Positions 1-42,301 of a DNA stretch of 42,301 bases are shown here, in pieces; within the stretch, counting starts at the first letter, position 1; each line of letters starts with the position of its first letter. The stretch is from NCBI GenBank assembly GCA_001312645.1, contig BBEG01000010.1, positions 1 through 42,301 on the forward strand, written 5' to 3'. Made by a program: the position numbers and the translations under genes. A model generated the notes under the pieces. The model saw nothing but the letters and a program-made list of their open reading frames with translations, made no database searches and was not told the DNA's origin. The stretch is from Rhodococcus sp. JCM 9791. GTDB taxonomy: Bacteria; Actinomycetota; Actinomycetes; Mycobacteriales; Mycobacteriaceae.

Positions 1-728
1 TGCGTCGCGAGATGAGCCGTGGTGGTGCCCTTGACAGCGAGGACGTAGTCGATGCCCCGTTCGGTCAGCGCGAGCCGGAAGGCGGCGGCGTCGCCGTAGC
101 CGGCGTCCGCGACCACCGTCGGCGCGATCCTGCCCCACTCGATCAACTCGTCGATCATCTCGATCGCCATCTCCCACTTGCGGCGATGATGCTCGTCTTC
201 GGGGATCGCGGACCGGGTCCGGCGGGCGGTGATCGCGGCGACCGCCTCGGGGTCGGTGGTGGACTGATCGTCCCAGCTCTCGGGTAGGAACAGGCGCCAG
301 TCCACTGGGGCCGAGGCGGCGTCGGTGGCGGCGTGCACGCTTACCGCGATCTGGCAGTTGCCGACCTTTCCGAGGGTTCCCGAGTATTGTCGGGCCACAC
401 CCGGGGAGCGGTCGCCGTCCTTGGCGAATCCGGTGTCGTCGATGACCCATGCGTCCGGTTCGATCAGATCGCATGCCTTGCGTGAGAGTGTTTTCCGGAC
501 CGGGACGACATCCCACGGTGACGTGGTCACGAATTGTTGCAGGCGTTGGTGATCGACCCCCAATCGCTGGGCCATCGGGTGCATCGATTTGCGGCGCCCG
601 TCGAGCATCAATCCTCGTGTGTACACACCCGCGGTCGCCCGCTGGTCCTTGCGTTTCAGGGACGAGAAGACTTCCTCGACAAACGAATCGAGGCGTTCGC
701 TGACGCCGGTCAGGGCTGCGGTATCCAC
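1..728 (-). CDS. IS701-type DDE transposase, partial (C-terminus off the left edge)
   Basis: The reverse strand reads without a stop from a GTG at 728 to the window edge, about 242 codons. An in-frame TGA about 18 codons upstream limits the start. The conserved core is visible: VIDDTGFAKDG carries the first catalytic Asp, followed by SPGVARQYSGTLGKVGNCQ, then WRLFLPESWDD and VVADAGYGD with the second Asp. This matches the IS701/ISxac-type transposases, which cut and rejoin DNA ends. The third acidic residue lies beyond the window. The element end should lie upstream of the start, between about 730 and 800, where it abuts the stop of the neighbouring regulator. No inverted repeat could be paired because the other end is missing. 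Family assignment is firm, the exact start less so. Confidence 0.85.
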   Translation of the reverse strand, partial: MDTAALTGVSERLDSFVEEVFSSLKRKDQRATAGVYTRGLMLDGRRKSMHPMAQRLGVDHQRLQQFVTTSPWDVVPVRKTLSRKACDLIEPDAWVIDDTGFAKDGDRSPGVARQYSGTLGKVGNCQIAVSVHAATDAASAPVDWRLFLPESWDDQSTTDPEAVAAITARRTRSAIPEDEHHRRKWEMAIEMIDELIEWGRIAPTVVADAGYGDAAAFRLALTERGIDYVLAVKGTTTAHLAT

Positions 729-801
729 CTGGTCATCGTCTCGAGAATCACGTCGAATCTCGAGTCCTCACACACGAAGTGACAAACCTAACAAAGTCCT
801 A

Positions 802-1161
802 CTAGTCGTCGTCGCGGCTGGCGAGCTTGCGGAACGGATCGTAAGTACGCGCAGCAACGTGCCCGTCCTGCGAGTCGCGTAGGTTCTGTATCCACGCGAT
901 CTGCTGTTTGATCTCTTCGTAGGTCTCTTCGTCCCCGAAATAGTCCATCGGCACCCGGAAGACCCGGCAGATATCTCGGACTACGTCCAGGCCGGGCGAC
1001 GTGCGCTTCCCGTTGAGCAACTGCGACATGTAGCCGGTCGTCATCTTGCTGCCACTGAAGCGAAGCATGTCGACGATTTCGGTCTGGGTGTACGGGCCGC
1101 GATTCGGTGGATGGACGGTATCGAAAAGGTGGCGAAGTCTTTCGGCGAAGCTAGTGCTCAT
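802..1161 (-). CDS. EspR-like XRE-family DNA-binding regulator
   Basis: The 119-residue product begins MSTSFAERLRHLFDTVHPP and continues with a helix-turn-helix around residues 20-70 (TEIVDMLR...YMSQLLNGKRTSP). This closely resembles, from memory, the N-terminal half of mycobacterial EspR, a nucleoid-associated regulator of ESX-1 genes. The C-terminal dimerisation part is similar at first (YFGDEETYEEIKQQIAWIQNLRD) and then shorter. I chose the ATG at 1161 because it matches the EspR start; a TTG four codons upstream is possible but has no spaced ribosome site. The reading frame is intact. A perfect 8+8 palindrome lies about 95 bases upstream. It is followed downstream by the transposase. Its target genes are unknown. 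Confidence 0.8.
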   Translation of the reverse strand: MSTSFAERLRHLFDTVHPPNRGPYTQTEIVDMLRFSGSKMTTGYMSQLLNGKRTSPGLDVVRDICRVFRVPMDYFGDEETYEEIKQQIAWIQNLRDSQDGHVAARTYDPFRKLASRDDD

Positions 1162-1256
1162 CCGGCCGCCCAACCTTTCAGTCCCGTCACTAACACTCGT
1201 GCGATTGCAGTACCAGCTGTATGTATGCCTCCATCCTGGCGATACGACGATCCGGA

Positions 1257-1280
1257 TGCAACTTGCAATAGTAAGTTGCA
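1257..1280. promoter_or_regulatory. Perfect palindrome upstream of the EspR-like gene, candidate operator
   Basis: TGCAACTT at 1257-1264 and AAGTTGCA at 1273-1280 are perfect inverted repeats with an 8-base spacer. The site lies between the stop of the tandem-HTH gene and the start of the EspR-like gene, in its upstream region. The spacing fits binding by a dimeric HTH protein, so autoregulation or control by the neighbouring regulator is plausible. It could also act as a weak hairpin behind the tandem-HTH gene. Confidence 0.5.
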
Positions 1281-1357
1281 GGTTTTAGGCTCGGCGCGAG
1301 CTTGACTTCCCCGATCGAGAGGCTGCGATGCAATCGTGCGACTGGAAGGCTTACGCC

Positions 1358-1843
1358 TTACGCAGGCGCACCCATCGGGCGATTTCGTACACGCTCGTAG
1401 CTCGCGCGCAGCTCCCCTTCCGAGATGCCGAGCGCAGCGGACAGCTTCTGAGCGACATTGTCGGACAACGATATTTCACCACGTTCCACGCTGCCGATAA
1501 TCTGCGTGGTTACGCCGGCAGCAGCGCCAAGCATCGGCTGCGTCAACCCCCTGACAACGCGCCAGTCACCGGGATACCGGTCCGGCTCAGGAACCTTCAC
1601 CACATCTGCAATCGAAACCCCGATTGCTGCCGCGGCACGAGCCAGCAGGTCGACCTGCGGGGACGAGTCACCTGTCTCCCATCGACGAATGGTGTCAGCA
1701 TTGAGTCGAGACAGGCGCGCAAGTTCGCGCTGCGAGATGCCGGCAGCGCGCCGCGCTCTGGCCAGCTCGTCGGGCTGGAAGCCGCGCATCACTCGTCGAC
1801 TCACAGACTGAGCCCTACCAGAAGAGTCTTCATCACTAGACAC
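1358..1843 (-). CDS. Tandem helix-turn-helix (XRE) transcriptional regulator
   Basis: This is an intact 161-residue protein with two HTH domains. The first spans about residues 24-80 (ELARARRAAGISQRELARLS, then RRWETGDSSPQ). The second spans about 95-145 (RGLTQPMLGAAAGVTTQIIG, then SVERGEISLS). Double XRE proteins are common in actinobacterial mobile elements and plasmids, where they act as repressors. The GTG at 1843 has a GGGGA ribosome site about 7 bases upstream. The gene is divergent from the WhiB-like gene at 2073, and the region between holds a strong hairpin and three GTTAGC repeats that could be its operator. No ligand-binding domain is seen. Confidence 0.8.
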   Translation of the reverse strand: MSSDEDSSGRAQSVSRRVMRGFQPDELARARRAAGISQRELARLSRLNADTIRRWETGDSSPQVDLLARAAAAIGVSIADVVKVPEPDRYPGDWRVVRGLTQPMLGAAAGVTTQIIGSVERGEISLSDNVAQKLSAALGISEGELRASYERVRNRPMGAPA

Positions 1844-1941
1844 TGTGCAATCCCCTAGTTACGATGCGCACATAACAATACATTTAGAACAGTAGGTTTA
1901 GATTCTGGCAGATCGGAGACATCAAGAACCCATCCAAGACG

Positions 1942-2040
1942 GGACGGTCCCCCAGCTGTTAGCAGCAGCCGAGGGACCGTCCAGCAGCAAGCCGACTGTT
2001 AGCCGCAGTCGAACAAGCCAGAGGCACGCGGGTTAGCCGC
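1942..2040. repeat. Hairpin plus three GTTAGC repeats in a divergent promoter region
   Basis: GGACGGTCCC (1942-1951) and GGGACCGTCC (1973-1982) form a perfect 10-bp inverted repeat around a 21-base loop. A 17-base direct repeat of the pattern CTGTTAGCNGCAGNCGA occurs at 1956-1972 and again at 1996-2012, and a third GTTAGCCGC lies at 2032-2040. The array sits just upstream of the ATG at 2073, in the leader of the WhiB-like gene. It could be operator sites for the divergent tandem-HTH regulator, a leader attenuator or a small iteron array. The sequence alone does not decide. Confidence 0.5.
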
Positions 2041-2072
2041 CCGGGACCTCGATTGCAGATACGGAACCTGCT

Positions 2073-2893
2073 ATGAACACATTAGTTGGCGCTGGGCCGC
2101 TACGCCTAGTGGCGGACCGTCCCGCTCCCCCTGTCAGGGAGACTCACGACACAGCCTCTGCGAGGGAGGATCCTCACCACATTCTCGCTGAGCACCTGCC
2201 GAATCTGGACGGCACCGTGTGCTCGGCCTGCGACTTCATCTATTCCAAGGACCGTCCGCTGTGCCCGCCCGTGGTCCAGGCACTGCGCACGATCACCGCA
2301 CGCGCCCACACGCTGTCCTTCAGCGACTACTCGGTGGACCAACTCCGCGCGATGGAGCGGGAACACTGCGGCGTCGGCCGTTGCCGCCGGTGCGGATTCG
2401 TCTACACTGCCGGCGTGCGTCTGTGCCCGACCTCGCGCCGTATCGCCATCGAACTCGAGTCCCGCTTCAAAGCCCCCATGAGCGAGGACCGCGCAGGCCA
2501 GGGCCTGTGCTCCGGCAAGGGACAAGCGTGGACCGTCAGTGGGAACAGATCCGCTCCGTGGCGACAGGCCGTCGCAGCCTGTGCACAGTGCCCGCTACTC
2601 ACGCAATGCAATACGGAGCTGGAACGCAGGCTGGCCAGTGGGAGAAGATCCAAGATCAGATCCTGGCCGGCCGGTTGTTCTCCGGCAAAGGCGACGAGAT
2701 CGCCCCCGAGAACTTCGATGCCTACGCCGACCGGTGCGGAGTCAAGACCAAACGCCGAAAGCACACATCACGGCCACGGCCGCGCCAGCCAGTGGTAACC
2801 ACCCAAACTGACCTCACTTCCACTCCCCCGCAAGATGTTCAAGCATCCAACGCAGGTGAACAGCTCACCCTCTTCAGGTCGGCAGTGGCATGA
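2073..2893 (+). pseudogene. WhiB-like protein with tandem cysteine knuckles (one frameshift as sequenced)
   Basis: The first frame (from ATG 2073) carries two N-terminal cysteine knuckles of the same pattern, CSACDFIYSKDRPLCP and CRRCGFVYTAGVRLCP, at about residues 48-65 and 108-127. A WhiB-like set follows: one Cys (LCSGKGQAW) and then CAQCPLLTQC, i.e. C-x2-C-x5-C. WhiB proteins bind a 4Fe-4S cluster with such cysteines. Near 2640 the frame slips by one base: after RRLASG the protein continues as EKIQDQILAGRLFSGKGDEI in another frame, down to the TGA at 2893. Restoring one G in the run at 2640 joins the halves into about 273 residues. The stop overlaps the next ATG (ATGA), so translation is coupled. 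Function is not established; it sits in a mobile-element-like block. Confidence 0.65.
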
Positions 2894-3395
2894 AACCCAG
2901 CCTGCACCTGAACCTGTTCGAATCCATTACACAAGGCATGATCGAGACGCCAGCCGGTGATGACCGCCCCGCTACCGACCGCTGGCTGTGGTTCGCTGAC
3001 TTGTACGGCAACCGCGCCTGGGGCTTGGTCTCTGTCGTCGAGGGGTTCCCGCGTATGGCGGCCAATCAGATCGCTGCGGAATGCGTGGACACCTCCGCCC
3101 CGACTGCGACGATCGAACACTGGCAGGCCATCGCAGTTGTCGCTCGCACAGCCCGCTCTGCCGCCCGCTCCCAGAGCCTCGAAAGAGCGCGGAACGCAGT
3201 AACTGATACTTGCACCGACACGATCGACCATCTCACCGAATACACCTTCGGCGGTCTCGAAGCCATCCTCGGCGCGGTCGATGCAATCGGGCACGAGCAC
3301 GAGTTTCACGTTGCGATGTCCTTCGTCGACAACGCGTGCACGGCCTGGGAACGGTGCATGCTTCGCCCGCCATCAGGGATCGGAGTGTCGCGTGA
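2890..3395 (+). pseudogene. Unrecognised protein, translationally coupled (frameshift near 3350)
   Basis: The ATG at 2890 overlaps the stop of the WhiB-like gene. The product begins MKPSLHLNLFESITQGMIET and includes WLWFADLYGNRAWGLVSVVE and alanine-rich helices. Near 3350 (after TAWER) the natural frame appears to move by one base and end VHASPAIRDRSVA at a TGA that overlaps the GTG of the next gene (GTGA at 3392-3395). That overlap, matching the overlap at the 5' end, is the main support for the shifted ending. About 168 residues when repaired. I do not recognise a family. The tight overlaps place it in one transcript with its neighbours. Confidence 0.5.
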
Positions 3396-3693
3396 ACTAC
3401 CAGGTTGCCTACGACCGGAGCGGCCGCGAATGGGAGGTCCTCGCGATCGACAGCGGGTTGAAAGCCCGACTCGTTCGCGGGGTCGCCACACCTGCCGTGA
3501 TGGACCTCGACGAACTCGTCGAGATGCACGGACCACTGATCATGTCCCCCGCGCGTCCCACTGCCGCCGGTGGTTCGTGGCGCTCACCGATACTGTCGGC
3601 ATTGTCGCATCCGATCCGGAAACAGCCTCGGTCGAGCAGATCAGACAGGTTGCCGCGTTCGCACAGTCGATCGTCCGGCTGCAACGTTCGTAG
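3392..3693 (+). pseudogene. Small unrecognised protein (frameshift near 3560)
   Basis: It starts at the GTG at 3392 inside a GTGA overlap with the preceding gene: VNYQVAYDRSGREWEVLAID, then a segment ending MDLDELVEMHGPL. Near 3560 the coherent frame changes by one base to WFVALTDTVGIVASDPETAS and ends QSIVRLQRS at the TAG at 3691. About 100 residues when repaired. No family is recognised. The first half looks like a small beta-rich domain and the end is amphipathic. Confidence rests on the coupled start and on the regular protein-like composition of both halves. Confidence 0.45.
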
Positions 3694-3872
3694 ATTCACC
3701 TGACCGGCTCCACGCCCCGATCTCTTCCACGCAACCCCCTCTGTCGAGGTCTACGCATGGACCAGCAGGGGTTCTTCAAAATCATGCGAAATCAGAGGAT
3801 ACACCCATGATTGAGTAGCCCGAGCCGAAACACTCCAACAGCTGAACAGTGCAGTGACTCAACCCAAAAGGA

Positions 3873-3899
3873 GAAACCCACCCAGGTGGGGTGGGTTTC
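3873..3899 (+). terminator. Strong 11-bp hairpin
   Basis: GAAACCCACCC and GGGTGGGTTTC form a perfect stem around a 5-base loop. It lies about 180 bases after the preceding stop and 136 bases before the next ATG at 4035. No T-run follows on the + strand; on the - strand it is followed by TCCTTTTGGG. It could be a terminator, or a leader structure, because an AAAGGAG sequence directly precedes it. Confidence 0.5.
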
Positions 3900-4034
3900 A
3901 AGTGGACATCCTCAGAAGGATCTGAAGATCTTCCTACTCGAGAGAGATCGTCTGGCAGGACGATCACGCTCTGGGTGAGTTCCGAAGTTGACGCTTCGAA
4001 AGACTCGGTTACTGCTTCCCCGAAGGGACTTACC

Positions 4035-4825
4035 ATGCCAGGTACGTCTCAGGGTAGCGCACACCCTGAAACACACTCAACCACCTACATTTCCACCACC
4101 GCCGGCGTGTCATCCGAGACCAATGGTGCCGACCTCCCACTTCCGCAGCCCTTCACTGCCGGCGAGTGGGAAGCGATCGTTGCTGCCGCCGTCGCGAACG
4201 TCGCCGCAATCGAAGCTGCCCAAGACCAGCACGATCCAGCCGACGCAGCTGTCTACGACCTGCTCGAGACCCAACCCGCAGCACTCGCGCCGCGCTCTCG
4301 TTGCCTGTCCCCGCAGGTGCCTATGCTCGTGTCCCGACCTGGCACAGCCGCAGATACTGGCTGACCTTGTGCGAGTGGATCGTCACCCACTCCGAGAGGG
4401 GACGCGCTGCTCTCAAGCGCCACGGCATCTCCGCGAGAACATGTCTGCGGGTCTGCGCCGCACACGCCAGTACGCCGAATTCACCACCGGACGCACGTCT
4501 CAGCCTCTCTGGACACCCTCGCCAGTAAACAGAAGCTGTCGATCGACCAACTCAAACGCGCCCGACGCGTACTCAAGACGCTCGAACTCGGCGTCGAACT
4601 GGTCCGCGGAAAGAAACTCAACGCCACCGAACGTGAGGCCGCAGCCCGCCTCTACACCCAAGCTCACGGCCAATCCCCCGCGCGACTGCAGACCGGCGCT
4701 GCGAGCGTGTGGGCGCTATCCGCTCCGGCATGGGCGGTAGATGCCATCCCTGCCACGGAGAAGCCGCGGAAGCAGCCACAACGACGATCGCGACGCCGCC
4801 CAGCACTCCCCGCCCGGAAAATTAA
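4035..4825 (+). pseudogene. Unrecognised mobile-block protein (several frameshifts)
   Basis: The ATG at 4035 follows GAAGGGA at a good distance and gives MPGTSQGSAHPETHSTTYIS, then FTAGEWEAIVAAAVANVAAI. Coherent protein then continues across three one-base slips near 4290, 4465 and 4510: YWLTLCEWIVTHSERGRAAL in one frame, a short piece beginning QYAEFTTGRT in the next, then a helical segment LDTLASKQKLSIDQLKRARR and LNATEREAAARLYTQAHGQS. The last frame has no stop before the next gene; one more lost base would place a TAA at 4823-4825, so the end is tentative. No family is recognised. Repeated slips in the same direction suggest either decay or sequencing error. Confidence 0.4.
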
Positions 4826-4976
4826 AGCATCTGCCACCCGCCCTGTTTCACCGGCACAACGCAGCTCACCGAGTTCCGCACCCCAATCCCCTAGTGGTTC
4901 TTCTCTCATGTGTCTTTCCGTCAGGAAAGATCACCAAGCGCGCGAACGCGCAGGCGAAGAGAACCCGACGACAACG

Positions 4977-5480
4977 ATGATCCGGCCCCTGGCACTGCAG
5001 CGGACCGCCGCCGAGCTGGTCGACCGAATCCCAGTACTGTGCACTGTTATCGGCATCGACGATGCGACCGGACAACGTCGAGGCCACATCGGATCGGTCT
5101 GCGACCTCCTGCTCGAAGCCGGTATCGACACCGAGCGCTGGACAGGCAGCGACATCGCACAGTCCCTGAACCGCGACGGCGCCGCTCGCGGATGGACGTG
5201 GCCGACAACCGAGGCGATGACCGCACCGTTGCGTCTGGTGGCCTACCGTCTTTCTCAGCTCGACTGGACGGGTCCCTCGCTGACCGAACGTAAACTCCAC
5301 GGCCGCGAACTGGCCGACGAGACCACTGCAGATGCGGCGCATCGACTGCTCCAGGCCCATCGTCGCGCCCTCGCCGCTACGTCGGCCACGCAGGCTCCAC
5401 TGGCATCGGTTGAGCATCGACGGGCTGTGCGTGCGCAACTGACAGCAGACCTCGCGGCGAAGAAGGGCTGTGCTCGTTGA
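4977..5480 (+). CDS. Unrecognised 167-residue protein
   Basis: The product starts MIRPLALQRTAAELVDRIPV and is intact to the TGA at 5478-5480. The middle (DLLLEAGIDTERWTGSDIAQ) looks helical and the C-terminal third (PLRLVAYRLSQLDWTGPSLT, then Ala/Arg-rich helices) recalls the tails of replication or HTH proteins of actinobacterial plasmids, but I cannot name a family. The ATG at 4977 was chosen because the conserved-looking part begins there; the upstream in-frame sequence to about 4830 has the composition of a leader. An ATG at 4908 is a possible alternative. The stop overlaps a TTG that could start a further small gene. Confidence 0.5.
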   Translation: MIRPLALQRTAAELVDRIPVLCTVIGIDDATGQRRGHIGSVCDLLLEAGIDTERWTGSDIAQSLNRDGAARGWTWPTTEAMTAPLRLVAYRLSQLDWTGPSLTERKLHGRELADETTADAAHRLLQAHRRALAATSATQAPLASVEHRRAVRAQLTADLAAKKGCAR

Positions 5481-5728
5481 ATCCACCTACTCCACCGCAT
5501 CACACGCTGGGACTTGACCTTGCCTGCTCGGCTCCAACACACAGGTTGACCGAATCAATCGTGTCTGCGAATCGCCGAGGTATCGATCTTCTCGTCCAGG
5601 TTCCGAAGTGCGACATGCCGAACTCCTGCTCGCTACAAGTACTTCGCGCCGCGGCGTCCACGCAACTCATTGCAGTACGCGCTCCGCCACTGAGGGAAGC
5701 CGACAATCCTCGGCCGAGACCGTGCTAG
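5477..5728 (+). CDS. Possible small coupled gene
   Basis: A TTG at 5477 overlaps the stop of the preceding gene (TTGA) and opens 83 codons. The product (LGLDLACSAPTHRLTESIVS, then IDLLVQVPKCDMPNSCSLQV) is not recognised. The overlap is the only structural support, so it may be chance. Confidence 0.25.
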   Translation: MNPPTPPHHTLGLDLACSAPTHRLTESIVSANRRGIDLLVQVPKCDMPNSCSLQVLRAAASTQLIAVRAPPLREADNPRPRPC

Positions 5729-5890
5729 CCGGAAGCTGTCATTACCGCGCACAGGACGGACAACGAACTGGGTCACCGCGGGCCCGCGCGCGATGGGCAT
5801 AAGTCCCGCGGCTTCCATCTGCGGAAGCCCCACCCTCGTTTGCGGGGACGGCGATCGCCCGGTCCAGAGCGATGATGGATTCGCAGGCTG

Positions 5891-6115
5891 GTGAAGGACA
5901 ACCTCAACGTCATCGATGGCAAGGCGATGATGTGCGTGCACGGCGGCGCGGGGGTCGATAAGACGCTATCGGCCAACGCCACGCCCCTCTATAGCCTGAC
6001 TCCAGGAAATAGTGCAACACTCCGTTGCACATCTGGCGTCGCTGCGCCGTGGCAGAACCTGCCAGATACGAGAATGCCAATCCCGTTGGTCCGCAATGAA
6101 CCACAGCCGCGGTAG
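5891..6115 (+). pseudogene. Relic of a transposon-type AAA ATPase
   Basis: The GTG-started reading VKDNLNVIDGKAMMCVHG followed by GAGVDKTLSANAT resembles the start of TniB/IstB-like ATPases that assist transposases. The P-loop is degenerate: the usual Gly before Lys-Thr is Asp (GVDKT). After about 36 residues the similarity stops and the rest to 6115 is not protein-like. It is therefore a fragment and not a working ATPase. The surrounding 5.7-7.3 kb stretch contains no other recognisable gene. Confidence 0.4.
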
Positions 6116-6565
6116 CCACGTTCGACGCCTCCATGATGCACTCGTATCACTCGATCGCGGTGCGCGGGCAGTCTGCAACTTCGGACGCGTCGCTCCAGAC
6201 TGTGCATCACATCATGCGGAGCAATGGTCGGACCACCAACGCCGCCCAATGCGTTGGAGCGTACCGCTACTGCGATGTGACGAACCGTGGCGGCGGCTCG
6301 CACCACAAGGAAGACCGCCTGCTGGTGACGCCCAATTCCGGCTGCCAGCACACCGCTGCACCAGCAGCCGCTTGATCCGCATCAGCAGGCACTCGACAAC
6401 CCGCCCCTCCAAAAAGATTTCTGCGCCACTCCAGCGAGGTCGCACAACTACGTCACCGGTTGACGATGACGAAAAGCGTGCAGCATCAAGGAAGTCACCT
6501 TCTGACACTTGCGAACAATGTAGTACCTCAATGTCACTCAGACGATTTCTTGAACACCGATAAGC

Positions 6566-6612
6566 TAGATTATGTCAAGTAAAATCTAATTTGACTGCCC
6601 TGCAATCTAATT
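6566..6612. repeat. AATCTAATT repeats 21 bp apart with nested inverted repeats
   Basis: AATCTAATT occurs at 6583-6591 and 6604-6612, a 21-bp or two-helical-turn spacing. TAGATT (6566-6571) pairs with AATCTA (6583-6588), and GTCAA (6574-6578) pairs with TTGAC (6591-6595). The local A+T richness is unusual for this window. It could be an operator, a promoter or a recombination site. Confidence 0.35.
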
Positions 6613-6880
6613 CAATGACGGATGTGGTAGATCTGCCACTCCACCGCCGTCGTTACACGACAGCTCCGTCGTGTCACCGGGTCCACCCCGGACAGCCCGC
6701 TCATCGGGACCGAAGCTTCACCACACCGTGTGCACATGGTCCGCCGGCCGTGCACATGAACAGGAACGCACCCGCATGCACGTTATGGGTTGTTCGAGCG
6801 CCACCAGCGTGCGACAGCACACCCGACGCCCAGGACGCTGCGCGCATACCGCCCGCGGCTCTATCCAGAATAATGATATT

Positions 6881-6904
6881 GATGGATAACCACGATTATC
6901 CATC
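6881..6904. repeat. Perfect 9-bp palindrome
   Basis: GATGGATAA at 6881-6889 and TTATCCATC at 6896-6904 are perfect inverted repeats around a 6-base spacer. It lies about 415 bases upstream of the GntR gene and has no T-run after it, so an operator or element end is as likely as a terminator. Confidence 0.4.
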
Positions 6905-7283
6905 TGAGACAATCACGAGTGGCACAGCACGTGAACCCGTGAAGCGTGCTCGGGCGACGGCGCCGCCGCGTCCATCATCGTTGTACTCGCGCATCCCCAG
7001 ATAAAGCAGGTAACCCCAACGACTCGAAAGATGAGCCATGCTCACCTGGAACTGTGACCGTCCGGGCTGCTCGGCCGTCGAGGATGCGGAGTGGATGCGT
7101 GTAGAGATTGACACGAGCGCCAGGCGGGTTCGCCTGCACTCCCCCGATTGGCACTGGACGACAAATTGGTGCCGGAACGGCAGGCGGTGCGGTGACTCGT
7201 TTCAGCTGAATAAACACATATTTCGTGGCGCGGTCGAGAAGACAACCCCTAATTTCTGGTAGCCTAGCCTTGAATTCCTGCTT

Positions 7284-7299
7284 ATTGGTTGGATTGGTT
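7284..7299 (+). promoter_or_regulatory. Candidate GntR operator
   Basis: ATTGGTTGGATTGGTT is a direct repeat of ATTGGTT placed 20 bases before the GTG of the GntR gene. Nearly the same sequence (ATTGGTTCGATTGGT on the reverse strand) lies at 40884-40898, upstream of the related GntR gene at 40.2 kb. The shared site suggests autoregulation by both proteins. Confidence 0.55.
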
Positions 7300-7319
7300 G
7301 AAGTCGGCAAGGGGATTTC

Positions 7320-7749
7320 GTGTCAGTTGAGTCCACTCCTGTGGGCAGTCCACCACTGATCGGCGGGGCTGCGCTTGCAATGCAATACGTCGAGACATTG
7401 ATCGCAGACGGCTCCGTCAAGCCCGGCGGGCGCTTACCGACGGAGCGAGCCATAGCCGACACGGTCGGGTGCACGCGAACCGAAGTTCGCCGGGCACTAA
7501 ATCGCCTAGAATCGATGGGTCGACTTGCCCGCCATGTCGGGCGAGGCACCTTCCTCATGGATCGCCCTGACGTCGCGCGGACCGACGTGCGTGGAACCAG
7601 TCCAGCAGATCTGATGGCCGCTCGTATGTCCTGGGAACCTCAGGTTGCGATGATTGCAGCGGCAGCGGCAGCGGCAGCGGCAGCGGAACAAGATTTCGAA
7701 GAGATGCATCGTTGCCTTGAAGGTGGTGACCGTTCCGATGGTTTCGATG
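7320..7749 (+). pseudogene. FadR-type GntR regulator, cut off by an IS3 element
   Basis: The GTG at 7320, preceded by AAGGGGA, gives a winged-helix domain (residues about 15-80: GRLPTERAIADTVGCTRTEV, then RLARHVGRGTFL). The ligand-binding FCD domain is only begun (FEEMHRCLEGGDRSDGF) when the IS3 element interrupts it. The intact sibling at 40195-40865 shows that about 110 more residues are expected. A run of five GCAGCG units at 7656-7685 encodes a poly-alanine stretch at the domain junction that the sibling lacks. A candidate operator lies just upstream. The DNA-binding domain could still be made as a truncated protein, reading a few codons into the insertion. Confidence 0.8.
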
Positions 7750-7803
7750 AGTGAACCGTCCCGGGTTTGATGCACACCTTCTTTCTTGGGAAGGTGAACC
7801 TTA

Positions 7804-8117
7804 TGCCGAATGTCTATCCAGCCGAGGTACGGGAGAAGGCCGTGCGCCTGGTCCTCGAACACCGTGGTGACTACGCCTCGGAATACGAGGCGATCCGCAC
7901 AATCGCCGAACGGATGTCACTGAAGACCGAGACCGTCCGGGTGTGGGTCCGCAAGGCCGAAGCGGCGGGCGGTGGCACCCCGGCTGCGTCGACGTCCGAG
8001 GCGGAGATCGAACTGCGGGCATTGCGCCGGAAGAACGCCGAGCTCGAGAAAACCATCGAAATACTCAAGGCCGCAACGTCTTTCTTCGCGCGGGAGTGCG
8101 ACCCGCCACGCAAGTGA
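7804..8117 (+). CDS. IS3-family transposase OrfA
   Basis: The product of about 104 residues starts MPNVYPAEVREKAVRLVLEH, an HTH domain that binds the element ends (residues about 5-60, including TETVRVWVRKAEA). A leucine-zipper helix follows (ELRALRRKNAELEKTIEILK), as is typical of OrfA. The stop TGA at 8115-8117 overlaps a GTG at 8114 in the -1 frame. OrfB is thus reached either by coupled initiation or by the -1 frameshifting usual in this family; a run such as TTTCTTC near 8085 is a possible slip site. Confidence 0.85.
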
Positions 8118-9076
8118 TCTGCCGGTTCATCGCCGAACACCGCGAGGAATTCGGGGTCGCACCGATCTGCCGGGTGCTCACCGAGCACGGCGCCGCGATC
8201 GCCCCGAGAACCTTCTACGCCTGGCTGGCACGCCCATTGTCCAAGCGCGCGTTGTGGGACGCCACCATCACCGCGGTGCTCGCCTCCTACTACGTCGAGC
8301 GGGACGAGCACGGCAGACGCAAACCGGAGTCGCTGTACGGCTCGCTGAAGATGTGGGCCCACCTGCAACGTCAGGGCATCGAGGTGGCCCGCTGCACCGT
8401 GGAACGACTCATGCGCGTGAACGGGTGGCGCGGTGCCACCCGGGCGAAGAGGGTCCGCACCACCATCGCGGAGCCGTCGGCGCCGCGGCCACCGGATCTG
8501 GTCGACCGGAACTTCCGGGTCGAGCGGCCCGATGCGCTCTATGTCGCCGACTTCACGTATGTGCGGATGGTGCCCTGCTTCGCGTACACGGCGTTCGTGA
8601 TCGACGCGTTCGCCGGCACGATCGTCGGTTGGGAGGTGTCGACGTCGAAGGAAACAGCGTTCGTGGAGCGGGCGGTGAATCAGGCCTGCATGCTGCGGGC
8701 GATGCAAGGTAACCCGTTGCGCGAGAGAACTATTCACCACTCGGATGCCGGCTCTCAATATACGGCTCTTCGATTCGGAGAAACCCTGTTCCTGCAAGGG
8801 CTTCGGCCGTCGATCGGGTCGGTAGGTGACGCCTACGATAATGCCCTGGCGGAGACGACGATCGGGTTGTACAAGGCCGAGTGCATCGCCGACGATTCCC
8901 CGTTCCGCAAGGGGCCGTTGCGCATTGTCGGTGACGTCGAGGAGGCCACCTCGGCGTGGGTGCATTGGTACAACACCGGCCGGCTCATGCATCGTCTCGG
9001 GCGGATCCCACCGGCCGAGTACGAAGCCAAGTACTACGCTGAACACCGTGCCGATCAACCGGTCGCACACAAATGA
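8114..9076 (+). CDS. IS3-family transposase OrfB (DDE integrase core)
   Basis: The frame is open from 7943, but the protein proper begins near the GTG at 8114 (ICRFIAEHREEFGVAPICRV), about 320 residues. The HTH_21-like region (ARCTVERLMRVNGWRG) precedes the integrase core. The catalytic triad is visible: Asp in ALYVADFTYV, Asp in IHHSDAGSQYTA, and Glu in DNALAETTIGLYKAE. The C-terminal WVHWYNTGRLMHRLGRIPPA is typical of IS3 OrfB. With all catalytic residues present and no frameshift, this is the one transposase in the window that appears active. Confidence 0.9.
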   Translation: MICRFIAEHREEFGVAPICRVLTEHGAAIAPRTFYAWLARPLSKRALWDATITAVLASYYVERDEHGRRKPESLYGSLKMWAHLQRQGIEVARCTVERLMRVNGWRGATRAKRVRTTIAEPSAPRPPDLVDRNFRVERPDALYVADFTYVRMVPCFAYTAFVIDAFAGTIVGWEVSTSKETAFVERAVNQACMLRAMQGNPLRERTIHHSDAGSQYTALRFGETLFLQGLRPSIGSVGDAYDNALAETTIGLYKAECIADDSPFRKGPLRIVGDVEEATSAWVHWYNTGRLMHRLGRIPPAEYEAKYYAEHRADQPVAHK

Positions 9077-9108
9077 CAGTGTGTGCATGAGACCCGGGAT
9101 GGTTCACT

Positions 9109-9824
9109 GGTGCGGGTGCAGACCACCTGGTTTCTGGCACTTCCTGATTGCGGTCATCCTAGGCCCTCGTTTGCGCGCAACCAGAGACGTCGTCAGACAA
9201 GTGCCCGCGTCCACCGCCTGGCTTGCCATCGCAGGAATCATGGTGCGGAGATGGAAGTAGCCGGATACTGCTCTTGCTGGTCTTCCAGACTCCAACAACC
9301 CCTCCGATGAATACGCTGCATCGAAATACGCTCGTCAGCAATACAAATGGATGGGAACATCAATATGAAGGCTCACCAGCGAACCGCTACCGATCGCGGG
9401 CGCACATCGACAAGGGTCGTCTCTGGCGCTGTGTACGACGCCGATCTCTACCTGGAACTCGCGATCTCGCTCGAAAGCACCGTCTCTCGGGTGACGTCAA
9501 GATGGAAGCAGCGACAGTCTTGTGAACGCCAGGAGCGGGACGCGCGCAACGTCGGACGGGAAGGGTAAATCGCTCACAATGTGACAGCTCGAAGTACTGA
9601 TCTGGTGGAGGTAGGAACCGAATACGCCGGAAAGGGGCCGCGGCCAGGTATCCCCTAATGCGACAGGGCAGCACCGCCCTGCAGCGGATGAGCGCCACCA
9701 GTGCGTAGCCGCTTGCCACCTCACGGCGAGCGATACCGACACCTCGTGTCCGAATACACCGGGAAACAGCACGGTCAGGCCCTGACCAGGCGCCACCGCG
9801 CCCCTTCCCAAATGCTGGCACTCC
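9109..9824. other. Stretch without a convincing gene
   Basis: Right flank of the IS3 element. A short + frame ending at 9260 has a hydrophobic piece (FWHFLIAVILGP) and a + frame at 9368-9568 starts MKAHQRTATDRGRTS, but neither matches a family I know. The - strand frames here are arginine-rich and look non-coding. Confidence 0.35.
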
Positions 9825-10079
9825 CTAGTCTTCAGCTATCCGCGCTCGGATCCTGTCCTGCGCAATGAACACCACAATGCCGACCCAGACCACCCACAAC
9901 GGCCAGGGCGCATCCAACGCCCACAGGCTCGCGCCGGTGCTCGCCGTTACCGCAATGTCGTAGTTGCGTCTCCATATGCGTCCAGTCTGCCGTGTGCCCC
10001 ATCGGGCGGGCATGGGCAGGTCCCCCGACTGCAAATGCTGAGGGAAGCATATTTCCAGGTCTGCAATGCCGAGCATCAT
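9825..10079 (-). CDS. Possible small membrane protein
   Basis: The 84-codon frame ends with a hydrophobic segment (PLWVVWVGIVVFIAQ) followed by the charged tail DRIRARIAED, as in a single-span membrane protein with a cytoplasmic end. The N-terminal half is not distinctive, and the true start may be an internal codon. No family is recognised and there is no operon context. Confidence 0.3.
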   Translation of the reverse strand: MMLGIADLEICFPQHLQSGDLPMPARWGTRQTGRIWRRNYDIAVTASTGASLWALDAPWPLWVVWVGIVVFIAQDRIRARIAED

Positions 10080-10236
10080 CGCCCGCTGAATCCCTCCACC
10101 GATTCATTATCGGACCCGATCTGGACCGCCTGAACCGTCGAAGATGCACTCGCACTCAATAACAACACCCGGACCTGCGTCATTCTCACCGAGGCCCCAC
10201 GACGACGTCCTCTGCGACCGATTCGAATGTGCAGAG

Positions 10237-10699
10237 CTATCGGTAGTACGCCCACCCGGCCATCCGGATCTCATATGTCACAGAGTCCACTAGTACGACA
10301 TGGGTGCCCACCGAGCTGGACGTGACCACCGTGTCGGTCGTGAGCTTGCGGATCAGCGCCAGACCGTGACCGTGGGACCCTTTCTCGTCGGGCGGCGTCG
10401 CGCCAGTAGCCGCGATCGGCGACCCGCACCCCGAGGTAACGATCGTCGCGGCGGTAGGTTGCCTCGGGGTCCACGGTCGCGGACTCGTCCCGGACTGGTA
10501 CGCGTGCTCGACGGCGTTCGCCAACGCTTCGTAACTCGCCAACACGATGTCGCACTCGAGGTCTGCGTCGAGGCGCAGCGTGCTCAACACTGCCGCATCA
10601 CCTGGCGTAGGCCGGCGATCTCGGTCGAGTTCGCATGTACACCGCGGAAAAGAATCCCCCGGAAATGAACGATGCTGTGTCGTCGAGGTGAGTCTGCAT
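10237..10699 (-). pseudogene. RsbW-like anti-sigma factor / ATPase-fold kinase, decayed
   Basis: Read across frames, a typical anti-sigma regulatory factor emerges: a start at 10699 with a GAGGAG ribosome site, GVHANSTEIAGLRQVMRQ, then the N-box region DIVLASYEALANAVEHAY, then YRRDDRYLGVRVADRGYWRD with the ATP-site Asp-x-Gly, and GHGLALIRKLTTDT with the last ATP loop. These pieces lie in different frames, requiring about four one-base changes in 460 bases. This is the densest damage in the window and more likely true decay than the single slips elsewhere. Family members phosphorylate or sequester partners to control alternative sigma factors. No sigma or antagonist gene is nearby. Confidence 0.6.
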
Positions 10700-10802
10700 G
10701 AGCTCCTCGGCTGGTCACGGCGACAACATATGCCATGCCTCGCGCGGATGTGCCAGCCCCTCGCCGGTCATGCGGTTCCGGCACTCGATGTGGCCTGGTG
10801 GC

Positions 10803-11483
10803 TCAGGGGAACTCCCTGAACACAGGGACTTCCTGGGATGAGCCTTCGAGCGCCGCGAGTGTCGCCGCTGAAGGCGGCGTGGTCAAGATGCCGACGAGGA
10901 GATCCAGGAGTTGACTCACGTGGAGCGTATACGGGGCCACGGCCATCCCTTGCATGCGTGCGCGATGCCGGTCAGCTGATATGTGCACGCACACTGCCGA
11001 TGCCTGACGCATCCGCATGTCACGAATCGGTTGTGGGATGTGGTCGAGGAGCGGACCGAGTCGGGCGTAGTAGTTGCGTTTGGACTCGCGGTGGCCCGCG
11101 GTGAGGTCATCCAGGGGATGGTTTTCCAGGAACTGCTGCTCCAGAAAAGGCAGGTAGTAGCAGTCCTGGTCCTCCGCCAGCTCGATCAACGGCAGCTGGT
11201 GCGCTTCGACGATCTGCCGAACATCGCCACCCGAGAGGCGGGCTTCGAGCAGCTCACGACGGCGCGTCAGACCGTCGATCCGGTTGACCAAAATCGCCTG
11301 GATCAGATTCTCTTTGGTACCGAAGTGGTACTGCACAGCGGACTTGTTCGCCATGCCGGCGGCAACACCGATGTGGCGAAGGGGAACTCCGTCGAGCCCG
11401 TGGAGAGCGTAGAGACGTTCAGCGGTGAGTACCAGCTGCTGCTTCGGTGACGGAGCGATGGGGTGTGGCCGCTGTTCTGACAT
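10803..11483 (-). CDS. TetR/AcrR-family transcriptional regulator
   Basis: This is an intact 226-residue protein. The N-terminal HTH spans residues about 12-58 (QLVLTAERLYALHGLDGVPL, then AVQYHFGTKENLIQAIL). The C-terminal ligand domain is helical (QLPLIELAEDQDCYYLPFLE). It is divergent from the alcohol dehydrogenase relic at 11631, and the shared upstream region contains the palindrome ACTTAAGT (11510-11517), so control of the CMD and transporter genes to its right is likely. The damaged TetR at 31290 has a related N-terminal sequence (LKYHIGTRADLIRAIV). Confidence 0.85.
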   Translation of the reverse strand: MSEQRPHPIAPSPKQQLVLTAERLYALHGLDGVPLRHIGVAAGMANKSAVQYHFGTKENLIQAILVNRIDGLTRRRELLEARLSGGDVRQIVEAHQLPLIELAEDQDCYYLPFLEQQFLENHPLDDLTAGHRESKRNYYARLGPLLDHIPQPIRDMRMRQASAVCVHISADRHRARMQGMAVAPYTLHVSQLLDLLVGILTTPPSAATLAALEGSSQEVPVFREFP

Positions 11484-11630
11484 GCATCAAATGTAACCAC
11501 CTCTGGACAACTTAAGTCTTGAGGCTTACAGTTCAGTCCTATAGCTGACGTGAGCGCTTCGTGGATCGTCACGAAGGGGCACTCGAGTACGAAAACGAAC
11601 GTGCGAGTGCATTATCCGAAGGGTGCAGCC

Positions 11631-12295
11631 ATGAGCCGGGCCATCGTCTTCTCCGGTCACGAGAGTGTGGGAGGAGCGTGAGCTTCCGGAGCCTGAGCCG
11701 CCCATCGGTGGCGCGGGTCGAAGCAACGGGGTGTGTCACAGCGATGTCGACCATTTTCGCGGCAACATCCATACGTCGTGGGGCGGCGCCTTCCCATCCG
11801 TACCCGGCCACGAAATCGTCGGTCGTATCGACAAGATCCGACCGGAGACGGCAGCCGAGTGGGGTGCGGCGGAGGGCGACCGAGTTGCGGTGCGCGAAGA
11901 TCGCCCCGCCGACGAGTTGACGTTCTTCGAGCCGTTGAGTTGCGCCGTCACGTAGGTGACGCCGACGCGGCAAGGTGATGTTGGCAAGATCGATTCTGCC
12001 TCGACCATGCGCTGCGCGTCGGCGACGACCACGCGCTCGACGTCGAGAACGAAGACGTCGTCGAAAGGGTCCGCGAGATCACGAACGGACAGATGGTCGA
12101 TGTCGTGATCGACGCCGCGTCGGGAAGCCGGACACGGTCAATCTGGCCATGGACCTGGTACACAACGGCGGCCATGTGGTCTTGACGGGGATGAAAGGAC
12201 GGTCCCCACTCGACCGGTTCGGCGACGCGTTCTCGCTGATGACCGAGCGCACACATGAACGACACTCCATCCGATTTGCGTTGAACCTCTACTGA
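11631..12295 (+). pseudogene. Zinc-dependent alcohol dehydrogenase (MDR) relic
   Basis: The ATG at 11631 starts MSRAIVFSGHESV, then a one-base slip leads to WEERELPEPEPP and NGVCHSDVDHFRGN (catalytic-zinc Cys) and VPGHEIVG (zinc His-Glu). After FFEPLSCAVT near 11955 the normal text jumps. What follows (VREITNGQMVDVVIDAASGS, and in another frame DTVNLAMDLVHNGGHVVLTG) belongs to the cofactor domain well downstream. The gene is about 220 codons instead of the usual 340-350, so a segment including the GxGxxG loop is missing in addition to frameshifts. This one is a true pseudogene. It is followed at 31 bases by the CMD gene. Confidence 0.7.
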
Positions 12296-12326
12296 ACACC
12301 GCCCTCCGAACGACAGGAGTCCGACC

Positions 12327-13106
12327 ATGAGCAACAACCATGCAGACGAGACCTTCCGTACCGTGCTGCACCGCGAACCCACCGAAATCCGCACCCCCTT
12401 CCAACAAGTTTCACGCGACTTCATCTTCGGCGAGATATGGTCGCGGCCCGGATTGAGCCGCAAAGACCGGCGATGGGTCGCGCTAGCCTGCGTCGCCGGC
12501 GCAGACGCTCCCGGCCCCATCGAGGCATATGTGCGCGCAGCTCTCGAGAGCGGCGACATCGAACTGGAAGAAATGCTCGAATTCGTCCTGCATTTCGCCG
12601 TGTACAGCGGGTGGCCGAAGGCATCACATCTCGAAGGCGCCGTGATGAGGCAATGGGCACAGATCCACCGCGACCGAGGTGAGGAACCCGTCCCCCTGCC
12701 CACGCTGTCGCACAACACTCTCGGCTCATCCGAATGGGACGAGCGCTTCGAGGCCGGCGCGCAGGAGTTCGCCGAGGTCAACCTAATTCCGGCGCCCCCG
12801 CACAACACGCCGTTCCGACACGCAGGCATCCTCAACTTCGTCTTCGGCCACGTATGGCAGCGACCCGGCCTGACCCGCCGCGAGCGTCGAATCATCACGG
12901 TCGCCTGCGTTTCCTACAACGACGCGATCACTCCCATGAGAAACCATGTCGGGTCCGCTCTCCATTCCGGCGACATCACCAAAGCCGAAATGGACGAGAT
13001 CGTCGTCCAATTCTCTGCCTACTACGGATTCGCGAAAGGTGAATCGCTCAACGAGGTGGTCGAAACAGCGTGGGCCGAAAGGCCCGCAGCGCTCACCCAG
13101 AAATGA
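12327..13106 (+). CDS. Tandem carboxymuconolactone-decarboxylase-family protein
   Basis: The 259-residue product has two copies of the CMD/AhpD-like fold: residues about 25-105 (FIFGEIWSRPGLSRKDRRWV, then IELEEMLEFVLHFAVYSGWP) and about 160-245 (FVFGHVWQRPGLTRRERRII, then ITKAEMDEIVVQFSAYYGFA). Neither copy shows the CxxC pair of peroxidase-type AhpD, so a decarboxylase-like or structural role is more likely. The ATG at 12327 has a CAGGAG site. It is intact and lies between the alcohol dehydrogenase relic and a substrate-binding lipoprotein in one direction, so it belongs to the + strand catabolic operon. The substrate is unknown. Confidence 0.85.
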   Translation: MSNNHADETFRTVLHREPTEIRTPFQQVSRDFIFGEIWSRPGLSRKDRRWVALACVAGADAPGPIEAYVRAALESGDIELEEMLEFVLHFAVYSGWPKASHLEGAVMRQWAQIHRDRGEEPVPLPTLSHNTLGSSEWDERFEAGAQEFAEVNLIPAPPHNTPFRHAGILNFVFGHVWQRPGLTRRERRIITVACVSYNDAITPMRNHVGSALHSGDITKAEMDEIVVQFSAYYGFAKGESLNEVVETAWAERPAALTQK

Positions 13107-13147
13107 CCTCCCATCTGTTCGAATCACCGACATTCGAAAGACCCACG

Positions 13148-14711
13148 ATGACACGACCCGAACGTGCCCTGACGATGCTCGCCGCCGTATGTTCCACAGT
13201 GCTCATCCTGAGCGCCTGCGGCGGGACATCCGATACGAGTGACTCTGCTGGCGAACCGACCACTGGAGGGACACTGAATGCCATACAGATGACCGAGCCC
13301 CGCACCCTCGATCCAGCGAACATGTCCAACAGCTGGGCGTTCCAATCACTGCTCGGCAATGCCCTGTACGGCACGCTGATGACCAATGATGTCGACTCGC
13401 TGGAGATCGACTACTCCATGGCCACCGACTTCTCCACCAGCGACGAGGGGCGGACCTTCGACCTCACTCTTCGTCCCGGCCTCACCTTCACCGACGGCAC
13501 TCCCCTCGATGCGGCAGCCGTCAAGTTCAACTGGGATCGCCTGCGCGACCCGGAACTGGGTTCGACGTCCCTCCTGCAAGCCATGCAGATCAGCACGACC
13601 GAAGTCGTCGATGACACAACCTTGAGAGCAACTCTGGACCCGCCGAATCCGCATTTCGCCCACAGTCTGGTCCAGTCGTCGATGAATTGGATCGCCTCCC
13701 CCGTGGCGCTACAGGAAGGTCGAGCAGCGTTCGACGCGGACCCCGTGGGGGCAGGCCCGTTCACACTCGTCGACTGGGCGCGGCAGGACAGGATCGATCT
13801 CACGAGGAACAGTGAATACTGGGACGCACCGAAGCCCTACCTCGACAGCATCACGCTACGAACGTCACCCGATACCAACCAACGCCTCAACGCCATGATT
13901 TCAGGCGCTGCAGATCTCGCCGCCGACTCGAGCTGGTCGACCTTTGCGCGAGCAGAGGATGCGGGACTCCACGTGGAGACCGTCCCCATGGGCGGAGGCC
14001 AGTTCATAGGATGAATATGCGGCGCGCGCCTTTCGACGACGAACGAGCCCGACGGGCGGTCGCGCTCGCCGTCGACCCTGCCACCATCAACAGCGCTGTG
14101 TACGCAGGCGCTGGTGATGATCAGGTTCCGGTACAGTCTTCCAAGACGCGTCACCGTTCTACAGCGATATCCCGTTCACCGAACCGGACAAGGAAGCTGC
14201 GCAGAGGCTGTTCGACGAGTTGGCTGCCGAGGGCAAGCCCGTGTCGTTCACTTTCGTCGGCTACTCGTCGGCCGAGAGCAAGGTGGCCGCCGAGGTACTG
14301 CAGGCGAGCCTGGCAGAATTCGACAACGTCGACGTCCGCATCCAGATTGTCGACAACACAGAAGGCGTGTCGCGGCTGACGAGTCACGACTTCGACATGA
14401 TGATCTCCTCGGCGCTGGTCCAGGATCCCGATGCTGCATTGTGGTCGGCATTCCATCCCGAGTCGTCGGGTAACTTCATGGGTGTCGACGATGCCGAGCT
14501 GACACGGGCTCTCGACGCGGGGCGAAATGCCGACACCGTAGAGGCTCGTCGTGAGGCGTACGACGTGGTGCAGGATCGGCTCGTCGGCCTGAATGTCGGA
14601 TTGTGGTACGTCCGGGGTGCGCCGTCGGTGATCGCCGCGACCGACCTACAGGGAATTCGGATGTACGGTCCAGGGTCACTCTTGCCCGAAGAGATCCAGT
14701 TCACGGAGTAG
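13148..14711 (+). pseudogene. Family 5 (peptide-type) ABC substrate-binding lipoprotein (two frameshifts)
   Basis: The ATG at 13148 starts a lipoprotein signal with lipobox LSAC (Cys24). The SBP_bac_5 body is clear: TLDPANMSNSWAFQSLLGNA, LRPGLTFTDGTPLDAAAVKF and GAGPFTLVDWARQDRIDLTR. At 14010 a missing base ends the frame (QFIG-stop); it resumes at NMRRAPFDDERARRAVALAV, and near 14140 slips again to PDKEAAQRLFDELAAEGKPV and on to EIQFTE at 14711. Repaired length is about 521 residues, normal for the family. A close paralogue on the - strand (22380-23950) confirms the frame joins. No permease or ATPase genes are in the window, so it would need partners encoded elsewhere or act as a binding or sensing protein. 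Confidence 0.85.
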
Positions 14712-14893
14712 GCTGCGCGGGTGCGACTTCGGCGTAGCGGGTTTCATCTGTTCATAGGCCGGCGGTCCGATGGGTCGGATGGATAGGTAGGACAGCTACA
14801 GTGGTGAACTGGTCAGCGTGAGGGGTGGTCGCAGCGACGCTTTGTCGATCTGGAGAGTTGCTCTTCCACTCGTATCGGTAGCGGAGGGGCCTG

Positions 14894-15546
14894 ATGAGTA
14901 CATCGCGAGAAGGCAGTAGCAAGGTGCCGAACGCGAGGCACAGGCTCATGCAGGCGACCGCTCAGGTCATGCTGGAAGAAGGATACGCCGCAGCGACATC
15001 GCGTCGCGTGGCCGCGAAGGCAGGTGTCAAGCAGGCCCTCGTCTACTACTACTTTCCCACGATGGACGACCTCTTCTTGGCGGTATTGCGCGCAGGTACT
15101 GAGGCGTTCTTGGAACGTCGGCGGGAGGCATTGGCCGATCCGGATCCGCTCCGGGCGTTGTGGCGTATCAGCTCGGAAGCTGAGACGACTGGACTGAACA
15201 CCGAGTTCATGGCCCTCGCGAACCATCGCAAAGCGATTCGTGCCGAACTCAAGGCATACAACGAGCGAGTTCGCGACATCGAAACATCGGCACTTACCGT
15301 TGCGTTGAGGCTCATGGCGTTGATCTGAACGAGTTTCCGCCGGTGGTGATATCGATGTTTCTCAGCGGTCTTGCCCGTGTCATGGTCGACGAGAATGCGA
15401 TCGGAGTGGATCTCGGTCACGAAGAGGCCCAGCGTTTCATGGACCGCCATATCGGTCGGTTCGAGTCGCTTGCTGCAGCAGCGGGTACTTCACCGGTCGA
15501 TTCAGCTTCCGACGAGGACTCGGCACATCGAGATACCGCCGGCTGA
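14894..15546 (+). pseudogene. TetR-family regulator (one frameshift)
   Basis: The ATG at 14894 follows GGAGGGGCCTG. The HTH (residues about 15-60) reads LMQATAQVMLEEGYAAATSR, then VKQALVYYYFPTMDDLFLAV. At about 15305 one base is lost: after TVALRLM the protein continues GVDLNEFPPVVISMFLSGLA and ends at the TGA at 15544-15546. Repaired length is about 217 residues. It sits between the substrate-binding gene and the SDR-ALDH-ferredoxin-P450 genes, so it may control the latter. The following 550 bases contain no gene. Confidence 0.8.
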
Positions 15547-16098
15547 CGGACGCGTAGAGGCCACTGTCTCACCGGACGCCACCCGCCGTGTCATCTCCTG
15601 CTCGCGGGCGTCGACCAGGACGTATCCGGTCGAGCGCTGCATTGACCTGCTCGACCACCTCGTGACTCGGCCACATGCCGCCCCCACAGCGGCCTACATC
15701 CGGTCCGAGTTGATCATCGCTGCGATCGTTCCACCCAACTGATCTATCGAACAAATTGTTTGGGGTATTCAATGCTCGGTCCAGCATCGAGTGTCTCACC
15801 CGGAAGACTCACGACATCTGCGGTGCCGAAACGGGGAGAACCCAGAATCTCCGGGCTATCCCAAGCCCTCGGGGCAAACAATAGAGCGTACCTTGACCGT
15901 GATCCACATCTCATGCTATTTGTATGACGTCGCCCTTCTTGATCGATCGATCAGGATTTCGTGCACGCCAGCCGCTTGCCTGAGGCACACCGGCCCGAGA
16001 AGGGATCGTGAATTCAGCATTGGGGGCGACGATCGGGCCGATCGACAGCGACTCAGCCCGAATGAACGTACAACTACGACCCTTAAGGAAATCGCCTC
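15547..16098. other. Intergenic region before the SDR operon
   Basis: No convincing gene is seen on either strand. Points of note are the A+T-rich GAACAAATTGTTTGG near 15747-15761, which contains the palindrome AACAAATTGTT with one off-centre base, and GATCGATCGATCA near 15939-15952. Either may bind the adjacent TetR protein or form part of the promoter for the downstream genes. A TAAGGA ribosome site precedes the GTG at 16099. Confidence 0.4.
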
Positions 16099-16932
16099 GT
16101 GCCCAAAGGACTTGAAGACCGCGTCGCATTCATCACCGGCGCTGCGCGTGGCCAGGGCCGCGCCCATGCCGTACGGCTCGCGCGTGAGGGTGTCGACATC
16201 ATCGGAATCGACATCTGTGAAGACATTGCATCATTGACGTACCCGAATGCCACCTCAGAAGACCTGGACGAGACCGTCCGACTGGTCGAGAAGGAAGGCC
16301 GCCGCATGGTCGGCCGAAAGGCAGATGTCAGGAAATTCGACCAGGTCCAGTCGGCCTTCCAGGACGGATACGAGCAGTTCGGTCGTGTCGACATCATCAT
16401 CGCCAATGCCGGGATCATCCGACTCGGCGAGGAATCGGACGACTTCCTGGCCGATTGGAACGACGTCATCGATACCAACCTCACCGGAGTGTTCCACACG
16501 GTTAGGGCAGCGCTTCCCGCGATGAGAGAAGCAGAACGTGGCGGCTCCATCGTGATCACCAGCTCGACCGCGGGTATCAAGGCCACAGGATCCCTGTTCG
16601 CGAGCGGCACAGCATACGCTGCAGCCAAGCGAGGTCTGGTCGGCCTCATGCAATCCTGGGCGAATTATCTCGCTCCGGAGTGGATTCGGGTCAACACCAT
16701 TCACCCGACGGGCGTCGCGAGCGGGATGACGATCAACGACGCGATGCAAGCAATGATGGAGCAGGCGGCCGCAGGAGGGAGCAACTCGATCTCGGGCATG
16801 GAGAACGCACTGCCATTGCCGATGCTCGAACCCGACGACATCGCCGGTGCCGTCGCCTTCCTGGTGTCGGACGAAGCGAAGTTCATCACGGGAACCCAGT
16901 GGGCACTCGACGCCGGATTCTGCGTTCGCTGA
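16099..16932 (+). CDS. Mycofactocin-type SDR oxidoreductase
   Basis: This is an intact 277-residue protein. The Rossmann motif is TGAARGQGRAHA (residues 13-24), followed by IIGIDICEDIASLTYP and a TSEDLDETVRLVEKEGRR insert characteristic of the carveol-dehydrogenase-like SDR subfamily whose members hold NAD(H) tightly and depend on the redox cofactor mycofactocin. The catalytic Ser is in VITSSTAG and Tyr-Lys in AYAAAKRG. It would oxidise a secondary or alicyclic alcohol; the substrate is not indicated. It leads a co-directional set with ALDH, ferredoxin and P450. Two relatives are at 20269 and 24128 (-). Mycofactocin biosynthesis genes are not in the window. Confidence 0.85.
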   Translation: MPKGLEDRVAFITGAARGQGRAHAVRLAREGVDIIGIDICEDIASLTYPNATSEDLDETVRLVEKEGRRMVGRKADVRKFDQVQSAFQDGYEQFGRVDIIIANAGIIRLGEESDDFLADWNDVIDTNLTGVFHTVRAALPAMREAERGGSIVITSSTAGIKATGSLFASGTAYAAAKRGLVGLMQSWANYLAPEWIRVNTIHPTGVASGMTINDAMQAMMEQAAAGGSNSISGMENALPLPMLEPDDIAGAVAFLVSDEAKFITGTQWALDAGFCVR

Positions 16933-16965
16933 GCACGAGTATCTGACGGAATGTCGAGGAGCATC

Positions 16966-18472
16966 ATGGTTACGACCACCGACACGCCCACCACCGGCGA
17001 CGATCGGGCCGCCAGTCTATCTCTACCTCGAGGCCTGCTCATCGGAGGTGACCAGCTCACGCAGTCCTCCGGGGGCACACACGATCACATCTATCCCGCA
17101 ACTGGCCAGATCAACGCCACAATAGCCCTGGCCGGTGCCACGGAGATCGATCAGGCAGTGACGTCAGGCTGGGAGGCGCATCGTGAGTGGATGTCCTTCA
17201 CTCCCGCACGCCGTCGCGACTTGTTGTTCGACCTTGCAGAGGCTGTGCACGCGAATCTATCGCAGTTTGCGCAACTCAACACCCACGACTACGCGGTCCC
17301 GGTCTCCTACGCCGCCACCGCACCGCTGCTCGAGGAGTTCCTGCGCCACTTCGCCGGATATGTCGACAAGCCGCACGGTGCAAGCACGCCAGTGTCGGGT
17401 TCCTTCGACGTCAATTTGATCGAGCGCGAGCCGTACGGTGTCGTCGGAGTTATCGCTCCCTGGAACGGGTCGCTGGTTGTCGCCGCAGCGTGTGTCGCGC
17501 CAGCGTTGGCGGCCGGTAACGCAGTGGTGTTGAAACCATCCGAGTTCGCACCGTTTGCCGCCCTCCGCTTCGGTGAGCTGTGCTCGGAAGTCGGCCTGCC
17601 TTCCGGGCTGGTCAACGTGGTGCCGTCGGGTCCGGACGGTGGAGCCGCCCTGGTACGTCATCCGGGAATCCGGAAGATCCACTTCACGGGTGGCACTGCC
17701 ACTGCTCGGGAAGTCCTCCGTGAGGCGGCAACGAACCTGACCCCCGTCGTCGCAGAACTCGGCGGAAAGTCGGCCGATATCGTCTTCGATGATGCGGATC
17801 TCGACCTCGCCGCTGCCATATCGGCGCACCAGGCCCCCTCATGCAATCCGGGCAGAGTTGCGCGTGCGCCAGCCGTATTCTGGTCCAGTCATCGGTGTAC
17901 GACGCCTTCGTCGACAAGTTCGTCGGGGCCATCGGTGCAGCGAATATCGGCGATCCATTCGATCCCGCAGTGTCGTTCGGTCCGGTGATCAGTGCCTCTG
18001 CCGCTGATCGAATTCTCGGCGAGATCGACAATGCTGTGTCCGAGCGTGCCGGTGAGCTCATTCTCGGAGGTAAGAGAGTCGGCAGCGACAGAATCGGTGA
18101 TCGACTTGCGGACGGGTACTACATCGAGCCCACTGTTTTCACAGAGGTCGACAACTCCTCACGTCTCGCTCGTACGGAGACGTTCGGCCCGGTTGTCTCC
18201 GTGATCAGGTTCGACACGGAGGCTGACGCGGTGCGCATCGCCAACGACACATCGTACGGATTGAACGCCTTCGTGCACACGACCGACCTCGGTCGAACCC
18301 ATCGGGTGTCCCGCAAACTCGAGGCGGGATCCGTGTGGGTCAACCATTTCAGCGACATCTCTCCCCAGGTCCCTACGGCGGATACAAGCAGAGCGGCTTC
18401 GGTCGCACCGGTGGACTCGAAGGACTCCACGAGTTCCTTCAGGTCAAGAACATTCGGATTGCCATGCGATGA
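16966..18472 (+). pseudogene. NAD(P)-dependent aldehyde dehydrogenase (two frameshifts)
   Basis: The ATG at 16966 (GAGGAG four bases upstream; an ATG at 16951 is an alternative) starts a classical ALDH: PYGVVGVIAPWNGSLVVAAA and LKPSEFAPFAALRFGELCSE, the cofactor loop FTGGTATAREVL, and the catalytic Glu in VVAELGGKSADIVF. One base is lost near 17835, after which MQSGQSCACASRILV carries the catalytic Cys. A second loss near 18370 precedes YGGYKQSGFGRTGGLEGLHE, ending IRIAMR at 18472. Repaired length is about 502 residues, normal for the family. It lies 33 bases after the SDR and 31 bases before the ferredoxin, so these form one operon. It probably oxidises an aldehyde made in the same pathway. 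Confidence 0.85.
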
Positions 18473-18503
18473 GCCGGCAGACTCCACGAGCGAAAGAAGA
18501 CCC

Positions 18504-18719
18504 ATGGTGACATCACGATTGACGGTGTCGGTCGATCCGCACATGTGCGAAGCCCACGCACTGTGCACCGAGATCGCCCCCGAGATTTTCAACCTGCCCG
18601 ATGACGGCGACATCGCGACCTGCGACGAAAACCCTTCGGAAGCTCTGCTTCCCAAGGTCCGTGCCGCCGTCGACGCATGCCCCCGCCAGGCAATCAGCGT
18701 CGCCACTCAACAGTCCTGA
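18504..18719 (+). CDS. [3Fe-4S]-type ferredoxin (CxxH variant)
   Basis: The 71-residue product starts MVTSRLTVSVDPHMCEAHAL. Cluster residues are CEAHALC (Cys, then His where a fourth Cys would be, then Cys) and VDACPRQAI with the last Cys-Pro. Such single-cluster ferredoxins deliver electrons to bacterial P450s, and this gene lies 114 bases upstream of one. The His at the variable position is a variant known among mycobacterial and rhodococcal P450 ferredoxins and may shift redox potential. The second ferredoxin of the window (32151) has Gly there. No ferredoxin reductase gene is seen nearby. Confidence 0.85.
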   Translation: MVTSRLTVSVDPHMCEAHALCTEIAPEIFNLPDDGDIATCDENPSEALLPKVRAAVDACPRQAISVATQQS

Positions 18720-18833
18720 ACGGCGAGTTCCCCTGCCCTCGACACCGGCCGATCGACACCATGGTCAGTACGCGTAGTGCCAAGCTGTCGTCGGTCACGA
18801 GATGCCCTCCCTCTTTCGAAAGGTCCACAACCC

Positions 18834-20062
18834 ATGACCGATCTCACGTCACTCGACTACTTCAGTGACGAAGCACTCGCGCAGGATCCGTCCGAGTACT
18901 TCGACCACCTCAGAAGTCGCAATCCGGTGTTTCGGGAGCCGCACTACGGCGTGGTCGTCGTCACCGGACATCGGGAGGTCACGGAGGCGTTCAGAAACTC
19001 CGAAGATCTCTCTGCCGTCAATGCGATCGGAGGGCCGTTTCCTCCGTTGCCGTTCGAGCCCGAAGGCGACGACATCTCCGAACAGATCGAAGCGCATCGG
19101 CACTTGTTCCCGATCTTCGAGCACATGGTGACAATGGATCCTCCCGACCACACACGCGCTCGCTCACTGCTGGGCCGGATGCTCACTCCGAAACGCCTGC
19201 AGGAGAACGAGCAGTACATGTGGAAGTTGGCAGATCGCCAACTCGACGAATTCATCGACAACGGCCACTGCGAGTTTCTCGGCGAGTACGCCAAACCGTT
19301 TGCCACACTCGTGATCACCGACCTGCTCGGCGTGCCCGAGCAGGATCGCGCAGAGTTCCGCAATCGACTCGCCGGCCAATCTCGTCCCAATGTCGGGTCC
19401 CTCGACCACACGCCGGTGGCCACCAACCCGCTCGAATACCTCGACGACATGTTCAGCGGCTACATCTCCGACCGCCGAAGCGAGCCCCGCGATGACATTC
19501 TCACCGGCCTCGCGACGGCGACTATCCCGACGGATCAACTCCCACGGTGAAAGAAGTGGTCCGGCCTGCCACGTTCTTGTTCGCTGCCGGCCAGGAGACG
19601 GTCACGAAACTCCTCAGCGCGGGGCTACGGACGTTGGGCGATCGCCCCGAGTTCGAGGAGAAGCTTCGCGCGGATCGGAGCCTGATCCGGCCGTTCTTGG
19701 AGGAATCTCTGCGGATGGACAGCCCGACCAAGGTCGATTTTCGACTGGCCCGCAAAACCACCACTATCGGCGATGTCGACATCCCAGCCGGGACGATCGT
19801 GATGTTGTGCCTCGGGGCAGCCAACCGGGACCCGCGTAAGTTCGAGGATCCGAACGAATTCCAGCTGGGACGCAAGAACCTCCACGATCACGTGGCGTTC
19901 GGTCGAGGTCTGCACACCTGCGCGGGCGCACCGCTCGCCCGCGTGGAGGCAAACGTGACCATGAATCGACTTCTGGACAGGACACGGAGTTTCTCGATCA
20001 GTGAGGCACACCACGGTCCTGCGGGTGACCGTCGATACACCTACGAGCCTCCTTCCTTCTGA
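18834..20062 (+). pseudogene. Cytochrome P450 (one frameshift)
   Basis: The ATG at 18834 (AAAGG ten bases upstream) starts MTDLTSLDYFSDEALAQDPS. The frame slips by one base near 19523 (TGLATAT, then PDGSTPTVKEVVRPATF). The I-helix is LFAAGQETVTKLL, the ExxR motif EESLR, and the heme loop VAFGRGLHTCAGAPLAR with the axial Cys. Repaired length is about 410 residues, typical of a soluble class I P450. I cannot assign a CYP family securely. Its ferredoxin is directly upstream, and SDR genes flank the set, so it likely hydroxylates the substrate whose alcohol the SDRs oxidise. Confidence 0.85.
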
Positions 20063-20187
20063 GGGGCCTGACCGAGCTTCACGTCGACTTCACACCGGTC
20101 GCATGACCGGCCGGACGTGCAGTACCTGATCGACCAACAGACGCAGCACCTCCGAATCTACGAACACAATTCGACAGCAAAGCTATC

Positions 20188-20212
20188 CGGTCACTCGTGC
20201 GACGAGTGACCG
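20188..20212 (+). terminator. 11-bp hairpin between P450 and SDR genes
   Basis: CGGTCACTCGT and ACGAGTGACCG form a perfect stem with a 3-base loop (GCG), 126 bases after the P450 stop and 56 bases before the next ATG. There is no T-run, so it may work as a partial terminator, an mRNA-stability element, or an operator for a dimeric repressor. Confidence 0.5.
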
Positions 20213-20268
20213 CAACGGTCATGTCACATTACGGCCGACGCCGGATGTGCGACAAGTGAGGTGGAATC

Positions 20269-21107
20269 ATGACAGGACGGGTAGAAGGAAAAGTCGCGTT
20301 CATCACGGGAGCTGCGCGGGGCCAGGGACGCAGCCACGCGGTGAAACTCGCGCAAGAGGGTGCCGACATCATCGCAATCGATATCTGCAAACCGATCAGA
20401 CCTGACGCTTCGATTGCGCCGGCGAAGCCCGACGACCTCGCGGAGACGGCGAACCTCGTCAAGGCTCTCGGCCGGCGTATCGTCACAGCGGAAGTAGACG
20501 TACGTGACTACGATGCATTGAAGGCTGAAGTCGACGCCGGCGTCGAACAGTTGGGCCGGCTCGACATCATCGTGGCGAATGCGGGATCGGCAACGGCGGT
20601 GCAACTCTGGATCGGACCGCCGAGTCCGACTGGCAGGAAATGATCGACATCAACCTCTCGGGCGTGTGGAAATCGGTCAAAGCCGGAGTACCGCACATTC
20701 TCTCGGGTGAGCAGGGCGGCTCGATCATTTTGACAAGTTCGGTGGGTGGCTTGAAGTCGCACGCGCACATGGGCCCCTACATCGCCGCCAAACACGGCGT
20801 GGTCGGGCTGATGCGTTCGTTCGCCGTGGAATTGGGGCAGCACTTCGTCCGGGTCAATTCCGTGCACCCTACGAACGTGAACTCACCGATGTTCATGCAC
20901 GAGGCGACGATGAAGATGTTCCGTCCCGACCTGGAGAATCCCGGACCGGAGGATCTCAGGGCAGCTGCACAGACAATGCACGTGCTGCCTATCGGATGGG
21001 TCGAACCCGAGGACATCAGCAACGCGGTTCTGTTCCTGGCCTCCGACGAATCTCGGTACGTCACAGGGCTCCCGCTGACCGTCGACGCGGGCAGCATGCT
21101 GAAATAG
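20269..21107 (+). pseudogene. Mycofactocin-type SDR oxidoreductase (one frameshift)
   Basis: The ATG at 20269 follows GTGAGGTGG. The Rossmann motif is [12 protein letters not shown], followed by IIAIDICKPIRP and the [18 protein letters not shown] insert of the mycofactocin-associated SDR group. A base is lost near 20585 (VANAG, then GNGGATLDRTAESDWQEMID in the next frame). Ser is in ILTSSVGG and Tyr-Lys in YIAAKHG. It ends VDAGSMLK at 21107, about 279 residues repaired. It is much closer to the - strand SDR at 24128 than to the one at 16099, sharing SVGGL, YIAAKHGV and WVEPEDIS, which points to duplication between the two arms of the cluster. Confidence 0.85.
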
Positions 21108-21251
21108 CCGGTTCGACCGAACAGCACGTCGACCGATGATTCCGTTCACCAGAGCTCATTTCGTGACGATACGACCTCCACGAGATGGAACCGGTGCCAC
21201 TTAAAATCCCGAACTATGGGGCATTTCCAGTATGAAGTGCGTGGTAGCTCG

Positions 21252-21289
21252 ATGGGGCGAGTTCTACTATCTGTTGAAACTCGCCCCAT
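21252..21289 (+). terminator. 12-bp hairpin after the SDR gene
   Basis: ATGGGGCGAGTT (21252-21263) and AACTCGCCCCAT (21278-21289) are perfectly complementary around a 14-base loop. It is the first strong structure after the SDR stop at 21107, so it is the likely end of the + strand operon, although no T-run follows. Confidence 0.55.
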
Positions 21290-22040
21290 TCCGGCGCAAG
21301 CGCCATGCCAATGCGACAACGTTCCTGCACACATCATCGCAACGCCCTGAACAGGACTCTGCCGGTTACCAATCAGTGCCGATCCGAAGCTGAGAAGACT
21401 CCGGCTTCGTTCGAAACCTGCGGTCGAGAAGCAATTCCGAGTTCTCATTGTGAGGCCGCTCTCATCCGCCACTCGCCCGCGTTGAGTATGCGACCGTCGC
21501 TGCCTTGCGTGCCTTTGCCGCCGCGTCCCATTCCCTCCGCGCACCCGCTCGTCGACGCTATCTCTTTCGCGACATGCGCGATGGCAGTGTCCGACTCCCA
21601 CTCGCCCGTGAAGCCCACACCCGGTGCGGCCTGTCGCCGATGTTCAGGGCTTCGCCGACGGAGCTCTCGCCGACGCGATCCGGCACGCTCCCGAACGCTG
21701 TCTCGATGTGTTCCCCGTCTTGCCCGCCGGTGATGATGCGTCCGCCGGCTGCTCAAGGCATTGGTGGTCAACAGGAAGAATCACGGCTACCCCTTGCCCT
21801 AGCCCATGACGACGAGACAGGTGCTCGCGTCGTCGTCGAATGTCGCGGACACCATGCAGATGTCGAAGGCGAATCCTCGGCGCAGGGCTGACCAGGCCGC
21901 CATGTGCTCGAGCCCTGGCAGGCTTCCGGCTGGCTGGCGTAACGTTTGGGCCTGTCCTGCTCATCGAAGGACGAGGAAGAGCAGTCCACGCTCCGCCTCC
22001 CGGCGCGCGCCAGGATAGCGGGTGAGATAATAAAATCAAA
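21290..22040. other. Stretch without a recognised gene
   Basis: Frames on both strands are short and arginine-rich. Fragments on the - strand read like broken protein (ALRRGFAFDICMVSATF and FGSVPDRVGESSVGEALNIG) but lie in different frames and I cannot name a family. It may be one decayed gene between the converging operons. Confidence 0.35.
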
Positions 22041-22052
22041 CGTGGGAGTGTG

Positions 22053-22300
22053 ATCATGCACGGGGCGATTCACTCTTTCGGCTGGACCATCCCGACCGTG
22101 ACGCATCCTTCGCCGTGCTCGGCGCGTTTGAGGCTGGCAGAACACTCATCGATACCGCCGATTCGTATTCAGGGTGAGTCGACGGCAACACCGGCGTCGA
22201 GTCCGAGGCTGCGATCGGCGTGGAACGCGGCGCGAGGCACCCGCATCGACGTGGTCGTCGCGACGATGATCGATCCTCGGGGCACGAATCTCGCGGGTGT
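22053..22300 (+). pseudogene. Aldo/keto reductase fragment
   Basis: Read across frames, the N-terminal part of an aldo/keto reductase is visible: FGWTIP, then RDASFAVLGAFEAG, then TLIDTADSYSG with the catalytic-site Asp-x-x-x-x-Tyr, then VDGNTGVESEAAIG and ARGTRIDVVVAT. Several one-base slips separate the pieces and the similarity stops near 22300, about 80 residues into a protein that normally has about 320. It collides tail to tail with the substrate-binding gene on the other strand. It is a true remnant. Confidence 0.55.
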
Positions 22301-22379
22301 TCCCTGCCAAGGGCTACACACCGCGGGACCCGCGTCACGCCTGTCGATGAGTGTCGGTGAATTCCGCCTCTGCTGGTTG

Positions 22380-23950
22380 TCAGCCGATCCACAGCTCTTC
22401 GGGCAAAGGCGAGGCGAGCGTATACAACTCGACGCCATGCACGTCGGCGCCATACATGACCGAAGGAACTGCACGGACGTACCAGATTCCCGGGACGGAC
22501 TCGACCAAGCGTTCCTGCACGATGTCGTAGCTTCCTTCCGCTCCTCGAAGGACTCGCTCACGCGGCCGGCGTCGAGCGCTGCATCGAGCTCAGGATCGTT
22601 GGTGCCGTTGAAGTTGCCGGGTGACTGCGAGTGCAGTGCCGTCCACAACGCGAAATCGGGATCCTGGACAATCGCGGCCGTGATGATCATGTCGAAGTCG
22701 CCGGTAACGAGCCGCGTGGTCGCAGTTGCCGCATCGAGCATCGCAACTTCCATCTCGACATTGTCGTACGCACTCAGCTGTGCCTGTACCCCTTCAGCGA
22801 GGGTCTTGGCATCCGATGTAGGGAAGGAGGTGAAGGTGAAACGAACCGGCTTGCCTTCTCCCGCCAACTCGTCGAACAGTCGCTGGGCTTCTTCGGGGTC
22901 CGACTCCTGGATAGCGATGTCACTGAAGAAGGGCGATTCTTCAGGGAAGAAGGTCTCAGGGACCTCGCCTTCACCGTTGTAGACCATTGTGTTCAGCGCA
23001 TCGAGGTCAAGCGCCAAGCTGACAGCCCGTCGGGCTCGTACATCGTCGAAGGGGGCGTGGCGGTAGTTCATTCCGATGTTCTGGCCGCCTCCGGTGGGCA
23101 CGACCTCCGTCTGGAGGCCCGCGGCTTCCGCCTGACGGATGTTGGCTACGGTCGACTCCAGCGTCAGATCGGCGGCGCCGGTGATCATCGCGTTCATTCG
23201 CTGGTTGGTGTCGTGGACGCCCTTGATCGTGAGGCTGTCGAGATATGGCTTGGGCGCGTCCCAGTAATCCGGATTCTTCACCAGCTCGACGGCATCTTGG
23301 CGGGTCCAGTCGACCAATGTGAACGGCCCGGCACCAACCGGATTCTCATCGAAGGCTTGCCGCCCCTTTTCCAACGCGGTCGGTGACGCGATCCAGTTCA
23401 GCGCGCCAGCAACGAGCGATTCCGCGAAATGCGGGTTCGGTGCCGTCATTGTGACCTTCAGATTCGTGGCATCGACGACCTCTGTATTTGCGACCTGGAC
23501 TGCTTGTCTGGTCGAGGTCGAGCCGAGGCTGGGATCGCGCAGGCGGTCCCAATTGTATTTGACGGCTTCCGCATTGAGTGGCGTGCCGTCGGTGAACATC
23601 AGGTCGGGCCGGAGCGTAAGGTTGTACGTGGACCCACCGTCGGTGGACGAGAAGTCAGTGGCCATCTTGTATTCGATCTCGAACGTCTCAGTGTCGTTGA
23701 TCATCAACGTCCCGTACAGTGCATTGCCCAATGCTGCGTGGAAGGCATAGACATTGGACATCGATGCTGGGTCCAGGGACGGAGGCTCGGCCGCCTGCAG
23801 AATCGTTGCCGAACCACCGGCCACAGGACCGCCCTCTTCGCCTCCGGGCTGGCTGCTTGCGGTGTTACCTCCGCAGGCTGCTACGAACAGGACCAGTGCG
23901 CTGCTACACAGCGCTGACACGAGCTTCGGATACGGTGTGATTCGACGCAT
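22380..23950 (-). pseudogene. Family 5 (peptide-type) ABC substrate-binding lipoprotein (one frameshift)
   Basis: The ATG at 23950 starts MRRITPYPKLVSALC with lipobox VAAC (Cys26). The body (SLDPASMSNVYAFHAALGNA, LRPDLMFTDGTPLNAEAVKY, GAGPFTLVDWTRQDAVELVK, GGGQNIGMNYRHAPFDDVRA) is that of DppA/OppA-type binding proteins. Near 22555 one base is lost after ERKEA; the repaired end reads YDIVQERLVESVPGIWYVRA and stops at the TGA at 22382-22380, about 523 residues. It is a paralogue of the + strand gene at 13148, with long identical stretches. It is the last gene of the - strand operon with the SDR and Mo-hydroxylase. No membrane or ATPase subunits are present. Confidence 0.85.
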
Positions 23951-24127
23951 GATCGACCTCTCGGATTTTGACGCACAAACGAGTCGTGTGGGTGACGGGG
24001 ACGGCGGAACGTTCTCGGTCGCTACGGACCGAGCGCAGATCGAATTACCCTGTGCCGCCGGAGAACCACAACACGACATGAGATAGGTTTCGGCCGTCGT
24101 GTCCGGGGACTCCTGCTGTGACGGCTT

Positions 24128-24963
24128 CTATCTGAGCAACGATCCAGCATCGATCGGCAGGGCAACGCCGGTGATGAAGCGAGCATCGTCGGACGCGAGA
24201 AACAATGCCGCCGCGCTGATGTCCTCCGGCTCGACCCACGGTGTCGGCAGAATCTGGCCCGTCTGAGCGACCTCGGCGAAGTCCTCCTTCGTCGGGTTCG
24301 GCAGGTCAGGCAGAAAAAGTCGGTAGGTTTCGTCATTGAGGAGCATCGGGGTGCCCACATTGGTGGGGCACAACGTGTTCACACGAATGCGCTTGTCGCC
24401 CAGTTCCAACGCCAGTGTGCGCATCAGGCCGATGACGCCGTGCTTCGCCGCGATGTAGTGACCGATATGCCGCGCGCCGCGCAAGCCGCCGACGGAACTG
24501 GTCAAGATGATCGATCCCCCTCGGCCGCCGGCCACGATATGGGGAGTGGCCACCTTCGTGGTGGTCCATACGCCGGTCAGGTTGACGTCGATCATGTCGC
24601 GCCATGCCTTCTGGGTCATTTCGTCGAGGGTCGCGCCTTCGCTGGCCAACCCGGCATTGGCCACGACGATATCGAGGCGACCGAACTTGGCGACGCCTCC
24701 CGCACAACTTCTGTCATGACGTCTTCGTCGCGCACGTCCGCTTCGACAGCGTGAATGCGCCGTCCCAACGCTTCGACCTGGTCGGCTGTTTCGGCGAGGT
24801 CGTCGGGTGTCGACATCGCGATCTTGACGCCGTCGAGTTGTTTACAGACATCTACTGCGATGATGTCGGCGCCTTCTTTGGCCATACGGACGGCGTGGCT
24901 TCGTCCTTGACCGCGGCCTGCACCGGTGATGAAGGCTACTTTTCCTTCGAGTTTTCCTGACAT
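24128..24963 (-). pseudogene. Mycofactocin-type SDR oxidoreductase (one frameshift)
   Basis: The ATG at 24963 (GAGG six bases upstream; an ATG four codons earlier is possible) starts [32 protein letters not shown] and [18 protein letters not shown] place it in the mycofactocin-associated SDR group. One base, a G in a GG run, is missing near 24700 (TEVVRE, then [20 protein letters not shown]). Ser is in ILTSSVGG and Tyr-Lys in YIAAKHG. It ends PIDAGSLLR at 24128, about 278 residues. It lies 92 bases after the CoxG-like gene and 178 before the substrate-binding gene, all in one direction. Likely role: oxidation of an alcohol made by the molybdenum hydroxylase arm or the P450s. Confidence 0.85.
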
Positions 24964-25055
24964 GTTGTGCCTCATTTCTATTCATGAGCGGCTCCGCTGA
25001 GTCGCTCGTTCCGGTCGGATGGTGCATCAGGCCGGTCAACGCGAGAATCCGAGAT

Positions 25056-25751
25056 TCAGGCAGAAGTGCGGTGACGCCACCGGACCAACAGGGGGACCAC
25101 GAATACCACCGCCGCTGCGGGGATGAGCACTCGGGTGATACGGCCACGTCGGCCGCCGATATTGAGGAGGTCTATCGGCGGTGCAGTAGCAGTGCGGCCT
25201 GCGATGGGGGTAGAGGCGTCATTGCTTGTTTTCACGTCTGCCGGCTCGGTGCCGTCCGATGGGCTCGGGCCTGCGCTCTCCGAGGCATCGATGTTCGAAG
25301 TTCCTGCAGACACAAGGATCTGTTCTGCGAGGTTGGTGGCGAACTGCCCGATGAGCTTGTTGGAGACTTCGGCGAGTGCTCCGCGTCCGAATTGCGCGGG
25401 CTTGCCGGTGATGTCGAGTTCGGTTTCGACAAAGACATCGGTACTGCCGCCCGACTCGGACATGCGACATGTGATGACCGCGCTTGCCGTACCGTTTCCG
25501 CGAGCCTCTCGACCGCTACCTTCGAAGACCACAACTTTCGCGGCTTCATCCGTGGAGCGCATTTCGATGATGCCGGCGTACTTCAACGCGATCGGGCCCA
25601 CTTTGACCTTGATGTTGCCGGAGTACTTGTCACCGTCGTGGGACGTGATGGTAGCTCCCGGAACGCAGGGAGCGACTCGTTCGATATCGAGCAATACACG
25701 CCAAGACTCGTCGATGGGGACGGCAATGCAGAAGGTATTCTCCAGTTTCAT
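25056..25751 (-). CDS. CoxG-like SRPBCC protein with C-terminal membrane anchor
   Basis: The intact 231-residue product starts MKLENTFCIAVPIDESWRVL, followed by ERVAPCVPGATI and the KVKVGPIALKYAGI strand typical of the CoxG / carbon monoxide dehydrogenase subunit G family, a lipid- or ligand-binding START-like fold (residues 1-150). A polar linker follows, then a single membrane span near the end (VLIPAAAVVFVVPLLV). CoxG anchors or assists maturation of molybdenum hydroxylases at the membrane. The ATG at 25751 has AAGGA upstream and lies 30 bases after the small Mo-hydroxylase subunit. Confidence 0.85.
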   Translation of the reverse strand: MKLENTFCIAVPIDESWRVLLDIERVAPCVPGATITSHDGDKYSGNIKVKVGPIALKYAGIIEMRSTDEAAKVVVFEGSGREARGNGTASAVITCRMSESGGSTDVFVETELDITGKPAQFGRGALAEVSNKLIGQFATNLAEQILVSAGTSNIDASESAGPSPSDGTEPADVKTSNDASTPIAGRTATAPPIDLLNIGGRRGRITRVLIPAAAVVFVVPLLVRWRHRTSA

Positions 25752-25781
25752 TCAGATCCTTGTATTGGTCGAATCAACAGT

Positions 25782-26252
25782 TCAGGCGGTGGTCGACGCG
25801 GCACGAATGGCGGCCACAATCCCTTGATAGCCGGTGCAGCGGCAGATGCTTCCGGAAATCCCGTCACGGATCTCTTCGTCCGTCGGATCGGGATTGTCCC
25901 GTAACAGTGCTGTAGCGGTGACAATGAAACCTGGTGTGCAGAAGCCACATTGGAGAGCGTGGTGTTCGCGGAAGGCTTCCTGGATGGGTGCGAGCGTGCC
26001 GTCGGGCGAGGCGATGCCCTCGACAGTGGTGATGCAGGTGCCGTCGGCCTGAACTGCGAAGACAAGACATGCCCGTACGGCCTCACCGTCCATCAAGACC
26101 GTGCACGCGCCACAGACTCCGTGTTCGCAACCCAGGTGGGTCCCGGTCAATCCACAGTTGACCCGTAAGAAGTCGGCCAGCGTCAGCCGCGGCGGGACGG
26201 ACGAGCGCCTCACTGTGCCGTTGACCTCGATCGTAATCTCGACATCAGTCAT
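25782..26252 (-). CDS. Molybdenum hydroxylase 2Fe-2S subunit (CoxS-like)
   Basis: The intact 156-residue protein starts MTDVEITIEVNGTVRRSSVP. Plant-type 2Fe-2S ligands are visible in GCEHGVCGACTVLMDG and C-terminal-domain ligands in LQCGFCTPGFI and GSICRCTGYQGI. It passes electrons from the Mo site to FAD. The ATG at 26252 has an excellent GAGGAGG site and overlaps the end of the FAD subunit gene, so translation is coupled. Family is certain; the substrate of the complex is not. Confidence 0.9.
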   Translation of the reverse strand: MTDVEITIEVNGTVRRSSVPPRLTLADFLRVNCGLTGTHLGCEHGVCGACTVLMDGEAVRACLVFAVQADGTCITTVEGIASPDGTLAPIQEAFREHHALQCGFCTPGFIVTATALLRDNPDPTDEEIRDGISGSICRCTGYQGIVAAIRAASTTA

Positions 26253-27116
26253 CGATTGCCTCCTCAAGAGCGCTCTTCAGGCGCGCGACACCATCGTTGC
26301 GCCGACGCGTGTGCGGTACGCAGCGGAACCGTGCAGGTCGGCCGGAACCGACTCCAGGTCGGACACCGCGACGTGGCCGACGTCGCGCACCTGCAGTTCG
26401 TCGATCGAGCAACCGACGAGGGAGCGCTCCGTCGAGGTTGCCCGCATCGGTATCGACCCCAGGCCGAAGAGTCCTATGCTGCAGCGTTCGACTCGTGAAT
26501 TGTCGTCGATCTTCACCGCTACGCAGGCTCCTGCCATGGCGAAGTCGCCTTTGCGGCGCGAGAATTCATTGATTGCGAACCCGCTTCGGCTTCCCGGACA
26601 GAAGGTGACCTTTGTGAGAATTTCGTCGTCGCGTAAGGCCGTGGTCCACATCCCAGTGAAGAACTCGGAAGCCGGTATGGTTCGTCGGCCGGTGGAGGAC
26701 AGTGCCTCGAGTTCGGCATCGAGGCTCAACACCACCGCAGGGTATTCCGCAGCGGCGTCAGCGTGAGCAACGGAACCACCGAGCGTGCCGCGATTGCGGA
26801 TCGGGAAGTGTCCGATCAACGGGGTGGCTCGGGAGAGTAACGGTACTGACTCGAGGACGGTGGTAGACCTGCCGACTGTTGCCTGGTTCGTGGTGGCACC
26901 GATCGCGACGGAGTCCGAATCATGCGTTATTCCGGAAAGACCAGTGAGTTGTCTGATATCGATCAAGTGCTCGAACGCGGCCAATCGAAGGTTGAGCATC
27001 GGCATCAAGCTCTGACCACCGGCGATGAGCTTGGCGTCGTCTCCGAACTCTGCCAGGAGTTCGGCAGCCTCCTCTGGTGTGGCGGGCCGATGGTATTCGA
27101 ACGCCGAAGGTTTCAT
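26246..27116 (-). pseudogene. Molybdenum hydroxylase FAD subunit (CoxM-like; frameshift at the last codons)
   Basis: The ATG at 27116 overlaps the stop of the large subunit gene (ATGA). MKPSAFEYHRPATPEEAAEL, then KLIAGGQSLMPMLNLRLAAF and RNRGTLGGSVAHADAAAEYP are the FAD-binding motifs of this family. The frame as given stops at 26277 (MVSRA). Restoring one C there continues LKSALEEAIDD to a stop overlapping the next ATG at 26252, so the loss is only about 11 residues and may not matter to function. About 289 residues repaired. It completes the L-M-S gene order. Confidence 0.85.
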
Positions 27117-29452
27117 GTGGTCACCGCCTCGGCGCGGGCGGAATCGAGCATGCCGATGATCGTGGCAGGGCTCAACGGCAGGTGATCGACCTCGACGCCG
27201 AACGGCGCCAACGCATCGACGACAGCATTGACCACCGCAGGTGCCGAGCCGATCGCTCCACCTTCGCCTACACCCTTGTAGCCGCCGGGGCGGACCGGGG
27301 GTTTCGATATGGCCCAATTCGATCACCGGGGCCTCATTGGCAGTGGGGAGTAGATAGTCCATGAAAGTTGTGGTGATCGGGTTTCCGGCGTCGTCGTAGG
27401 CAAGATGCTCGTAGAGGGCACCACCTATGCCCTGGACCGTACCGCCGTAGATCTGTCCTTCGACCACGTTCGGATTGATCATGGGGCCACAATCATCACT
27501 TACTATGTAGCGCAACAGTGTTACCTCACCGGTTTCGATGTCGACCTCGCATGTGCACACGTGGGTCGCGTTGGCCCAGATCAGCGGACTCTCTGCCCGG
27601 TATCGTTCGCTGACCTCCAGGCCGAAGGTAAGGCCCGGCGGGAGTGTCTGGGCTTGGAAGTATGCGATGTCGGCAATCTCGCGAGGCTCAACTCCCTGTT
27701 CGGTACACCGCGAACGGTGGCCCGACCGCGCGAGAACTCGACATCGTCGGTGTCGACTTCGAACGTGTGCGCGGCGAGTGCGAGAATCCGTTGCCGAAGG
27801 ATCGCCGCGGCCTGCGCCACAGCGCCGGCGGTCATCGACGCGGATCGGCTACCGCCGGTTCCGGCGCCGAAGGGTGTGATCGCAGTGTCGCCCTGGACTG
27901 TGTTGACGTCCCCGATCTCGACACCGAGCGCGTCGGCGGTCAGCTGGACCACGGTGGTCTCCAAGCTGTTTCCGCAGGATCCACCGGCAACGTAGACGTT
28001 GACCTTGCCGGACGGCTCGATGCGAATGGTGGCACCCTCGGTGCCGTGGAATGCCGTCACGCCCGTAGTGGGTTCGAGGTACGTGCATGTACCCACACCG
28101 ATATATCGACCGTCCAGGCGAGCGAGGTGCTGTTCGCGGCGAAACGCGGGGTAGTCGAGGATCTCGAGTGCCTGCTCGAATGTCTCCCGCGGTGTGACGT
28201 CCGAGTAGGGCATACCGTTGGGGTTCGATACCGGCAGTTCGTCGACTCGCAGCAGATTTCTCCTGCGCAGTTCGATCGGATCGATGCCGAGGCGCCGTGC
28301 CGCGGTGTCGAGTGCCACTTCTCGGGCCATCGATTCGAATTGCCAGGGTCCGCGATAGGCTCCTCGTCCAACTGTGTTGGAGTACACCAACTTCGTTCTG
28401 AAGGTGGCGGCAGGAACCCGGTACGGCCCCGGGAACAGCATTCCGACAACCCCGCCTGCGGTCATCGGAGGTGTGACCGGGTAGGCGCCCACGTTCTGTA
28501 CATACTCGAGGTCGGCGGCAAGGAGCATTCCGTCGGCGTCGAACGCGAAGCGCCCAGTCCCATGTTCCTCGCGGGCCATTCCCGCAGACATCAGATGCTC
28601 TTGCCGATCTTCGATCCACTTGAGTGTGGCCCCGGCCTTCCTGGCGGCCAGCATGACGCAGATCTCCTCGCGTTGCGGCACTACCTTCTGCCCGAATCCA
28701 CCTCCTGTGTCCTTCACGATCACCCGCACTCGATGCTCATCGATTCCGAGGACTCGTGCGCACACCATCCGCACCTCGTGTGGCGATTGGGTGGACGTCC
28801 AGACTGTCATGTCGCCCGCTGCTGCCGACCATTCCGCGACCACTCCTCGGGTTTCCATCGGCATGGGCATGTGGGCCTGCTGGTGCACTGTCTGATCGAC
28901 GACATGCGCGGCACTATCGAAGATGGGCTTCAACTCCGACAATGGTCTACCGGAGAGTTCACCCGCCAGATTGCATGGCGCATACGAGTGCACGAGTTCA
29001 GTGTTCTCATAGGCCGTTTCGTAATCGACCACCGGAGTCAGCGGCTCGTACTCGATGAGGACCCGCTCGGCCGCATCCTCCGCCACATAGCGATCGGTGG
29101 CGATGATGAGTGCGACCGGATCTCCGACGAACCGGACCTCGTCCTCCGCGAGTGGTACACGGACCAGGCGATCGGCGACACGCTCTGCTGTGTACCTGAA
29201 CTCGTGGACGCCGGAATTCAGGTCTGCAGCGAGATAGATCGCGGTGACGCCATCGACCGCGAGCGCTTCCGATGTGTCGATATCGAGAATTCGTGCGCGA
29301 GCGTAGGGGCTGCGCACGAAACAGGCATGTAGCATGCCGGGTCTAACGATGTCGTCAACGAAAGTTCCTGAGCCGGTGAGTAACCGAGCGTCTTCGACCC
29401 GAGGAACGCGGGTGCCGACCGAGTTGCCCGTTTCCTTCTCGGTAGTGGTCAT
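27113..29452 (-). pseudogene. Molybdenum hydroxylase large subunit (xanthine dehydrogenase/CoxL-like; two shifts)
   Basis: The ATG at 29452 starts MTTTEKETGNSVGTRVPRVE. Mo-cofactor motifs are GGGFGQK (residues about 250), AYRGPWQFESMARE and GVGEGGAIGSAP with the catalytic Glu near the C-terminus. The active-site loop is AYRGPW, not the AYRCSFR of true CO dehydrogenase, so a hydroxylase of an organic substrate is meant. Near 27712 one base is missing (TVRGV, then VEPREIADIAYFQAQTLPPG). Near 27303 one extra base appears (ETPGPP, then GYKGVGEGG). Repaired length is about 780 residues, normal for the family. First gene of the - strand operon; the stop overlaps the FAD subunit start. Confidence 0.88.
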
Positions 29453-29886
29453 CGGACTGCTCGCAACTGTGCGGTTCCCGGCTCAGGCATGGTCGGGCGT
29501 CGAAAACTGTTGGTGACCACCTGACTCCTTTCGGTACGTGCAGATCTCGACCCCGTGCCGTGGTCCCGCGTAGGCGTGGACTCGGATCTGAAGACGGCAA
29601 ACTGCATGGACGTGAAGACGTTCCGAACATGGATAAGGCATTCGAAGGTGCACTGCAGTGAAGTCGACCGAGGGCTGTGGGAAGCTCGCGTTGGGCCTGG
29701 GTCAACAATACTTGGTGGTGAAGTTAGAGGGTGGATGACGATGTGTCAATCACTGATCGGCTGACGGCACCACTTCGCCCCTTGAAGGCAGAAGTGTTGC
29801 TGGCGACCGAGTGTGACGGACTGTGGGAGTGGTGTAGTGCGCGCCGGACATCAGGAGGTCAGGGTTGCTCACGGACGCAGTGAGGA
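29453..29886. other. Intergenic region upstream of the Mo-hydroxylase operon
   Basis: No gene is supported here on either strand. It must contain the promoter for the - strand operon that starts at 29452. An ACTCCTTTC sequence (GAAAGGAGT on the reverse strand) at 29522-29530 lies too far from the start to be its ribosome site. Confidence 0.4.
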
Positions 29887-29944
29887 CACGCACCCAGTGC
29901 CGGTCCGGGCAGCGTGCAGCGCGGATCCGACCACTGGGTGCGTG
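29887..29944 (-). terminator. 13-bp hairpin after the P450 gene
   Basis: CACGCACCCAGTG (29887-29899) and CACTGGGTGCGTG (29932-29944) are perfectly complementary around a 32-base loop that itself can pair partly. It lies 66 bases beyond the P450 stop on the reverse strand and is the likely terminator separating that unit from the Mo-hydroxylase operon. Confidence 0.55.
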
Positions 29945-30010
29945 CCGGGCGCAGCTGCCGCGGCGCCGAATTCATCGTGCGGAGTTACCTCGCGGAGGAG
30001 GTGGTGCGCG

Positions 30011-31258
30011 TCAGTCCCACGCGACGGGCAGGGAATGAACTCCGAAGACCACCATGTCGGTCCGGAGGGGAATCTCTGCGGCCGGAACGGTGAGTCGGAG
30101 ACCAGGCAGGCGCTTGAACAGTTCGACGAGCCCCACGCGCAGCTCGACACGCGCGAGCTGCTGGCCCAGGCACTGGTGGATGCCGTAGCCGAAGGCCATA
30201 TGCCCGGTGTCGCGCGGGCGGGTGACATCCAACTGGCCGGGCTCCGGCCAACGCTCTTCATCCCGGTTGGCGGTGGGCAACGAGATCACGACAGTGTCGC
30301 CGGCCGGAATCGTGACCTCACCGAGGGTGATGTCTTCTAATGCGATGCGGGTCGGGCCGGTATGTGAAACCGAAAGGTATCGCAGCAGCTCCTCGATGGC
30401 TGCGTCGATGAGTGTCGGATCGTTCTGGAGCGCAGCGAGCTGCTCCGGGTGCTCCAGCAGTGCAAAGACGCTCAGCGCAAGCATATTGGCGGTTGTCTCG
30501 TGGCCTGCACCGAGAAGCGTCACGCCGATGTCGATCAGCTCGGCATCGGTCAGCGGTGGATCGGCGGCCAGTTCGCCGCTGATCAGGCCCGAGAGCATGT
30601 CGTCACCGGGTTCGGCGCGTTTGGCGATGACCAGATTGCGCATGAACTCCCACAGTGCGAGCCCGGCGTCGCGCTGCTGTTCCGGAGTGTTGTTGATGTT
30701 GAGGGTGATCGCGCTCCGTTCCTGGAACTCTGCCCGGTCTTCGTACGGCACGCCGAGGAGCTCGCAGATCACCAGGGACGGTAGAGCCAACGCGAAACCT
30801 TCCACGAGGTCGGCGGTGGTGCCGGCGTCCTGCATGGCGGTGATGAGCTCGTCGGTGATCTCGTGCACTCGCTGATCCAGGGCACGCATGCGACGCACGG
30901 TGAACTGGCTGGTGAGCACCTTGCGTAGCCGCGAGTGTTCCGGGGGATCCATGAAGATGAACATGCCGTCGGTGCGCTGCAGGTCCGGCTGGGCGGGGCA
31001 GCCGCCGGCCGTCACCTGTTCGGAGGTCAGGGACATGGCGTTGGTGTTGCGCACCACATCGGAGCTGAGGCGGGTGTCCGAGATGGCCTTGCGGACTTCT
31101 TCGTAACCGGTGACGAACCAGACGTGTGCGCCATTGAGCAGTGGCACCTTTGCGACCGGGCCCTGTTCCTCCTGTAACCGGAACCGTGCGGCGGGCGGAT
31201 CGAAGGGGCACCCGGTCCTTTCGGATATTTCGGGGGGTAGAGGTCGTCGGCCGGTCAA
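30011..31258 (-). CDS. Cytochrome P450 (CYP105-like)
   Basis: The intact 415-residue protein starts MTGRRPLPPEISERTGCPFD. It shows FIFMDPPEHSRLRKVL in the C-helix region, the I-helix LLGAGHETTANML with the Gly/Thr proton-relay residues, the ExxR motif EELLR, and the heme loop FGYGIHQCLGQQLARVEL. Overall sequence is typical of actinobacterial CYP105-type enzymes, which hydroxylate varied hydrophobic molecules; this is a resemblance and not a family proof. A TetR gene lies 31 bases upstream in the same direction and a ferredoxin is divergent at 32151, so the three form a self-contained regulated P450 unit. Confidence 0.9.
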   Translation of the reverse strand: MTGRRPLPPEISERTGCPFDPPAARFRLQEEQGPVAKVPLLNGAHVWFVTGYEEVRKAISDTRLSSDVVRNTNAMSLTSEQVTAGGCPAQPDLQRTDGMFIFMDPPEHSRLRKVLTSQFTVRRMRALDQRVHEITDELITAMQDAGTTADLVEGFALALPSLVICELLGVPYEDRAEFQERSAITLNINNTPEQQRDAGLALWEFMRNLVIAKRAEPGDDMLSGLISGELAADPPLTDAELIDIGVTLLGAGHETTANMLALSVFALLEHPEQLAALQNDPTLIDAAIEELLRYLSVSHTGPTRIALEDITLGEVTIPAGDTVVISLPTANRDEERWPEPGQLDVTRPRDTGHMAFGYGIHQCLGQQLARVELRVGLVELFKRLPGLRLTVPAAEIPLRTDMVVFGVHSLPVAWD

Positions 31259-31289
31259 CGATCCGATCGGGCGGTCGTCTCGGTAGCTT

Positions 31290-32017
31290 TCACGGGCTGT
31301 TCCCTTCGTTGGCTGTGGGTTCGGAGTGAGCGTTTCGGGGGTGACAGGGGGCGGTGAGCAGCCCGGTGACGGCGTCGGCGAGCCCTTCGCCGATCATGTG
31401 CCAGTCGGCGGGGTCGCCGGTGGTGGCGGCGAGTCGTTCCTGTTCTGCGCAGGTATGCATGACTGCCATGCGCATGGCCTGCCTGCGCAGAAGGGCCTCG
31501 GCCGGCGTCAGTTCCGGCACGCCTCTCCAGTTCTCGTAGTCGGGGATCGGGACGAGGTCGCCGGTCAGGATCTCCTCACGGAATACCGGATCGACGGCCA
31601 CTTGAGCGTTGAACCGAGCATTCCAGCTGGGATTGCCGAGCCGGCCAGGTGTTCGGTGTAAGGCAGCACAAGGCCCGCCAAATGGTCGCGAGGGTTGGTT
31701 GAGCCGCGCACTTTCTCCGCCATCTCGCGTGCGCGGACGGCGACCGGCTCCCCGTGTTTCCGCACGATTGCGCGGATCAGATCTGCACGGGTGCCGATGT
31801 GGTATTTCAGCGCAGAATTATTGCCTTGCCCGGCGACTTCGACGATGTGCCGCATCGACACCTGAGACAGGCCCTGTTCGGCGAACAACCGTTCTGCGGT
31901 GGTGAGAAGTAGCTCTCGCGTGGCCTCGCGTTGCTCCTTGCGTGAAACAGGTCGAGGGGAGACGGGGAGCGAGTCGTTGATCATGAGCAACATTCTGTCT
32001 TCCGTGACGATCCGCAT
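31290..32017 (-). pseudogene. TetR-family regulator (one frameshift)
   Basis: An ATG at 32017 has AAGG upstream (longer and shorter starts are possible). The HTH reads TRELLLTTAERLFAEQGLSQ, then SALKYHIGTRADLIRAIV. Near 31605 one base is lost; the protein continues VAVDPVFREEILTGDLVPIP and ends TANEGNSP at 31290. About 242 residues repaired. It lies between the P450 (same strand, 31 bases) and the ferredoxin (divergent). The divergent region contains GTACCGTAC (32066-32074) as a possible operator. Confidence 0.8.
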
Positions 32018-32150
32018 GTGCCCACCACCTTCCAACTTTTCTCAGACAGGCATCTGACTTATGTTGTACCGTACTCGTGAGGCGCATCACATGACAATGG
32101 TTCTCACCGATCAATTTGCGTCAATTCGAACGACTACAAGGAGATACCCA

Positions 32151-32348
32151 ATGCAGGTGAGCGTTGATACTCAGAAGTGCATCGGCTCCGGGATGTGCGT
32201 GCTGCACATGCCGGAAGTGTTCGACCAGCGTGACGACGACGGCGTGGTGGTGCTGCGGACCGAGAGCCCCGGGCCCGAACTGCACGACGCCGTCCGGGAG
32301 TCGGCCATCGCTTGCCCGGCGTCCGCTATCCATCTAGTCGAATCGTGA
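32151..32348 (+). CDS. [3Fe-4S]-type ferredoxin (CxxG variant)
   Basis: The intact 65-residue product starts MQVSVDTQKCIGSGMCVLHM. Cluster residues are CIGSGMC (Cys, Gly in place of the fourth Cys, Cys) and IACPASAI. It is the usual electron donor type for CYP105-like P450s, and the P450 at 30011 is the natural partner although it is transcribed the other way. An AAGGAG site lies nine bases before the ATG. Confidence 0.88.
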   Translation: MQVSVDTQKCIGSGMCVLHMPEVFDQRDDDGVVVLRTESPGPELHDAVRESAIACPASAIHLVES

Positions 32349-32449
32349 ACCGTGCCATGATCGTCGGTGCCCTGCGGCGGGCTGAGCTGCACCTGTATAG
32401 GACCGCCGTCGTCGAGTCATGGTAGGCCAACTTTCAGCGAGGCCTCAAA

Positions 32450-32479
32450 GAGTACTGGAGTATCTACTCGATGAGTACT
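32450..32479. promoter_or_regulatory. Alternating GAGTA/TACTC repeats before the kinase gene
   Basis: GAGTACT occurs at 32450-32456 and 32473-32479, with TACTC at 32465-32469 between them, giving overlapping direct and inverted repeats. The cluster lies about 105 bases upstream of the ATG at 32583 and may be an operator. Confidence 0.4.
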
Positions 32480-32582
32480 ACATTCTCGTTGTGAGACTAC
32501 AACGTTCTACTTCATGCATGACAAACAGCAATCTCAAGGCAATCGGGGTCCCGGGGAGCAGCGGAACGAAGGGAGAACGATC

Positions 32583-33662
32583 ATGAATGCGCACGTTCCG
32601 GACACTCTCGAGGAAGCATTGTCGCCTCAATGGCTGACATCCGCTCTGCAACAACGCTTTCCGGGAATCGAGGTCCGCGATGTGATTCCTGGTCCAATTG
32701 TGGACCGTGTGTCGACGAATGCGCGATTCGTCATCGTGTGCGATGGAGGGGTACCAGAGGGCCTGTCGTCGCGGTTGTGCGTCAAAGGCTACTTCAACGA
32801 GCAAGGACGGGAGGCGCGGTTTGTCGGCGAACGCGAGGCCCATTTCTATCGTGATTTGGCCGAGCCGAGTGGCATTCGCACACTCCAAAGCGTCTGGGCG
32901 GATTTCGACTCTAATGCCCGCCACGGAGTGGTGCTGACCGAGGACATCGTGGCTGCTGGGGGTTCCTTTCTCGACGCGGCCAGTCATATCACGCCAGACC
33001 AGGCGGCCGACAGCCTTAGTCAGTTCGCCAAGCTTCATGCATCTACCTGGGGCGAAGCGCAATGGGCGGACAAGCACTGGCTCGCTTCGAATTTGGCAGG
33101 CGCGTTGAGGGCGTGGGGGGACGACGCGATCACCGCGCGGATAGACGGCAACTTCAACGGCCCCAATGGCCAACGTGTACCCGCAGAGGTCAATGACGCG
33201 GCCTCGCTGACCAGCGCCTACACGTCACTTGTCTCCACATTGGAAACCGAGCACGCATCATCGGATTGGTGCGTCATTCACGGCGACGCCCATATCGGAA
33301 ACACCTTCGTCGACCCGTCGGGAGCGATGAGCCTTGTCGACTGGCAACTCGTTCAACGGGGCATGTGGTACCTCGATGTAGGAACGCATATCGCGACCGC
33401 GTTGACCGTGGAGGACCGGAGGAGAAGCGAAAAGGACCTCCTTTGGCATTACCTCGACTGTCTCGCATCCCACGGTGTGACGCCTCCGTCGCGCGATGCC
33501 GCGTGGCGAGCGATGAGCCGCGGGATACTTCGTGGCCTGTTCCTCTGGGGTATCACGACCAAAGTCGCGCCGGACCTGATCGAGATCCTGTTGCACCGAC
33601 TCGGCACTGCGGCCACTGATCATGATGCACTCTCGCCCGAGAGGTACCTGACACCTCTGTGA
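32583..33662 (+). CDS. Aminoglycoside-phosphotransferase-fold kinase
   Basis: The intact protein of about 359 residues starts MNAHVPDTLEEALSPQWLTS. The APH/ecdysteroid-kinase-like core is visible: LCVKGYFNEQ with the ATP-site Lys, the Brenner loop CVIHGDAHIGNTFVD with catalytic Asp and Asn, and MSLVDWQLVQRGMWYLDVG with the metal-binding Asp. In catabolic clusters of this kind the family is generally taken to phosphorylate a small organic alcohol and not an antibiotic; the substrate here is unknown. GGGAGAACG upstream serves as ribosome site. It follows the P450/ferredoxin unit and precedes an IS3 relic. Confidence 0.85.
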   Translation: MNAHVPDTLEEALSPQWLTSALQQRFPGIEVRDVIPGPIVDRVSTNARFVIVCDGGVPEGLSSRLCVKGYFNEQGREARFVGEREAHFYRDLAEPSGIRTLQSVWADFDSNARHGVVLTEDIVAAGGSFLDAASHITPDQAADSLSQFAKLHASTWGEAQWADKHWLASNLAGALRAWGDDAITARIDGNFNGPNGQRVPAEVNDAASLTSAYTSLVSTLETEHASSDWCVIHGDAHIGNTFVDPSGAMSLVDWQLVQRGMWYLDVGTHIATALTVEDRRRSEKDLLWHYLDCLASHGVTPPSRDAAWRAMSRGILRGLFLWGITTKVAPDLIEILLHRLGTAATDHDALSPERYLTPL

Positions 33663-33721
33663 AGACACTCGACGGCGAGCGGTCAGGCGACTACCTCACG
33701 AATACTACCGAAGGATCGATG

Positions 33722-34800
33722 TGAACCGTCTCGGGTTTGATGTCGGGTCCTTTCTTGAGGAGGGATGCACATCATGTCCAAGCGCTACCCCGCCGAGCAG
33801 CGTGAACGAGCGGTGGAGATGTCCTTGACACCTCGACGAATACCCCTCACGGTTCGCTGCGTGCAAAGCTATCGCCCCGAGGCTCGGTGTCGAGTCGCTG
33901 CGCACCTGCACCCGACAAACCCTGATCAACGCCGACAAGACGCCCGGCGTGACCACCACTGAGCAGTAGCAACGGCCCCGCCGTCGGCGCGGGCTGCGGG
34001 ATCAAAGAGTTCGAACGCGAATTTCGAAACCTCCGTGAGAACAACGAGATTCTGAATTCCGCTTCGATTCTCTTCGCGGCGGAGATCGACCGCCCACAGC
34101 GCTGATCGTGGAAATCGCCGCTGCTCACCGCGACGAACACGGGGTCGATCCGATCTGCGCGACCTTACGCGGGAAGGCCGCCCAGATCGCTCCGTCCATG
34201 GTCCGAGCCCATCTGATCCCACAACGGACCGAATCGGCACGCGTGGTGCGTGACCGCGAAGTGCTGGCCGAGATTCGGAAGATTCATGCCGACAATCTCG
34301 GTGTGTACGGTGCCCGCAAAGGTGCGCTCAAGTCTGAAACGAAAGGGAATGTCGGTGGCCCGGTGCACCGTGGAACGATCGATGAAAGCCGATGGGTTAC
34401 AGGGAATACCACGGCTGAAGGGTCGGAAGACCACGCACAGTAACGGGCTGCGACTCCGCGGCCGGCGGTTCGGGTTCAGCGGCAGTTCATCGGCGACGCG
34501 CCCATCGCGTTGTGGGTGGGCCGATCTGACCTACACTCGCACGCATTCAGGGTGGGTGTACGCCGCGTTCGTCCTCGAAGTTCACATCGCCCGATTCGAT
34601 CCCCGAGACCGGGCAGAACGTCCGGGTGCGGTGGGCCGAGGCGCTGCCCAAACCGTCAAGTGGAGCACGCTGCCGGTGGGGCATCCACCACGCGCTGGGG
34701 ACAGCCGCGCCGGTCATGGCCTGCACCTTCCCCTCTCAGGCCACAGATTCGTCTCCCCGCCAGGACAACCACCACATCCACGGCATGATGTGTGATGCAG
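33722..34800 (+). mobile_element. IS3-family element relic
   Basis: The left end TGAACCGTCTCGGGTTTGATG matches the intact IS3 element at 7752 with one difference. Broken OrfA follows (MSKRYPAEQRERAVEMSL, later EFRNLRENNEILNSASILFAAEI), then OrfB pieces in different frames: EIAAAHRDEHGVDPICATLR, VLAEIRKIHADNLGVYGARK, VARCTVERSMKADGLQGIPR and WADLTYTRTHSGWVYAAFVL with the first catalytic Asp. The second and third catalytic parts are not recognisable, and the right end was not found; 34800 is approximate. It is a different member of the same family, inactive. Confidence 0.75.
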
Positions 34801-35087
34801 TACGCACCCTGGGAGTGTGCGGACCGAACCTGCGGTGCCTCCGGATCGAGCTTGGTTCTTTCCCACCGACGTCGACCTGATGTCCACCTGGGATTCTGCC
34901 GCTTCGATACATACGGGCATGCGTATAGATGCTATTCGGATGTGGCGGCCCCCTTGTGCGGCGCCCGTGGCCGTTCCTAACCTGACCTCCTGACAATCTC
35001 TAAATCTGTTTCGACATCGCCATTTTCGTCTAGATTGCCGTTTCCAGGCCCGGTGGCGCCCGAAGCTCGAAAGGAATCGATCCTGCC
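34801..35087. other. Intergenic region before the sensor kinase
   Basis: No gene is supported. It includes an A+T-rich part at 34990-35040 (CAATCTCTAAATCTGTTTCG) that may be the promoter, and GAAAGGA about 14 bases before the ATG at 35088. Confidence 0.35.
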
Positions 35088-37128
35088 ATGAGCCGAGCAG
35101 CGCGACTGTTCCGGTCCTTTTCGCCGCAGAACTGGCGCCTACGGTGGAAGGTCGCCGTGCTGCTCTGCCTACCGGTGATCGCGGCAAGCCTGTTCGGTGC
35201 GTCCCGGGTCACTCAACTCGTGGAGGAGTCCCGACACTACGCCGTTCAGTCCGAGCAGATGGCTGTTCTCCCGGCGCTCACCGAGTTCAGCACAAGCGTG
35301 GCGGGCGCCGCCGCTGCGACGGTCCTGTCGCTACCACCGGAGCCAGGCGTGGAGACCGCCACGCAAGCCGACATTGCGATCGTCGAGTTGCTGCAGAACA
35401 GCGATCTCGAACCTCAGGTTGCGGCCGCCCTGACAAGGGTCCTCGAAGAGGGTAGGAACCTGCTGGCCAGCGCCTGACAGGGAGATGGGACCCCTTGCCG
35501 TCGGTGAACTCGTCAAAGAGTTCGTCGCCCGCACGAACAACGTCTACCGCATCATCATCAACCTTACGGCGAACCCCATGGTGTTGAGCGAAGGCGCCAC
35601 CCTCCTCGACAGTTGGACAATCCAGTGGGTGCTGCTCGATCAGGTCATTGCCTTCGCTGCTTTGCGAGACGAGCCCACGTCTGCGTTGCTCATGTGGTCG
35701 ACTGCGATGGGTACCGAACTCGCCGAGCTGCGTGTGCTTGCCGATACGCTGCCCGATCGGCGCCCGTGGACGCGCTCATCGCCGACGTCCAGAACCGATC
35801 CTTGCTGACTGCGAATCTCGATGACGCGGCCGCAGACGTCGGAGCTCTGCGCGACTCCCTGTTCACCGCGCTGGTCCGGTACCGGGAATTCGTCGACGCG
35901 TCAGCGCGAAATATCACCACCACCCTCGATGACCTCGCATCCCAGGCCCGCGCGGAATCGTGGCGCGACGGCATCGCAGTCCTCACCGTACTCGGCCTCG
36001 CGGTTGCCCTCGCGAGCGCATGTCAGTCTCGCTCGTCCGGCCACTGCGACGACTGCGCGACGACACACTGCGCGCCGCAGAGCACGACCTGCCCGAGGCG
36101 ATCATCAGCATCCGTGAAGGTGGTGACATCGACTCGATGGTGCTGCCGCCAGTCCGGGCGAACCCCGTCGAGGAGGTCGGCCAGGTCGCCCGCGCCGTGG
36201 ACACCATGAAGTTCGAAGCTCTACGCCTCGCCGGTGAACAGGCACACCTACGGCGGCAGGTCAACGAGATGCTCGAAACCCTCGCGCGACGCAACAAAAC
36301 CCTCGTCGAACAACAGCTTTCGCTGATCGAATCGCTCGAGTTCGAGGAGAAGGACCCCACCCGGCTGCAGAGCCTGTTCGCACTCGATCACCTGGCTGCT
36401 CGGATGCGCCGCACCGGCGACTCCCTGCTCGTGCTCGCCGGAACCTGGAAGCGTCTCGGCCGTATGCCCGACACACCGCTCGGCGACGTACTGCGCGGGG
36501 CCGTATCCCAGGTGGAGAACTACGAGCGGGTGCACATTGGGGCGATGCCGGCAGGGAACCTCGTGGGCAGCGCCGTCGCCGACGTTGCCCACCTCGTCGC
36601 AGAGCTTATCGACAATGCCCTGCGCGCCTCACCACCGAACACCACGGTCAGGTTCGCGTTCTCCGGCGCGGTCGATGGCGGGATGCTCCTCGAAATAACC
36701 GACCAGGGTATAGGCATCCCCGCCCATGACCTCAACGAGATAAACGAGCGGCTGACCGCAGACGGCGAGACCACCAGCGTCGCGACTCATCGTATGGGAT
36801 TGTTCGTGGTGGGCCGCTGGCCGAACGACACGGCATCGCCGTCCGACTGCGCCCGACGTTCGATTCGGAAAGAAACAACGGGATCACGGTTAGTGTATAT
36901 CTACCTGCGAAATTACTTTCCGGTACAAATGACTTCGCTGAGCCGTACCATATCGACCGGCCCCGCCGACCGCGCAGGGACGATCGTGAACCACTGCCCA
37001 GTAGGGGTGCCGTCGAGCAGTACCCGAACGTCCTTCCGCACCAACCAGAACCGTCACAGCAATGGCACCAGCCCGTAGAAACGGCATCGAGGTTGCATCG
37101 CCGTGACTCGCCCGAGTCGTGGGCGTAA
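35088..37128 (+). pseudogene. CvnA-like (conservon) sensor histidine kinase, frameshifted
   Basis: MSRAARLFRSFSPQNWRLRW precedes membrane span 1 (VAVLLCLPVIAASLFGA), a nitrate-sensor-like external domain, span 2 (IAVLTVLGLAVALASA), a HAMP-like segment (SLVRPLRRLRDDTLRAAEHD), LFALDHLAARMRRTGDSLLV at the His position, and a HATPase: N-box LVAELIDNALRASPP, G1 ITDQGIGIP and MGLFVVGRLAERHGIAV. Shifts occur near 35475 (one extra base), 35765, 36018 and 36810 (one lost base each); the repaired protein ends PESWA at the TAA at 37126. In conservons this gene is followed by roadblock, DUF742 and GTPase genes; here an IS1380 relic follows instead, so the system is incomplete. Confidence 0.75.
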
Positions 37129-37344
37129 CCGGATCACGACCCTGTATTGGACGGACCACTTTACGGCCCTCTGTCCGGCCACCGCGAGAACTACGTGCCC
37201 GCAGAGCTCGTGGAGCCGAATCTGCAGGCCCGGGGCCCCCGAGTGAGCCAGTCGAGCGACTGGTGCGCCTCAAGAGGCCAGGAGCTCGATCGAACGAAGA
37301 ATTCGCAGACCCACACCACCGCCCCAGCCGCCGACGCCGATGTC

Positions 37345-37620
37345 ACCCATCGCAGGCACGCAAATCATCGAAACCGTTTCGCCGACCTCATCGACGGGCC
37401 CCGGCGCACATGCCGCCGGGGAAGTTGGGGGCGAACTCCGCCTGGGTGCTCTGCTCGGCGATCGCCCACAATCTGCTGCGCGCTACCGGCGTTGTTGCAG
37501 GTGGTGGGCATGATCGCGCCCGTGAATCGACGCTACGACGCAAGATCGTCCGCCTTCCCGCAACGAAAGGCTGATCTCGTTGCTGGCGTTGACAAATGGA
37601 TTGTCTTCTTACCACACTGA
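37345..37620 (+). pseudogene. IS1380-type transposase C-terminal fragment
   Basis: FADLIDGP, then AHMPPGKLGANSAWVLCSAI, AHNLLRATGVVAG and ESTLRRKIVRLPA match the conserved C-terminal part of IS1380 transposases (the GxxxANxAWxxxxxIAHNLxRA block), ending KWIVFLPH at 37620 in another frame. Only about 90 residues of roughly 450 remain, split by shifts. It lies where the conservon partner genes would be expected, so an insertion and deletion here may have removed them. Confidence 0.6.
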
Positions 37621-38244
37621 TCGACAAAGATCTGCGACGGGGATGGTCAGTCCGACAGCTACGAGAAGTTGCTTCAGGTGACAGTCGCCTGAAGCACGTA
37701 ACCCCCGTGCCCACCGTTCAGGGAAGCCCCGCCTTCCGTGTTGGCGTGTCCCCCGTACGGAGGTCGAGGGTGATGGAGGAGCGCGGCATCCGTATCCCCA
37801 GGGAGACTACAGTTCACATCTCGCCACATCGTAGCTATGCCCGCATCCTCCAATATTTCGTCGAGCCTGTCGGATATAATCAAGAATTCGCCCTGCCGCA
37901 GCTACACTCGGTAGCCAGATCATGTGGATGCTCGGCCAGGTCAAGGCCGCTTCCTGGCCGACGCGATCCGCTCGAGGACAGCACGATCCGGCACGACCGT
38001 TCCCGCATCGTCTGAATGATGGAGGATGGTTATTTCCACAGAGTTCCGGGCAACGGAACCGGAGGCTCGCCCCCGTGATCTGAACGAATTCCACCGCGGA
38101 TCTCGAAGTCCTGCCGGAACAATGAGGCGCTCCTCACCGGGTGGCCCGGACCTCTCGACGCGCCAGCTCAGGGTTCAAGCAGCTACCCAACCGGGTGGCC
38201 CGCCTGCGGATCGGGTGATCGCGTGGCACGGCCCGACCAAGTCC
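37621..38244. other. Stretch without a recognised gene
   Basis: No frame shows a known family. The 13-base sequence ACCGGGTGGCCCG is present twice, at 38136-38148 and 38190-38202. The region is probably debris beside the IS1380 relic. Confidence 0.35.
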
Positions 38245-38961
38245 TTACCGAGTAGTAAATGTTCCACCATTGACATGCAATGTCTGACCAGTTATGTGCG
38301 CAGCACCAGGTGACGCCAGAAACAGTGCCAGGGCAGCAATGTCGTCGGGTGAACCCCGACGGTTGTTCTGAGTAGCCGAGATGAGATCGCGTTCACGCTC
38401 TGCAGTCAGTTGGCCTTTGAAGAATTCCGTATCGGCGATGAATCCCGGGGATATCACGTTGGCGGTGATGCCCCGTTGACCGAGTGACTTGGCAAGTCCG
38501 ATGGTCCAGGAACTGACCGCGGCCTTGGCCGAACCGTAAGAACCCGCTCCGCTCTCGGCAGCGATCGAGCCGATATTGATGACGGTTCCACCGTTGGTCA
38601 GGCGTGGCCCCAATTCGGCGAACGTCAGCACCGCAGTGAGCACGTTGGCAATGTAGTTGTCCAGCCACTCATCTCGCACAGATTCAAGACCCGCTCGAGT
38701 GCCTCTACCGAACCCGATGTTGCCTCCAGCATTGTTGACGATGACATCCAGATCGCCCGGAAGTGTCTGTGCAAGAGCGGATATCTGCGCAGGATCGGCA
38801 TGATCACAGACCGCAAAATCGATGTCGAGTTCTTCAGCGGCTGCCCTCAGCGTTGCATCGGTCCGTCCTGTGATGATGATCCGCGCGTCACGCTCACGCC
38901 GAAACTCTCTGGCAATCGCCTTCCCGATGCCGGTGGCACCACCGGTGATCAGAACGTTCAC
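38245..38961 (-). CDS. Short-chain dehydrogenase/reductase (FabG-like)
   Basis: The intact 238-residue protein starts MNVLITGGATGIGKAIAREF with the GGxxxGxG cofactor motif. NNAGGNIGFG, INIGSIAAESG (Ser) and SYGSAKAAVSSWT (Tyr-x-x-x-Lys) are the classical SDR motifs, and the C-terminus ends ITGQTLHVNGGTFTTR. The length and motifs are those of ordinary NAD(P)-exchanging SDRs, without the insert of the mycofactocin group. It stands alone, facing the IS1380 debris. The ATG at 38961 follows AGGTGTAGTGA. Substrate unknown. Confidence 0.88.
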   Translation of the reverse strand: MNVLITGGATGIGKAIAREFRRERDARIIITGRTDATLRAAAEELDIDFAVCDHADPAQISALAQTLPGDLDVIVNNAGGNIGFGRGTRAGLESVRDEWLDNYIANVLTAVLTFAELGPRLTNGGTVINIGSIAAESGAGSYGSAKAAVSSWTIGLAKSLGQRGITANVISPGFIADTEFFKGQLTAERERDLISATQNNRRGSPDDIAALALFLASPGAAHITGQTLHVNGGTFTTR

Positions 38962-40194
38962 TACACCTCAACTTTCACATCGAAATACCTCACCCGCCAG
39001 GTGAGCGTTCAGACTCGCAAGAAGGGATCGCCGACTCCCCTCGGGCCACCGACCAATCGCGATCGAACGCGACAACAATTATGAACGCCGCCACTGCGAG
39101 AGAACACCCGCTGGTAGCACCATCTTCATGCCAGCGCCGGTCCCTCTGTCTCTAACAAATCGACTGCATGGAGGCCCGATTCCCTCTGGACGATAGGCGT
39201 CGTCAACATTTACGCCATCCTGACGACCCAGCGATACGGTCGGCGGAGTCCCTGAGATTGCACCCCCTGAGAGTGGACACCGGATTTCATGCGGCGAGTG
39301 CGAGCGTAGCGATACACCAATCGCCGTTGTAGAAACGTGCGGGCAGCGGCCTCTGTCGATTTCGACAGCCTGCTCACGGGCACCGTGGTGACGGACGGGT
39401 CTCCGTTGACTATGCCGAGCGCGTTGGCGGGGCCGGATGCGAGTTCTTCATCAGCACTCATGGAATTCGAAGAAGGGTTGAACCGCGCGCTGCGTGGACC
39501 AGCACCGACTTCGACTGATACAACAGGGGTCCATTGAGCTGCTTGAGACGGGAAGCCGGGCAATAGGCAGCTGACTCGCTCCTCTGCTTCAGGACCGTCT
39601 AGGACACTTTCTCCCCGGACGAGCGCGAAGTCCTCTTGGCATGCCATCGACGTTTACTTTCGGGTATCGGTCAACGTGGAGTCGCGCGTGTTCGCGATGC
39701 CCCCTCGGCCAATGTAAAAGGAATCATGTCAATCGGATCTTCCATCGCTTCACTCACTTTCGTGTCACAGTGACCGAATATTAAGTCCTGCGACCCATTC
39801 TGTCCATAGTGGCCTTGCAATAGATCGGCAGCGGATCAGCAGTGATGCAAGCGGACATACAAACCTCTCTGTAGACGAACACGCTCGTCCCTACCGACGG
39901 ACAGCTGATCTCCCTGCCGATGGACACGGGCCGGCGTTGTGTCCGTCCTGACAGACGCCCCTCCGGGGTTTGCTCGAGTCTTCGACCACCAACGAACGAC
40001 TCCCACCGGACGGATGCATGAAGAAGTCTGACAGGGACATCGTGGAAATTCTCGAGGTCTACGACACCACCGGCATCACGCACTCCGCCGCGCAGCTGGC
40101 GGTGAGGCCGCGTTCGCGCGTGGCGACGAGACCACCGAATCCTGGTCCGACCCAGGGGCCGACGCTTCGCGAGTGAGTGCTGTAGGTGGTGCGG
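38962..40194. other. 1.2-kb stretch without a recognised gene
   Basis: A short + frame at 39337-39537 (MRAAASVDFDSLLTGTVVTD) and its antisense are the most protein-like, but no family fits. GAGAGTGGACACCGG near 39271-39285 resembles an insertion-sequence end. The last 200 bases before 40194 lie downstream of the GntR gene. Taken together it looks like decayed mobile DNA. Confidence 0.35.
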
Positions 40195-40865
40195 TCAGGC
40201 GCTGTCCCCCAACAGAGTCGTGCGGACGTGCCGCAGATGCGTCCGCATCGCGGTACGGGCACTGTCCGGGTCCCGGTCGGCGATGGCGTCGACGATGTCC
40301 TCGTGCTCGCCGCAGTATTCGCGATGTAACTCCGGATTGAAGGTGCGTTTCTTCAGCCCGCCCCAGATCGGTTGTTGACGGCTGTCGATGAGGAGTTGAC
40401 TGACCCCGATCAGGACGATGTTGTGGGTGGCGAGCGCAAAACTATGGTGCAGCGCGGTGTCCCACCTCTCGAACTCTTCCGAGGATCGGGCGCCGTCGCC
40501 GCCGCGCAGGCAACGCCGCATTTCCTCGATGTCGTCGCGAGTCGCTGCGGCGACGGCGAGTGGGAGCAGTTCCGGTTCGAGGATCAGCCGCGAGCTCATG
40601 ATCTCGCTGGGGCTGGGATGGTTCGCCGTTTCCGCAGCCGCGGATTCACTCGGGGCGAGAACGTGCCCCGGCCGACGTGGCGCACCACGATTCCCCGGTG
40701 TTCGAGGTCCTCGAGGACGGATCGGACCACGGCTCGGCTGACACCGGCTTCGGCGGCCAGTTCGCGCTCGGTCGGCAGCTTGTCCCCCGGGCCCAACTGG
40801 TGTTCGGAGACGAGGTGTTCGATGTGCCGCAGAGCGGCCGCTGTAGGTCCCACAGCCAAGGTCAC
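40195..40865 (-). pseudogene. FadR-type GntR regulator (one frameshift)
   Basis: The GTG at 40865 with GAGGAG upstream is the likely start (VTLAVGPTAAALRHIEHLVS); a longer frame to 40946 would cover the candidate operator. The winged helix reads LPTERELAAEAGVSRAVVRS, then GIVVRHVGRGTF. Near 40652 one base is lost in a C run; the protein continues SESAAAETANHPSPSEIMSS and then the FCD ligand domain (EEMRRCLRGGDG, HHSFALATHN, HREYCGEHEDIVDAIADRDP with metal-site His residues). About 223 residues repaired. It is divergent from the FAH-hydrolase gene and related to the IS-interrupted gene at 7320. Confidence 0.85.
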
Positions 40866-40883
40866 AACAACTCCTCTCGACGT

Positions 40884-41020
40884 ACCAATCGAACCAATTA
40901 TAGGGGTCTGATCTACACCCTCCCTGCCGACACAGCGAGAAATCAAGTGTTGACGATCACAGCGACCTCAACCTATCGTAACCAATAAGAACCTCATCTC
41001 GGTTTGGTCCACATTGGTTT
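40884..41020. promoter_or_regulatory. Divergent promoter with three GntR-type operator sites
   Basis: ACCAATCGAACCAAT (40884-40898), AACCTATCGTAACCAAT (40970-40986) and TTTGGTCCACATTGGTTT (41003-41020) are variants of one pattern, two ATTGGTT-like half sites. The first is almost the complement of the site at 7284 before the other GntR gene. They lie between the GntR start and the FAH-hydrolase start, so the repressor likely controls both genes. Confidence 0.6.
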
Positions 41021-41033
41021 CACAGGAGGTCTC

Positions 41034-42301
41034 ATGCGCTTCGCGCGGATTCAAGGTAAGAACGGCACGGTCGTCTGCGCCGTGGACGCGAACGGAGCTG
41101 CACTGCCCGTGCAGTTCGGTGACACCGGCGCCCAGTGCGCGAGCTGCAGGAGATCATCGCCGGCGGCCAGGCCGCACTCGGCCGACTGAGCACCAGCACC
41201 CCCGCCGAGGGCGGCAAACTGCTCGCCCCTATCACCCCGCACCGCAACGTGTTCTGCGTCGGCCGGAACTACTCCGAACACGCCGCCGAGTTCGCCAAGA
41301 GCGGGTTCGACGCCACCGGCTCCGCGGACGGCCAGCACGTGCCGCAGTACCCGGTGGTCTTCACCAAGCCCGCCGCCACCGTCATCGCCTCCGGCGACCC
41401 GATCGACCCGCACACCGATATCACCTCGGCCCTGGACTACGAGGGCGAGATCGGCATCATCATCGGCAAGCGCGCCTCCAAGGTCAGCCGCGACGACGCA
41501 ATGGACTACGTGTGGGGCTACACCCTCATCAACGACGTCACCGCCCGCGACCTGCAGCGCGACCACAAGCAGTGGTTCATCGGCAAGTCCCTCGACACCT
41601 TCTGCCCGCTCGGCCCCTGGGCCGTCACCGCGGACGAGATCGACATCAACGACCTGCAGCTGCAGACCCGCGTCAACGGCGAGTTGCGGCAGGACACCAA
41701 CACCGCCCAGCTCATCTTCGACGTGCCCACCATCATCGAGACGCTCTCGGCGGGCATCACCCTCGAACCCGGTGACGTGATCGCTACCGGCACCCCGGTC
41801 GGAGTCGGCATCGGCTTCGACCCGCCGAAGTACCTGGTCGAGGGCGACGAAGTGATCGTCTCGGCACCCGGCCTCGGCGAGCTGCGCAACAGCATCGGCA
41901 TTCCTGCCGCCGTGGACCACCTCACCCTGGCAGGAACCAGCGAGCTGTTCGTCGAGAAGACCGGCAGCGGACCCGCGGTCGTGCTGATCCACGGCCTCGG
42001 CGGTGCGACCACCGTGTACGAGCCGCAGGTCACGGCGCTCGCCGAAACCCACACCGTGCTGCGCTACGACCTGTCCGGTCACGGCCGCTCCCCGTTCGCC
42101 GGGCCCGCGAGCATCGACAACTGGGTCGAGGAATTGCGCGCGCTGCTCGACACCGAGGGCATCGAGCAGACCGCCCTGGTCGCGCACTCGATGGGCACCC
42201 TGGTAGCGAACACCTTCGCCGCCAAGTACCGCAGCGTGTCAGCAAGGTCGCGCTCCTCGGCGCGGTCCGCGCTCAGCCGGAGGCAGCCAAGACCGCCACC
42301 C
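41034..42301 (+). CDS. Fumarylacetoacetate-hydrolase / alpha-beta-hydrolase fusion (3' end off the window, two frameshifts)
   Basis: The ATG at 41034 has a near-perfect AGGAGGT site. After a one-base loss near 41137, one frame runs uninterrupted for over 1 kb. Residues about 70-290 are an FAH domain: VFCVGRNYSEHAAEF, the metal-site ALDYEGEIGIIIGKRA and GYTLINDVTARDLQ, and GDVIATGTPVGVG. Without a stop or new start it continues through LTLAGTSELFVEKTGSG into an alpha/beta hydrolase: VVLIHGLGGATTVYEPQ (oxyanion loop), LRYDLSGHGRSPF and the nucleophile elbow VAHSMGTLVA. A further base is lost near 42232 (KY, then RVSKVALLGAV). FAH enzymes cleave C-C bonds of diketo acids; hydrolases like this act on lactones or ring-cleavage products. 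It is divergent from a GntR gene with three shared operator sites. Confidence 0.75.

Follow-up and report, generated by a model that had tools for sequence, protein, structure and literature searches.

An island of about 21,600 bases, made up of three blocks of genes (A, B, and C; Table 1), lies in the 42,301-nt stretch of contig BBEG01000010.1 of Rhodococcus sp. JCM 9791 analyzed here (the window); its genes appear suited to the uptake and oxidation of a cyclic, perhaps plant-derived, compound. With a probability slightly above one half (roughly 0.54), we read the island as a catabolic unit whose substrate is a single alicyclic compound, or a few of them, probably resembling terpenoids or steroids; the class of substrate, alicyclic or terpenoid, is what we infer. 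One pathway is the better reading because parts of both arms of the island sit together in other genomes. The kinds of enzyme are known already, and the preliminary description could match their combination to no named pathway; our search of one open-access literature library likewise found no identical cluster. The island ties three mycofactocin-coupled SDRs to two P450s, a Mo-hydroxylase, and a CMD protein.

Table 1. Blocks, genes, and sequence elements of the island (positions in the window)
Feature	Position	Strand	Remarks
Block A	10.80-14.71 kb		TetR, alcohol dehydrogenase remnant, CMD protein, binding lipoprotein
Block B	14.72-21.1 kb		TetR, SDR1, ALDH, ferredoxin, CYP150-like P450, SDR2
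Block C	22.36-32.36 kb	opposite to A/B	TetR, second P450, coxL-M-S, coxG, SDR3, binding lipoprotein
TetR0	10803-11483	-	PF00440; divergent from block A
Zn alcohol dehydrogenase remnant	11635-12290	+	PF08240 on 11635-11952; internally shorter than contig C7 copy
Tandem CMD-family protein	12327-13106	+	PF02627, two stretches
SBP1, family 5 substrate-binding lipoprotein	13148-14711	+	frame break near 14.0 kb; PF00496 on both pieces
TetR1	14894-15543	+	frame break; PF00440 on first piece, second piece read by eye
SDR1	16102-16932	+	TIGR03971 355.9 bits vs. cutoff 300
Aldehyde dehydrogenase (ALDH)	16951-18470	+	frame break near 17.85 kb; PF00171 on both pieces
Ferredoxin, single cluster	18504-18719	+	PF13370/PF13459
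P450a, CYP150-like	18834-20062	+	frame break near 19.5 kb; PF00067 on C-terminal piece
SDR2	20269-21107	+	frame break near 20.6 kb; TIGR03971 best model on both pieces
Inverted repeat, 12 bp, perfect	21252-21289		between converging arms; candidate two-way terminator
SBP2, family 5 substrate-binding lipoprotein	22376-23953	-	frame break near 22.5 kb; PF00496 243.6 bits
SDR3	24131-24975	-	frame break near 24.7 kb; TIGR03971 best model on both pieces
CoxG-family protein	25059-25751	-	PF06240
Mo-hydroxylase small subunit (S), 2x 2Fe-2S	25785-26267	-	PF01799, PF00111
Mo-hydroxylase FAD subunit (M)	26280-27122	-	PF00941, PF03450
Mo-hydroxylase large subunit (L)	27123-29452	-	frame break near 27.7 kb; PF01315, PF02738, PF20256
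P450b	30011-31258	-	PF00067; CYP105-like by PDB neighbors; start codon uncertain
TetR2	31400-32041	-	frame break; PF00440; 65% in Rhodococcus sp. CH91
Palindrome CCGGNNNGTGC-N5-GCACNNNCCGG	32186-32216		upstream of TetR2; candidate operator of block C

The window had been described as two converging operons. Every gene then named is present on the strand given (Pfam: CMD, SBP_bac_5 twice, SDR three times, ALDH, ferredoxin, P450, CoxG, and the L, M, and S domains), and the arms do converge on either side of the 12-bp inverted repeat. Both arms, however, had been wrongly bounded: the - arm does not end at 29452 but runs on with a second P450 gene and a TetR gene to ∼32.04 kb, and the + arm is really two units, A and B, the first of which opens with a divergent TetR gene and the alcohol dehydrogenase remnant. 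Many island genes carry frame breaks, all of which were left as read; as the source assembly consists of 947 contigs and is 76% complete, these may be sequencing errors. Given the breaks and the damaged alcohol dehydrogenase, part of the island may be nonfunctional. Scans for tRNA and Rfam families matched nothing except two IS3-type ALIL elements.

TIGR03971 SDRs keep their NAD bound, with mycofactocin recharging it; Rhodococcus and Mycobacterium have large families of such mycofactocin-coupled SDRs, of which, to our knowledge, few have a known substrate. A mycofactocin-type SDR had been proposed for each arm, in agreement with TIGR03971 being the best NCBIfam family for all three SDRs; the pieces of the two split genes each score below the cutoff of 300 (SDR2, 213.8 and 157.6 bits; SDR3, 252.6 and 130.1 bits). 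The TIGR03971 insertion of ∼20 residues near the NAD site is found in SDR1 and in intact homologs of SDR2 and SDR3 and is absent from two plain SDRs; Ser/Tyr/Lys are present in SDR1 and the intact homologs. Seven of the 10 PDB sequences matched by SDR1 are named carveol dehydrogenase. According to the passages available from two papers (PMC3023750, PMC5264612), the island SDRs share their subfamily with mycobacterial TIGR03971 SDRs and resemble carveol dehydrogenase of Rhodococcus erythropolis DCL14 in subfamily, bound NAD, mycofactocin link, and oxidation of alicyclic alcohols; unlike the island, the enzymes appear in these passages without an operon of P450, Mo-hydroxylase, or CMD genes, and the available text of PMC3023750 contains neither "P450" nor "molybd". 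The mycofactocin genes on which the earlier reading depended are present in the genome: MftR, MftB, and MftD score over cutoff, and MftC is in two pieces, with TIGR03962 over cutoff on the longer one.

P450a is CYP150-like, and a sister enzyme of CYP150A6 binds terpenoids. The split P450a gene matches the P450 of locus L070 at 60% over its first 238 residues; it is through this intact homolog, which aligns with CYP150A6 (PDB: 6dcd) almost end to end (694.5 bits), that the likeness is seen. P450b, 94% in Rhodococcus sp. CH91, has 8z9s (511.2 bits) and CYP105AS1 (329.3 bits) as PDB neighbors; our literature search found no paper naming 8z9s. The alcohol dehydrogenase copy on contig C7 has both PF08240 and PF00107, and alignment blocks reveal stretches of it that are missing from the window; a mycofactocin-type Zn alcohol dehydrogenase was rejected for this copy (TIGR03989, 84.4 bits vs. 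440). For the CMD protein, 4-carboxymuconolactone decarboxylase (PcaC) was rejected (TIGR02425, 84.2 bits vs. a cutoff of 155.7), as was an AhpD-type peroxidase (no CxxC pair seen by eye in the sequence).

The L, M, and S subunits, with MoCo, FAD, and two 2Fe-2S domains, have the build of the xanthine oxidase family. The Mo enzyme is not an aerobic CO dehydrogenase, because it lacks that enzyme's own CSFR motif, which we take to be the active-site motif of the large subunit (it appears as ACSFR in the 8uem alignment); AYRGPWQFE stands in its place in the window and AYRGPWQ in five homologs, and scores fall below the CODH cutoffs. Glyceraldehyde dehydrogenase is the best NCBIfam model for all three subunits, each below cutoff (L being an incomplete piece), and the family therefore does not fix the substrate. 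Among solved structures, the CH91 homolog of the large subunit matches quinoline 2-oxidoreductase (495.8 bits) ahead of CO dehydrogenase (468.3 bits) and 6-hydroxypseudooxynicotine dehydrogenase (381.9 bits); the first two have the same three-subunit build as the window enzyme, whose intact homologs carry the GVGEGG motif.

Genes of the arms are co-clustered in other actinobacteria, but their exact order recurs in no other fetched locus that we looked through. Block A/B genes lie beside block C genes in Williamsia, Nocardia, Blastococcus, and Streptomyces. A CMD gene falls within the fetched stretch at 7 of 80 CoxL loci; it converges on CoxL as in the window at three (Streptomyces L035 and L041, Nocardia L029), runs in the same direction at three (L032, L043, L070), and diverges at one (L086). 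In Streptomyces L041, coxL-M-S-G, SDR3, P450, and ferredoxin genes converge on CMD-ALDH-SDR-SDR-TetR with ∼110 bases between; in Williamsia L032, CMD-SDR1-ALDH-LivK-coxLMS-coxG all run in one direction. The two Streptomyces loci with converging arms are related to each other, and the SDRs of their CMD arms are only 33 to 35% like SDR1. Within 8 kb of coxLMS, the 80 loci hold a TIGR03971-like SDR at 31, any P450 at 30, and both at 22, together with a CYP150-like P450 at 8, CMD at only 5, and an SBP of the island family at 1; neighbor counts include the query's own locus for ALDH (the intact ALDH of L032), LivK (L032), GH78 (L086), and the P450a homolog (L070). Two genomes of 11.1 Mb contain 19 TIGR03971 genes over cutoff, a density from which roughly 2.6 of 80 loci would have an SDR by chance, vs. 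the 31 observed. The SDR-P450 association has a Fisher p of 1.1e-6 by simple counting and a median p of 0.22 when paired on the tree (nine pairs). Of 151 family genomes, 31 have CYP150-like P450s (E ≤ 1e-90); CMD, with the own genome counted, is present in 27/394 and 27/397 genomes (E ≤ 1e-40).

Such co-localization bears on whether the island is instead a mobile catabolic region in which insertion sequences brought together two or three units that act independently on different substrates, a reading we consider unlikely though quite conceivable. Every block contains a TetR gene of its own, and blocks also occur separately: block C has a second copy on contig C15 of the same genome (86.2% over 10,058 bp) and is whole in CH91 (82.5% over 10,060 bp), in both fetched stretches without adjoining A/B genes (C15 has a TetR1-like piece ∼21 kb off), and the fetched stretch of contig C7 has block A without block B. 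An IS3-type transposase (7755-9073) and a different IS3-type remnant (34.0-34.8 kb) flank the island, but they are not copies of one another; a composite transposon was thus rejected. The joint occurrence of A/B and C genes in four other genera, at three loci on converging arms, also argues against independence.

Another possibility is that the Mo enzyme, being closest to quinoline 2-oxidoreductase through its CH91 homolog, acts on a heteroaromatic or alkaloid ring while the P450s and SDRs treat side chains. The glyceraldehyde dehydrogenase models weaken this, and a Pfam search of blocks A through C found no amine or ring-nitrogen gene; we hold an N-heterocycle pathway to be improbable. The same search found no CoA ligase, thiolase, or ring-cleavage gene inside the blocks, which would fit detoxification or tailoring of a toxic plant or microbial compound without feeding central metabolism, as would the kinase-like gene (EcKL/APH) at 32514, after block C. 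ALDH and binding proteins, however, fit uptake and catabolism, and CoA ligase, MaoC, or acyl-CoA dehydrogenase genes are annotated near related clusters elsewhere, making modification without growth a distinctly remote prospect.

For a single pathway, a tentative working scheme can be proposed. SBP1 and SBP2 would capture the compound outside the membrane for an Opp-type importer whose genes lie elsewhere; unactivated carbons would be hydroxylated by P450b and by P450a together with its ferredoxin; SDR1 through SDR3 would oxidize the resulting alcohols, their bound NAD being recharged by mycofactocin; and ALDH would convert aldehyde to acid. CoxLMS, matured or anchored with CoxG, may introduce oxygen from water into an aldehyde or at an activated ring carbon, and the CMD protein might, at a guess, serve a later decarboxylation, isomerization, or hydrolysis.

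The binding proteins of the two arms are related, as had been claimed (SBP2 and the N-terminal piece of SBP1, 59%). Their duplication, earlier taken as distinctive, is nothing unusual in this genus: SBPs of this family are encoded by 13 of 17 same-genus relatives, with counts reaching at least 12. The family is expanded in the genus, and permeases are lacking in six of nine checked; homologs of the L125 OppBCDF were found neither in the window nor in the C15 and C7 stretches. Plasmid searches gave two records with an SBP2 match (E ≤ 1e-60) and none with a CoxL match (E ≤ 1e-150).

The substrate may be terpenoid- or steroid-like, perhaps the aglycone of a glycoside; the glycoside itself is a weak lead. 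Five of the 80 CoxL loci have GH78 no farther than 11 kb away, and three of these belong to the five that have CMD within 8 kb (Fisher p = 0.001; median p = 0.5 over only four independent tree pairs), a test that is not independent because the pattern was first noticed in the same loci. GH78, GH2, and GH1 queries gave no matches in 17 CMD-centered stretches (L134-L150, two of which repeat the L035 and L086 records), and PF17389, a rhamnosidase family seen beside related clusters, has no match in the own genome. GH78/GH106 genes adjoin a related cluster in Blastococcus, and GH39/GH2 one on a Sphingobium yanoikuyae plasmid; on a Sphingobium plasmid, ALDH, CMD, SDRs, a CYP150-like P450, and a [2Fe-2S] protein lie within 11 kb. 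Steroid-type saponin catabolism in Sphingobium sp. RC1 uses GH78, GH106, and GH39, families also found beside clusters related to the island, and the main text of that paper mentions no carboxymuconolactone, P450, or aldehyde dehydrogenase (PMC10653915). On a Mycobacterium branderi plasmid (NZ_AP022607), a CYP150-like P450 lies near annotated mycofactocin-coupled SDRs, phosphotransferase, and GntR genes; unlike the island, the stretch shown, whose gene table is incomplete, has no annotated coxLMS or CMD. A broader proposal, rather unlikely as a whole, would be that a cross-phylum set (CMD, SDR, ALDH, and CYP150-like P450, with a Qor-like Mo-hydroxylase in actinobacteria) takes glycosylated plant terpenoids or steroids as its source and degrades their aglycones; alcohol oxidations in the actinobacteria would be drained via mycofactocin, and a large permease-less binding-lipoprotein family would share one Opp importer.

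Each block would be controlled by its own TetR regulator. The palindrome upstream of TetR2 is common to the window, the C15 copy, and CH91, the same copies from which the pattern was derived; among 160 fetched loci, its exact core occurs in three (L108, plus L028 and L118, which are the same CH91 stretch). The palindrome is probably the operator of block C. With the grouping of SDRs, P450s, Mo-hydroxylase, and CMD protein, a version of block C in the sequenced strain CH91, and this candidate operator, a substrate screen is possible, and it would give the Mo-hydroxylase subfamily a function. TetR0 has a second copy on contig C7 (L131; 88%). Neither the TetR0 spacer nor the region ahead of TetR1 yielded an inverted repeat; five short ones lie between TetR1 and SDR1.

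The island in the window consists of three gene blocks, A, B and C, whose layout is given in the table. The converging-arm gene set recognized in the preliminary description is sound; it covered 11.6–29.5 kb, and its borders had to be redrawn, since P450b, TetR2 and TetR0 had been missed. The enzyme kinds are already known and their combination is new; a search of the open-access literature by title or abstract start (subscription journals being outside its scope) found no publication on this cluster. We put the probability that the three blocks constitute one pathway at roughly 0.54.

Features of the island and its surroundings in the window
Feature	Position	Strand	Content
DDE_5 transposase	3-767		
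IS3-type transposase	7755-9073	+	with ALIL frameshift element; one side of island
Block A	10.80-14.71 kb	-/+	TetR0 (-), then alcohol-dehydrogenase remnant, CMD tandem protein, SBP1 (+)
Block B	14.72-21.11 kb	+	TetR1, SDR1, ALDH, ferredoxin, P450a, SDR2
Inverted repeat	21252-21289		perfect, 12 bp; in spacer between converging arms
Block C	22.36-32.36 kb	-	in reading order TetR2, P450b, coxL-M-S, coxG, SDR3, SBP2
Kinase-like protein	32514-33659	+	matches EcKL (ecdysteroid kinase-like) and APH; adjoins block C, outside conserved block
IS3-type remnant	34039-34792	+	second, different, with own ALIL element; other side of island
LivK-type homologue	39082-39653	-	broken; 41% over 147 residues to the L032 LivK preceding coxL
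Two-domain frame	41123-42238	+	FAA-hydrolase and alpha/beta-hydrolase domains within one frame

The blocks are units, and the source genome holds second copies of A (contig C7) and C (contig C15). Block C gives a single alignment with C15 (window 22,376–32,360; 86.2% over 10,058 bp) and with the related strain Rhodococcus sp. CH91 (window 22,364–32,352; 82.5% over 10,060 bp). For block A, the alignment with C7 falls into three pieces at 85–87% that span window 10,802–14,711. The C7 copy of the block A dehydrogenase matches both Pfam domains and contains stretches absent from the window. Upstream of TetR2, the window, C15 and CH91 share a palindrome whose core is CCGGNNNGTGC-N5-GCACNNNCCGG; against a pattern drawn from these three copies they show one, three and two mismatches, respectively. 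Exact scanning of 160 fetched loci for the core returned three matches, L028 and L118 (the same CH91 stretch) and L108.

The window is the entire contig C10 (42,301 bases) of an assembly of 6.34 Mb in 947 contigs, with 76% completeness and 1.5% contamination. Frame breaks interrupt many genes of the island region, and gene calls were taken from open pieces only. Because one-base gaps are numerous on both sides in alignments with related copies, the breaks look like sequencing error, decay being the alternative.

The rival reading is that blocks A, B and C are together by chance company, which we regard as rather unlikely; one pathway is the more likely of the two. Among loci centered on CoxL (the large subunit of the Mo-hydroxylase, CoxM and CoxS being the FAD and small subunits), the layout closest to the window is that of Streptomyces L041, where coxL-M-S-G, an SDR (65–73% to SDR3), a P450 and a ferredoxin face, head-on across ~110 bases, an arm with CMD (68%), ALDH (43%), two SDRs (one 33% to SDR1) and TetR. 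The closest content is found in Williamsia faeni L032, a record flagged UNVERIFIED_CONTAM: its codirectional genes are CMD (60%), SDR1 (77%), ALDH, the gene for a LivK-type binding protein, coxL-M-S and coxG, and immediately upstream of CMD stand TetR0, SDR2, TetR1, P450a and ferredoxin. An SDR1-like gene adjoins CMD in L145–L150 (L146 being the L086 record), and a CYP150-like P450 adjoins a TIGR03971 SDR in two comparison genomes, G005 (C2:4169093-4171270) and G007 (C1:635401-637580). Within 11 kb, a Sphingobium yanoikuyae plasmid carries ALDH, CMD and SDRs together with TetR, a [2Fe-2S] protein and a P450 that is 46% like the CYP150-like query; GH39 and GH2 come next. CYP150A5 has been linked with terpenoids.

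Neighborhoods were counted in the best 80 of 278 loci from a CoxL scan of one genome collection, some of them shortened by contig ends and many close kin. Within 8 kb of coxLMS, 31 of the 80, from nine genus labels, have a TIGR03971-like SDR (Streptomyces 7/7, Actinomadura 6/6, Nocardia 9/43, Rhodococcus 3/9), 30 any P450, 22 both, 8 a CYP150-like P450, 60 CoxG, 6 ALDH, 5 CMD and 1 an SBP. P450s occur in 22/31 loci with the SDR vs. 8/49 without it (Fisher P = 1.1e-6); on tree-independent pairs the association has a median P of 0.22. CMD lies anywhere in the fetched stretch at seven of the 80 loci, converging with coxLMS in L029, L035 and L041, codirectional in L032, L043 and L070 and diverging in L086.

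SDR1 scores above the cut-off of TIGR03971, the mycofactocin-coupled SDR family, which is also the best model for SDR2 and SDR3, both broken. Ser, Tyr and Lys are kept in SDR1 and in intact homologues of SDR2 and SDR3; following the second strand, these proteins also have an insertion of ~20 residues that is absent from two plain SDRs. Seven of the ten PDB sequences matching SDR1 are named carveol dehydrogenase, and enzymes of this type hold bound, nonexchanging NAD, according to PMC5264612 and PMC3023750. MftR, MftB, MftC (in two pieces) and MftD are all on one contig of the source genome, which has at least eight TIGR03971 genes over cut-off and several broken ones (150 of 271 candidates scored).

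In the PDB, the CH91 CoxL homologue matches quinoline 2-oxidoreductase best (495.8 bits), ahead of CO dehydrogenase (468.3). In the CoxL of the window, AYRGPWQFE stands where CO dehydrogenase has its motif, and GVGEGG is found in five intact CoxL homologues. CoxL of this kind (E ≤ 1e-180) occurs in 10 of 18 genus genomes, the source included, and contig C169 bears a third coxLMS copy with a TIGR03971-like SDR after coxS. Among nine examined CoxL stretches, seven of which are records already within the 80 loci, three have such an SDR (L152, L155 and L156) and six lack it.

Relatives of SBP2, a family 5 substrate-binding lipoprotein, were found (E ≤ 1e-30) in 39 of 101 genomes searched, the source included with at least 12, and 13 of 17 same-genus relatives being among the 39; several such SBPs are thus normal for the genus. 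G005 and G007 hold nine SBPs ≥50% identical to SBP2, three with a PF00528 permease within 6 kb and six without one within 10 kb. The L125 Opp permease has homologues at two sites, C2 and C61, in a set made up of ten source-genome stretches (L108–L117), the window and one stretch of C7. We hypothesize that one importer is common to several SBPs. A conserved Rhodococcus cluster (L122, L125, L126 and contig C2) combines OppBCDF, an SBP of this family, a CoA transferase, a TauD-like gene, ALDH and a mycofactocin-type SDR.

Glycosidases accompany related clusters: GH78 and GH106 in Blastococcus L086, GH78, GH2 and GH1 in Streptomyces L041, and GH78 in Nocardia L029; GH78 is within 11 kb of coxLMS at 5 of the 80 loci. 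Steroid-type saponin catabolism in Sphingobium RC1 employs GH78, GH106 and GH39 enzymes, as PMC10653915 describes it, resembling the GH78/GH106 of L086 and the GH39 of the S. yanoikuyae plasmid. From these glycosidases and this analogy comes the idea that the substrate might be the aglycone of a glycoside. Counting against it, the 76%-complete source genome has no gene for PF17389 (a rhamnosidase family found near related clusters), and three glycosidase queries had no match in 17 CMD-centered stretches (L134–L150).

Two of these stretches, from 8–11 Mb genomes of another family, place a Zn-ADH and CMD with genes identified by eye as CysD, CysN and CysQ (L135, 5218-14071; L139, 883-5549); L135 also has a sulfotransferase and an alkyl-sulfatase-like protein. 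Might a sulfated intermediate be involved there? In the window, the two-domain frame at 41123-42238 has a third-position GC of 0.93 vs. 0.72–0.80 in the other frames listed, so this contig end may be of another origin.
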